NCBI GenBank assembly: GCA_914767715.1
Contig: OU612074.1
Span: 571,501-635,500, forward strand
Source of the DNA: Membranipora membranacea
Taxonomy: Eukaryota > Bryozoa > Gymnolaemata > Cheilostomatida > Membraniporidae
DNA length: 64,000 bases
Direction: 5' to 3'
This document shows positions 1-64,000 of this stretch, one piece after another. Within the stretch, counting starts at the first letter, position 1. Every line of letters begins with the position of its first letter. The notes below the pieces were generated by a model. The model saw only the letters and a program-made list of their open reading frames with translations. It made no database searches and had not been told where the DNA came from. The position numbers and the translations under genes were made by a program.

Positions 1-1347
1 TGTCCTAGAGTAGGTGCAGTTTTCTACTGCACTTAATACAACACTGCCATAAAAAATCTGACATTATCCATGGTCTAGAACCAAACAGAGCTGTTTGGAA
101 TAGGATAGCTGTGGAAAACACCGGATTAATTTCTGCGAGCCTTCGGGGTAATCAACCTTTTGGCTTGTTCAATGTATCCAATGAACCTTCTAAACTACAC
201 TAAAACCCCAATCTTGGGGATTAAACTCACAATACCAACAAAATCCCATTTGCACTAACAAACCACAAAGCTTCTCTATTTGTACAACACATTCAGGCAT
301 CATACGCTGCCGAAAGCAATATCGGCAGCGTGGATGAGTTTCAACGTTGCGAACAAACTTCAAAAGCTAGGTCAGCAATGGATGTTTATTTTGCGGTAAT
401 GACTTTTCTATACTTCAAATTGATACAGCTTCAAATTCCAAAGGAAAAATTGAACCCTCAATCAAAGTTTGTGAAATTAACTCAGAGGGAATTCTTAGAA
501 AGTTAAACTTTATTACCTATCTCAAATATTTATAGGAATTGTACAAACAGCATTTGTTCAAAATAAGATTTTGCTGATCAATTCTAAGAGATCAAAACAT
601 GTTCAGCAAACTACATCAACATGGCTTGCCCATTTCTAAATTTGTCCTGGCTTGATTAGTTATTGGTGCAATGCCGGCTTATTGCAAAGTTTAAAGCTTA
701 TCCCATATTTTGTAGTATTGGTGTATTGACCCCTTTACAAATTCTATTGTTGTTTAGCCATTGATTGGCAGCATATCTAAGTCTGGTTGCTGACTGTTTA
801 TCGACCATTCCTTTCTCTCGAGAGCACTCACAGAGCACTCACAGTTAATTATTTGAGTTCATTGCTGTGTGCACAGCTATATATGAATACTAATAGACGT
901 AATGAGTGATTCCTAATCGGTGAATGTCTGAAATTGAACCCGAAAATAAACATTGTATTTTGTATATGTTTAAAAAGTGAGCTATTTGTTGAGCGATAGT
1001 GTGCTCACTGTCCAATCGGGGATGCTCTTAATCTTCAAACATAAACCTGCAATTTGAAAATCATTCATTCCCAAACGGAAATTAAAGTTGGAGGGTACTC
1101 CAATGATATTTGATGGTGAATGACATTCTGTGTTCCGGCCTTGCCAATTCGAATAAAGCCCATTCACAAATACTTGCAATCCATTGGTGAAACATGTTAT
1201 GCTGCCAGCATTGAAAACACTACACAGACCTTCAATGTAGTTTATCCGATAAAATGACAGCCTAGTGTCCTAGAGGCTTTCATATATATACTTTTTATGA
1301 ACATGATTCGCCTTACATACTGATACCCCCCTTTACCTCTCTTGTAG
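1..1347 (+). other. Rootletin intron upstream of the first visible exon
   Basis: No rootletin coding sequence is seen. It ends in a usable acceptor (pyrimidine tract then cttgtag at 1341-1347). The only notable content is an open minus-strand segment at 982-1269, listed separately. Confidence 0.7.
982..1269 (-). pseudogene. Possible exon or relic of an unrelated protein, antisense in the rootletin intron
   Basis: On the minus strand an open frame of about 95 codons follows an acceptor-like ...cctctag and ends in TAG. It reads RLSFYRINYIEGLCSVFNAG, then segments including FTNGLQVFVNGLYSNWQG, NFNFRLGMNDFQIAG and LCLKIKSIPDW. The VFVNG core followed by a G/N-rich stretch and a hydrophobic FQIAGLCLKI strand resembles LamG/pentraxin-type beta-sandwich domains, but this is only resemblance. 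It could be a terminal exon of a nested gene, a retro-copied fragment, or chance. No partner exon was found. Confidence 0.3.
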
Positions 1348-1539
1348 TTGGAGCAGGCTCTGAAGTTAGCCGGAGGAGATTTATCAGGAGAGGATCTCGG
1401 TACACGTAACCTCGTACAGCAGAATATAGAGCTGAGGAAGAGACTAGACGAGGAACATCAAAACTATAAACGTAAACTACAAGCTTATCAGGACGGGCAG
1501 CAGAGACAGGCTTCTCTAGTGCAGAAACTACAAGCTAAG
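1348..1539 (+). CDS. CROCC: rootletin exon 1 (of window)
   Basis: 64 codons, phase 0 to 0. Starts LEQALKLAGGDLSGEDLG, ends QRQASLVQKLQAK. Donor AAG|gtacag. The last 9 bases and the donor are the seed of the large repeat array that follows. Confidence 0.93.
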
Positions 1540-4500
1540 GTACAGTTACAGGGTGGGGGGTTACAGGCTAAGGTAGAGTTAGGGGGGTTACAGTCCTACA
1601 GGCTAAGGTACAGTTACAAGGTGGGGGGTTACAGGCTAAGGTAGAGTTAGGGGGGTTACAGGCTAAGGTAGAGTTAGGGGGGTTACAGTCCTACAAGCTA
1701 AGGTACAGTTACAAGGTGGGGGGTTACAGGCTAAGGTAGAGTTACAGGGTGGGGGGTTACAGGCTAAGGTAGAGTTAGGGGGGTTACAAGCTAAGGTAGA
1801 GTTAGGGGGGTTACAGTCCTACAAGCTAAGGTACAGTTACAAGGTGGGGGGTTACAGGCTAAGGTAGAGTTACAGGGTGGGGGGTTACAGGCTAAGGTAG
1901 AGTTAAGGGGGTTACAGGCTAAGGTAGAGTTAGGGGGGTTACAGTCCTACAAGCTAAGGTAGAGTTACAAGGTGGGGGGTTACAGGCTAAGGTAGAGTTA
2001 CAGGGTGGGGGGTTACAGGCTAAGGTAGAGTTAGGGGGGTTACAAGCTAAGGTAGAGTTACAGGGTGGGGGGTTACAGGCTAAGGTAGAGTTAGGGGGGT
2101 TACAGGCTAAGGTAGAGTTAGGGGGGTTACAGTCCTACAAGCTAAGGTACAGTTACAAGGTGGGGGGTTACAGGCTAAGGTAGAGTTACAGGGTGGGGGG
2201 TTACAGGCTAAGGTAGAGTTAGGGGGTTACAGTCCTACAAGCTAAGGTACAGTTACAAGGTGGGGGGTTACAGGCTAAGGTAGAGTTAGGGGGGTTACAG
2301 TCCTACAAGCTAAGGTAGAGTTACAGGGTGGGGGGTTACAGGCTAAGGTAGAGTTAGGGGGGTTACAGGCTAAGGTAGAGTTACAGGGTGGGGGGTTACA
2401 GGCTAAGGTACAGTTACAGGGTGGGGGGTTACAGGCTAAGGTAGAGTTAGGGGGGTTACAGTCCTACAAGCTAAGGTACAGTTACAAGGTGGGGGGTTAC
2501 AGGCTAAGGTAGAGTTAGGGGGGTTACAGTCCTACAAGCTAAGGTAGAGTTACAGGGTGGGGGGTTACAGGCTAAGGTAGAGTTACAAGGTGGGGGGTTA
2601 CAGGCTAAGGTAGAGTTAGGGGGGTTACAGTCCTACAAGCTAAGGTACAGTTACAAGGTGGGGGGTTACAGGCTAAGGTAGAGTTACAGGGTGGGGGGTT
2701 ACAGGCTAAGGTAGAGTTAGGGGGTTACAGTCCTACAAGCTAAGGTACAGTTACAAGGTGGGGGGTTACAGGCTAAGGTAGAGTTAGGGGGGTTACAGTC
2801 CTACAAGCTAAGGTAGAGTTACAGGGTGGGGGGTTACAGGCTAAGGTAGAGTTAGGGGGGTTACAGGCTAAGGTAGAGTTAGGGGGGTTACAGTCCTACA
2901 AGCTAAGGTACAGTTACAAGGTGGGGGGTTACAGGCTAAGGTAGAGTTAGGGGGGTTACAGTCCTACAAGCTAAGGTACAGTTACAGGGTGGGGGGTTAC
3001 AGGCTAAGGTAGAGTTAGGGGGGTTACAGTCCTACAAGCTAAGGTAGAGTTACAGGGTGGGGGGTTACAGGCTAAGGTAGAGTTAGGGGGGTTACAGTCC
3101 TACAAGCTAAGGTACAGTTACAAGGTGGGGGGTTACAGGCTAAGGTAGAGTTACAGGGTGGGGGGTTACAGGCTAAGGTAGAGTTACAGGGTGGGGGGTT
3201 ACAGGCTAAGGTAGAGTTAGGGGGGTTACAGGCTAAGGTAGAGTTAGGGGGGTTACAGTCCTACAAGCTAAGGTAGAGTTACAGGGTGGGGGGTTACAGG
3301 CTAAGGTAGAGTTAGGGGGGTTACAGTCCTACAAGCTAAGGTACAGTTACAAGGTGGGGGGTTACAGGCTAAGGTAGAGTTACAGGGTGGGGGGTTACAG
3401 GCTAAGGTAGAGTTAGGGGGGTTACAGTCCTACAAGCTAAGGTAGAGTTACAGGGTGGGGGGTTACAGGCTAAGGTAGAGTTAGGGGGGTTACAGTCCTA
3501 CAAGCTAAGGTAGAGTTACAGGGTGGGGGGTTACAGGCTAAGGTAGAGTTACAGGGTGGGGGGTTACAGGCTAAGGTAGAGTTAGGGGGGTTACAGTCCT
3601 ACAAGCTAAGGTACAGTTACAAGGTGGGGGTTACAGGCTAAGGTAGAGTTAGGGGGGTTACAGTCCTACAAGCTAAGGTACAGTTACAAGGTGGGGGGTT
3701 ACAGGCTAAGGTAGAGTTACAGGGTGGGGGGTTACAGGCTAAGGTAGAGTTAGGGGGGTTACAGTCCTACAAGCTAAGGTAGAGTTACAGGGTGGGGGGT
3801 TACAGGCTAAGGTAGAGTTAGGGGGGTTACAGACTAAGGTAGAGTTACAGGGTGGGGGGTTACAGGCTAAGGTAGAGTTACAAGGTGGGGGTTACAGGCT
3901 AAGGTAGAGTTACAGGGTGGGGGGTTACAGGCTAAGGTAGAGTTAGGGGGGTTACAGTCCTACAAGCTAAGGTACAGTTACAAGGTGGGGGTTACAGGCT
4001 AAGGTAGAGTTACAAGGTGGGGGGTTACAGGCTAAGGTAGAGTTAGGGGGGTTACAGGCTAAGGTAGAGTTAGGGGGGTTACAGTCCTACAAGCTAAGGT
4101 AGAGTTACAAGGTGGGGGTTACAGGCTAAGGTAGAGTTACAAGGTGGGGGGTTACAGGCTAAGGTAGAGTTAGGGGGGTTACAGGCTAAGGTAGAGTTAG
4201 GGGGTTACAGGCTAAGGTAGAGTTAGGGGGGTTACAGTCCTACAAGCTAAGGTACAGTTACAAGGTGGGGGTTACAGGCTAAGGTAGAGTTACAGGGTGG
4301 GGGGTTACAGGCTAAGGTAGAGTTAGGGGGGTTACAGTCCTACAAGCTAAGGTAGAGTTACAAGGTGGGGGTTACAGGCTAAGGTAGAGTTACAGGGTGG
4401 GGGGTTACAGGCTAAGGTAGAGTTAGGGGGGTTACAGTCCTACAAGCTAAGGTACAGTTACAAGGTGGGGGGTTACAGTCCTACAAGCTAAGGTAGAGTT

Positions 4501-7500
4501 ACAAGGTGGGGGGTTACAGGCTAAGGTAGAGTTAGGGGGGTTACAGTCCTACAAGCTAAGGTACAGTTACAAGGTGGGGGTTACAGGCTAAGGTAGAGTT
4601 ACAGGGTGGGGGGTTACAGGCTAAGGTAGAGTTAGGGGGGTTACAGTCCTACAAGCTAAGGTAGAGTTACAAGGTGGGGGTTACAGGCTAAGGTAGAGTT
4701 ACAGGGTGGGGGGTTACAGGCTAAGGTAGAGTTAGGGGGGTTACAGTCCTACAAGCTAAGGTACAGTTACAAGGTGGGGGGTTACAGGCTAAGGTAGAGT
4801 TAGGGGGGTTACAGTCCTACAAGCTAAGGTAGAGTTACAAGGTGGGGGTTACAGGCTAAGGTAGAGTTACAGGGTGGGGGGTTACAGGCTAAGGTAGAGT
4901 TAGGGGGGTTACAGTCCTACAAGCTAAGGTACAGTTACAAGGTGGGGGTTACAGGCTAAGGTAGAGTTACAGGGTGGGGGGTTACAGGCTAAGGTAGAGT
5001 TAGGGGGGTTACAGTCCTACAAGCTAAGGTAGAGTTACAAGGTGGGGGTTACAGGCTAAGGTAGAGTTACAGGGTGGGGGGTTACAGGCTAAGGTAGAGT
5101 TAGGGGGGTTACAGTCCTACAAGCTAAGGTAGAGTTACAAGGTGGGGGTTACAGGCTAAGGTAGAGTTACAGGGTGGGGGGTTACAGGCTAAGGTAGAGT
5201 TAGGGGGGTTACAGGCTAAGGTAGAGTTAGGGGGGTTACAGTCCTACAAGCTAAGGTACAGTTACAAGGTGGGGGGTTACAGGCTAAGGTAGAGTTAGGG
5301 GGGTTACAGTCCTACAAGCTAAGGTAGAGTTACAAGGTGGGGGGTTACAGGCTAAGGTAGAGTTACAGGGTGGGGGGTTACAGGCTAAGGTAGAGTTAGG
5401 GGGGTTACAGTCCTACAAGCTAAGGTAGAGTTACAGGGTGGGGGGTTACAGGCTAAGGTAGAGTTAGGGGGGTTACAGTCCTACAAGCTAAGGTAGAGTT
5501 ACAGGGTGGGGGGTTACAGTCCTACAAGCTAAGGTACAGTTACAAGGTGGGGGTTACAGGCTAAGGTAGAGTTACAGGGTGGGGGGTTACAGGCTAAGGT
5601 AGAGTTACAGGGTGGGGGGTTACAGTCCTACTTTGGCTAGAGATAGTCTCAAGTGGCACTCAACTGATAAAGCGTTTGGTAACCACAGGAATATCTTTGA
5701 TGCCGTTTGTCTTAGAACCATATCTATTGGTGGCTAAGGTATCCTATCTTGTCTCGTGTCTAGTATTCCAGACTTACTTGCTCTAGTACCCGATGGTATT
5801 TCATTTGGTTACGACGCAGTCCAAAACACAATGATAAATAAAACATTGACTGACTGCGTGTGTTCTTGAGTGCATTGAAGGGATACAAGATTGATGTCAG
5901 AGTCTATCCTACCTGCTATACAAGGCATATTCATCACTATCAGTGTGATTCAAAGCTGTGCTTTATTGGCTGTAAGCATTCAAATGATGAGTAGTCTGGC
6001 CTTTGAATCCTGAACTTATCCTATTACTCTGTCTGTTGATTTTAGGTCCTACAGTATAAGAAGAAATGTGGAGAATTAGAATATCAATGTAAACTTAAAG
6101 ACGACCAGCTCAAACGCGCAGTAAGTGTATCCAGCAAGCAGCTCCTTGTAACACTTATATCAGGGAGTTTCACTCAAACTTCCTGCTTGAATGATGATGA
6201 ATGTATTTGCAGACTTATTTGAGTAGTTGTGTTCTCATTGATATTAAGCAGACAATTTCTCTACTCCGTGTTAGATTGATTGTCTAGATGAAGCTTCAAA
6301 CACAAAACAGTTCCCTGGTCCTATTTCGTGATTTATATCTGCTGATATTACTTGCTTTCATAATAAGGCGCTTGTATTTGTCCAACTAAAATATTGTATC
6401 ACTTTATGCTGGCTCTGACACTGGATTATAATATTATTGATATTTGTTTTCACTTACAAAGGAACCTTGGGTAACTATTTCTTATATATTTCATGACATA
6501 CCCTCTCCCTCGTCATCAAACCAGTGAATAACTTTCTAAACGACCCCTTCTATGCACATCTTCGTCTATAAGAAGCAAAATATTTATTGAGTAAATTGAA
6601 CACACTAATTCCGTCTGGTTATGCTGTGATTACCAATTTTACTGAAATAATGAAGTCTTCTTGTTGCGAGTATGATAATGATCAACTGGTTCTTCTTTTT
6701 GATAAGAAATTGGCTATAGGTATATGTTTGGTACTGTCTGGTTACCGGTGGACACGTTTGATTTTGGGTGTCTGGGTTGGTGTCTTTGCATGTTAAATTT
6801 GAACCAACAATATAATGGAAACTATACTGTGAATACGAAGATCAACGCTTGGGATTCACTTAACTTGACACTTAATTTTGAGTGTTGATTTGTATGATTT
6901 GCTTATTTAGCTGAAGGATACGACAGACACTTTACAGTCTAGATTAGAGAACACAGAAGCCAAACTAAGAGCGGTAGAACTTGATCACTCGATGGATGTC
7001 GATACAGCTCTAGTCAAACTGGAGGAGGTTAGTCTAACTAATGTTGTAGAAATCAAACATGGCATCTATCCTGTATTAACTATAGTTATTTCGATTTTAT
7101 TGCGATGAGATCTTTTTGTCATAAATATAAATCCATAGTCTAGTTAGGTACGCTCTGAGCAGTGCGAGATATATTATACAGACAGGGTTCTCAGGCTCTG
7201 TTTAGTTATTTGCAGTTACCTTTTAAAGCTACCTTTTCAAGCAGACTCTAGTAATAGCAGGCTGATATATAGAATACATTAGACTTTTATTACTCTCTGT
7301 ACTATCCTATTTTATCCCTTTCTTTCTGTTACTATGTAGGAGCAGCAGAGAGCGGCCTCTCTAGCTCATGTCAACTCTATGCTGAGGGAGCAGCTGGATC
7401 AGGCTACAGCAGCCAATCAGAACCTGACAGCTGACATACACAGACTCACTAATGATTGGCAGAGAGCCAGAGAAGAGCTTGAGGCTAAGGAGGGAGAATG

Positions 7501-10500
7501 GAGAGATGAGGTAATGAATATACTACTGTATATACCCTACAGATATACTACTGTAAATACCCTACATATATACTACTATAAATACCCTACAGATATACTA
7601 CTGTAAATACCCTACAGATATACTACTGTAAATACCCTACAGATATACTACTGTAAATACCCTACATATATACTACTGTAAATACCCTACAGATATACTA
7701 CTGTAAATACCCTACAGATATACTACTGTAATTATCCTACAGGATGGGAAATTGGATCGATTTAACGTTTTGCTAATTGAAAATTTGTTACTTAATTCCA
7801 CTCATCATCGGATTTGACATTATTTTTAAAATTTCTCAACTCAACGAATAAAGATGAATAAGTTCAAAAATTTGAGGACAGGCAAAAAAAAATATTACGT
7901 TTGGCAGTCCATGTGATAGGTCAATGAAGTTATTCGTCGTATTTTAATATTTTTCTCACTGGGGAAAGCACTATTGTGTAGGCATGCTAACAACAACTTG
8001 TCTTGCCGATAAAAGAAATATTGAACTAAAGAGACCTTACAGCCTTTCCTCTTCTACACTTTGCCGGTGAATTATCTGTGAGCGATGCTTTCTCATGGGT
8101 ATGCGTGTATTTGTAGGAGCAGTCCTTCAACGAGTACTTCTCTGCCGAGCACTCTCGTCTGCTGAACTTATGGCGTGCCGTCGTGTCGTTCCGTCGTCAG
8201 TTCACAGAGATGAAGAGTGCGACAGAGCGTGACCTGTCTCATGTCAGAGCTGACCTGAGTAAGGTTCATCGTAGTATGCACTCTGCGTGTCTCAATCTCA
8301 ACGCTAATCAGAGGAGTAAGGACACCAAGTCATCTGTCGCTTCCGACAAGGTGAGAGTTTATTATAAATTTTGGGGAGATATTTTCATGTTACAATGGAC
8401 CAAGAAGCCTTCAATGGTTCCATATCTAGAGGTTGTTTAGTGAATAAATGCCTAAATGTTTGTATGCGACTTCTTGCTGTAGGTGTATATGGCTTGTCTG
8501 AATCCTTTACTTCCATTCATAATGTATTAATGCTTAGGCCAGGCATGGTATGTTTATGTTTATTTTCTCAGTCCATGACAGCAGGGAGGGTGATGACAGA
8601 GATAATTAATACACATCCATCCAACACTACATATTAAGAGTTGTCTCCTTTATATCAAGCCACAGATAACTCCCGAAATGGTTGTAACATCTATCATAGT
8701 AAATGTTTGTTTATTACTTATTATTTTTCGCTTTCTTTAGGAGAAGTCCAGTCTGGATGAGTTGGTGAGAGAGAAGACTAGAGCTTGTATAGACTTACAG
8801 AGTAGACTAGACTCACTCACTGATGAACAAAACAGCAGGTAAGTTATAGCTTAACATTATACAGTGGAGGATAATTGTATGCAGGAATGCCTTGTTCTAC
8901 ATTCTGTCTACCTACATGAACAGCGCCTCATTGTAAACCAGTTAAAGCTAGCGGTTTTCATAAAGATTGTTGTTCATAATATGAAGTCACCCTGGATAGA
9001 GTGCAAACAATTAGAAGATATCCGCATGTCAATATGTTTGAGCAGCTCTGTAAACGCTATCTCAGAGTACTGAACAGCATGAAAAATAATACTTATATTT
9101 ACAATCTAAAAACAATGAGGAGACGAAACAATCACGATCGTTGGTTTAGATGTAATTAATGTAATTTGTTTATATAGAATTAATGAGATGACGGTGGCTA
9201 ACGAGAGGCTGAAGATACAGGTAGCTGAGAAGGAGAAGTCTCTATCAGCGTTACAGCGTAACGTGTCAGCGCTCGAGTCACAGGTCGCTGCTGATCAGAC
9301 CGAGAGTGATAACGCTAAAACTCTGAGAGAAGAGACTGAGAACCTACACGCTGCTCTCAGGTAAGATACGGGCTTCAGTACTGAGTGTTAGGGTCTAAAG
9401 CTAAAACTCGGAGAGAAGAGACTGAGAATCTACACGCTGCTCTCAGGTAAGATACGGGCTTCAGTACTGAGTGTTAGGGTCTAAAGCTAAAATTCGGAGA
9501 GAAGAGACTGAGAATCTACACGCTGCTCTCAGGTAAGATACGGGCTTCAGTACTGAGTGTTAGGGTCTAAAGCTAAAATTCGGAGAGAAGAGACTGAGAA
9601 CCTACACGCTGCTCTCAGGTAAGATACGGGCGTCAGTACTGCGTGTAAGGGTCTAAAGCTAAAACTCTGAGAGAAGAGACTGAGAACCTACACGCTGCTC
9701 TCAGGTAAGGAGAGGGGTGCCTGTAGTGAGTGTTAGGGTCTGAGGATGAGGCGCTAAAGGTGTGGATCTGTTATAGGGCCTGCAGTTATCAATATTGGTG
9801 GGCAGCAATCCCAGATTAAATGGGACAGAACCCCTACAGTTTTGTAAAATTGCATTGTGAGCGCTTTCATGTAAGGTTATTCAGTACCACAGATTGTAAA
9901 ACTACATCATCGGATTAGTGTATCAGGGATTAGTGTATCAGGGATTAGTGTGTCAGGGATTAGTGTATCAGGGATTAGTGTATCAGGGATTAGTGTGTCA
10001 GGGATTAGTGTATCAGGGATTAGTGTATCAGGGATTAGTGTATCAGGGATTAGTGTATCAGGGATTAATGTATCAGGGATTAGTGTATCAGGGATTAGTG
10101 TATCGGGGATGAGTGTATCGGGGATTAGTGTATCGGGGATTAGTGTATCGGGGATTAGTGTATCGGGGATTAGTGTATCGGGGATTAGTGTTTCGGGGAT
10201 TAGTGTATCGGGGATTAGTGTATCGGGGATTAGTGTATCGGGGATTAGTGTATCGGGGATTAGTGTATCGGGGATTAGTGTATCGGGGATTAGTGTATCG
10301 GGGATTAGTGTATCGGGGATTAGTGTATCGGGGATTAGTGTATCGGGGATTAGTGTATCGGGGATTAGTGTATCGGGGATTAGTGTATCGGGGATTAGTG
10401 TATCGGGGATTAGTGTATCGGGGATTAGTGTATCAGGGATTAGTGTATCAGGGATTAGTGTATCAGGGATAAGTGTATCAGAGTAAGGTGTGTCTATATA

Positions 10501-13500
10501 TCATACATCACTTCATATCATCTCAGAAACTCATCTAACTTTTCGTGAACTGATATAAACATGGGGTCACCTGGCATGTTTTTTGCAGATCACGGAAGGT
10601 GTTTTGGGTTTGATGTAAGATATTGATTATTGAGGAAATAATCCTGCAAAAAGAACTTGCGCTCACCTGAATGATTTATTATCTCCTATATTGTACATTT
10701 CTTTCTCACAGGGACATAGCCCAGGCTGTGATTAATGACGCTGATCACTCCAGAGTTGATGATGACGCTGATGAGAGTATAAGTTATAGAACAGCTCGAT
10801 CTCCCAGCCCTGTACAAAGATCTCCTAGACAATCATCAAGAGCCAAGTACGTACCATCACTCCTCACATTTACCAGTTGACCCTAAATGATAACTCATAA
10901 TATCTCATAGGCTGCTATCTAAGAAAACATGTTGTCTTATTGAGAAAGGAAGATATATTCATCAGAGCTTGTATAGTAAGCGGATACTGGCTACGTATTA
11001 GTCTGAGCCCCTAGACACTTGTCCCCTGTCTTATGCCCCCGACAGTCGAAGACATCCTTTTGGCCAATCCAAAATCAACTTGAATATTGATTGGCTGTAA
11101 AGAATTATAATCAGTTCCTAATATCTCACAATGTCTATCTCTGAATTCGTTTTTTTGATGATGGCAGTTTTACTTAGAGGATCTAGATATTGCCAATGGT
11201 ATATTTTTCTTGTTATGTTAAAGTGGCTCATTGAGGAAAAAGTTGTCTCCTCTGTCACCATTGTCTGAACTTGGGTCAATGCTGGATGAGTAAGTTAAAA
11301 GCTAACCTGCTCACCCCCCCTCCCCCCAGTTCTACATATAGTTATAAGGTTCAGTCATAGACTTAATAATAGTTTTTCATTATTAAGTCTATGGGTTCAG
11401 GTCTTCTCCCCTCCCTGCTACTCTGCTAAAATGAGAAAAACGGTGATGCATGGCTTTCTGAAATACTGCAAAATAATGCTGCTCTATATGGTGAAGGATA
11501 GTTTGTGTAGAAACCCATGGGGAACTTGTGTTACTCGGAGGGGGAACTACTATTAAGGCTAGGCTTTCCCCTGCTTGTTACCTTGATTATTTCCTCTGAT
11601 AACACTTAAGCTAAACTAACTGGTGATGGATCTCAAGAACATGTAACATGTGGCGGTATTTCTCATGCGATGGTTCTGGGTTTGGGACAAACATCTTTAC
11701 TTCTCCATGCACAGAGGGTTATTTGGTTATACTATCATAGCGGCAAGCAATGTTAAATAATTTATTGGAGTAATGCATTTACAGAGGTGCTGTTTGTATA
11801 TAATGGCTCTATAAATACAATATATAAAAGAATGGGAGCTGCAGAATCACTTCTTAAGGGTTTCACACGCCTTGTGGTCCTCTCAAATACTCTATCAAGC
11901 AAAAAACCGTGAATCACACCATTCAAGGCATACAAACAAGTCTGCTAATATAGAATGTAGAATATATAGTACTATGATGAGTCAACCAAGGCCTACTCCC
12001 CCCACCACTGTAGGAGATCGTACGCTCACCTCCTGATATCGTGTTTTAGATCCCGATCACCTCAGAGAGCCAGATCTCCAGCCTTTGCTGACTCCACATT
12101 CTCTGCTGTCCAAGCAGCTCTCAACAAGCGTCAGTTACAGGTTAGTCTGATAATCTGTGTACTATAGTCTGATAAAACCTCTCATATAGTTTAGTTGCTG
12201 ACAATCAGACACAATAGCTAAAGGGTTTGTCTTATATAACTGGAGATCCCCCTCCGATTTCAACGAAACCAACTTGGCTGCTATACTACCCTATATGGGC
12301 ATCCTGTGATTCCCAAAACTTGACAAACAGGTCATATTTTTTGCCTCAAAAAAACCTATAACCACTCCCTTGAAACCTTGTTTCCAGTGACTAAATTTGT
12401 AAAATCATTTCTGCTTGTTATGATAGCCTGAGGACCCATTTGTATCACATCTTTTATTTCAGGTATCAGAGCTACGTGCCCGTCTTAACTCAGCTCGGGA
12501 TACTAATGAGCACCTGGGTAAAGAGCTAGGAGAGAAGGAGGCCAGTTACAGACAGATTGAGGGACGTCTCATGGAGTATAAGGAACAAGTGGACTCAGCG
12601 TAAGTCATCAATACAGATATATCAATAAGTATCACAGATACAACTCTATAAGTAAACTTATAAAGTTATTCAAAGTATTAGGCTTTTTAAATCCAAAAGT
12701 TTTTCAATACGTAAAACCTGTTTACAGTTTGACCACGCAGGTATTGTTAAACTCAGGTCCTAAAACCAATGCCTATACAATATCATTTGCAATTTCACAT
12801 TGGCATTGACTTCCTCATCCCCCCCCCCCCCAGTACAATCGGTAATCTGATTTTGCTTGATTACCTCTATTCAAGGGGTCAGCAAACCACTATAGAACTC
12901 CTGCTTTACATTCAGTCTTTTGCTGCCAGTAAACTACGAATCCACAATATATGTAATTAAATAAAATAGCCTAAGCACACAAACTAGCTACAAAACCCTT
13001 GTGACTAGAGATTTACTGTGTTGATATCCGAGTTAGTAGTGCTTTATTAGTTGGATAGTTATATTCATACTTACCCATTCCGTTATACAGTAAGAGAGAG
13101 CAGGACGCCAGTGATAGAGATCGGCAGCGATATAAGAGTCAGCTCGATGTAACAGGAAGTGAGAAAGGACAGCTAGAGAAGCTCCGCCTACAACTCAATG
13201 AACAGGTACGAGATAGATTCTGATTAACTTATTGTTTGTAAGGGGGTTAAACTTGAGAATTGTGGGGCGGCGTAACGCCATCGGAACGTGTAGAGGCATT
13301 GATTAACTGTCCATAATCCAGGTTTTTTGTTCATAACTCAATCAATCTTGATCGGATTTTGAATTTTAAAATTGATTTACGATTAGCAGCATCTTGTTAT
13401 CAACTTGATGCTATTCATTCTTTTTTGCCTCAAATTAGTACCAAACTGTTCAGGACAAGCTGTAGACTCTATTGTAATTTTCAAACTCCAAATCCGATCA

Positions 13501-16500
13501 AAATTGATCGAGCTATTGACAAAAAACCTGGATTTTGGACAGTAAGTCAATGATAGCATCATTGCTTCTACACCTTCCAATGACGTTACGTTGCCCCACA
13601 ATTAAATGCCTCAATGCTTATTCTCCATATAGTGTCCCATCTAGGTTTATATTAAGTCTATGGGTCTGCCTTATTTTTCTCATTTAACCTAAAGTAGTCA
13701 TAAGTTAATGAAAGCTCGAACCTTTGACAGAATTAATGATAATCATCCTAGCTTACAGCTACTGCTGTTTTCATTCAAAGTATTTGACCAGCACTGTTTA
13801 CATCACTCTATAACTTGGTCAGCTTGATGACTCCTCATGATGAGATAGACTAATGATTACAATCATTATTAATATCAAGTTTTGTAATTATTGAGTCTCT
13901 CCTGATGATTTTGTTATATTCCTATTGATAGATTGATGAGCTGAATAGTGAATGTGATAAACTGAAGCAGGCAAACTCAGAACTACAGAGACAGAGAGAT
14001 AATCTGGAGGATGAGAAAGAAGATGTAAACAAAGACAAGGACAGACAAATCAAGGAGAATCAGCGCTGGTTAGTACACTACTCACTCACCTACTAATCAT
14101 CTCTACTCCCTACTTGTCTACTAATCTCTGTACTAATCAGCGAGCCAGCCTCTATAAATAAATTAGTCTGGCTCACTTGAAATTATGTGCTCCTTGACAC
14201 AGATGACTCAACTCTCAAAACAATTTCTGGCATTAATTTTTTGCATGACAATTAAAATTTACAAATATCATAAGTGAAATCCGTCAACTGGGTACTATCT
14301 GCCTAAATGAGACTTCTTCAGCTACTCTTCTTTGATAACCTGAATATATTGTATTTTTATTATGTTTGTATTTTATTTTTCATTGATTTTTTTTAGTATT
14401 TTATATAAATATTATGTTTGTTTTATATTTATATTTTATTAATATTATATTTTTATTTTCTCACACAGTCACAAGGTGATAGAGCAGATAGAGAATAAGA
14501 ACTCGTCTCTCAGAGAGGAGAACGTGGATGTGAAGGAGCAGCTGAACCGAGCTCTACTAGAGAAGGATTGTCTGAGGCAGGAGCAGGGAGAGACCGCCGA
14601 CGCTCTACAGAAGATAGAACTACAGAACGCCGAGCTAGAAGTGGAGATAAACCGTCTGAGATCAGAAGAGGCCTCACTCAGGGACTCACTGCTGAAGATG
14701 CAGGCTCTGAATGAGGGGCTCGGTCAGGATAAGATTGAGCTCAACAGGATAGTCATGCAGCTGGAGCAGGATAAGGGCGCTCTCGAGGTGAGAGTTAATT
14801 CTGCTCTTCTTTGGATGTCTGTAGATTTTCAACTTCTCTCTTGCTTGAACCTGAAATTGTTTTTGTACATTAAACTTGTTTAGCTTGTTTCTTGGCAACA
14901 CAGCCTACTAAATGATTTTTGTGTGAAGACCTGTGTATACTTAGCAGCTGAAGTAGACATCTATAAGAAAGAATGATGAGCTTGCTAAAATAACTCATAG
15001 TTTATATTTTTGAAACAAAAACTGAATAGATATGTGAGATAAATTTTAGTTGCCTAGAATATCAAAACAATCATTCAAGTACACAACAGCTTTATTTGGT
15101 TCTACAAAAAACTCTCTTGCATATGCGGACCGTTCAAACAAAACCATGCATAACATCATTAACCTGGTGCAGATTCGATATAAATGATGATAACATTACA
15201 TTCTAGATATTATGAAATAATTTAATACTTGTTATAATACAATAATACATAATAAAATGATATTTATTATTATGAACAGGGCGACAGACATGCTCTTGAG
15301 AATGAGAAGGCAGGAATTAGGGAGGAGCTACTCAGAGTAGAACAAGAAAAAATGGAACTAGAGACAGAGAAGGCGGGGCTTAATACTACTATAGAGATAT
15401 CAGAGAATAACATTGAGCAGCTCAAGACTGAGATCCAGTATCTTAGTAAGGAGAAGGCTGAGGTTACTGATCATCTCAACGCTGTAAGTACAGGTGCACT
15501 CAATTAAACATACGTCTGGAGTTGTCTCACTTCTAACTTCCTATTAAAATTACAATTTTCTTCAGTCCGATCCGACCAGTCAGTTTTTACTATATATTTA
15601 CTTGTAAGTAGGGTTTATAGGGCATGCTGTATCAAAATCCGGCCTTGGCATATTCAACTTGGGCGATGCGACACATTAGATTACATGATTTTCTGATGTT
15701 CTGATATTTATCAATAAATTGGTATCTAAAAACCTACAATGCTATCAGATATCCCCTACACTTTGTTATCATAGCTAGGTTTTAAAAATTTGAGGCATTT
15801 CGATTTAATCAACATGTTCTATTCATCTAATTAGACAATGCGACAGAAGAATTCTCTAGCGGAGGAGTTAGTGAACGCTCGACGAGAGACAGAGAAGACT
15901 AATGAGACGTGTGTGAGGATCGCTAAGGAGAAGGAGTTCCTGACTAAAGAGAAAGCTCAGCTTATTGTCGATCTCACGGCCAGCGAGAGGGAGAACAGGA
16001 TGCAGTCCGAGGTAAGAATTCTTATAGTTACCTGACTGTAAACACCTCTTGTGTGAATATATTCAATATTAACGAACAGGCTGAGAGTACGCCGCAATAC
16101 CTTAGAATGTTTAAGATGAGCTGCTTAGTAGTAACCTTGTGAAGTATCAGAAAGCAAATATAAGTTACTTAACTGAGTTGAAAACTTTTGATAATTATTG
16201 AAATATATCAGCTCTGTTAACCCCTTAACCTATCGGGGAGTTCAAACCTGCTGCCTTTATGTAGAAACCAAAGCAAACATCACTTGACAATTATATATTT
16301 TACCTGCTTTAGGTTATTGCTGGACTACGAAGTGATAAGGATGCGTTAGAGACGGCCCTGTATGAACAACAGCAGGTAAACAGTAATCTAGAGACAAGAA
16401 AAGAGCAGCTAGAGGGAGAAAATCAGGAGCTTATCGTCAAGAAGGAATCTCTGCAAAGTAAGCCTAAACATTTAACCTTAGATTATGACTGATTTCAATA

Positions 16501-19500
16501 AGAAAATTTGAAATCAATCATAATCTAAGGTTAATGTTTAATTTTCTGGTGTCTGAGTTTACAACTTCTATTCCATGTTCCATTGAGGCGTTACAGCTTA
16601 GAAACTTTGGTTGTGATACTTTTCAAGTCATGAAACTTTTCTAGGCCTCCTTTTGACTGTAGTCCTTTCTGATTGAGGATTCAATATAAAAGACTTGATA
16701 GTATTTTGTATCAATTAATTATGGTGAAACGCCTCATCATATTATTATACTATTATAGATGAGATAGCCGGCCTGAGAAATGACCTGCAGGCAGAGACAG
16801 ATAAGTTAGAGAAGACTAGAGATGGATTAAGCGAGCGTCTTCAGACTACAGAGAATGAATTGCAATCAGCTCTACAAGCTGAGAAGACTGCTCATGAGGA
16901 GGATGTGGAGAGACTGAGCAGAGAAAAGGTATGACAGGATATATATCTAAAAAATTCATAAAATTTAAAATAACTCATTTAAATCTTATTCACGGTGTAC
17001 TGATTTATTATCACCACTTGGCAGATAAGACATTTGTTTTATTATTCTATGATTTTGATGGAGTTTCACTTAATTTAAAATGCACTTTTCTTACACAATT
17101 GATCGTATCATTTTCATCATTATGATTTATCTAGCGATGGTGACTACACTTCACTGTGTTGCTGCTGTCCTAGGTTCTAAATTGTGAGCAGATCAACGTA
17201 ATAATCAGCCAATGGACATCAATCTCACAATATTATCTGCTGTCAATACTTACTGGATATTATTTAGAGTTGAAAACTTTTTAATCTGATAATCCTACTT
17301 TTCTCCCAACAACGGTTAACCTGCTTTATAAGCAATCAAACCAGTTACTCACCAGCCCCTCCTGACCGTGTGACTTTTCTTATCTCTAACAGGAGAATCA
17401 GAGAGCAGAGATGGAGGCGGAGAGAGATCAGATAATCTCACAGAACGATCTGGAGAAGGAAGAGATGCAGGAGAAGTCAGACAGAGAGAAGGAAGAGTTA
17501 GAACAAGAGCTGGCTTCTACTCAGAAAGATAGAGATGATAGTCTTATGTTCGCTGAGAACGAGAAACAACAGGTACAGTACACCTATAGATTTGTTCTGC
17601 TGTATTGATAATTTGCCATCATGACTTAGTTCTCATCTAGCTGATGACAGGGTTACATGAGGGGTCTTTCAATTAAAAAATAGCCAAATTCACAATCTGG
17701 TCACCTACTAGGGTATTGTATTTTGTATCCTAACTTCATCATTCCAATCCTATCTATCACGACCTAACATGTTTGAAGCGAGGTATTCCCATATAATTAA
17801 TAATAATAATAATATTAAGACAATGGGTATTCCCCTAGCTTTCAACAACAGCGGAAGGCCAAGGTTTTTTGCATTTAGTAATATTTGTATTCACTCTGGA
17901 TGACTTTTCTTGCAGGCTCTGTCTCTGATTGAACAAGAAAAGAGCAGCATCGCTGAGAAACTGTCTAATACTCAGCGTGACCTACATAATACTGAACTTG
18001 ACCTAGATAGAAGCCGTATGGAGGCAGCTACTAAGGGTGAACAAGACAAGTCCAGGTCAGTTATAGCTGTTATATATTTATACATATTCCAAGATGTGTT
18101 ATGATCATTAGTTATGTCCATATGAGTTACTTCTTCAAAATAACTGATGTTATTGGTCACCACTCAAAACCTGCAGAACAATAATATTTCATTAAACAAA
18201 AACTAATCTAACTAAAAATTTATTCTGCTGAAACTTTGACCACAATGACCAGCTCCCCAATGAACATCTCCTCTCACAGTGACAAGTTGTGTACATATTT
18301 CTGTTGTTGTGTAAATTGTCACTAGTTGTAATTTGATCACTTTGAGTCGATGAACATTAATATTAAATATTCTTCCTTTTTACAGCATTGCTAACCTTGA
18401 GTTGGAACTAAAGAAGTTCAGAAATCAGTTTGAGGAGACGAGCGACGCTCACGAGAAGGAGCTGAAAAATCTCAATAATCAGATTACTGACCTGAACAGA
18501 CAGAAAGAAGTCGCCCTCAGAGAGGTGAACATGTCTATATCTCACTGACTTCGGAATTTTCTAGCACAGCTCCAGTGTCTTTTTTAGGCTAAGTTATGAT
18601 ACTTGGACCATAATTGGATGTAAGACTTCTGTCAACTACCAAGTGAAAGTCTTCCTGCGAATTATATGGGAATAAAAAGGATAAAAATGATGTATGAGAA
18701 GCGGATATCTCCATTCCGCTAGATGAAATCAGCAACGCATGAAACCTGCGTTCGCCCTACCTTTTATGAGCTTCTATAGTTGGTGATATTTTATTTCATA
18801 CAGGTAGCAGAACTGAAGGTTCAGCTGAAGATGACCGAGGAGACGAGAGATGTGATCAGACGAGATCTCATAGAAGCTAACAGGAAGATCAGAGAAGGTA
18901 TGAGAATAGTCATGATTCAGAAAATTTTTTGTTTCACTTTAATTGGCAGTCTTTTTCATTCCGGTAGCGGAATGTTTTCTGATTAGTGCCGAAAAATAGA
19001 GGAAAATATAAAAAGAGAATGAAATAAGTCAAAAAGAAGATAAAGAGATAAGAGATAAGAGATAAATTATCTTTTAGAAGAAAAATCAAACGAAAATAAT
19101 AATGATATTTCCGTTATAGTAATGTGCAGAGTCAAAGATTGTTAACCATTCATCAGTCTTTGCCGCCATGACTGAGGTCTAGGCTGTGATGGGATATAAT
19201 TTCTTACGGAGTCAAAATATAGACTCATTTTGCAACTCAAATTAACCAGAAGAGTACCATAAATGTTTTTATTTGCTGGATTTTTGCACATCTTGAAAAG
19301 CATCAGAAATAGCCATAGTAGTCCATCAACTGCAACTTAAAGTGGCAGAAAACCCCAAAAGTTATATTTTGATTTTGGATGCGTAATGATGTACTCTTTC
19401 TAAATTTGAATGTTATAAATAAATTTCAAATTTGAAAATTTTAATTATTTCAATTACAAACTCTCTTCCACCATTTTTTTCAGTAACATAAATACCCGTA

Positions 19501-22500
19501 CTCTCAAAATAAATATATTACTGGAAAAAAAATGATCTATAAAATAATTTGTTTTTAGAATTCAAGCAGTTATCATTTTTTGTGTTAATCTTAATATATA
19601 AACAGTCATCCCAGTTACAGAATCATGTACAAAACAATATTATTGTTTTCAATAACAAGAGATTATAATAGGTTCTCAACTTAATTCAGTTATTGCAGCC
19701 ATGGGGTGGAGGGGCTACTGACTGCCCTGTGGTGCAGATCCAAAGCTTATACTTTGCATATCTATTGTTAAGTATGTTGCCTACTGGTGAATGTCAATTG
19801 CATCTTGATACGTATTTAGTGGTGCCAGGGTTGTCTTCTACTTTAAGGACTCACTGAAAAAATATAGCTAGGTATTGTGATAGACACAATCGGATCTGTT
19901 GAGGTTTAATCTCTGCTTGTCTCGTTTCACATGTGATATTTATACATCTCTCTTGTTGCAGCCGATGAGAATATCGAGCTGCAGCACAAACATGTGTTTG
20001 ATCTGAAGCGTAACGTAAACGACGAGATCCGAGAGAAAGAGGCTGTCGCTAAAACCGCTCAGGAGCTGAGGAACAAGGTCAAGGCCACGGAGGCCGAGAA
20101 GGTCGACCTGAGCAGAAATATACAAGAGCTCAGGCAGAGAGTGTCTAGTGAGTTAATTTGGTGATGATATTATGGTCTTCTGTCTGTTTTAGCATAAATG
20201 CATAAACTGAAGGCTGTTAGAAACCGGATCCTGATTTGTTCTGATGATGCACACTACCCCATCTGTCTGATTTTTATCATGCTCACATTTATTTGGGTTA
20301 TGCTAAGTTTGTGACAAAGGAACCAGGATGACAAGGTTTTAAGAATAGTTATTTACTCTAAGTACCTTTTTACACTGAGTAGAACTTTTAGATGATACAC
20401 TTGGAGCGAACATTAAGGACTAGTTATCCATACCCACACTGTATTACTGTTAATGTTATCATTGGTATCTATGTTTAGTTTTGGAGGAGCAGAAGCTCGG
20501 TATACAGAAGGAATCGTCAGAGTTACGTAACACTCTGAGAGAAGTAGAGAAGGCCAGATTAGACGCCAGAAGAGAACTACAGGAACTCAGACGTCAGGTA
20601 ATATTCTCACTGGGCTTAGCTCTGTCACTGATAGGTTGAACTATTGTCTTGAGTGTAATTGTTTTCATGATCAGTTTCAAGTTCTTAATCAGGTTCAGAT
20701 CAGGTTCTTAATACCAGTATCGAGTTCATTCCAACACTGCATGGCAAAAACCTCAATGTTCATCAAATAAATTGCAAGTGATCAAAATGGTCATTGTTGG
20801 TAGCTCAAAACAAATGCCATAGATCCACCTTAGACCCACCTAAGGCTCACCTTTGTCTCCCCCGTTCTCATATACAGATTAAGATGTTAGATGGAGAGAA
20901 GACTAAGTTATGTACAGAAGTAAACGATCTGCAGACTCGAGTAGCCAGAGATGAGGAGAGAGAAGAGGATAACAGGAAGGAGAACTTCGGACTCAAACAA
21001 AAGGTCGGTAAACATCGGACTACAAGCAGGTGTACGAAATGACATGTCACTAATTTGGTCATCACATATTCAAATGTTTGCAGATTTTTCTGAAAGCCCA
21101 AGTCATTCTGAGAATATGTTATTTGGATTTATTGATTTACTGAACTAGTTAAGTTTGGGTTTCATAGACATTGTCTATGGTGGTTTTTTTATATCTGCCT
21201 GCTTGGTAAGAATCAACAATTGGAATTATTTGAGGGCAGCGCCCGATAGGATACATCTAAGCAAGTTCGTGAGGAACAATTATACGGCTATCTTCCTCAT
21301 ACCAAGGAGTTAGAGACTCTAACTCTGAGTCTCTAGCTCCTTGCTCATACGTAATTTACAGTTTTTACAGGCCTGTAAATCTCATAAATACCATATTGGA
21401 TTCCTATTTGTATTATTCCTAATACAACTAACAACTTAGTAATAAAACATCCTTAGTCACCATGTGTATTATTTGCTGTCACAGGTGGTAGAGACAGAGG
21501 CATCACGAGAAGCGTTACGTAAGGAGTTATCTAATCAGCAGAGACGTCTGGCAGAGTTTGAGGATCAGGCTCGAGGTGTAGAGAAGGATCTCAAGCTAGC
21601 TCTGGATGAGAGTAGATGTTCAGAGAGAAGACTGGATGATAACAGGAAGAACCTGGAGATCCAGCTCGATAACACTAACGCTGAACTACAGGTCAGAATA
21701 ACTTACAGTTGAGACTGGCCAGATGTTGCTGTTACCAGTTGCTCACCACAATGAGACTGGGGGACAGCTCAATAAGCACTAGCGATATTCCTTTTCTTCT
21801 GTTGACTGCTTACTGACTAAAACTGATCTTTGATCCTCTTATGCTGATTTACAGGAGTGTAAGCTGGCGCTGAATGGTTCAGAGGGTCGTGTAGAAGCTC
21901 TCGAGTCTCAGCTAGCTAGACTGGAGGGACACAGGAGAGATCTGGAGTATAAACTAGCCAGTATTCACTCCTCACTCAGACGTAGCATAGGCTTCAGACA
22001 GGATAACTATGTAGATGGGAGGAGTCTACGTCCCCGCAGTACCAGCCCAAGCAGGCGTAGACCTCAGTCTCCAGCTAAAGGTAACTCAAAGTATACATCA
22101 AAGATTTTATAAAACAATAGTTTTTCTATAGAGTCAATTCTAGGCCTTCTGAGGTTGCTGCATATTTTACTTCTTGACTCAGGGCTGACTGTAATATACA
22201 CCTTTATCCTGCTGTTGAATTAGATAGTGTGTGTTGCTAAATTAGATTCCTACTACTTTGGAGATAAGTCACAGTACAAATGATAGATTAAAATCTCTCA
22301 GACCACTACTAGCCCTCAAACAAATATAAATTTTATCAGAACCAAGGCACAAAACTGAGGAAGACACGACAACAGCTGAAAGCTCATGTAAGCCATCAGA
22401 TTTCAGACACACACACTATCCCTCATAGTCCTAACCCTAGTCCTCTATATAATGCTTTTTTACTCACAGCGTAGAGTCACGAATCATGATTTTCGTATTT

Positions 22501-25500
22501 TGTTACCGTATTGATTCATTATTGTACTAGTTACGTTACTCATCCTGTAAATAATGAATATTGTCAGAATACGCACCGCAATTTCTTACATTTCACAATT
22601 TTTCACAGCATTTTTCTGCCACATCTTTCCCAAAAAAGTTTATGTACTTCCGATTAACCAATTTATATTTGATCACCACAGCTATAAATCCGACCATTGC
22701 TCATAAAGAAAGAAGTGATCCTAGTTTTTTGGTTGTTAATTCATCACTCTTCTTCAAAGGGCAGCCTAATTCATAACTATTTGTACAGCAGCACTCAACC
22801 CAATGAGGGTGTTAACTGTTTGAACATCTAGTTTTAAACTGCTGCCGCAATATCTATCTCCAACAAATCTCTATATTAGCGCTCATTACACATCTAATTT
22901 TCTATTCACAGGTTTTGACAACACTTATGCCACAACAACTGATGGCCGCGGTTCACCGATTCCTCGTACCGGCTCTCCTGACCGTACCAGATCTCGCTCC
23001 ACATCTCCTGTCCGCCGCACTCTGTCTCCGAGCCGAGCTGCTCTCGACGAATCAGCTTCAACTGCTGCCGACCTTGACCCTGAGGCTGTGAGGATCGCTC
23101 TGAGAGAGTACGTCACTCTGATGGCTAACACTGAGAGGGAGAGAGACGACGCTATCGCTCAGGTAAGACTGCTGAGGGATCCCAGGGCGGGAAAACAACA
23201 TTCAGTGGAGTTAAAATGTTGTGTGTTTCTTGTCAAGTTGTAATGTATAATGCAGGTTGTATTTCAATCTAATGCAATAGGTACCCCGCCATGCAACGAT
23301 ATGTTCAAACCATTTTTGGCTGGCACATAATCCATGCTGTTACAACAATGTTGACCCAATTGAAATGAAGTAAAGGGCCTAACTCCAAGGTCGATACACC
23401 TCGGTTGAAGAATTTAAACAACAGTATATAAAAAGTGCGCCTTGATAACTTTAAAAATTGAATTAATCCAACCAAAGGACCGATAATCAGCCATGTTCAT
23501 TGACATGAGTGTTTCAATACACTTTTTGTGTCAACAGCAGCGTTTGAACAATACTTGTAAGGTTGACAGCACTGCTATGGTAATTGGTCCAAACAGTGTG
23601 TTACTCTGATTATGAATCTGTACTGAGTCGGGCAGTTGATCGTAGCTTTCCTACAGCCGAACCAACAAAGTTGATATAATGGCTCAGTTTGCCGATCCAT
23701 ATTATTTACATTACTATTTACCTGCTGTGTGCGCTAACTCATCATCTGGTTATTGTCAGTGCTGTCTCAAGGTAAGAGGTCTACTCTAAAACTTAGCCTT
23801 CCCCAACATATGAGCTGTAACAGCAGTGTATGTGGTGATAGCTGGTTCAGGGTAAAGTTAATTCGCTCGAGGCATCACTCACTCAGTCTTTTAAAGGTTG
23901 TATTGAGTTTTGTAGGCAGCCGTGGCTGTTTCCAAAACTGCTTTCCTAAAGTATAACAATGAAAAAGATGCATGTATATTTTCAGCTCAGGCTTTTGGTA
24001 ATCCTAACATTTTCTGAAACCTTATTTTTGTATCCCCAGAAGAGACAACTGACTCTAGATATAATTTTGGGTAAAGACTGTGATCGTGGTTTTGTTGATT
24101 CACCGCTGTGTTTAAGGTCAGGTTTTCTTGAGTCACTCTATTATATGCATGCTGTCTGTATGCTGATGAGTTTTCTCCCACTCCTGCCAGTGATGCATGA
24201 ACAAACTGCCTGATTTGGTGATGCTGTCCCACGAAAGGATGTTTGGGTTTCTTTGTTTGCCTCTCAAAAACCTGAGACTGGGAATATGTTGAGGTTCGAT
24301 CTCTGGGAAGCCCACTCTCATTATTAAGACCCTACCAACCAGGTGTCTTGTCTATTTGGTGACAACTGCGAAATGGGGATTGAGCATATGAGATTTGCCA
24401 CTGACTCGTAAAACTGCCATTTGTTGAAGGCTCTCAATATTCCACAACCCCCTACTTCCTCATCACAGATTACATTCTTGTCATTCTTACTTCACATTCA
24501 AAGTATATTTTCTTACCTTCTTACAGGTGAGAAGCCTGAATGCGCAGTTAGCTGAGACATCAGATGAGAGGAGTAGAGTAGAGGATAGACTGAACACTCT
24601 CACTAAGTCTATGACTGAAGTCGAGGAGGATAAGAGAGGACTAGGTATGATAGAGCTGTGTACATAAGATAAGGGAATTGTTTTCTTTTTATCAAAGAGA
24701 AAAAATTCCAAGACTCCCCATTGATTGTCTTTGTGAGAATAATAACTGTCGGAAATGCTGCATCCTTATTTTCCCATGTCCAAAGTGGCAACTGGTTGAT
24801 CTCACTTGTACATGCCCATACAAAATTTGACTTGTGTTACATGGATGTCCTCAATACCAATACTAAATCAGCTGAAATAATAGTGGTTTATATAAATAGA
24901 CATTGTAAACACAGTATTTTTGTCCCTATAATAGATGGCAGATTCGCGAGCGCTCAGACAGCCCTGATGTTACAGGAGGAGACAATCCGACGTAACGAGA
25001 GAGAGAGGAAGATCATGACAGATAAGCTGACTAACCTGGAGAGAACTCTGAACTCTACTGATACTGAGAAGAAACAACTCCAGGATCGCGTCGTCAAACT
25101 CAAAAATGTAAGATTGCTGTCGTGTGTGCATCATATCACGCCTCCTCATTTTGTTTCTGTTAGCCGATTACAACTTTTCTCTGAAATGCGGTAGGTTGAC
25201 GTAGTTTGTAAATGTAAACAATATCTACACAATGTTATCATTTTGGGAGTCCCGGACATGTCACATGTTTAGTGAAAAGGTGACTAAAATGAAGCTTAGC
25301 AAGGATGAGTTATTTCAATCAGTTTCACTTTTTCAAAATGTCTAAATTTCATTTTGGTTGTGTAGTTTCCCGGTTTTAGCATGCTTGTATTTTTGTATTG
25401 GAATGAACTTTGAACTTTCCTACTGTTTAGCGCCTTGCAGGCACCTCGTCTTCGTCACGTTTACATAGATCATCAAAGGTAGGCGGGTACTAGAAAGCTT

Positions 25501-28500
25501 GTCTTGTGATTGGTTGAAACAATTGGGAAAAGGACATAATTAATTCAAAAAATAATTTTTTGATTAGCTGTTATTAATTAGGTTACAGATATGATCAATC
25601 CTGAGCTCACTTCGATTCAATATTTGTAAATTGGGTCTGATGTGAAATTCAATCAAGTTTTGATAAGTTGTATGTCATCTGCTTTTACTATTGCTTTATT
25701 CAGCACACAACGTACCAAGTACCAACCTCGCAAACTTCCATATCTGCATGCCTAGATTTTGTATCTGTGGGTCCACAGAACCCAATCCATCGTAGCCCTG
25801 GCTGTTATCATGTGCAGATATAGTAATCCACAATGAGAACAGTCATAGATTCATTCCTGTGATGTTATTTTGAAGTCTGTAGTGTCTCGTCAGATTGTAA
25901 GGTTATTCTCTCTAGCATGGCTTATTGTCGGCTGATATCATCGCTTCATGCACTAGTCAGACTCTTCTCACTGTTAGTAGAAAATATCCAAGGTCATTTA
26001 TCTCAACGGAAGATTTCAACTACAAATGACACAGTATTCTTAAAAGACTAGTTTAGCCCAACATCAATCGGGAGCGTGCGACGGGGACAATAATCAAACC
26101 CTGATTTTCCATGTAGATCATACTTACTCCATACTAATCGATGTTAAATACCCAACGAGAATTTTATCCCCAACCAACAATAAAGAAGCGTGTTATATCT
26201 TATTTAAAAAGCTGAGTTATGAGTTAAATATTACATCTCAGTCTGTATTTCACATTAACATAAATTTGGACTCTGTGCACGCAGGATAACACCAAAATGG
26301 AGGAGGATAAGAAGGCATTGAGGTCTTCACTAGAAGATGCAGAGAACAGGTGCACTAAACTAGAACTAACTAAGAGAGCATTGGAGGGAGATATGCAGAG
26401 AACTAAACTTGTCCTGACTGACAAAGATACCGAGATTCAGGTAAGATACACAGAATCTAATGAATGACCTTTATAAATATTGGTGCTTCGGCAGCTCAAA
26501 ATGGGCAGATTTCGGAACACTTGGATAAAAATGATAATGCAAGAGCCATGAAACCTGTCATTGGTACAATGGCTTTCTCAATTGTATGTGTTGTCGCCAA
26601 AATATAGGATTTCATTGCATTGGTCTGTAATGTGTACTCTGTACCTCAAACTTGGTCATAGCTTACTAGACATTCTGTACATGCTTATAGATCTTCTTCC
26701 TTCTCTATATGTATTATATCTTCAGGTATTGAATGAGAGGATTGAGAACTTAGCCAGACAGACACAAGAGATGGAAGGCAGAAATCAGAGTCTACAGCTT
26801 ACTGTGGATAGACTCTCTCTTACATTGGCTAAAACTGAAGAGGAAGAAGCCAATCAGAAGGTAGGTCCCGGATAAACAAACCAATCAGCTACCATTCTCA
26901 CCTCCATTTGAGAGACTCTCTACAAACTTCAGTTTCCCTGAGAGGGTCCATTTTGATTACTGTTCAAATTGTTCTTTTGTTTACTGGACACAGGGACTGA
27001 GGAAAGACCCCTGCTCCATACTGTAGGCCCACTGGATTTTATTCTATAATCAGCTTACCAATAGAGGAAAAGTAACATCATAGGAATCCAATTGTCAGCA
27101 ACTCAAAACATAGTCCTTATGTATTATTATGGTACTTACTGCTGGCTCAATATTTTGACATACCGTAAGGTCGCGTATTGTAACCACGTGGCTTGTTGGT
27201 GAACAGGCCTAGATTAATTTAGGAAACAAAACACAGATTTTAGCCATATCACACCAGCAAGCCCACTGTCATTTAACCACAATATCTAGCCGCCCAGGCA
27301 ATATAATGATCAAGAAATGTGCACACTATGTGTTACATGCTAATGCCCTCCTACCACACTGCACAAACCTGACCACTGCCCACAGCTGTCCTACTTACTT
27401 CTTCAAAACAAAACATTATGATACATTTCTGTCTGCCATAAGCATTGCATCGACTGGTTGGAGAAGAAGAATGCTGATTGGTTAACTATTGGTCAGATCG
27501 TTTCTAATTGGATTATAATCTTATGTAGGTGTAACGAGGCAACAACTGCTTGACCTTGGTCAAGCAGTTGTTACCTCGTTACACCTACATAAAATTATCA
27601 TACATTGAGCTCTCCAATTTTATACGTCTCTTCTGAGGTCGGATATTGTTAATAAAAATAAGAGATATATAGTCGATGCTAGCATGTTACAACTGAGTGA
27701 GTATGTATGTTCACTCAAGGAGTAAAATACTTTTACTCCTTGGTTCACTCATTAGCCGCCTGCCTATAGAATTTGGAAACAATGCCCTTATTATAACCGC
27801 GGTATGCTTGACTAAGTTTTAACCACTCATGGACATTAACCATGCGGCTACAATACGCGACTTTACGGTAATACCTTTTACATTTTTAGGACCGAGTACA
27901 GAATCTGAACATGTCCCTGTCAGAGAGCACAGCTACCATCTCAGAACTTCAGGAGAGAATCCAGCAGCTACAGAGGGCTCTGACCAGTTCAGAACATGAT
28001 AGGAGAGTTCTACAAGAGAGGCTCGATACTACCAGGTAACATAATATCTTATATAAATTATATATACATAAGGTTCATGTGTGTGCATATATATATATAT
28101 ACACACATTTGTGCAATAAAGTGTCATATATTATATATCCCACTATTGGTACCCATAAAAACCCTGGACATATATCTGAATGACTCAAATGGCAAATATT
28201 TGCATTGGAGTTGTCTGACCATGTCAGGCTATTTTATCTACCATTAAGTACTATTGGGTTAAGGATGCCCAACATGAGGATTTATGACATGGTTTTTTGT
28301 AGGTCATATAAAATGACTCCTTATTTTTGAGTGACACTTAGTTGGGGCCAAATACACACAGATGACACTTAAAAGCACAGATTTGAATCTATGTGTATAT
28401 ATATATATATATGATTGGTTATACATATGTTATACATCTTTAACTGACACTGATTTACGTATGGTATTTTTGGAACAGAAGACAATGCTAATGCTCGGTG

Positions 28501-31500
28501 AGCTATTGCATGGAAGAAAGAACCTTTCTTATCTTCTCGAAGTCACTTTATTGTAATGAATATGTTTTGACAGACAAGCACAGAATGAGACGAAGAAACA
28601 GAATCACTCCCTGATAGAGAGAGTACAAGCTCTACAGGCTGAGCTACAGGATAGTGAAGTGAGGAGAAACGAGCTAGAGGGTCAAGTCAGACAGAGCCAT
28701 GTGGTGAGTTAGCTCGTACTTTTGTATCATGCTCTATACGACAGAGCTAAGGAAAGGCCACAAGTGACAAACCGCAACTTAGAAGGCTAACATTTGCCTT
28801 TCTTTTGTGATTCGGCTCCAAAGACAAAACACACACATTGTGTGTTTTGTCTATGTTCGGCTCAGTCATCTCTAACTTTCAATAATCGAACGTCGAACGT
28901 CAAGGTCAAAGCCAAACCAAGTTAGATTCAAATAGCAGTTCATGTAAAGTATGAATGTGTCCATATTTTGTATCCACATTTGTAGTTGTTGGTGCAGAGA
29001 CAGGAAACTGAACAAGAACTAAATCAGAAGTTACAGAAGATAGGAGGTGATAGACAAGCTCTGCAGGTAAATTACTCATCTAGTTCTATGTTGTTATTTT
29101 AAAATAATACCCCATGACGCAATTCCTGCTAATATCTCTAATTATCAAGGACGCATCCAAACAGTGTCAACTAGTAGACTCTATATGTATAACTGACCAA
29201 ACTGTAGTTGATACTGAAATTACATTACCAGCAACCCGAGCAAAGTTTGGTCGATTGTACTACTCCTGCCTGTTGAGCTGGAGAGAGCAGTGCCTCCCCT
29301 TATAATTCCAGGTTTATCATATTTATTTATTATTATATAGGAGAGAGTTGGAAGCCTACAGAGAAATCTGGCTCAGCTTGAGACAGAAGCCAGAGAAACT
29401 CACAGAAGCGCCAGAACTCTGGAAAAAGACAAGAATGCACTCAGGAAAACACTCGATAAGGTGAGTAATTTATCCGGTCAAAAATTTAATTCATATTAAA
29501 TATTTGAAAGTTTGAAGTAGGAATTAGGAAGGTTTGCTGTTATACTTCATGCTGTGATTTAATCTTTTTTTGAGAAAGCATAATATGGATTGTCTTCTCT
29601 CGAATCAGCTGTAGATAACTGTGTAAGAATTAAGTGCACTTGAGAGCAAAGTCTTAAACTGACAGAACAGAACGTAGTCAACTCTTGTCCATTATAATTA
29701 TCACAGGATTTGCTGATGAAATATGAATGTTACACACTGTTTGTTTAGCATGTTTAACTTCAGAAATATATATATATGTATAACCCTTCTGTCTTCGCAG
29801 GTTGAGAGAGAAAAGCTGATGACTGACGAGAGAGTCAATCGCTCTGAGAGCGAGAAGACAAACCTCGGATCAACTCTCTGTCGTCTGGAGGAAGAAAACA
29901 TAGACTTACAGAGACAAGTACAGAACTTACAAGCTCAGCTAGCCGAAGTGGAGAGTCAGCACGCTCAGAGGTAAGATATAATAATAAATACGCATATAAT
30001 TTATATATATATATATACATACATACCGGTATATATTTATATAATATAGTCAGTCAACTTGCTTGAGATTTGTATATCGATTGTTCAGTTCAGTGGCGTG
30101 ATATCTGGGTCGCCCAGTAGCTTCTGAGGCAAGCGGCCGATTATTTGGTTGACGGAGCAAATGGAGCGCCGCTGTTAGTCAAAATTCACAGGAATTTATA
30201 AGTCATGTAGTATGACATTCCAGTACTAATAGAATACGAAACCCCAAGGTATTGCATATTTTATTTGAAGTAAAACCTAGCAAACTATCACAGTGTCAAG
30301 TATATCCTTACACCTTGACACTGCAGATGATATTGGAACCAGATATATTAACCTACATATCAATATTGTATGAAATGACTGATCCTTCATTGTGTTATTA
30401 TGAAACAGTACTGATAAAAATTCAGATGTTCAAGATTTGCTTGATTCGGAAGATAATGTCCGGTACAAGTTGAATCCCACTTACGCAATTGAGCCGCTCG
30501 CTGTCAAGTGTTATCTCATGGATGAAGGGTGACTAACTTGTTGTCATCGTGTTGCATGACCTTTAACTGCAAATCAAATTACCCTCCCCCCCCCCACCTT
30601 TCATGCATGAGTTGAGTGTATCAGGAGTCAATATCTGTGAACATCCGCTTTTCCTTTGCACAACTGTTCATGTGATATTTCTGGTATATCAATATACACT
30701 ATTATGTTGCTATCGCATATATTTTATCTTGCAAAATCCCATGTAATCGCGAAACACGCATTCATACGAGGTAACAATGGCTTGTATGATTCCCAACCCT
30801 AAAATGGTCAAGGTCCAAATTCGCCGATGTGAAGAAAGCATGAGGGTGCTCAACTCCAGTGATAGTGTGTCAGCATTCCCATAATGCAGTTCTGGAGAGA
30901 ACACTGGTTACACCAGTTGCATGATGAGATATTAGATATGATCACCTCTCTCTGCTTCTCAACAGGCTGATAGACTTGACTACCAGACACAGAGCAGAGA
31001 CTGAGATGGAGACAGAAAGACTGAGATCCTCGCAGATACAGGCTGAGAGGACACTGGAGGCTAGGGAGCGTTCCCACAGACAGAGAGTGAAGGGACTTGA
31101 GGAACAAGTGGCTACACTCAAAGATCAGCTCGGCCAGGAGATCAGGAAACGTCAGGCTTATATCAGGTGAGAGGATTATATACACAGTCTAGGTCTAGTC
31201 TAGGGGGCTCAGACTTTAGTACCGCCACGCACATCTAAGTCTAGGCTCCCTAGACTACTTCTATGGTCTATACACAGTAGCCCTACCTTAGTCTAGGGGT
31301 TCAGACTTTAATACAGCCACGTACATTTTAGTCTAGGCTCCCTAGAATATCAAGGCCACCATAGTCTATACATAGAAGCCCTCCCTTAGTCTAGGCTCCC
31401 TAGACTATCAAGACCTCTATAGTCTATACACTACTATACAAGGAAATGAATTTGGATTATGGTTAGCAAACTTTGCCACAACCAAGTGTGCTCAATCAAA

Positions 31501-34500
31501 TCACAGAGTAAGGATATATATCCTTACTCTGTGATCAAATTATACGTTCAAATAACACACATTAAAATCTACTCATGTCGCATATCCGCAAGTTTAAGAT
31601 AATAATACATATTATTTATCTGTCGTGTGACGCATTGTATAGCTATCTCAAATCCGACCTCTATGATAGTTTGAGCTGTGTCCTTTAGAATTTTTGGCAC
31701 GCTGCGCTCCCTCCGGATGTTCCCGGTTATTAGTTTGTCATCGTGCCAACCATATTATATAATCTTATGAACATAAGAACTGATTTCCTGGTTGACTGGG
31801 CAAAGAAAATAGTGTTAAGCTGTCAGAATTTGCTTATTCACACAAACAGACAGCCGGCACATGATCACAAATCGGTGCCTCATGATACATGTCCCCTGTT
31901 AGTAATTTCTCTATTGATACAGGATGGCATCTTCATTCATGTATTCGTGGTCGATGTTGTTTTCTGTCTATTTAGTCGAAGATTTGTCCATACAAGGACA
32001 CAATAATTGGTTTCTGTGTAAATACATAATAATAGGTGTATAATCTGTCCAAGATTGCAGTTTTTGCTCCAATCTATGAATTGTTTAATGGATTAACAGG
32101 TTTGTTCTGATCAGTCAACAACAAAAAAATCTTAACTGACTGTGATTTGAATGTCTGGGGACGAAAAAGTTAATAATTTAGCTTGAAACATACAGCCATA
32201 AGTAGTCACCTGGTTGGGGTAGTAAAATTTTCCCAGACCAGAATTTTTGCACCAAGAAGTAACAACACTGAGGAAGCCGGGCGGCCGGCCTGTGAACTGT
32301 GATATTATTGTTTGCAAATTTTGTAGACATTGAGTCATAGGCACATTCATTACATTTACCTTATTATAATTGGTGAGCCCTGATTGGACGGTTAATGTTG
32401 ACCTAGCACTCAGCTATCTATGTTTATGACATCTCTAGATATGATAACCTGTATCGCCCACCCCCTCAGTTCTCATCTGATATAGAGATCTTACTATCAG
32501 TAATATACCTTTGATTTCATCAAAAGTAAACTGGCTGTCAGAACCTAGCTGTAAAAATCACACCAAAATTATATCAAGAAATATATATTTTGCAATCAAT
32601 CATGCTGTTTTCTCAAACATATTATTAATGTTCCTCTGCTGTGCTGGAAATTGATATGAAACTTCAGAAGTCGTCTTTATAGTCATGACATGATTGAGAA
32701 GGTCACATGGTTTGATTCTCTTGTTTTGATCAGATAGTATAAAAGTTAAACTGTATTTTTCCTCAAACTCGATTATAGGTCATGGGAAAGTCCATTGATC
32801 CTTCCTGCCCACTATATCATCACAGAGTAAGGGTATTTACAATGTATCCTTACTCTGTGATATCATGCAGGAATTTCTCTGTCAACTCTATTAACACAAA
32901 ATTGTTTCCTCAAACCAAAATGCAACAAATTTCTAAGCAGAAGCCTTGACATCATCTAAGTTATTTCATTGGCTCTGGCCAGTGAGAAAGACACCGCTGG
33001 ATGGTGCTGATTTTGTTTTGACATAATTAATTCCTAAGAAATCATCATGCCAGTCAAATCATGCCTTGTTTATTACGATCTTAGTGATTGATATTCGAGC
33101 CGGTATACACATTATACACATTATCAGTACTAGTTTAGGGCTGTTTTCCTCATTCTTGTGGTTGTGACGCAATATTTTTTACGCATATTCTTTGAAAACA
33201 CAGGTGAAGCCTGACGTGAAGAATCATTAGGTAATAAGGAACTGTCCTACATAGCCTTATTTTCATCTCAAGATTTGTGTGTTAATTTGAGAGGCCGGCC
33301 GTCCGTCTGGCCAGGGGCTGAAGTCTGGGAGGCTCAGACTATTAACAGAACTGAGCTGAGTTATTATGATGCAGTATGCAGGGTGCAGTATGTACCTAGT
33401 GACCACGTTAGTGAGGGATATGTGCATAGAATGAAAATAAAAGGCTCAGCAATGAATTTATTTTTTTAGACATAAGTTACAAAGGCTCATATACTGACTA
33501 ACCGCTTTATAGGTTTCTTTTATCTCAGACCCGCTAACCGGCGGCGTGTTATTTGGGTCCCCTACTAACAGGAAGCGGGGGGGGGGGGGGGAGAATGGGA
33601 GAGTTTATCCAATTTGTTCAAAACATTCTTGTGTGTGGTCGACCAGACACTTTTCTCTTTTGGTGGTATATAAGTTTGTCACACTAATCAGCAATACAAT
33701 AACTAAAAAAATAACTGATAAAAACAGATTTAAAACTAAGTGAATGAGATGTTCTGCTAGTTTCTTTTCCAAATAGAAATTTCCTCCCAGCAGGGTTAAT
33801 TGCGCTGCCGCGATATGACAGCTTTGAAGGTTTGAGTTCTTTATCTTAGTGGCATCCAAATATCGAAATAACGGAATGCCACTACCAGCATCCCAATCAA
33901 CAAGCGCTAAAGATAATGTATTTGTAATATATATAATATAATATATATAATGTTCTGACATGGTGTGATTTGAAACTACATCATGAAAACCACATTCCTC
34001 ATACGTTACTCAATGGCTAATGCAACATTTTTTCAGTTTATTTGCATAGTCCTATTTTTTGTTGAATCTTTGTTTGTATATTTTTTCTTTTTTTGCCATT
34101 TATGTCACATCATGAATAACATTTGAAATAATGAATTGTTGCTGACAATAAAAGTATATATATACGCTTGATTTAAACGTTACGTAGCAATGTTTGTATT
34201 TTCTCGCTTCAGTCGTTCAGCAAGAACTGGTGATGACATCAGAGAAATCAGGAACATACTCGACACATCGCTTAGTAATGTAGCCCGAGATCCTAACCTT
34301 GATAGTATACTTCTGGAACAGGAGGCTAAGAAACTAGATGAGTCACTCGGAGGTAAGTAGGACTTACATCAGTGTTTTTACATTCTTCTATGAAGCCTTA
34401 TACACACAGAAATATTTAAAGTTTAAATCTTGGCTATATCTGATAACAAGTTTATTGGCTGCTCTGAATTTGGCGGCTTATTTTACATCGATTTCATCAC

Positions 34501-35218
34501 AGCAGGAAGAATGATGCTTTATGGCTACTTTTACTTCGCATTTTAACTTTCAGGGAGCCATAAAATCATGAAATCAGTATGCGTTGAAATTTGCAAATGT
34601 GCAAATTGTTCTATCAAAACTGCAAAAAGTCAGCATTAGGAAAGCCTAATAAATTTTCCTAAACCAATTTTCAAGAATTGAGCTGGCTCTAGTTGCTGAT
34701 TGGTTGATTAATACTTTGGTTTGGTTGTAATTCTATAATCCAATAAGTTATGAGCTGGCATTAAAACTTTGTGAGTTGAATTACTTTACAACTCTACTCT
34801 CAATCACATACTGCATAAACCAATTGTATTCACCGGAAGTTCAAATGTTTTTGATATCAGTCATGAAGTTGATATCTGTCAAGCATATTGAGAGGCAAAT
34901 TTGCAGATTTGACAACCAGATCACAGAGTACCTTACTCTGTGACCAGATCAATGATAAATTTTATGATAACCGAGCAGATAGACCACTACATATTCTCTT
35001 ATCTTGCATTGATGAGATGACTAATACCTAGAGTGTTACATTGTATTACAGGTCGATCATCACCTGTGAGAGGTAGCCCAAGGAGACGCTCACCTACTAG
35101 AAGTACCTCTCCTATGAGATTAGGGGGACGTTTCACATCCACCCCAACTCTCGGATCTCGCCCTAACAGAAGAGCTAGCCCTAGTCCACACGCTAGCCTC
35201 AGATCTCGAAGAATGTAA
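1348..35218 (+). CDS. CROCC: Rootletin (ciliary rootlet coiled-coil protein), 40 exons, 5' end outside window
   Basis: Rootletin polymerises into the striated rootlet that anchors the basal body of cilia and links centrioles. The exon chain reads as a near-continuous heptad coiled coil rich in E, K, Q, R and L, of about 2,056 residues here. Recognition rests on runs matching the vertebrate protein along its whole length: LVQKLQAKVLQYKKKCGELE across exons 1-2, VNSMLREQLDQATAANQNL and LTNDWQRAREELE in exon 4, NEYFSAEHSRLLNLW in exon 5, SEKQQ/ALSL-type junctions, DLDPEAVRIALREY in exon 28, and ERTLEARERSHRQRVKGLEE in exon 38. Two Ser/Pro/Arg hinges (exons 8-10 and 27-28) and an SPR-rich tail (exon 40) interrupt the coil, as in vertebrate rootletin. 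All 39 junctions are GT..AG and phase-compatible. The first exon here opens on TTG after an acceptor, so roughly 100-130 N-terminal residues lie upstream. The gene converges with the minus-strand genes beyond 45 kb. Exons are listed separately. Confidence 0.96.
1531..5631 (+). repeat. 4.1-kb minisatellite array derived from the exon 1 splice donor
   Basis: Variable units of about 27, 33 and 41 bp, combining into a higher-order unit near 101 bp. The cores are gctaaggtagagttacaggg, gctaaggtagagttaggggg and tcctacaagctaaggtacag, each closed by ggggttacag. The unit contains the exon 1 end (ctacaagctaag) and its intron start (gtacagttacagggtggggg), so the array grew out of the exon/intron junction. 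Every unit carries a donor-like AAG|gta and an acceptor-like ttacag. The + strand carries GGGGGG runs throughout. It fills most of intron 1 (1540-6045). Confidence 0.95.
5632..6045 (+). other. Unique 3' part of rootletin intron 1
   Basis: About 410 bp of unremarkable AT-rich sequence between the array and the exon 2 acceptor (gttgattttag). Confidence 0.7.
6046..6120 (+). CDS. CROCC: rootletin exon 2
   Basis: 25 codons, phase 0 to 0: VLQYKKKCGELEYQCKLKDD then QLKRA. VLQYKKKC directly continues QKLQAK from exon 1, as in other rootletins, confirming that the whole array is spliced out. Donor GCA|gtaagt. Confidence 0.93.
6911..7027 (+). CDS. CROCC: rootletin exon 3
   Basis: 39 codons, phase 0 to 0, starting LKDTTDTLQSRLENTEAKL and ending ALVKLEE. 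Acceptor gcttatttag, donor GAG|gttagt. Preceded by a 790-bp intron (6121-6910) in which I see nothing else. Confidence 0.93.
7340..7510 (+). CDS. CROCC: rootletin exon 4
   Basis: 57 codons, phase 0 to 0. Contains AHVNSMLREQLDQATAANQN and TNDWQRAREELEAKEGEW, a highly conserved N-terminal rootletin block. Donor GAG|gtaatg; a 25-bp minisatellite begins about 5 bp after it. Confidence 0.95.
7516..7741 (+). repeat. 25-bp minisatellite next to the exon 4 donor
   Basis: About nine units of atatactactgtaaatacc + ctacag, period 25 bp, starting within a few bases of the donor of exon 4. Each unit ends in the acceptor-like ccctacag. The rest of the intron (7742-8116) is plain AT-rich sequence. Confidence 0.93.
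8117..8350 (+). CDS. CROCC: rootletin exon 5
   Basis: 78 codons, phase 0 to 0. Begins EQSFNEYFSAEHSRLLNLWR, then VVSFRRQFTEMKSATERDL, the best-conserved rootletin segment. Acceptor tatttgtag, donor AAG|gtgaga. Confidence 0.95.
8741..8838 (+). CDS. CROCC: rootletin exon 6
   Basis: 98 bp, phase 0 to 2, EKSSLDELVREKTRACIDLQ onward; donor CAG|gtaagt. Acceptor cgctttctttag. Confidence 0.92.
9178..9360 (+). CDS. CROCC: rootletin exon 7
   Basis: 183 bp, phase 2 to 2. Contains NEMTVANERLKIQVAEKEKS and ends EETENLHAAL(R). Donor CTCAG|gtaaga. Its last 47 bases and the donor are repeated downstream. Reading past the donor gives AGG TAA, an immediate stop, so this first donor must be used for the full-length protein. 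Confidence 0.92.
9314..9712 (+). repeat. 86-bp tandem repeat of the exon 7 end plus its splice donor
   Basis: Exact 86-bp period: units begin gctaaaactctgagagaaga at 9314, 9400, 9486, 9572 and 9658. Each holds the exon 7 coding end (gagactgagaac..gctctcag), a gtaag donor and about 40 bp of intron. Donors fall at 9361, 9447, 9533, 9619 and 9705. 86 is not a multiple of three. Confidence 0.95.
9911..10483 (+). repeat. 15-bp minisatellite, about 38 copies
   Basis: Unit ggattagtgtatcag. The first block is mainly tatcaggg, a long middle block is tatcgggg, and the last few units return to tatcaggg, showing local homogenisation. 15 bp is a multiple of three and no frame contains a stop within the repeat, so long artefactual ORFs (repeated ISVSG, YQGLV/YRGLV) appear. 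It lies in rootletin intron 7. Confidence 0.95.
10712..10846 (+). CDS. CROCC: rootletin exon 8 (start of first hinge)
   Basis: 135 bp, phase 2 to 2: (R)DIAQAVINDADHSRVDDDA then RSPSPVQRSPRQSSRA. An acidic patch followed by SP repeats forms a non-coil hinge, as in other rootletins. Donor GCCAA|gtacgt. Confidence 0.9.
11224..11289 (+). CDS. CROCC: rootletin exon 9 (hinge)
   Basis: 66 bp, phase 2 to 2. Joined to exon 8 it reads NGSLRKKLSPLSPLSELGSM then LDE. NGSLR occurs at the equivalent place in the vertebrate hinge, which favours the acceptor ...tgttaaag over the nearer cattgag. 22 in-phase codons make it skippable without a frame change. Donor GATGA|gtaagt. Confidence 0.75.
11356..11393. 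repeat. Snapback insertion (CATAGACTTAATAAT stem)
   Basis: 38-bp palindrome starting CATAGAC and ending GTCTATG, flanked by ggttcagt and ggttcagg (7 of 8 bases). Same architecture as the other short snapback insertions in this window. Confidence 0.7.
12050..12140 (+). CDS. CROCC: rootletin exon 10 (hinge to coil)
   Basis: 91 bp, phase 2 to 0: SRSPQRARSPAFADSTFSAV then QAALNKRQLQ. The ALNKRQLQ return to coiled coil matches the family. Donor CAG|gttagt. Intron 9 before it (11290-12049) holds only AT-rich sequence and the snapback at 11356. Confidence 0.9.
12463..12599 (+). CDS. CROCC: rootletin exon 11
   Basis: 137 bp, phase 0 to 2: VSELRARLNSARDTNEHLGK onward; donor TCAGC|gtaagt. Confidence 0.92.
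13091..13205 (+). CDS. CROCC: rootletin exon 12
   Basis: 115 bp, phase 2 to 0: (A)KREQDASDRDRQRYKSQLD to LRLQLNEQ. Donor CAG|gtacga. Acceptor ttatacag. Confidence 0.92.
13258..13603. mobile_element. Foldback (MITE-like) element in rootletin intron 12
   Basis: About 346 bp bounded by inverted repeats of roughly 115 bp: aattgtggggcggcgtaacg at the left is matched by cgttacgttgccccacaatt at the right, and the arms continue inward through atccaggttttttgtt / aacaaaaaacctggat and atcggattt / aaatccgat. It has no coding capacity. No clear target-site duplication was seen. Confidence 0.85.
13932..14068 (+). CDS. CROCC: rootletin exon 13
   Basis: 137 bp, phase 0 to 2: IDELNSECDKLKQANSELQR to KENQR(C). 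Donor CGCTG|gttagt. Confidence 0.92.
14469..14787 (+). CDS. CROCC: rootletin exon 14
   Basis: 319 bp, phase 2 to 0, the largest exon here. Contains EEASLRDSLLKMQALNEGLG and DKIELNRIVMQLEQDKGALE, both strongly conserved in rootletin. Donor GAG|gtgaga. Confidence 0.95.
15280..15483 (+). CDS. CROCC: rootletin exon 15
   Basis: 68 codons, phase 0 to 0: GDRHALENEKAGIREELLRV to KAEVTDHLNA. Donor GCT|gtaagt. Intron 14 before it (14788-15279) shows nothing notable. Confidence 0.92.
15835..16011 (+). CDS. CROCC: rootletin exon 16
   Basis: 59 codons, phase 0 to 0: TMRQKNSLAEELVNARRETE to ASERENRMQSE. The ATG near its start is internal, not a start codon. Confidence 0.93.
16313..16457 (+). CDS. CROCC: rootletin exon 17
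   Basis: 145 bp, phase 0 to 1: VIAGLRSDKDALETALYEQQ onward. Donor GCAAA|gtaagc. A 31-bp-stem hairpin lies just after it. Confidence 0.92.
16466..16540. repeat. Hairpin-forming inverted repeat in intron 17
   Basis: Arms aaacatttaaccttagatta / taatctaaggttaatgttt extend to about 31 bp around a 13-base loop. It starts 8 bp past the exon 17 donor, so in the RNA it would sit beside the 5' splice site. Confidence 0.85.
16759..16928 (+). CDS. CROCC: rootletin exon 18
   Basis: 170 bp, phase 1 to 0: (N)EIAGLRNDLQAETDKLEK to AHEEDVERLSREK. AHEEDVERL is a family-conserved run. Confidence 0.93.
17393..17572 (+). CDS. CROCC: rootletin exon 19
   Basis: 60 codons, phase 0 to 0: ENQRAEMEAERDQIISQNDL to MFAENEKQQ. 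Donor CAG|gtacag. Confidence 0.93.
17916..18055 (+). CDS. CROCC: rootletin exon 20
   Basis: 140 bp, phase 0 to 2: ALSLIEQEKSSIAEKLSNTQ onward, continuing NEKQQ as NEKQQALSL, the conserved junction. Donor TCCAG|gtcagt. Confidence 0.94.
18386..18524 (+). CDS. CROCC: rootletin exon 21
   Basis: 139 bp, phase 2 to 0: (S)IANLELELKKFRNQFEETS to RQKEVALRE. Donor GAG|gtgaac. Confidence 0.92.
18804..18897 (+). CDS. CROCC: rootletin exon 22
   Basis: 94 bp, phase 0 to 1: VAELKVQLKMTEETRDVIRR to NRKIRE. Followed by a 1,064-bp intron (18898-19961) of AT-rich sequence with no other feature seen. Confidence 0.92.
19962..20147 (+). CDS. CROCC: rootletin exon 23
   Basis: 186 bp, phase 1 to 1: (A)DENIELQHKHVFDLKRNVN to NIQELRQRVS. 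Donor TCTA|gtgagt. Confidence 0.92.
20479..20597 (+). CDS. CROCC: rootletin exon 24
   Basis: 119 bp, phase 1 to 0: (I)LEEQKLGIQKESSELRNTL to RRELQELRRQ, matching the family ARRELQELRRQ run. Confidence 0.94.
20878..21003 (+). CDS. CROCC: rootletin exon 25
   Basis: 42 codons, phase 0 to 0: IKMLDGEKTKLCTEVNDLQT to NFGLKQK; I/MKMLD is conserved. Donor AAG|gtcggt. Confidence 0.93.
21303..21343. repeat. Snapback insertion with 7-bp direct repeats (CAAGGAG family)
   Basis: 41-bp palindrome CAAGGAGTTAGAGACTC / GAGTCTCTAGCTCCTTG, flanked on both sides by ctcatac (21296-21302 and 21344-21350). Intron 25. Confidence 0.85.
21485..21691 (+). CDS. CROCC: rootletin exon 26
   Basis: 69 codons, phase 0 to 0: VVETEASREALRKELSNQQR to DNTNAELQ. 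Donor CAG|gtcaga. Confidence 0.93.
21855..22080 (+). CDS. CROCC: rootletin exon 27 (second hinge begins)
   Basis: 226 bp, phase 0 to 1: ECKLALNGSEGRVEALESQL, SIHSSLRRSIGFRQDNYVDG, then PRSTSPSRRRPQSPAK. SSLRR..GF followed by an SP/R-rich stretch matches the second non-coil region of rootletin. Donor AAAG|gtaact. Confidence 0.93.
22340..22387 (+). CDS. CROCC: candidate cassette exon in the second hinge of rootletin
   Basis: Between acceptor ...aaattttatcag and donor CAT|gtaagc lie 48 bp that fit phase 1 to 1 exactly, with no stop: (E)PRHKTEEDTTTAESS(C). The Ser/Thr/Glu-rich composition suits the hinge. No homology supports it. The acceptor has a weak pyrimidine tract. Confidence 0.35.
22912..23162 (+). 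CDS. CROCC: rootletin exon 28
   Basis: 251 bp, phase 1 to 0: (G)FDNTYATTTDGRGSPIPRT, SPDRTRSRSTSPVRRTLSPS, then DLDPEAVRIALREYVTLMAN. DLDPEAVR.ALREF/Y is a signature of rootletin. Donor CAG|gtaaga. Followed by a 1.36-kb intron. Confidence 0.96.
24527..24644 (+). CDS. CROCC: rootletin exon 29
   Basis: 118 bp, phase 0 to 1: VRSLNAQLAETSDERSRVED to EEDKRGL. Donor CTAG|gtatga. Confidence 0.92.
24935..25107 (+). CDS. CROCC: rootletin exon 30
   Basis: 173 bp, phase 1 to 0: (D)GRFASAQTALMLQEETIRR, NERERKIMTDKLTNLERTL to VVKLKN; DGR...Q..L.LQEE..RR.ERER is conserved. Followed by a 1.18-kb intron. Confidence 0.94.
25431..25478 (+). CDS. CROCC: candidate cassette exon of rootletin (Ser-rich 16-aa insert)
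   Basis: Acceptor tttcctactgtttag with a good pyrimidine tract, donor AAAG|gtaggc, and 48 bp in phase 0 to 0 without a stop: RLAGTSSSSRLHRSSK. It would insert a Ser/Arg patch into the coil between exons 30 and 31. Vertebrate rootletin has no insert here, so if real it is probably alternative. Confidence 0.4.
26285..26440 (+). CDS. CROCC: rootletin exon 31
   Basis: 52 codons, phase 0 to 0: DNTKMEEDKKALRSSLEDAE, NRCTKLELTKRALEGDMQRT to DKDTEIQ. Donor CAG|gtaaga. Confidence 0.94.
26726..26860 (+). CDS. CROCC: rootletin exon 32
   Basis: 45 codons, phase 0 to 0: VLNERIENLARQTQEMEGRN, then LQLTVDRLSLTLAKTEEEEA. LQLTV.RL...LAK.EE is conserved. Followed by a 1.03-kb intron occupied largely by a MITE. 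Confidence 0.94.
27161..27870. mobile_element. MITE-like element with TACCGTAA inverted termini (intron 32)
   Basis: About 710 bp. The left end TACCGTAAGGTCGCGTATTG is matched in reverse complement by TACCGTAAAGTCGCGTATTG at the right end, and similarity runs about 31 bp. There is no transposase ORF. Near its centre (27521-27592) lies a palindrome with a 35-bp stem, one mismatch and a 2-base loop (tgtaggtgtaacgaggcaac...). A short snapback (27716-27742) has inserted inside it. Confidence 0.85.
27716..27742. repeat. Snapback insertion with 7-bp direct repeats (CAAGGAG family)
   Basis: 27-bp palindrome CAAGGAGTAAAAT / TTTTACTCCTTG, flanked on both sides by gttcact (27709-27715, 27743-27749). 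Nested inside the TACCGTAA MITE, so it arrived later. Confidence 0.88.
27890..28035 (+). CDS. CROCC: rootletin exon 33
   Basis: 146 bp, phase 0 to 2: DRVQNLNMSLSESTATISEL to HDRRVLQERLDTT(R). The acceptor (acatttttag) lies only 20 bp beyond the MITE end. Confidence 0.93.
28574..28703 (+). CDS. CROCC: rootletin exon 34
   Basis: 130 bp, phase 2 to 0: (R)QAQNETKKQNHSLIERVQA to LEGQVRQSHV. Donor GTG|gtgagt. Confidence 0.93.
28819..28855. repeat. Snapback insertion with 8-bp direct repeats
   Basis: 37-bp palindrome beginning CAAAGACAAAACACAC and ending GTGTGTTTTGTCTATG, flanked by ttcggctc on both sides (28811-28818, 28856-28863). Intron 34. Confidence 0.88.
28986..29066 (+). CDS. CROCC: rootletin exon 35
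   Basis: 27 codons, phase 0 to 0: LLVQRQETEQELNQKLQKIG then GDRQALQ. Donor CAG|gtaaat. Confidence 0.92.
29341..29460 (+). CDS. CROCC: rootletin exon 36
   Basis: 40 codons, phase 0 to 0: ERVGSLQRNLAQLETEARET to KDKNALRKTLDK; ER.GSLQR.LAQLE is a family run. Confidence 0.95.
29801..29970 (+). CDS. CROCC: rootletin exon 37
   Basis: 170 bp, phase 0 to 2: VEREKLMTDERVNRSESEKT to EVESQHAQ(R). LDKVEREKL across the junction is conserved. Followed by a 1-kb intron with only AT microsatellites. Confidence 0.94.
30966..31166 (+). CDS. CROCC: rootletin exon 38
   Basis: 201 bp, phase 2 to 2: (R)LIDLTTRHRAETEMETERL, then QAERTLEARERSHRQRVKGL and EEQVATLKDQLGQEIRKRQA. This is the most conserved C-terminal block of rootletin. 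Donor ATCAG|gtgaga. Confidence 0.96.
31502..31533. repeat. Snapback insertion with 7-bp direct repeats (CACAGAG family)
   Basis: 32-bp palindrome CACAGAGTAAGGATATATAT.. closing with ATCCTTACTCTGTG, flanked by atcaaat at 31495-31501 and 31534-31540. Confidence 0.9.
32821..32859. repeat. Snapback insertion with 7-bp direct repeats (CACAGAG family)
   Basis: 39-bp element: CACAGAGTAAGGGTA, short loop, then TCCTTACTCTGTG, flanked by atatcat at 32814-32820 and 32860-32866. Confidence 0.9.
34213..34352 (+). CDS. CROCC: rootletin exon 39 (copy 1)
   Basis: 140 bp, phase 2 to 1: (S)RSARTGDDIREIRNILDTS, then LSNVARDPNLDSILLEQEAK and KLDESLG. It extends the protein beyond the usual vertebrate C-terminus. 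Acceptor tattttctcgcttcag, donor GGAG|gtaagt. An identical copy lies at 38129. Confidence 0.88.
34922..34942. repeat. Minimal 21-bp snapback with 7-bp direct repeats (CACAGAG family)
   Basis: CACAGAGTACCTTACTCTGTG (written as arms CACAGAGTA and TACTCTGTG around a 3-base loop), flanked by accagat at 34915-34921 and 34943-34949. It is in rootletin intron 39 and is duplicated at 38838-38858. Confidence 0.9.
35052..35218 (+). CDS. CROCC: rootletin exon 40, C-terminus and stop (copy 1)
   Basis: 167 bp including TAA, entry phase 1: (G)RSSPVRGSPRRRSPTRSTS, PMRLGGRFTSTPTLGSRPNR and SPSPHASLRSRRM. The tail is strongly basic and SP-rich, and probably disordered. An identical copy is at 38968. Confidence 0.88.
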
Positions 35219-35358
35219 ACAACTTCTCTAAGTCTACAGTTGGTGTGACCTGTCAAAAGTAATGCTACCAGTGAATTGCTCAAATTCATTTCTGTCTGTG
35301 ATGTTCCATTCTCCCTGGTTCCACTAATATTCAGGGTGTGATTTAAACGGACCAATCA

Positions 35359-35442
35359 GATGATCCTCTCATCATAGCTGATGATCCTCTCATCATAGCT
35401 GATGATCCTCTCATCATAGCTGATGATCCTCTCATCATAGCT
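35359..35442 (+). repeat. 21-bp repeat x4 in the rootletin 3' UTR
   Basis: Unit gatgatcctctcatcatagc+t. There are four copies here but only one at the matching site of copy 2 (near 39277). The unit contains the self-complementary GATGAT..ATCATA, so repeats can pair. Confidence 0.92.
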
Positions 35443-36255
35443 GATGATCTTATGCATTTCTTGATATACTTACAGAGTTTTCTTTATTGATTGTTATATT
35501 TTTATACTAAACTCTACTGCCAACTTAAACTACTTCCACTTTCGTACTTTCTATCTTTTTTTCGAAGACAAAATGTTACTTCTGTAACTGTAACAAAACA
35601 ACCGCAAATCAAAATCATGTTCGTCCAACAAAATATGTTTGAGGATATGTCTGTTACTTTTGACTTGCTAAGTTATTTTGCTCCTATTTCAACTAGAAGT
35701 AGTTTGTTCAACTTAAAAAAGTGTTGGCAACTTTACGGCGATTCACTCGAATTGCGTCCAGCCTGATTTTGATCAATCCAACTGATCTCGTTAAACTGAA
35801 CATATTTTTTTTCTCACACAGAAAGTCTCTGCCATGCCGTCCATAAAAGAATTAATAATTATTACAAGGTTTGAAAAAAAGTGTTGCAAACATGAATTAT
35901 TATAATGCTCACAATATAAAAGTATTTCAAAGTGTGATTGATTGATGTTTTTGTTTAACGTTTTTTATCAGGTTTTTTTCTACTATTTCACAGTTTTTTC
36001 TGTGTTGAATGTTGAATGATATGTAGGTTTTGCACATCAATGTAGTAACGTTTTGCCTGTGATGCTTTTAGTTGTTAGTTTTCACGCTTTAGAGGAAAGT
36101 AGATTCTGCACCATTTAGTTTTGAAAATCCATTTTTTTAGTGTCGATTTTTCAGAGTTTCTAATAGATTAGTTGATTACGGTTTGGAATATTCCATTAAT
36201 ATCTAATTTTGATTGATTGTAGTGGTGGTTGGAATTCCGTTGAGATCATATAATA

Positions 36256-36261
36256 TAATAA
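36256..36261 (+). terminator. Candidate rootletin poly(A) signal AATAAA
   Basis: AATAAA about 1.04 kb after the stop codon, the first canonical hexamer I found. The same site in copy 2 reads AATAAC (40111-40116). Confidence 0.4.
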
Positions 36262-36822
36262 AATTTTCTACTCTTAATATTATGGCTCCTTCCTTTCAAT
36301 GAACCATCAGCACATATTCTGTTGCAGCGGCTCAAAGTGAGATCTGTAATCAACCTTCCCACACCAAACACTGCATAAACTATCTCAATCAAAGCTATAA
36401 GTCCTATTACGCACAAATCCAAAGATTAATTCGTCAACATGAAAGCAGGAAGTTTACTTCCTTCTATGCCTCATCACTTAACCAGACTTGACTATCGGAT
36501 CAATTGTAACAAGACCTCAAGACTTCACCACAGAAAGAGGATATCCTTACTCTGGGATCACCTGCCACATGACAAGGCTAGGATATCCTTACTCCCATCA
36601 CACTTTGACATTCCAGTGCAGGTCTGGTGACATTGTGTAAATTAAGCCAGGATTTGTGGACACAGAATGTAATTGAAGCTGGTTGAAGTATTCACAGCTC
36701 TCACATATCTGTATAGGACAAATATACTATGATAAGGAAGGGAATTGTTATTAGACCCTGCCGACTCAGCCGGTCAAAAACTGTAACAAATTATTTAACA
36801 TAAGAGCAATTCTTTGTGATAT

Positions 36823-36842
36823 CACAGAGTAAGGTTATATTA

Positions 36843-36880
<38 letters not shown>

Positions 36881-36899
36881 TATAATATCCTATTCTGTG
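36823..36899. repeat. CACAGAG snapback with expanded TA core
   Basis: CACAGAGTAAGGTTATATTA at the left and TAATATCCTATTCTGTG at the right, around a long (TA)n. Flanking bases are not a clean direct repeat. Copy 2 has a shorter TA tract (about 40677-40749). Confidence 0.75.
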
Positions 36900-37259
36900 A
36901 TATCCCATGGTCAGTAAGGAAATCCTTCATCTGAGAAGAGATGATCATATGATACACCGGGATAAGGATAATCCACACTGGGATTTCCAGCCAGTGCAGC
37001 GGTCCAGAGTCCAGTCATAGTTTGAGGGAGGTCGTGACTCATTGGATGAGACATAGCTTCAGGCCGGGCCGGAGGGGAGAGATGTCATTTATTTAGCTCC
37101 GTATTAGATCATTTCGTTTTGCATGTAGGATAGTCTTGGAACATAGACTTCCTCTGCAGTGTAACACAGCAGTGATTTTAGAATAAAAAATGATGGCTTA
37201 CTAAGTTCAAGGTTAGGACAATACAAGTACTACACTCTATGTGCTGGTTCAGTTCTAAC

Positions 37260-37296
37260 CATAGAATTAATAATAAACCTTACTATTAAGTCAATG
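37260..37296. repeat. Snapback insertion (CATAGA family)
   Basis: 37-bp imperfect palindrome CATAGAATTAATAATAAACC..TATTAAGTCAATG, flanked by gttctaac and gttgtaac (7 of 8). Copied with the duplication at 41110-41146. Confidence 0.65.
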
Positions 37297-38128
37297 GTTG
37301 TAACAGATTTTAGGTTCCGCTCTTCATAAATGGGAACTTAGACTTGGTGAGTTATTTCAAGTCCTGAGTTGTTGAGAAAACATATTATGCTTTATTTCAT
37401 GGATGCTTTGACATAATCATGTTGGTGTGTTACCGATCCCCCTTCCAAAGTTTGACACTTTGCTGGGATGGGTGACTCATGTATTAGATAACCAGACATT
37501 CACAAATCACAGCCTGATATAACATATTATATATTAGTACATGAGATCAAATCTGGTTGGCTACTTCCTCAATGCTTGCAGGCAAATTATTAGCAGTATT
37601 AGCAGGCAAATTATGATATTTTTTTCAAAACATTCCATTCACAGTCAATCAGAATGCCTCAGTACATTTAAATAATAGACAAAGTGTACTAGTTTTCTAT
37701 AGAAGTTTAAAGTGTTTTTGCCAAAATCACAATTATGGGAGCATTCCATATCAGCAAAGCAAAGAGAAGAATAAACGCCTCTAATACAAAAACATCCTTC
37801 AATGACCTTTTATTCTCCGATTGCCCATGTAAATGTTTTGGTTATCAAATCTCAGTAAAACACAACGAGGAAGGCTTAGTTCACAGTCTATGACCAATAA
37901 GAAACTTGTATTTTCTTGCCAACATGGTTTCGAAACTTGTTAACACTGCACTCACCTTGTTATTACTGCTAATTCGGCAATTTTTCTTTAAATAGATGTG
38001 CTTTTTTTGCCATTTATGTCACATCATGAATAGCATTTGAAATAATGAATTGTTGCTGACAATAAAAGTATAAATATATACGCTTGATTTAAACGTTACG
38101 TAGCAATGTTTGTATTTTCTCGCTTCAG

Positions 38129-38268
38129 TCGTTCAGCAAGAACTGGTGATGACATCAGAGAAATCAGGAACATACTCGACACATCGCTTAGTAATGTAGC
38201 CCGAGATCCTAACCTTGATAGTATACTTCTGGAACAGGAGGCTAAGAAACTAGATGAGTCACTCGGAG
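38129..38268 (+). CDS. CROCC: rootletin exon 39, duplicate copy
   Basis: Base-for-base the same coding sequence as 34213-34352 with intact splice sites. It could be spliced as an alternative 3' end if the first poly(A) site is skipped, or be an unused duplicate. Confidence 0.6.
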
Positions 38269-38837
38269 GTAAGTTGGACTTACATCAGTGTATTTACATT
38301 CTTCTATGAAGCCTTATACGCACAGAAATATATAAAGTTTAAATCTTGGCTATATCTGATAACAAGTTTATTGGCTGCTCTGAATTTGGCGGCTTATTTT
38401 ACATCGATTTCATCACAGCAGGAAGAATGATGCTTTATGGCTACTTTTACTTCGCATTTTAACTTTCAGGGAGCCATAAAATCATGAAATCAGTATGTGT
38501 TGAAATTTGCAAATGTGCAAATTGTTCTATCAAAACTGCAAAAAGTCAGCATTAGGAAAGCCTAATAAATTTTCCTAAACCAATTTTCAAGAATTGAGCT
38601 GGCTCTAGTTGCTGATTGGTTGATTAATACTTTCGTTTGGTTATAATTCTATAATCCAATAAGTTATGAGCTGGCATTAAAACTTTGTGAGTTGAATTAC
38701 TTTACAACTCTACTCTCAATCACATACTGCATAAACCAATTGTATTCACCGGAAGTTCAAATGTTTTTGATATCAGTCATGAAGTTGATATCTGTCAAGC
38801 ATATTGAGAGGCAAATTTGCAGATTTGACAACCAGAT

Positions 38838-38858
38838 CACAGAGTACCTTACTCTGTG
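38838..38858. repeat. 21-bp CACAGAG snapback, duplicate copy
   Basis: Same element and accagat flanks as 34922-34942, carried by the tandem duplication. Confidence 0.9.
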
Positions 38859-38967
38859 ACCAGATCAATGATAAATTTTATGATAACCGAGCAGATAGAC
38901 CACTACATATTCTCTTATCTTGCATTGATGAGATGACTAATACCTAGAGTGTTACATTGTATTACAG

Positions 38968-39134
38968 GTCGATCATCACCTGTGAGAGGTAGCCCAAGGA
39001 GACGCTCACCTACTAGAAGTACCTCTCCTATGAGATTAGGGGGACGTTTCACATCCACCCCAACTCTCGGATCTCGCCCTAACAGAAGAGCTAGCCCTAG
39101 TCCACACGCTAGCCTCAGATCTCGAAGAATGTAA
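38968..39134 (+). CDS. CROCC: rootletin exon 40 with stop, duplicate copy
   Basis: Identical to 35052-35218 including TAA and the acceptor. Using either copy would give the same protein, so the duplication is neutral for the product but doubles the 3' end. Confidence 0.6.
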
Positions 39135-40696
39135 ACAACTTCTCTAAGTCTACAGTTGGTGTGACCTGTCAAAAGTAATGCTACCAGTGAATTGCTCAAA
39201 TTCATTTCTGTCTGTGATGTTCCATTCTCCCTGGTTCCACTAATATTCAGGGTGTGATTTAAACGGACCAATCAGATGATCCTCTCATCATAGCTGATGA
39301 TCTTATGCATTTCTTGATATACTTACAGAGTTTTCTTTATTGATCGTTATATTTTTATACCTAAACTCTACTGCCAACTTTAACTACTTCCACTTTCGTA
39401 CTTTCTATCTTTTTTTCGAAGACAAAATGTTACTTCTGTAACTGTAACAAAACAACCGCAAATCAAAATCATGTTCGTCCAACAAAATATGTTTGAGGAT
39501 ATGTCTGTTACTTTTGACTTGCTAAGTTATTTTGCTCCTCTTTCAACTAGAAGTAGTTTGTTCAACTTAAAAAAATGTTGGCAACTTTACGGCGATTCAC
39601 TCGAATTGCGTCCAGCCTGATTTTGATCAATCCAACTGATCTCGTTAAACTGAACATATTTTTTTTCTCACACAGAAAGTCTCTGCCATGCCGTCCATAA
39701 AAGAATTAATAATCATTACAAGGTTTGAAAAAAAGTGTTGCAAACATGAATTATTATAATGCTCACAATATAAAAGTATTTCAAAGTGTGATTGATTGAT
39801 GTTTTTGTTTAACATTTTTTATCAGGTTTTTTTCTACTATTTCACAGTTTTTTCTGTGTTGAATGTTGATTGATATGTAGGTTTTGCACATCAATGTAGT
39901 AACGTTTTGCCTGTGATGCTTTTAGTTGTTAGTTTTCACGCTTTAGAGGAAAGTAGATTCTGCACCATTTAGTTTTGAAAATCCATTTTTTTAGTGTCGA
40001 TTTTTCAGAGTTTCTAATAGATTAGTTGATTACGGTTTGGAATATTCCATTAATATCTAATTTTGATTGATTGTAGTGGTGGTTGGAATTCCGTTGAGAT
40101 CATATAATATAATAACATTTTCTACTCTTAATATTATGGCTCCTTCCTTTCAATGAACCATCAGCACATATTCTGTTGCAGCGGCTCAAAGTGAGATCTG
40201 TAATCAACCTTCCCACACCAAACACTGCATAAACTATCTCAATCAAAGCTATAAGTCCTATTACGCACAAATCCAAAGATTAATTCGTCAACATGAGAGC
40301 AGGAAGTTTGCTTCCTTCTATGCCTCATCACTTAACCAGATTTGACTATCGGATCAATTGTAACAAGGCCTCAAGACTTCACCACAGAAAGAGGATATCC
40401 TTACTCTGGGATCACCTGCCACATGACAAGGCTAGGATATCCTTACTCCCATCACACTTTGACATTCCAGTGCAGGTCTGGTGACATTGTGTAAATTAAG
40501 CCAGGATTTGTGGACACAGAATGTAATTGAAGCTGGTTGAAGTATTCACAGCTCTCACATATCTGTATAGGACAAATATACTATGATAAGGAAGGGAATT
40601 GTTATTAGACCCTGCCGACTCAGCCGGTCAAAAACTGTAACAAATTATTTAACATAAGAGCAATTCTTTGTGATATCACAGAGTAAGGTTATATTA

Positions 40697-40730
<34 letters not shown>

Positions 40731-41840
40731 TATAATATCCTATTCTGTGATATCCCATGGTCAGTAAGGAAATCCTTCATCTGAGAAGAGATGATCATAT
40801 GATACACCGGGATAAGGATAATCCACACTGGGATTTCCAGCCAGTGCAGCGGTCCAGAGTCCAGTCATAGTTTGAGGAAGGTCGTGACTCATTGGATGAG
40901 ACATAGCTTCAGGCCGGGCCGGTGGGGAGAGATGTCATTTATTTAGCTCCGTATTAGATCATTTCGTTTTGCATGTAGGATAGTCTTGGAACATAGACTT
41001 CCTCTGCAGTGTAACACAGCAGTGATTTTAGAATAAAAAATGATGGCTTACTAAGTTCAAGGTTAGGACAATACAAGTACTACACTCTATGTGCTGGTTC
41101 AGTTCTAACCATAGAATTAATAATAAACCTTACTATTAGGTCAATGGTTGTAACAGATTTTAGGTTCCGCTCTTCATAAATGGGAACTTAGACTTGGTGA
41201 GTTATTTCAAGTCCTGAGTTGTTGAGAAAACATATTATGCTTTATTTCATGGATGCTTTGACATAATCATGTTGGTGTGTTACCGATCCCCCTTCCAAAG
41301 TTTGACACTTTGCTGGGATGGGTGACTCATGTATTAGATAACCAGACATTCACAAATCACAGCCTGATATAACATATTATATATTAGTACATGAGATCAA
41401 ATCTGGTTGGCTACTTCCTCAATGCTTGCAGGCAAATTATTAGCAGTATTAGCACGCAAATTATGATATTTTTTTCAAAACATTCCATTCACAGTCAATC
41501 AGAATGCCTCAGTACATTTAAATAATAGACAAAGTGTACTATTTTTTTAATAAAAGTTTAAAGTGTTTTTGCCAAAATCACAATTATGGGAGCATTCCAT
41601 ATCAGCAAAGCAAAGAGAAGAATAAACGCCTCTAATACAAAAACATCCTTCAATGACCTTTTATTCTCCGATTGCCCATGTAAATGTTTTGGTTATCAAA
41701 TCTCAGTAAAACACAACGAGGAAGGCTTAGTTCACAGTCTATGACCAATAAGAAACTTGTATTTTCTTGCCGACATGGTTTCGAAACTTGTTAACACTGC
41801 ACTCACCTTGTTATTACTGCTAATTCGACAATATTTCTTT

Positions 41841-42133
41841 AAAGGGTTTCGCAGCAATGCATCGCTGACTCTAAGCTGGGTAACACTTCAGTTTAGGGGA
41901 GGTTCCAAGACTTTGCTGTAATAATTATAGAGCACAGGCTAAATAATAACAGGAACAGGAAACTGCTATGTGGTATTCTCTTTTGGCTGAGTTTGAGTGC
42001 CTGATGGAAGAAATGTTTCACAAGAATTCTGGCTGAATAATCATCCGAATTATATTTTGTCTTTTTCCCCATGCAGATGGTGCAATCTGCTATTAATCAA
42101 TGGCCATCAATGAGAAGTTGTTTGAAACCTTGG
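41841..42133. mobile_element. MITE-like dispersed repeat, truncated copy
   Basis: About 290 bp closely matching 53215-53596: tttcgcagcaatgcat, gctgactctaagctgggtaa, aggggaggttccaagacttt, ggaacaggaaactgctatgt and gtttgaaaccttgg are shared. Its left terminus has lost caaccaagg, and an internal stretch of about 70 bp is absent. It sits exactly at the end of duplication copy 2. Confidence 0.9.
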
Positions 42134-42525
42134 ATGTGCTTTTTTCCCCACTTATTAATTACAGCATTATCTTGTAAATACTGCAGATGCATTACTTCAA
42201 TTTTTCAAGAAAATGTCCTTGGTATTCATCCATAGCGTTTAACCAAAAGAATTTTATCTTCTTGCCAGCAGAACTTCCAAAATTTCGTCCTGTGTTTACC
42301 AGTGATTCACCATGTTAACTCAACAATTTTTCAGTGCTTTTGTGACTTACCAGAATAAACTGTTTTCAGTTTGTCCTTTCATCGCTTACAATACTCATCA
42401 TGGTGCTGGCATCGCCAAATTAATGTGTGAGAATTCACAAATGACTTCCTACGTGATTGATCAGCAAAACAACACCACTCCTATTTGGTATGCATTGTAC
42501 GGCATTTAAATTCAACAACTATAAG

Positions 42526-42633
42526 TTAGATCAAGTTTGATCCATTTTGCCCGCAGTCTGGTCATCCCCATTCTACTGGTGAGCCGGCGACTCAAACCCT
42601 AAATGCAGGCAAATTGGATCATGCTTGACCTAA
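42526..42633. mobile_element. Short foldback element with 7-bp direct repeats
   Basis: 108 bp. The left arm TTAGATCAAGTTTGATCCAT is matched by the right arm (reverse complement TTAGGTCAAGCATGATCCAA). Flanked by ctataag at 42519-42525 and 42634-42640. No coding capacity. Confidence 0.85.
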
Positions 42634-42640
42634 CTATAAG

Positions 42641-45050
42641 TGGTGATCAAATCTTCACCATTAACTTAGACAGTCGACATGATGTGCCATGGGGGACTCG
42701 ATTTTGCTTTATTTGTTAAACAAAGTGCATTTCAAAGCTCCTTGATACCAAACATATTTGCAAAATACCTGGAAATCTTATCTCGTCGCTAAACATGAGT
42801 AATGAATGTACCATGAGAAGGTTTGCATTTTGTCCAAGTTCTCAAACGGTAGCAAGTGCGGATTGTGGTATTGGATAATGCATTGCATTGTTTCAGCTTA
42901 GACAAGAGAGCACTTTCTACCGTGTCACAAGACCACCCAGTAAATGACAGGTTTTAAGTAAGACCGGAATAAGCATTGTCAGATAAAATCTTAGAGCTTA
43001 GAATGTTTTCTCTACTGAGTAACGCCAGGAATTTGTAATTACATACAATAAACAAATGATTACTTAGCAGCCTTTGAGGAAGTTAGGACCACTTTAGGAG
43101 ATTATCACACATGTCAAAGGCAGTCAGATATGGAGCCGTAGCAAACACACCGCTGGCTTCTGTAGAAACTTGGGGCCTTCGGAGATTGAATAACTCACTT
43201 GAGTCTGTCATTTTGTCTACTTCAGTCTATGATCTTTTTGCACGCTTTGATTTATTATGCCGCACGTTTTTAGTTTTGTTTGTGATGTGCTTGTTCAGGA
43301 AGTTGAGGGACATAAGTGAAAGATCTGATTGATCGTTGCACCATCTCTATTCCCGCGTAGCCCTTGAACCTGAGAATATACATTGCCGCTATATATATAT
43401 GTATATTCCATATTTATTCTGGAGCAGATTAAGTCAGGGAGACAGGGACTTTTATCCAGACAAACATATAGGAAGTTGCAGATTTAAAAACATGAGGCAA
43501 AAATTAGTTAAAAAGCAAGCATAAAAATTATAAACAATAGAATTTACTGGGAAAACTGAAACTAGACCAATATTAATACACAGAATACTTCTAATCAGTT
43601 AATAGGTCATCAATGAAAAACATAAAGCAGATACATGTCAAATAAAAACCAATAAATATGGGTATCGGAATGAAATTTAGAGAATTAACGGTGATGAAGG
43701 TTTTAAGGTTTAGATAAACTAGTATTTCTGCTGAGTTGATGGTTTTTGCAACATACTGCAGTTGTTAGACATAAATCTGTTTGAAGTTTGTTTATTGCCT
43801 AAATTCTAATATCCATCCTGTGATAGGTTGATAGCATCGAATGTACAGCACATACATGGAAAAATCAAAATAAAAGGAGTCTGAGCTGCATTAGTTAAAA
43901 AATCGCATATAAAATTCAAAAAAGGTATTTTGTCTTTTGGTTGTTCTACACTTGGATGGCCTATATTTATCTATTTTTGCTCTACGAGCAGATGTTCTGT
44001 TTGTGTTTATTTTAATACGAGAGTTCAAGGGGTGATTATCGTTGTCAGTTTTTACACAAGTGGAAATGCCAAAATTGCTACTCCAGTTCCAATTTTATCC
44101 CTGAAAAATATGTTGTGGCCTTTTGAGTTGATCTGGCGTAAAATGTGGCCTTTTTCAAGAAAAGGTTGCCCACCCATGCTCTAGAGTGAACAATGCAGTG
44201 CTAAAAACGTCCTACTTAATTATTGCGAAATCCATGACACACACCGCAATCTGGTTGTCCATGGCTAATGCCTGTATCATATAACTTATCCTTGAGAACT
44301 TATGTACTGGGCATGGCAATTTAGATATTTAGAGCGCTTATAGCCATTTTTTCGGGTACTTTCACTTTCAATTCCAGGACGCAACAAAATCTGGTTGTGC
44401 GTGGATAGTGCATGAATCGTAGACATTTTCATTTAAAAGATTAGAATTGGACATATAAATTTAGTTTATGGAGCACTTATAGCCATTTTTTCAGAGAATT
44501 TCACATGTAACACCATTTACATTTAGATCACCTGCAGGTATTTCATCTCCCAGTCAGTATAAAGATTTTCTTATTCGCCCATTAAAATAAGTAAATATCA
44601 ACTGCAAACACATGAGCTTAAATCGCAATGACAGGGCTTGTTATACTTTCTTTATGTGACTTTTATAATTCAGTTTGCTGTCCAACACAACCCCTATGTA
44701 GTTCATTTTTTCAGATTGCATTTTATTTGCATTGACAAAAATAAATAATTAAAAATAATATGAAAAATAATGTATTGTATTGTCCCACAAGACATTTCTA
44801 TATCGAATGCTGGTCAGAACTGAAAAATGTTTATTTACATGATTGTTTTTTTTAACAAAATCCTTGACTAGAATGTGTATTTACAAATTTGCCTAGTTGC
44901 AAAAACAGTATACGGCCAAAATACATGGACGCTGTCTCCATGCCTTCTATCACAAAAAACTTGAGATGAGCTGTACAAACTGCCTAAGGGCAGGCAAAAT
45001 CTTGGGATGAGAATGCCACTTATTGTCACGTTTCTGAGGTTTTGATCCAG
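42641..45050. other. Intergenic, AT-rich
   Basis: No supported gene. It contains a direct repeat of about 120 bp (roughly 44249-44370 and 44388-44505, both with atctggttgt and cttatagccattttttc). Short open frames here lack codon bias or recognisable motifs. Confidence 0.6.
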
Positions 45051-45051
45051 A

Positions 45052-45057
45052 TTTATT
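45052..45057 (-). terminator. Candidate poly(A) signal for the 45.2-kb gene
   Basis: AATAAA on the minus strand (tttatt on +), about 95 bases after the stop codon. Confidence 0.5.
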
Positions 45058-45067
45058 TACAGAAACC

Positions 45068-45158
45068 AGCGACACATAGCCGACACCTAGCCGACACCTA
45101 GCCGACACCTAGCCGACATCTAGCCAACACCTAGCCGACACCTAGCTGACACCTAGCA
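45068..45158. repeat. 11-bp minisatellite overlapping the stop codon of the 45.2-kb gene
   Basis: About eight units of ctagccgacac with a few substitutions. The first unit on the gene's strand supplies the TAG stop (45153-45155), and each further unit carries another TAG. Confidence 0.9.
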
Positions 45159-45830
45159 TGTGGTTTTACATTGTACCCTGCATCCCGGTGGTGGGGAGTA
45201 CGGCGCAGGACACTTCAGATCGCTTACTGAACTTAACTTGCCTAAGCAGGAGTTTCTATCTCGTAGTTGATGGTTGGTCCATTTCAATCCTTCTATCATA
45301 CGAGACTGGTAGAACACATATCCTAAGAGAAAACAGACGGTAACGATCACCACAACTACACCCACAACTATCGCTACTCTCTGACATCGGCTCGCTAGCA
45401 GAGTACGCTCAGTCTTCATCGAGGCGCCGCTGGTAGACAGAGAGTCAGCAGAGGACTTAGATGGTAGTGAGGACCGAGAGTTATATCGTGTCTGCTCTGA
45501 ATATGATAGACGCTGCTGGACTGGTAAAGCAGCCTGATTATCTGAGCTTGACGAGCCGGAGGGGGCGGAGTCTAATGTATCACCAGAGCCGAACTGGCTA
45601 TCTACTTCTGTGTGTGAGGTGGCACAACTCTCTACGCCCTCCTCATCAGCGTAGCGAAAACTTCCTGTGAGGGAGAGCAGGTCCTGTCTCTCCTCTGGAC
45701 ATCTGTGATCTTCGTCTGTGATCTGTACTGATATGTGACTTCTTTTAAACGAGCCATTAACTGCACCACTCACCTCCTGATTGTTATTAATGCTGTTTAA
45801 TATGGCCGTCTTCTGTAGTTCACTCGCCAT
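45153..45830 (-). CDS. Single-pass (type II) membrane protein, unknown family, 225 aa
   Basis: I do not recognise the family. The N-terminal 150 residues are hydrophilic and Ser-rich (80-137), with an acidic patch FRYADEEGVESCATS near 58-72. KTERTLLASRCQR then precedes one strong membrane segment, about residues 152-174 (VAIVVGVVVVIVTVCFLLGY). Basic residues before the segment predict an inside N-terminus. The short exterior tail has five cysteines (195, 207, 217, 221, 225) and a PPPGC turn. The frame opens 14 codons upstream at an ATG at 45872, but a TATA box at 45891-45897 would place transcription start near 45865. I therefore chose the second ATG (MASELQKTAI), which also has G at +4. It is a single exon. 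A paralog lies at 47497-47931 and a relic near 50.2 kb. Confidence 0.75.
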   Translation of the reverse strand: MASELQKTAILNSINNNQEVSGAVNGSFKRSHISVQITDEDHRCPEERQDLLSLTGSFRYADEEGVESCATSHTEVDSQFGSGDTLDSAPSGSSSSDNQAALPVQQRLSYSEQTRYNSRSSLPSKSSADSLSTSGASMKTERTLLASRCQRVAIVVGVVVVIVTVCFLLGYVFYQSRMIEGLKWTNHQLRDRNSCLGKLSSVSDLKCPAPYSPPPGCRVQCKTTC

Positions 45831-45890
45831 GATGATAGCTGTCAAGTAAGAGATTAAAACGCTTGAAGGCAAAGTAATCCTCAGCTTGAT

Positions 45891-45897
45891 ATTTATA
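45891..45897 (-). promoter_or_regulatory. TATA box of the 45.2-kb gene
   Basis: TATAAAT on the minus strand, 61 bp upstream of the chosen ATG. Spacing allows a short 5' UTR of roughly 30-35 bases. Confidence 0.55.
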
Positions 45898-45899
45898 CA

Positions 45900-47496
45900 A
45901 CACTAGTTATGTCACAGACAATAGTAATTAGAGACGCAAAATACATTTAGATTAAACCCTACAGACCCATCAAGCACAAGATGTGACGACATGTAAGTCA
46001 TGTCAGACTTTGTGTTTTATAAAGTCACCTATATTTCTCTACCCGAGCAGCTGTGCTTACCTGTGATGTGCACCTTGTTAGTCAGATAATAATTCACTCT
46101 TCTGTCTCAATGTCTGCGTTGAGTATCTCTTACAATGTGCTCAAGCCACCTAGCGACAGGTTTTCTTTTATCTGCTCCCGGGTCTTTGCTATCCTCGACT
46201 AGATTAAATGTACCGACAGTCCAGTTTATATACCATTCAAAGTACATATCCTGTTCTATCCGATAATATTTCAACCAAAGATTATTAAGAGCCTCTGGTC
46301 CAATCATTCATACAATAACAAAAACAAGGAAGTAGGCACTCACTTACTGTATATTATGATTGACTGTTATTCATTCACAGAATTCACCGGGGAACTGACC
46401 AATCACCTGCAAGCAAAGTTACGAAAGATCCTTCTTTGCTTGTGTATTATCCAGATGTGGCTGATTGCGCAACAACGATGATTAATACAAAGTTTGTGAT
46501 TTAACCAGAGACTATAGATATAGAGACCTTCCACTTGCGCATAAAATGCGAATAGCCAATCAGCTTTATTTAACGGTCACACCTACTTCTGGTTGTAAAG
46601 TTAGCGCTGCTGCCTGCTGCCTTGGACAGCAATGGGTTTCTCAATAAAATTTCAGGTTTTTCACCTGAGTTATTTGATGCAAAATAACCACAATCTTGAT
46701 GACAAAACCAGATCAGACAGCAACAAAGTCACTATCAACTTGTTATTGCATTCTTGGCCAGAGATTTATATTATACAGGCCTGTATTTTTGTAAGAAAGT
46801 AAGGGGGCTGTGCAGTATAATCCATCATTGTTGCCCACTGCCATGTAATGATGGCCTGACATAGGTTAGCTGTTGTGATGAGTTTCATGGACAAAGTTTT
46901 CATGTGTGAGGACAAGAGGAAGAGGGCTTCTTTTTGTTTGTTAATATATGCTCTAAGATTAATATAAACAAATTTAATCATGGTGACTAGTACCAACCAT
47001 ACACACACATTCAAAACTGAAGTAAGAATGGCATCAGAGTAAAGTGCATCGTCAGCAGATTCATACTGACAATTCAATGCTGACAAATTAATGTAAAGAA
47101 TTTACTGCATTGAGAGATAGAAGACCTCCCTCTCTGCCTCAAAGTTATTGTGGGATGGTTGGGGCTATGAAAAGCTTCTTTTACAAATCGCCTTGAAAAC
47201 TTGTTTGGGCTTCATAGACAGATTCAGAGCAGTTCAAAGCACATATCTTCAGGCAACAACCAGCAATATGCTGACTTTAAACGGGAAAACTGAAAGAGGG
47301 AGAAAGATAACACCTTAGAAATTTAAATTTGCATGTTGGATTAATTCTTGATTAAACCTCTCCTGAGTAGACTCAATCAAAGACAAATCACGCCATGGAC
47401 TTGCCTCAGCTCGCAGGTATATATATAAACAGATTTCCTTTCTGAGACCAAAGTAAACTTAGCACCGTGTTATACATTGTATATGGCAGCCTAGTT
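45900..47496. other. Intergenic between the two membrane-protein paralogs
   Basis: No supported gene. About 46260-46510 is recognisably similar to 50693-50960 (shared gcctctggtcc, ttgcgcaa, gatgagtaatacaaagtt-type strings), showing that the ancestral duplication included 5' flanking DNA. Open frames at 46107-46307 and 46766-47086 (minus) have no supporting motif. Confidence 0.55.
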
Positions 47497-47931
47497 TTAG
47501 AGAATTGGACACTTGGGTCTGCTACCTGCCTTCAACTTCAAGTCTTCTATCAAATTGGACTGATAGATAATATATCCGAATAGTGCACATAGAGTGAGTA
47601 GGAGCCCAAATACACTGACAACTACTGAAACTTTTCGGCTTTGGGACACAGACAAGAAGCGCTCAGTCTTCACTGGCGGGCTGATTGACACTGAGTCAGA
47701 GAACCTCGATGAGAGTAGAGGGACATTATCCTGTGTCTGCAGTGATTTCAGGTTCTGGTAAGGTAAGCCGGGCTGATCGTCTGAGTTTGATGTTCTGTTA
47801 TCAACTGTATCATAGCAGTCAGAATTCCGATCCATGTTGATGATTGAGGTGGCGCAACTCTCCATGTCATCGTCATCAGCAAAAGGGAAACTTTCGCCGA
47901 GAGTGGGCAACTCCTGGTTTTCTGCAAACAT
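47497..47931 (-). CDS. Shortened paralog of the 45.2-kb membrane protein, 144 aa
   Basis: Aligns along its length with the 225-aa neighbour: FPFADDDDMESCATS against FRYADEEGVESCATS, a Ser/Asp-rich middle, then PVKTERFLSVSQSRK and a membrane segment at about 101-123 (VSVVVSVFGLLLTLCALFGY) ending YQSNLIEDLK against YQSRMIEGLK. It stops at PKCPIL, losing four of the five exterior cysteines. Upstream DNA still matches the neighbour's codons (atcagtac.gatca, then agatgt), but small insertions and deletions break the frame, so the present ATG is a downstream start in another frame. It could be a truncated functional protein, a pseudogene, or a gene with an upstream exon spliced at tttcag|ATG. Confidence 0.55.
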   Translation of the reverse strand: MFAENQELPTLGESFPFADDDDMESCATSIINMDRNSDCYDTVDNRTSNSDDQPGLPYQNLKSLQTQDNVPLLSSRFSDSVSISPPVKTERFLSVSQSRKVSVVVSVFGLLLTLCALFGYIIYQSNLIEDLKLKAGSRPKCPIL

Positions 47932-48469
47932 CTGAAACTTTGGAATCTTTGGCTATGATCGGTACTGATGGATGATGTCAGTACCAAAAATGGGCACTTG
48001 AGATATGTAGTTATATTCAGCCAGCCGCAGAAGTCAGAGGGTACAGATATGAAAACAAATGCACCCAGTAACCTCCATGGTATTTTGTAGTCACAAGCAT
48101 ACACAACGAGCAGAGAGACGCAGAAGTAATCCATCAAAGATGTAACGAAGATAATCGGAGCATGCTAATCCGGTCAGAAAATAGGAATTCCAGTGACGCA
48201 GTAATTTGGTTTTCCAATACGTCATAGTACCAAGTACGAAGTAATCTTCAGGGTGACACAGATGTAATTAACCAGGAAGTAACAACAACAAAGTCAGCCC
48301 AAAAATAGAACAACAATTCCAGAGGGTAGACTGAGGAACAGCAGCAATATACCACGTGACGTGACCACAGAACGGTTTCATATAACAAAGCCACAAGAGA
48401 CACTAATCCACCAATCCACTGACAGCTAATCAAATGACAACAAGCAGAGTCAGCGCAAAAATCGGCACC
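47932..48469. other. Intergenic, nothing recognised beyond degraded paralog 5' sequence
   Basis: About the first 60 bp continue the degraded 5' homology of the shortened paralog. The rest shows no gene or clear repeat, apart from two similar gtcagc.caaaaat segments (near 48291 and 48448). Confidence 0.5.
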
Positions 48470-48479
48470 TATATAAAGG
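48470..48479 (+). promoter_or_regulatory. Plus-strand TATA element with no following ORF
   Basis: TATATAAAGG, a strong TATA match facing right. About 170 bp downstream is a good donor-like ATACT|gtgagt (48649/48650). A short non-coding first exon would fit, but no coding exon was found before 52 kb on this strand. Confidence 0.35.
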
Positions 48480-48915
48480 CCGAAATTTTGAACAGTAAAT
48501 TAGTACAGTTTAATTCTTTGAGCAGCACAGTCAACTTTTTACATAGCTAGTAAAATACATTATATTTTGATTTAATAAATACTAGTTTTAAATCGAAGAT
48601 CTTTGTTGGAACGCTAAAACTAAAGTGGAGTCTAAGGACCAATATATACTGTGAGTATCATTTGAATTACATTATCATTTTTGTATAAGTATCAAGACAA
48701 TAAACCATAACTTTAGTGAATATACTGTTGTAATTGATTTCTATGCATATAGTAATTGGCAAAGTAATTAGGGACAGTTCGTCAGGTACTCAGACGTTAG
48801 GTCATATTCACTAAGAGTTTATAAGGCAATTTTGCAATCAACTAAAGTAAGTCGTTGTTAATTGTTACTATAACAACACTCTGAAACAGGATTCAAAATT
48901 ATCTTTAGGAGGTTT

Positions 48916-49163
48916 AATCATTGTGACCCACCGCTAAACGCAAGGTATTTCGCGTAGGTGCTCATATCAAAGTCGGAAATCATTGTGACCCACCATAAAC
49001 GCAGGTATTTCGCGTAGGTGCTCATATCAAAGTCGGAAATCATTGTGACCCACCATAAAACGCATGTAATTCGAGTTGGTGCTCATATCAAGTCGGAAAT
49101 CATTGTGACTCACAGTTAAACGCAGGTAATTCGCGTCTGTGATCATATCAAGTCAGAAATCAT
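48916..49163 (+). repeat. 60-62-bp tandem repeat, four units
   Basis: Units start aatcattgtgacccacc at 48916, 48978, 49038 and 49098, share cgcaggtatttcgcgtaggtg and ctcatatca.agtcgg, and diverge toward the right. A partial fifth unit follows. Confidence 0.92.
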
Positions 49164-50159
49164 TTAGAAGTATCATTGGGAACTATTGTTAAAGCAGAAC
49201 AGAATTAATTAGTATTCATATTTGCTTGGGGGTTAAATAGATTAAGTTTCGGAATAATAGTTTAGGATTAGATTCTTGTGTTTTAAAGAAGTAGGACGCT
49301 ACCGATTCAAGATAAGATACCTCTAATCTGTGAAACATTAATTCAACATTGAATATAGAAATTGAACATCAATTTTAGAGTGACCACAGACTGATACCTC
49401 TTTCCTTCACTAGAAATTGGGTTGGAGTCTTTAGCTAATTTAACTTGGCTAAGAGGCCTGTGATACTGATACACCGCCTTGATTACCTGATTGGGCTTCC
49501 AGGCACTATACAGAGATCAAGTAGGTGCTCATAATTAAAATCAGTCACCTAAGTTGAATAACAAAAATATCAAACATACCTGAACACATTCATAAATAGT
49601 GATTGTGTCATATTAACATCTAAGGATAATATTGACTTTGTGGTGTAAGAGCATTGTCTCGAAACTCATCAAGAGTTTTACTGTTAGAACAAGACAGGGG
49701 TCTTAGCAGGTTATCGGCAGGAACCTTTCTTAAACAACTTGAAGGCAACTTCTAGTGAAGCTAAGAAGAGGTCAGGCTCAATAACAACCCCTTAGTAAAT
49801 TGCTTTGTGGAGTAGTGGGAACCAGCTGTTCGCCACTAGAAATTAAAAAGTTAAATACATCGTACTCACCAGAGTGCTAGCATTACCAATTGGAACCACG
49901 TTTTAATAGATTTGAGCGATCTTGTCTTTCTTCAGTGCATGAAAGAGGAGGTAACTCCAAATTAGAACTACAAATAAATTACACAACAATAAAGTGACAT
50001 TTTGAAGTGTCCGGAGTGCAAGATTTAAAACCATAACTACAAACATAGTTAGAACCAAATTTATAAGTAGGACGGTTATAGAACAACTATACGTACTAAT
50101 AATACACGGAATATATACTTTAGTATAGGATAGTACCAATTCCGTTCCTCACAATGCCG
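49164..50159. other. Intergenic
   Basis: AT-rich, with no supported gene. A minus-strand open frame of 78 codons (49903-50139) is hydrophobic, but its composition is what AT-rich DNA gives by chance. Confidence 0.5.
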
Positions 50160-50189
50160 GGTTTGGAGTGAGGGGCTGCCACTAACCAC

Positions 50190-50245
50190 TCTTGATGCTG
50201 CCTGATTATGTGTAATCTACTCGCCAGGATGACGCTGCCTGTCAA
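50190..50245 (-). pseudogene. Relic of a third membrane-protein paralog (start codon lost)
   Basis: The minus strand reads cttgacaggcagcgtcatcC TGGCGAGTAGATTACA, aligning with the start of the intact gene (cttgacagctatcatcATGG CGAGTGAACTACAG). The ATG is now CTG (50225-50227) and the following frame soon ends. Flank homology continues to about 50960. Confidence 0.6.
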
Positions 50246-50318
50246 GAAGAAAAATCATAAGTAATTTACAGTCTTTCGGAGTATTTAGTTTTTCCCACCA
50301 TCCACTATACAGCGCAGG

Positions 50319-50433
50319 CAATACTAGTCTTAGTGCTCAGACGGCTACAATACGAATTTGTGGCATTACATTATCACCGAGTGATATTGTAATGTCACTT
50401 ACTCGTATTGTATGTATTGACTAAGACTAGGCT
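50319..50433. mobile_element. Foldback (MITE-like) repeat, about 115 bp
   Basis: Inverted arms: actagtcttagt, caatacga and cattacattatcac at the left are mirrored by gtgatattgtaatgtc, cgtattgt and actaagactag at the right. No direct repeat at the flanks was seen. Confidence 0.7.
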
Positions 50434-51068
50434 AGACTAAGACAATACAAAATAAAGGCTTGCCATGATGCAATTCGTATTTTCAAAAGGTTTTAGATTT
50501 TATTCTGAAAAATCTACTTAGCAGAAAAAAAATACAAGTAAGTTACAGATCAGTTTTTTTTCTGTACAGATGATTACCTTACTTGAGACGCTAACCTTAA
50601 TCAAGTGCCGCTTACTAACACCAGTTTGCTTGGGGCAGATCTGGATCCACCGCGATGCTATCTTTGAATGAGTTGAGATTACTCATTTGTGCTAAAATAC
50701 TAAGAAGTTGTATCAGCCTCTGGTCCGATTATTCTTTATTAGATATGTTTAGGTGCGTAACAGGGATACTCGGCTAGAAGCAGTCCTGTCTTTAAAATAA
50801 GGAAATTAACCACCCGCTCAAATTTTTATTATGATGAACTTCAGTTCATTCCAAACCGTCCAATATTGAATACACAGAATGAGGCTGCGTATAGGGTCTT
50901 CACTTGTTTTCCAGATATAGTCGTTTGCGCAATGATGAGTAATACAAAGTTCCTGATAATGTTATGTTATTGAGGCTGCAAAATTGATCTATACCAAAGT
51001 TCCTGTGAATTTGTAAATATCTTATAGTTATTTCACATCGTTGATCAGTGCAAACTCATGGCAGCCGA

Positions 51069-51164
51069 GACATGTGACAGTACAAACATGTGATAGTACA
51101 GACATGTGATAGTACAGACATGTGATAGTACAGACATGTGATAGTACAGACATGTGACAGTACA
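51069..51164 (+). repeat. 16-bp minisatellite, six units
   Basis: Unit acatgtgatagtacag, with gtgacagtac variants at both ends. Confidence 0.93.
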
Positions 51165-51542
51165 AAATCTTAGGTCCCAATCAGGACAGAACCGGTGAAT
51201 CCTGTGCCTTCGTACCAAACTCCTACAATAATCCCCCCTCAACAACAACAACAATATTATATCCACTTATTCTAACGAGCAAGTGACAGCTTTTGTGGAT
51301 TGACAGGAACAGAACCCTTTACTGTAATGTTTGATATTGCCTACTAGCCTACTATTTTGTATTGTATAACTAAAACCTCAGCTGTTATTGCTGTTTGGTG
51401 TTTTTTTCGCAGTGTATATATATTTAACTATCGAGACAAGGGTCCGATCCCTGTCCCTGCATGTCATTCATTACAGAAGTAAGACATATGTGTAAACTGG
51501 GTCGGCCATTGCAATGGAATATAAAAGGAAGAGGAAGACATT

Positions 51543-51620
51543 GATACCATAGACATCGCTACCATAGACATTGATACCATAGACATCGCTACCATAGACA
51601 TCCGTACCATAAGCATCGGT
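51543..51620 (+). repeat. 15-bp minisatellite, about five units
   Basis: Units accatagacatcgct, with attgat and atccgt variants, running up to the snapback at 51630. Confidence 0.9.
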
Positions 51621-51629
51621 AGTCTAGAT

Positions 51630-51649
51630 CATAGAGTTATAACTCTATG
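51630..51649. repeat. Minimal 20-bp snapback with 8-bp direct repeats (CATAGAG family)
   Basis: Perfect palindrome CATAGAGTTATAACTCTATG flanked by gtctagat at 51622-51629 and 51650-51657. It is the shortest member of the class seen here. Confidence 0.9.
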
Positions 51650-52949
51650 GTCTAGATCTATGATTTCAACATTACTTCCGTTGAGAGGAAAACTCGAAAA
51701 TACCAGTATTGGGTAACATGACTTCATATTTGTGTTTTGGTATTATTTTACAGCAACTTGAGTACTACTGGCGTGATGTCCTTGCAGGAAGGAAGTTACT
51801 TGTTACCAAAGTTTTCGTATAATATCAAAAATAAAACTGGAATTTAAGTGTACACAATTCACTGTATGTATTGAAATTTAGAACAATTTAAAATAAAAGG
51901 TTCATCAGTTAACGTAATCATAGTTGGGATAATGAAACTGTACTCCGAATTCAGGCAAATGCGGCAATGTAGGGGTGTGTACTAGAGAGTCACACATAAG
52001 AAAATACATCATTATAATGTACTGTGATTCTTACTGCTTTATAAAAGAGCTAAATATGAAAAAATGATTCTAGGCAGCCGGTCAAATATACCATCTGACA
52101 AAACAATGACATCACTAATACGCAATTATCTCGGGGCAGCGCTAGTAAACATTCTATTGATGATAGAATGATACACACATTAAACCAGGAGAGGAAAGGT
52201 AGCAAGAGTCTGTCCGTACCAACAAAAAAGTGTCATCAACAAAACTGTACAAACAGTATATAGACTGGTGTAAATAATACAAAAACATTACAAGCAATGT
52301 GACATGGATTCAGGGTGGGGTCATACCCTCCCATCACTAAATAACATAGCTGTCTCATTACAGTCTATCACTTATAGACAGTTATCTACTTGATTACACA
52401 TCTCAAACAGAAAAAAGAGGTAAATATACAAATTGCCAACATTGGATTTATAAGAAGGCACATCTTTGGTACAATATCGAGTATAAAAATGCGGAAAATT
52501 TATTATTCAAAAGCACTTACATGATATCATAGTAGTATGTAGGTATTCAGTAGTCATGTGAGAGTAATGGGGACTAGATTGTACAGTAATTCAATATCAG
52601 ACTAAGATTAGCATCGGAGGGGGGGCGGGGGAGATAACTTAATATAAATACCTGACTGTGACTTACAAGTAAATGCTTCATTTCAGACTGACAACAATCT
52701 AGGAAAATAACACATGGGTTAGATATGGGGATTCTGCTAGTGATTTTTGAAATAAAAATCCATGTTAAAGGGCCCCTGGATCAATTTTTTCCCAGTAGCT
52801 CAGTCTTTAGATTCCTGCATTCAGTGTTAAACACCTCAGCCAACCTTGTTGGAAGAACATCATTAAGATGGTAATTGATGTCAATAAATGCATTGGAAAA
52901 AAACCCCATGATATCGAAAGGAAACCCCCCACGGTGATTGTGGAGTAGA

Positions 52950-53090
52950 AAGATGTTTGAGATCACAGTCTCTCACATGTAACTCTCTCAGTGATCTCAG
53001 CTCACACAGCCACTCAGGTAATGTGTGTAGAGCTTTATTACCTGATACATCTAATTCTCTAACTCCAGCTTAGTCAGTGATCTAATACTG
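52950..53090 (-). pseudogene. Leucine-rich-repeat fragment, frameshifted
   Basis: The minus strand encodes RELDVSGNKALHTLPEWLCE then LRSLRELHVRDCDLKHL, a textbook LRR unit and a half (LxxLxVSxN..LxxLPxWLxxLxxLxxLxVxxC). Just upstream, RSLTKLE is in a different frame, with one base missing between KLE and the LRELDVS unit, and no long ORF surrounds it. It is most likely a relic of a LRR gene. A terminal exon of an unseen gene is possible. Confidence 0.6.
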
Positions 53091-53214
53091 TAATATATAT
53101 ATAGATAATTATTAATACATCACATGAAATGAGAGGAGGAGCTTTGTAAACAAGTTATGTCGTATATCATCAAAAGGATCTAATGGCAAAATCATCTAAA
53201 GGATCTAATCATCA

Positions 53215-53596
53215 AAAGGGCAACCAAGGTTTCGCAGCAATGCATTAATGGGTAGCAAATAATGTGCTGGGCAGCATCAGCTTTGTGCATTACGCGATGC
53301 AAAACTCAAATTAGTTGCTGACTCTAGGCTGGGCAACACTTCAGTTTAGGGGAGGTTCCAAGACTTTGCTGTAATAATGATAGAGCACAGGCTAACTAAT
53401 AACAGGAACAGGAAACTGCTATGTGGTATTCTCTTTTAGCTGAGTTTGAGTACCTGATGGAAGAAATGTTTCACAAGAATTCTGGCTAAATAATCATCCG
53501 AATTATATTTTTTTCTTTTTCCCCATGCAGAAGGTGCAATCTGCTATTAATCAATGGCCAACAATGAGAAGTTGTTTGAAACCTTGGTTGCCCTTT
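53215..53596. mobile_element. MITE-like element with 19-bp terminal inverted repeats, full copy
   Basis: Begins AAAGGGCAACCAAGGTTTC and ends GAAACCTTGGTTGCCCTTT, a perfect inverted pair. 382 bp, no coding capacity. A truncated copy is at 41841-42133. It lies 0.2 kb beyond the 3' end of the FRS2 coding region. Confidence 0.92.
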
Positions 53597-53803
53597 AAGT
53601 TTCTCTGCACACTGGATTGTTCTGATATATGAGGTTAGAGCAGAGCAAGTCTCATATCTTGATTGACCCAACCCAGATTTATGACTGGTGATAGAGCGCA
53701 TGACATCAGTGGTCACCTATTCACAATCTAGGGACTTCAAGTGATTTGCAGCAATAACAGAAGAGGGAGATTGCACTGTTTACGAACTCACTCTTGAATA
53801 GCC

Positions 53804-54024
53804 TTAGTTCATCAGATCATCAGCGGAGCTGTCATGTCGGGTTTTCCTTAGACCCTCCTGACTGGACTCAGATTGTAGCTGATTAGATTTGGCAGTGCTG
53901 GCTAAGGCTGCTGTTTTTTGAAAGTCTATAGTAGTGTACTGAGTTCCACTCGAGTCGAGGCTCTTCTCAGCAGCGAGAGAAGGTCGGACACCCCCAGTAG
54001 CCCCGTACTGTACCTGACTCATAC
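53804..54024 (-). CDS. FRS2: FRS2 exon 9 (C-terminus)
   Basis: 221 bp with TAA, entry phase 1: (G)MSQVQYGATGGVRPSLAAE, then SSGTQYTTIDFQKTAALAST and QEGLRKTRHDSSADDLMN. Confidence 0.96.
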
Positions 54025-57000
54025 CTGATAAGAAAACAGGCAAAACTTTAAGTTAAACATTCCCTTACAGACAAGTGAGGATAAGGCTTTGCCTGAACTG
54101 CGCTTTTACACCCATCACTCATTTCAAAGTAATTAGCAGATTAAAGCGACTACATAGTCCTAGTCGATAGACTTAGAAGGAATATGATCCAGTTGTTTGA
54201 ATGTAGATAATTATGATACTTGATAGGCCAGGAACCCTCATCTCCTGACACTATGGGGAAGCTCATGGTGTGACAACTTACCATTGACAGTGACCGACCT
54301 ATGTGCCTCCAGTTTACCTGTAATAAAAAAACAAACTCACTCAACAAGATGAACTAAAATGCAGAAATAATCGGCTAAGGTTGAGTTGCACTTCATTTCT
54401 TCAATGCCCTGTAGCTGTTATGAGAAGGGGTAACAACTCGGTTAAGCCAGAATAAATCAGACAACAGACAGAATTTCTCAGAGGCTTCAGACACCTCTCA
54501 GATAGCCTCTGAAATCTTACCTGATCTAATTTACCTGCATTCCTGGTGGGTCCGATTCTCTGGAACAGTGTCAGCAAAGGGTGGCTGGAGGGGGAGCAAC
54601 TCGAATAATGCAGGGAACTTTGATCAAAATTGATATAGGAGAAGCAAGACGGTTTTCTCTTCTATGTTTCACTGTCCTATGTTGTCTTGTAATCCACATG
54701 AGCCAATGTATTCGCGCATAGATAAATGTAATACAAATAAATCTCTCTGTCAAACATCAAACATGAAACGTTCACTCACCGTTACTCTGAGAGTGAGCAC
54801 CCTCTATGTTCACATAACTCGTATGTGAGTTTGAGTGGCTCAGAGTGTGCTGCTTCTCACCAGTACTAGCAGTGGATGTGACATTAGCGTACGGAGGGGG
54901 ACGAGCAGTGGGCGTACCAGGGGGGAGAAATGCATCATCGTCATCATCATCATTATACGCTGGGATATCAACGTACTGTATACTGGCTTTCTGTGAAAAT
55001 ATTATGATCACAAGTAAAAAAATGGGAAATGGAAAACTGGTTAAGACGCAACACAGAGTTGATATCTGAACTATGATGATGGATCAGGTCAAAGGGTATT
55101 CTACCTCTCCTTCACGTAAGTCATTATATCAGAGCTTACTAAAGACAGAGAGGTGACAGAACTGCAGATCAGAGAATTGACATTCTAACCTTAGAATTTC
55201 TCTGTTTTATAATGCGGGTGACCATGGATGAATATTGTTCGTTGTTCATTGTTTTTGTATCGTTAAACCAACTTCGCTCATATAACATGGTGAAAAAAAA
55301 ACACACTAAATGATCTTTTCATAGCGTAACTCACAGCGGCAGAGCCGTTCTGTAATGTAGGTTGTGAGGATTTAGCCGAGCCGTTTTGTCGGGCGGTCTG
55401 AGGGAATCCAATAGCGTTACTTTTAGGTAGATCTAACTCAGCGTAGTTCAGCTCTCTGACAGCGGGTCCTGACGTCCCGCCGTTCACGCTGGTCGGTGTG
55501 CTGCCGTTAACTGAAGCTGTTGATACACTACCATTCATCGATACGCCTGGATTATAACATCATATACTATATATGTACATGTACTTAGGCTACAAACAAT
55601 ACGCATTCTTCAAAAGGACTTGCAAATTTCAAGACAAAACACACCCTGGAAGTTTTAAACTGACTTGATCATCAGGAGGCGGACAATGGACTGCATACCG
55701 GCCTCCAGCCTTAATCTACCAAAGTTTTTATAGAGCAAACACTTAAAAAAACATCAAACATTTTCCTTAATGCTGGTTCCCAGTACTTGGACAATAAGCG
55801 TATCATGAAGAAACTAACTATATTTTTTAAGATCAAGTATGTTCACAATTCACTCACCATTTTTGCCGAGTAGAGAAGCAGCAGCTGTGGGCCCCGTGTT
55901 AGTATAAGGGTGACTGGTGTGTGGTACCTGACCGTTAGATGATGTGGAGTTACTCTCCCCTGTATTCATGTAATCGTTCGGCAGCGCGGCGACAACGGTG
56001 GGCTGCTGACTGTTCAGGTTCATATAAGGCTGACCAGTCGTCTGTATGTTACCATTCATCTGTCCTCCGTAAGGTACGCTGTTACCATTCTGTGGAGATA
56101 TGATAGGATAAAAACGATTGTGACAGAATAAGGGTTTTGTTATCATTCTCCAGAATTAAAATGGAATATATATATTCTGAGTTCAAAAACAGCCTGTGGC
56201 CCGGCTTCGACTGATTTTCACTCAAAGTTGGGATGACTGAGATGGCATTTAAAAAGGTACTATTATTCTCCTTGGAAATAGTGATTACATCTAAAAAAAT
56301 AGTACCTTTGGAGTAATTTAGACTATTAGAATATTTGGAGAATATACAGTATAGCGCAGTATTCTTAGAAATGATATATATCTCCATTTCATGGCTTTTG
56401 TCCGTCAAATTGATAAGACTGAATCAAATCTTATTGCTGCTACATGGCATTTGTTTGATCAGCTAAGAGTCTTATTGCTAACAACACAGGCTCACATAGG
56501 CCTGGGTTACAATACAACCAGATCAAATTCGAATAGATTCGCCTGCACTTGCAGTTTTTTCTCCTCAATCCGTTGTACTCTTTCAAGTAAAGTGGCTCCA
56601 AATACAGGTTACCGGATCAAACCTTGATCTAGTTATCACATTACAATAAGCACATGGAGACATTATCACTCACCACATAACTGTTAGGGTTAGATGGTAT
56701 CGGTGTGAGATAAGTCTCAGCTTCTCCCATACTAGCTAGAGGAGGAGATCTGATAACTCCCTCAGAGTAACGGGTAGGAGCTGAATTCAGAACCATCGAC
56801 CGAACCATCGTACCATCTATAAGGGCAAACAGTACAAACTGTACATTTGAATACGTGATATACCAGCTTCATTTGTTCATAAACTATGACTCTTTACAAT
56901 ATCGCTCAGCTTTAAAAACTTGGCTATTTCGTTCCCTAGATTGGTTGGTGCTGCCTATCACAGTATGTTGCTTTGGAGTCGTGTTCTCAGTGATGAGAAT

Positions 57001-60000
57001 GACAAAGAGAGGATAACAGCATGCCTTTATCATCTAAAAATTTGAAGAAATTGTGGGGTCGTAAATGTCAATTGATGCAAAACGATATGGAATTGGGTTT
57101 TTGATGACAATAGCATCCAGACGACAAAGAACAAATTAAAATAGATTTCCTAAAATTTGTTACACCCTCGCCGAGGATCTCCTACAGCTCACGGCTGTCT
57201 TACCTCCTCCGTTATTGATTGCACTAAACCTGCGAAGTTTCTCAGCGAACACGTTGTGTAGTATGTCTGCTCGGCGACATTTGAAAGCGAAAAGACCAAT
57301 TCCTGTGGTGCATCGCCTTCCACTCTCAAACAGAAAAGTGTCGCTACCTGGCAATAATAAATTCAACATAAAATTAAAGACTAGTCTTGATTGTATCGTT
57401 TGCTTCGGACAAGGAGATTCTGTCTATCAGCATCAGTTTTACATGAGGGGATAAACAATACGAGGCCTGCATTGACATAGGATATGCGCATGCAACAGTA
57501 GGGTGTGTCAAAGAGTATCCCACAATGCATTATTCAGGAATTCCCAATGTATAGAGGTCAGATCAAATAAAACATTTATGAGATTTCCTGGGCTTCCAGG
57601 GAATTCCCAAATAAAATACATCTGTGGGAATGTTGTTGATGTGCCTTTCTTAATGCAAGTATGCGCCTCTCCAATAAAGGCCCTCATAAGAACAGATGCC
57701 AAAATTGATAACAACAGGGAAAAATTGTCCTCAACAATCGTCTAGAATGTATGTTTTATACAGTAACTCATAGTCAAAATGATTGCTAGAATAAAAAGCT
57801 GATTGCAAATTTGAAAAGCAAGCAAAGTAATAAATCTGGATGCAGCAGTAGAGTTGTAAGAATTAATAACTGTGCTCGATATGTCCTATAAATTACTAAA
57901 TAGCACTTTTACCGCTTCTATACATTCTGTAAGACAAAACACGGGTGTCAGAATAATGTAATACTTTGTTCCCTGTAGAATATACTAAATTCTAAAACAA
58001 CCAGCAGCGGCAGCAGCGGCAGCAGCGGTACAATCTAATATACAATCTAATATACAGAACACTATGTTGCGGAAAATATTAATCTGTGAAGATGCTTCTC
58101 TGCAAATGGGGCCTTCATTATTTGGCAGAAAAATACCCGGAAAATGGTTTGCTTTCCATATGTTATACTTTCTGTTTCGCAATTACTAGCATTAACACTT
58201 TTGAAGCACTAAATATAGCCTTGTCTGAGTTCTAGGCATTTTGTCTACCCACCTTGCCAAAGATCCTCAAAACCTTCAAATGCAAATCTAAAATCTTAAT
58301 GAAACTTAATCTTCACTTCACTCATCATTATTGCAGATAAGAGGACCCTTCCTGAGGAGTAGAGCCCAGTGGTGTTTGTACACTTTATCACATGAAAATT
58401 TCCTTAGGGGTGAGCAACTATCAACAATCTGTACTGGCTTCCGGTATCAGTGAGGTGAGGCTTTACTATACACACATTACTGATTACAAGTAACAAAGTC
58501 GGAAGTGAAGAAACCATCAGCACTGTCTGATTGTGCAGCGTGTTTTGCTCACGACTAAGATTTTTCGGGTTGTTTGATAGCCTAGTATCAAAAACATATC
58601 AACAACAACCCTACCTATAGTCTTCAGTATGCTGACACAGACACACTGTTGCAAAAAATATAGCAAAGTTACACACAATGTATCACCTACCTTGCCCAAA
58701 TCGTCTCAGACTCTTAAATGACCATCGGATTGTCTCTCCATGCTTCTGATGAAGTAAGAGCTCATCATCATTAATCTCTAATATCCCGGACTTCACACCG
58801 AGGCCTCCCTGAAGGTACACAGAATAATCACAGATAGGCTATTACATACCAACAATTAATACCTTCAAGGTGCAATCGGATATATCACCGGGACATGTTG
58901 AGGATATCGCACATAATTTGATGAGTTCAAATACTACATATATGCCAAAGCATTTTATAGTCAGTCAGCGGAGGTAGCTGCCTGACTACAATACTATTTT
59001 GTCTTTGGGTAGTGTCATGTCTTGTTTGAACAAATTTTGAAAAGTTTGTGTTTTATATTTTATATTTGTTATCATTAGGCCTAGTGTTCCATTCAAACCA
59101 AACCACACAATTTATATTCCATCAGGCCATTCTTAGCTCAATCTCGGGCTGCACAAACTTACCCTTGCCTAACTCAAGCTGCACACACAGCTGCATTTTA
59201 AAATCATCCACGAATTTGAGGGGCATACACTCTGACACCACACTTTTTTGTTGTGTTTAGCTTACTCATGATTTAATAGAATAATAAACTTTTACAAAAC
59301 TAATTAGCTGATTTTGTAAAGAACAAACAGTCAAATGATTCGAAATACAGTTACTTGATTCATATGTCATAATTACTGAACACCGAGTAAACATGAAATA
59401 CAGTACATGGTTATGACTATTTACCCTGTGGGCAAGGACGAAACTCTATAGGCCTACATGTGTGCTGGGAAGACTTTAAAGGTGGCATTTAGTGATATGT
59501 GTTAGATAAAGCAACAGGCAACACAGGCGTTATCTGCAGAATTTGAGCCAAAATTTGTAGAAATACATCAATGAAACACTGACCACAAGTATTCTGACTT
59601 CTACAAAATGTTCAGCGAGCCAAACCAAAACTAAACCAATTCAAATGTGAACTAAGACTGTTTCCAGCACTAACGGCCTCAAGAACAATGACCTTTTGTA
59701 GTGTGACCTTGTTAGGGTTAACCACCCCACCCCCTGACATAGTAATTATCTGTGGTCAGCTAACAGGCTACTTATCTCTCTGGTAAAGGGATCAAAGATA
59801 CATAATACTGGCAATTCAATTCATTGGGCCTTTTTATTTGTTGAGAAAATGTGCAAAAAAACCTTCTACCCAACAACGATTCACCAGATAGAGTTCCTGC
59901 AGGTAAAACATGAGACATTTATCCCCTACTGAACTGATCTCATACTTTCATTGTTATCCCCAGAGCTTGTACTTCACAGATTGTATCATTAGACCAGATT

Positions 60001-60148
60001 CGGGAACAGTTTTATGCGTAGCTCGAACAACGATACTCACCTCGGAGGCAAGGGACTCGTCTGTAGTGACTTTAAACCTGTTGATATTATTCTCAGTCAT
60101 GTTATTATAGACAGGGTCGTGCTCCTCGTGTGAAGAGACACACCCCAT
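53804..60148 (-). CDS. FRS2: FRS2/FRS3-type receptor tyrosine kinase docking protein, 9 exons, 474 aa
   Basis: FRS2 proteins sit on the inner membrane face, bind activated FGF or Trk-type receptors through a PTB domain, and recruit GRB2 and SHP2 when phosphorylated, driving RAS/MAPK signalling. Here the N-terminus MGCVSS gives a myristoylation Gly2 with a possible palmitoyl Cys3. Residues about 20-120 form the PTB domain, with GILEINDDELLLHQ, WSFKSLRRFG and FLFESGRRCTTGIGLFAFKC, the last diagnostic of FRS2. The tail carries six YxN motifs (Y170 VNG, Y193 MNL, Y211 MNT, Y233 TNT, Y353 ANV, Y378 VNI) expected to bind GRB2, plus NYAELDL (Y283) and QYTTIDFQKTAAL (Y431), which match the two SHP2-site contexts of vertebrate FRS2. 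The C-terminus RKTRHDSSADDL matches the vertebrate ending RKTRHNS. Length is close to the vertebrate protein (about 490-510 aa). All eight introns are GT..AG and phase-consistent. Upstream UTR exons were not identified. Confidence 0.96.
54282..54317 (-). CDS. FRS2: FRS2 exon 8 (36 bp)
   Basis: Phase 1 to 1: (G)KLEAHRSVTVN. Good acceptor (ttattacag) and donor (AATG|gtaagt). Its 36 bases can be skipped in frame. Confidence 0.8.
54780..54990 (-). CDS. FRS2: FRS2 exon 7
   Basis: 211 bp, phase 0 to 1: KASIQYVDIPAYN, six Asp, FLPPGTPTARPPPYANVT to HTSYVNIEGAHSQSN. The TP sites next to Pro-rich sequence are candidate MAPK feedback sites. Confidence 0.93.
55335..55546 (-). CDS. FRS2: FRS2 exon 6 (first SHP2-type tyrosine)
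   Basis: 212 bp, phase 1 to 0. Ser/Gly/Asn-rich (VSMNGSVSTASVNGS...), then RELNYAELDLPK. Confidence 0.94.
55858..56089 (-). CDS. FRS2: FRS2 exon 5 (YxN cluster)
   Basis: 232 bp, phase 0 to 1: NGNSVPYGGQMNGNIQTTGQ. Contains QPYMNL, NDYMNT and HPYTNT; ends LLGKN(G). Confidence 0.94.
56674..56816 (-). CDS. FRS2: FRS2 exon 4
   Basis: 143 bp, phase 1 to 0: (D)GTMVRSMVLNSAPTRYSEG to TPIPSNPNSYV. Ends within the first YxN motif (SYV|NG). Confidence 0.93.
57204..57347 (-). CDS. FRS2: FRS2 exon 3 (PTB domain)
   Basis: 144 bp, phase 1 to 1: (G)SDTFLFESGRRCTTGIGLF, then AFKCRRADILHNVF to AINNGG. FESGRRC..G.G.FAFKC.RA is the FRS2 PTB signature. Confidence 0.97.
58691..58808 (-). CDS. FRS2: FRS2 exon 2 (PTB domain)
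   Basis: 118 bp, phase 0 to 1: GGLGVKSGILEINDDELLLH, then KHGETIRWSFKSLRRFGQ. Followed by a 1.34-kb intron holding a short CAGCAGCGG-type triplet run (57999-58028) and little else. Confidence 0.95.
60041..60148 (-). CDS. FRS2: FRS2 exon 1 (start)
   Basis: 36 codons: MGCVSSHEEHDPVYNNMTEN to DESLASE. ATG follows a GGAGG-rich leader. Donor GAG|gtgagt. Followed by a 1.23-kb intron. Confidence 0.93.
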
Positions 60149-63100
60149 CCTCCTCCTCAGCCAATCCAGTGTAAGTACAAGGTCAGTCAGTCCAAAATCT
60201 GTTCACAGTGTAAGTTCTACCTTACAAATAGGCCTAAAGCAGGCTCCCGGTATTACGGCCGGACTTCATACTGTATAATGGTGGTGAGATGTTAGGCCTT
60301 TGTATCTTCTTGACGAGTTTTTCCCTCACAGCATCAGAGGTGTACACTACTAGACGAAATATGATTATAGATCAATTATCCCACAGATATCCTCCTCATC
60401 CAACAAGTAAATCTAAAATGAACAAAGTGATACTGATAACTGATAGGATCCCGAAACAGGCAGGGGGCCTGTCCAAACTTGTGGTCATCAATAAAGACAG
60501 AGAATAACAAGCCGTATACTTTTCAAGGTAATATCCATAAAGTGTGTACACATCAAGTAAGCCTTGTAGCAAAAAGAACAACAGCAGTATGTAGTAGTAG
60601 CCTCTTCTTACAGTCCAGAGCTGAGTATGGTAATCATGGATAACAACACCAGACTAACACTGCAATAGGGATTGGTAGTAGATGGATGCTAAATAATAAG
60701 CTCCAGAAGTCATCTCTTAAGGGAATCTTACTCTGAACTCCCGCTCATATGTAGGAGCATCAGTGATTAGTAAAATACCTCTTCTACATAAGTATTTTAA
60801 TTCCCTTTTCAAATGACAGCAAAAAGTTTTGCAGGATACTTTCACTTAGCGCACCCTGTCTGAGCCTATTATATTGCTGCTTCAAGTTCTTAGATCCACA
60901 TTTCATCAGCCCAGTGCACTGGATTTAGCACTCTGCATCAGAAACAGATATTTAATTGATTGGCCACAACCTTTCAGCAGTGTTAGCTGTCCCAATGATA
61001 AAAACGATGTTTTGTGGTGAATGACTACTTGGATTCATGTTATATCCATTGTAAAATCATCTACATTTACACAGCCTGTCCACATTACGTGACTGTCAGG
61101 CAGTATATCACAAGGTATGGACGCTGTTATCTACATCCCAGCTCCATGTTACACTACAGGAGGCCACGAAGTGAATCAGTTGGCGACAGACAAAGGAATA
61201 TTGACATTACGCTCTCAAGCCTCGCTGATTAAAAGGCCAACACACATCCTAATGGCTTTTATGAATGAATGCCGTGAGAAATTAACTGCAATTAATCAAA
61301 CGAGTAACACAATGAGGATCTATCCCAGAGGCCATTTACACATGACCAGCTGGTTACTAGTACCCTACTGAGCCTGACAATCTACTCAAAGTTATAAGCC
61401 ATTGAGCATTGAGCTGTTCAGCTCACTGTTGTCATGAGTCGTTTTTTCTTCTTCATGAAAAAGACAAGACTGCATAGCAGGAAAATATGACACTCAAAGT
61501 GATTTATTCGGGAATGCCTGAATGACCAGGAAAAGTCCTGCATGAAAGCTTTACAGACCCCAAGGAAGATAGGGTTATTTCTAAAACTGGAAAAAATAGG
61601 GAAAATAAAGCCTGCAAACAAGTCCATTATTTCCTAATTGTTGCCGTGGAGCTTTCGTGAACCTTAGAACACAAAAATCTATTTGTCAGCTTTAGTTTGT
61701 TTTGTTTCCATTACTTGTGGGTGAAATGTTGCTGACCTTTTGCAGAGCCTATTAGTGGTAGGGAGGGAAAGGTGGTTGAGAATGAGAGAAGAGGCAATAG
61801 GAACAGAGAGTCTCTACTAGAAATAGAGAGATTTGTCATAACTGTCCTGTGTTGTTAGGAATTACAAAAATCTAACAAAAGGCTGCACCACTTCGATGGT
61901 CATCCAGCGTATTGATTAGATATTATTATATTATATATTATACATTATATATAATACTATAAAACCTCAGAGAAATGACAAATAACTAATGTATTTCTTT
62001 GCAACTTTCAGCAATTTGAGACGTTTAATACGCATCATGAATTCCTACAAAAGTCTCATAGAGGCAGTGTGATAGAAAGACCAAACTTTGTCTGAGCACC
62101 ACGATTTGTCACTTCATCGGTTTATTATAGGTGTGAGGTATTGTGTTATTGAGATTATTGACAGGGATGTGACCTTTCTGCCAGGAGAATTTTCCTGTGC
62201 AAGCATTAGTTCTGATAATCTGTAGTAGGCCCTTGGATCATGTCTAAGGTAAGCCTGCCCATTCTTGGGACTCTGGTTATGCAGTATATTAGTGTCTAAG
62301 ATTGATTACAGCAATCATCTAGTGAGGCAAAGGCTCACTGAACCAAGCTTAAAGCGAGTCAAGCCAAAAAGTGCCCCAGTTGTCAAAGCCTTGACAACTT
62401 GACTTGCGGAAACTGCAGAATATATATCATCCAAGAGACTCTTTCTATCATCATCAAAGTATAGTTCTTGCACACATGTTCCAGCGAGCGTATATTGCTG
62501 ATAGCCTTCTACTTACTATTATACGTATGGAGGACTGAAGACATATTTATGGGACATGACGTGACGTGTGTGAGACGTCATCATGTCAGCTACAGAATCC
62601 AACTCTGTTTCGTGACTCAGGTTCTCGTTAGAAGGAGGTGATTAGTAATTATTAAGCAAGTTATTTATTTAGTCTGAAGGGCCATTTTCCTGTAGGAGGA
62701 CTTTGCCCTTGGTTCACAAATTAACTGAAGACAATCAAAGCACTGGTAAGTCAAACTGGTGATTCAAGCGCAGGTTTTGTTGGATGTTTGTGCTTTGATT
62801 CTCTCTGGGGCCTCATTATCTGTCTGCTTCATATATATTCTGTGTTCAGTGTAACACAACTGTTCCCTGTTTCTGTGAATGCGGCCGACACGACAATGTC
62901 AACACTCAGACAACATGGTGGGCAATAAAAGTAGCAGAGCGTTTGTTGGCATATCAATAGTTCAATCTTGGATTGAATAAGTAATGGACTTTGTATATTG
63001 AGCTCAGATTGGGGAGTTGAGACTTACTTTCAACCAAACCAAGATGATGATGAATGTAATTGAATGTTGAAATCATTGGATAGGTATTACTATTTTAGGC

Positions 63101-64000
63101 CTATATTCATTGCAAAAGCAGGGCCTCTGACAATTTTTGACTGGTTAGTAAGAGATTGCAAGATGCCAAGCCATAGTAAGTTAGTAAGTAAAGAAGTGAG
63201 GAAACTCAACTCGAGTCAGTGACTTGAGTGAGTGCTGTCAGTGCTGAGTCAGTGCTGAGTGAGTGGCAGTAGTGGTCCTGGAGAAGAAAAAACTAACCTC
63301 CAGTAATACCCTCAAAGATAACCTCTGAAAATAGGACACTGCTCTAAAATCCTATAGCTATATTCAGATGGATCATCCCTCAACCCTCCATATGGCTATA
63401 CCTGTTATATATGAGTATTTCTAAATGAATGACTCTCTTCAAGCCTGGTCAACCTCTTCTCCACAACTCACTCCTTTTGGATCAGCAGCTTTGTCTGGAT
63501 TTCTATTTTGAGCCTCAAAGAAACTGAAACTATCAAAACAAAATTGCTTTTTGAGGTTATAAATGGGATGCTGTTCCGGTTGTAAACCACGCCTATCATT
63601 ACCTGAGAAAAAATTTCATCTCCACCTGAGCTTCTGCAATTTTCGTTTGTTGGAAAGTTAGACACAGCAGGGAGACAACCAGCAGGTTGTTTGATTATTT
63701 TCCTCTCTCTCAATATCTGCCTGCTGGACTAAACAAGTAGATTGCCAAATTATGGCTTATAGAAGCTGGGAGTGAGATGAGTTGATCATTTGTTGCTGTG
63801 TGTGAGATAGAAAAAAGTAAGTCAATGATTGAATGATTTATTATAAGAAACTCTAATACCTCTATCAAAAGTTCAACATGAATATTTATTATATATTTAT
63901 TATTTTGTCTAGTGGTTTTCAGCTATGGAATCCACACCATAGCTAGAGATTTTGGCAATGTGTTCAATCACTACTAGTACTATACTATGTATTTTACACT
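60149..64000. other. Upstream of FRS2: no gene recognised
   Basis: 3.85 kb of AT-rich sequence that may hold the FRS2 promoter and non-coding 5' exons. I see a TA-rich tract (61924-61962), paired TGACG/CGTCA half-sites near 62557-62586 (acgtgacgtgt...gacgtcatcatg), and no open frame with recognisable motifs. Confidence 0.55.

What the first reader, a model, noticed from the sequence alone, without database searches (positions are those of the whole stretch)
11348..51657. A class of ultrashort snapback insertions (20-41 bp) with 7-8 bp target-site duplications
Nine independent loci share one architecture: a near-perfect palindrome that begins CA and ends TG, flanked by a direct repeat. Loci, with flanks: 11356-11393 (ggttcag + mismatch), 21303-21343 (ctcatac), 27716-27742 (gttcact), 28819-28855 (ttcggctc), 31502-31533 (atcaaat), 32821-32859 (atatcat), 34922-34942 (accagat), 37260-37296 (gttctaac/gttgtaac), 51630-51649 (gtctagat). 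Two more are copies carried by the tandem duplication. Flanks differ at each locus, as expected for target-site duplication. Known MITEs usually exceed 100 bp, and 20-21 bp is too short for ordinary transposase end recognition unless two abutting 10-bp ends suffice. Inference: either minimal two-end remnants of several cut-and-paste families mobilised by a host transposase, or palindromic filler left by staggered-break repair. The sequence subfamilies (CACAGAG, CAAGGAG, CATAGA/CAAAGAC) argue for a family origin.
Basis: partly seen in the sequence, partly recalled or inferred. Interest (0 to 1): 0.88.

Follow-up and report, generated by a model that had tools for sequence, protein, structure and literature searches.

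The report
Excision scars of P-like transposons
The tiny mirror-image inserts in this genome, probably that of a sea mat, look like repaired scars left where P-element-like jumping genes cut themselves out, rather than a new kind of ultra-small jumping gene.

Summary
All nine palindromes are present; seven have perfect 7-8 bp flanking repeats, two have one mismatch, and both tandem-duplication copies exist. Shuffled sequence almost never gives such inserts. The genome is probably the bryozoan Membranipora membranacea (inferred). Genome-wide, CACAGAGTA...TACTCTGTG occurs 938 times (control 0) and CAAGGAGT...ACTCCTTG 3084 times (control 4).

Best explanation: excision footprints of P-superfamily transposons. 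Fly P transposase cuts 17 nt inside the element; end joining leaves TSD, up to 17 nt of each end with a small overlap or filler, and TSD. Published fly footprints share this architecture and the commonest length, 30 bp (PMC2895639).

Longer elements with matching ends and TSD length exist: L022:8142-8910 (769 bp, 7-bp TSD) and L008:898-3139 (2242 bp, 8-bp TSD). P-type transposase domains are abundant (134 matches), but none was physically linked to these ends. One footprint has 22-nt arms, beyond 17. The mechanism is known; my paper searches listed no natural genome-scale archive of such junctions.

The parts
11348..11401 (.). Footprint 11356-11393 (38 bp, CATAGAC ends) with 8-bp TSD GGTTCAGT/GGTTCAGG
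21296..21350 (.). Footprint 21303-21343 (41 bp, CAAGGAG ends), TSD CTCATAC x2; arms agree for 17 nt with 1 mismatch, then 7-nt filler
27709..27749 (.). Footprint 27716-27742 (27 bp, CAAGGAGTAAAA ends), TSD GTTCACT x2
28811..28863 (.). Footprint 28819-28855 (37 bp, CAAAGAC/CATAGAC ends), TSD TTCGGCTC x2; arms agree for 17 nt with 1 mismatch, then 3 nt
31495..31540 (.). Footprint 31502-31533 (32 bp, CACAGAG ends), TSD ATCAAAT x2; reads as 17+17 nt with 2-nt overlap
32814..32866 (.). Footprint 32821-32859 (39 bp, CACAGAG ends), TSD ATATCAT x2
34915..34949 (.). Footprint 34922-34942 (21 bp, CACAGAG ends), TSD ACCAGAT x2
38831..38865 (.). Copy of the 34922 footprint carried by the tandem duplication (38838-38858)
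37252..37304 (.). Footprint 37260-37296 (37 bp, CATAGAA/CATTGAC ends), TSD GTTCTAAC/GTTGTAAC; degenerate
41102..41154 (.). Copy of the 37260 footprint in the tandem duplication (41110-41146), one substitution
51622..51657 (.). Footprint 51630-51649 (20 bp, CATAGAG ends), TSD GTCTAGAT x2
36823..36899 (.). CACAGAGTAAGG...CTATTCTGTG pair around a (TA)n core, 77 bp, no clean TSD; second copy from 40677. Degenerate relative, an exception to the model
13633..13662 (-). Solitary end CATAGACTTAATATAAACCTAG... resembling the long-element end in L008, followed by GGTCTGCC; no second GGTCTGCC in the window (+ strand)
21163..21179 (.). CATAGACATTGTCTATG, 17 bp, flanks match weakly (6 of 8, by eye); possible decayed footprint

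Best explanation
Each palindrome is the scar of a departed P-superfamily transposon. Step 1: an element with CA...TG inverted ends inserted and duplicated 7 or 8 bp of target (shown for two long elements and for the scars). Step 2: a P-type transposase cut it out with a long staggered cut, leaving about 17 nt of element as a 3' single strand on each flank (inferred; in the papers I saw, 17 nt is measured for the fly enzyme). Step 3: the two overhangs, near-identical in sequence and so not complementary overall, were joined by end joining through a few nt of microhomology or with filler (inferred from the junction spectrum; polymerase theta is the likely enzyme by analogy with flies). The result is a 16-48 bp near-palindrome between two TSD copies, with constant ends and a variable middle.
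For: (1) Same architecture as sequenced fly P footprints: TSD-CATGATGAAATAAC(AT)GTTATTTCATCATG-TSD and variants (PMC2895639, passages, section 7 with Table 1; Table 1 is from Rad51-deficient spn-A flies). (2) Length: 26 of the 50 listed CACAGAGTA palindromes (of 938) are 30 bp, range 24-43; 14 of the 44 fly junctions compared are 30 bp. (3) The commonest bryozoan sequence (17 of 50) is 17+17 nt of CACAGAGTAAGGATATA overlapping at TATA; the 32-mer is a 2-nt overlap, the 34-mer a blunt join. (4) In 14 footprints of 34 bp or more, exact arm agreement stops at 18 nt or less in 13 of 14; with one mismatch allowed, in 12 of 14 (power limited, see full report). (5) Some fillers look copied from the arms: 21303, C1:10144795, C1:10218373 (my reading). 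(6) Long elements with the same ends and subfamily-matched TSD: L022:8142-8910 (769 bp, CAAGGAGTAAAA, TSD 7/7, about 42-bp TIR; 3 two-ended copies in the genome) and L008:898-3139 (2242 bp, CATAGAC, TSD 8/8, subterminal inverted repeat near 103-149). (7) In 264 kb all 6 independent matches to the two genome-wide patterns have a perfect 7-bp TSD. (8) P-type transposases: PF21787 134 matches; a 233-aa frame hits PF21787 at 1e-43 and the solved P transposase 6p5a at 3.5e-7. (9) 7- and 8-bp TSDs both occur in the P superfamily (Galileo; PMC4168063 passages).
Against: No P transposase gene was tied to these termini. L014:1354 has exact arms of 22 nt, beyond 17, and one C1 footprint reaches 20 nt with one mismatch. 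37260 is degenerate. 36823-36899 has no clean TSD. TSDs were not checked for the genome-wide pattern matches outside the fetched stretches. No long parent of the CACAGAG group was found. No other individual or species could be examined.
Confidence: 0.83

Rival explanations
1. Nano-MITEs: the 16-48 bp palindromes are themselves mobile, bound as two abutting ends by a transposase and inserted with target duplication.
For: Constant ends, clean TSDs in the fetched stretches, thousands of copies, and one identical 30-mer in 17 of 50 listed places.
Against: The 50 listed places hold 27 distinct sequences: 9 are 30-mers, of which 8 differ from the commonest by substitutions and may be later decay, and 18 have other lengths with central overlaps or fillers. 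The modal class has the size and share found in fly excision footprints (14 of 44). A 16-20 bp DNA has no room for two separately bound, synapsed ends (recalled).
Confidence: 0.07
2. Internal-deletion derivatives: ordinary elements or MITEs that lost their middle through interrupted gap repair (SDSA) after excision, leaving short ends in place.
For: Also predicts TSD plus variable middles. Incomplete repair synthesis followed by end joining is common in wild-type flies (PMC2895639 passages). Would explain L014 (22-nt arms).
Against: Predicts a broad tail of 50-700 bp copies with the same ends. In 264 kb the scan (ends 6 of 7 and 11 of 17 alike, TSD) found none between 49 and 768 bp with these ends, apart from the degenerate 36823 pair and its copy. 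The genome-wide patterns cap length at 46-48 bp, so the tail was not measured genome-wide.
Confidence: 0.07
3. hAT-type or other cut-and-paste families made the scars.
For: 8-bp TSDs and CA...TG ends fit hAT. Elements of 78-493 bp with hAT-looking ends (CAGTGGCG, CATGGGCCC) and 8-bp TSDs, some with one mismatch, occur here.
Against: Two subfamilies have 7-bp TSDs. hAT excision makes hairpins on the flanks and leaves little of the element ends (recalled), so 10-17 nt arms are not expected. hAT transposase was not searched (one search did not complete).
Confidence: 0.05
4. Chance palindromes.
For: None at the strict setting; with one TSD mismatch about 3 of 9 rows are expected by chance.
Against: Shuffles and reversed-pattern controls: 0 against 938 and 4 against 3084.
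Confidence: 0.005

Closest known systems
Drosophila P-element excision footprints repaired by polymerase-theta end joining (PMC2895639)
   Same: 8-bp TSD, CA...TG palindrome of retained ends of up to 17 nt, short microhomology or filler, commonest length 30 bp in the subset compared
   Different: There: induced excisions at one site, Table 1 from Rad51-deficient flies. Here: natural scars of several families in one genome, some with 7-bp TSD
Galileo (P superfamily, PMC4168063)
   Same: 7-bp TSD, sometimes 8; preferred TSD GTANTAC shares T at position 2 and A at position 6 with the 7-bp sites here (17 of 24 each, both orientations counted)
   Different: Long TIRs there; no genome-wide footprints in the passages I read; end sequences not compared
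Zebrafish Pdre2 (PMC10983969)
   Same: Ends CATACCTGTCAAC, 8-bp TSD, P-type transposase
   Different: Different end sequence; excision tested, no natural footprint archive in the passages I read
MITEs
   Same: Non-autonomous, TIR plus TSD
   Different: These are 16-48 bp and look like products of excision, not of insertion

Membership tests
P-superfamily excision footprint | 7-8 bp TSD on both sides | tested here: met
   12 independent perfect-TSD cases in 264 kb; 7 or 8 bp by subfamily. Not checked for the genome-wide matches
P-superfamily excision footprint | Element ends CA...TG in inverted orientation | tested here: met
   (CA/TG was also a search condition)
P-superfamily excision footprint | Retained ends of about 17 nt or less | tested here: inconclusive
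   exact arm agreement at most 18 nt in 13 of 14, but half-lengths of 17-24 limit the test; L014 has 22. The cut site was not measured
P-superfamily excision footprint | Junctions with microhomology or filler | tested here: met
   overlaps of 2-4 nt, blunt joins or fillers among 50 listed
P-superfamily excision footprint | Long elements with the same ends and TSD length in the genome | tested here: met
   L022:8142-8910 (CAAGGAG) and L008:898-3139 (CATAGAC); none found for CACAGAG
P superfamily | P-type transposase (RNase-H and GTP-binding domains, THAP) in the genome | tested here: met
   PF21787 134 matches; PF21787 at 1e-43 with PF21788 just under its cut-off. THAP exons are my own reading of L027/L029, no profile run
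P superfamily | That transposase lies between the footprint ends | tested here: inconclusive
   no end reached; end-search positions not next to transposase hits
hAT | 8-bp TSD (recalled as typical of hAT) | tested here: not met
   CACAGAG and CAAGGAG groups have 7 bp; the CATAGA group has 8
hAT | hAT transposase (PF05699) on these ends | not tested
   one search did not complete
MITE (mobile as such) | Copies share the whole sequence at different TSDs | tested here: inconclusive
   one 30-mer in 17 of 50 listed places, 27 distinct sequences in 50; recurrent microhomology joins predict the same

The most novel reading that the evidence does not exclude
In this bryozoan the default fate of a P-like insertion is excision followed by polymerase-theta-type end joining. 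Whole families have been largely cut out of the genome (3084 CAAGGAGT palindromes against 3 two-ended copies of the one long CAAGGAG family that I could count), perhaps by a transposase acting as an excision-biased or regulated eliminator. The genome would then hold a natural archive of thousands of double-strand-break repair junctions.
Probability: 0.25. Interest if true: 0.8.

Novelty: new variant of a known kind. Interest (0 to 1): 0.6.

Why it matters
Thousands of scars with recognisable ends would give a natural record of which microhomologies and fillers germline end joining uses in an animal far from flies. They would also make it testable whether the atypical 17-nt stagger, measured for the fly enzyme, is shared across the P superfamily. 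And they warn TE annotators that 16-48 bp TSD-flanked palindromes can be excision scars rather than ultra-small MITEs.

Tried and rejected
Chance was rejected by shuffles and reversed-pattern controls. A peculiarity of this window was rejected by stretches from elsewhere and genome-wide counts. Non-CA snapbacks were seen and set apart. Palindromy of target sites: weak for the 12 seven-bp sites (3.17 against 2.37, p 0.03), not significant for the 8 eight-bp sites (p 0.18). Linking ends to transposases by coordinates did not succeed. Paper searches for ultrashort palindromic MITEs or natural P footprints listed nothing that by title or start of abstract describes this; one search found no paper, and one search listed 15 of 23. 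Not done because the genome machine was mostly unreachable: CATAGACTT pattern count, hAT transposase.

Full report
WHAT THE WINDOW IS. The window is G000:C10:571501-635500 of a 339,339,785-bp genome in 18 contigs. Eleven contigs are over 23 Mb; one of the seven small ones is 14,741 bp. The abstract of PMC10290214 (its start seen in a search listing) gives Membranipora membranacea 339 Mb, 11 chromosomes and a 14.7-kb mitochondrial genome. The species is therefore inferred. Several open frames in the first 31 kb look like coiled-coil (rootletin-type) exons; that is my reading, and no gene model was made.

OBSERVATION. All nine palindromes exist. Their TSDs are perfect in seven and have one mismatch in two. 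Both tandem-duplication copies are there (38838-38858; 41110-41146). The duplicated blocks are 98.9% and 99.2% identical. In the window plus twenty 10-kb stretches from elsewhere there are 12 independent perfect-TSD cases, against a total of 1 in 20 shuffles. Outside the window are L003:7430, L010:3662, L014:1354, L015:5523 and L017:8998 (perfect TSD), and L005:2233, L009:4847 and L021:3747 (found by motif), each with one TSD mismatch. That is 8 in 200 kb. L002:1507 came by similarity and is not in that count. Six other one-mismatch rows (L009:7470, L010:7602, L015:8912, L018:9211, L019:7926, L021:870) have no family ends and I dropped them as chance; the shuffle mean for such rows is 3.1.

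TWO GROUPS. CACAGAG and CAAGGAG ends go with 7-bp TSDs; CATAGA/CAAAGAC ends go with 8-bp TSDs. L021:3747 has a CAAGGAG left end and a CACAGAG right end, so the two 7-bp groups are probably related.

GENOME-WIDE. CACAGAGTA-N(0-30)-TACTCTGTG: 938 places, control 0. CAAGGAGT-N(0-30)-ACTCCTTG: 3084 places, control 4. The control is the pattern read backwards. TSDs were not checked for these places, but in the 264 kb in hand all 6 independent matches to the two patterns have a perfect 7-bp TSD. Only the first 50 places of each are listed, all on C1. Lengths of the 50 CACAGAGTA places: 24-43, 26 of them 30 bp. Lengths of the 50 CAAGGAGT places: 16-42, 46 of them 31 bp or less. The patterns allow up to 48 and 46 bp and demand 9 or 8 exact terminal bases, so more decayed, more trimmed or longer scars are not counted.

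MECHANISM. The fly P transposase leaves 17-nt non-complementary 3' overhangs (PMC2895639, passages; PMC10983969, passages, calls this staggered cut atypical). Table 1 of PMC2895639 (section 7 read) lists junctions made by joining them in spn-A (Rad51-deficient) flies. Of the 66 junctions I count in it, I compared the 44 that keep element letters between two full TSDs; 22 were dropped (20 long-microhomology, one TGA, one deleting into the TSD). Their commonest length is 30 (14), then 32 and 35 (5 each), range 7-44. The bryozoan CACAGAG list has the same mode. Its commonest sequence (17 of 50) is two copies of CACAGAGTAAGGATATA overlapping by TATA; the 32- and 34-mers read as a 2-nt overlap and a blunt join; others carry fillers. 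Of the 27 distinct sequences, 9 are 30-mers, 8 of which differ from the commonest by substitutions and may be later decay; 18 have other lengths.

HOW GOOD IS THE 17. The 17-mer was read from the footprints themselves. As a less circular check I took 14 footprints of at least 34 bp and measured how far the two arms agree: exactly, 13 of 14 stop at 18 nt or less (L014 22); with one mismatch, 12 of 14 (L014 24, one C1 case 20). The test is modest: half-lengths are 17-24, so arms could not be much longer, two of the 14 reach their half-length at 17 and 18, and in several an early mismatch ends the exact count. 21303 and 28819 stop at 17 with one mismatch.

PARENTS. L008:898-3139 is 2242 bp with CATAGAC ends, GGTGCAAT duplicated on both sides, and a 46-bp subterminal inverted repeat near 103-149. 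Its first 150 bp has 1082 first-look candidates genome-wide, of which 40 were scored. L022:8142-8910 is 769 bp with a TIR of about 42 bp beginning CAAGGAGTAAAA and ATCAAAC on both sides; three two-ended copies and one single end were found. L008 has no frame over 64 aa inside; L022 was not tested for frames. No long parent of the CACAGAG group was found.

TRANSPOSASE. PF21787 (TNP-like RNase H) gives 134 matches (211 candidates, 150 scored) and none in 14 control genomes; the answer does not say which genomes these are, so the control may say little about animals. Some matches are pieces of one gene. L023 and L024 are two copies 99.6% identical over 3405 bp. A 233-aa frame of L023 hits PF21787 at 1e-43 and the solved fly P transposase 6p5a at 3.5e-7. 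The C11:7308354 element carries what I read as THAP exons (L029, L027; no profile run). I reached no element end, so the tie between transposase and footprint ends is an inference from superfamily features (CA ends, 7-8 bp TSD, footprint shape).

TARGET SITES. With both orientations counted, the 12 seven-bp sites show T at position 2 and A at position 6 in 17 of 24 each; the eight 8-bp sites show G at 1 and C at 8 in 10 of 16. Galileo prefers GTANTAC (PMC4168063 passages). The palindrome test is weak (p 0.03 and 0.18).

VERDICT. The palindromes are best read as excision scars. Cut position, repair enzyme and the exact transposase remain inferred. The ratio of scars to long elements cannot be stated for the genome, because parents were counted for one family only.

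Noticed in passing
L012:6357-6440; L003:7356-7415; L019:2899-2944; L010:1389-1424: A second snapback class, TAG...CTA, 36-84 bp, apparently with 9-bp TSDs by eye (taagaaccc; agc[g/a]atcac; tgtgcacac; the L010 case weak). Several arms are 18-30 nt, so perhaps true small elements. L007:7995-8106 (112 bp, TAG...CTA) lacks an obvious TSD.
   Followed up: partly
window 16472-16534: TTAA-CCTTAG...CTAAGG-TTAA snapback of 63 bp, piggyBac-like ends (recalled).
   Followed up: no
L025 (C11:7306601-7307600): Inside a P-like element three imperfect repeats each carry AAGGAGT and ACAACTCC; possibly transposase-binding repeats related to the CAAGGAG ends.
   Followed up: no
G000:C1:2191732-2191788: A CAAGGAG palindrome (2191732-2191758) directly abuts a CACAGAG one (2191759-2191788), as if one element had inserted at the very end of another.
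   Followed up: no
window 1529-5625 and 9912-10479: Long tandem arrays (33-bp and 15-bp units); the 15-bp array is open as a repeating GISVS frame on the plus strand.
   Followed up: no
L020:2926-3336, L019:7716-8130, L003:6531-6784, L010:6098-6590, L018:1660-1737: hAT-looking elements (CAGTGGCG or CATGGGCCC/CATTGGCCC ends) of 78-493 bp with 8-bp TSDs, some with one mismatch.
   Followed up: no
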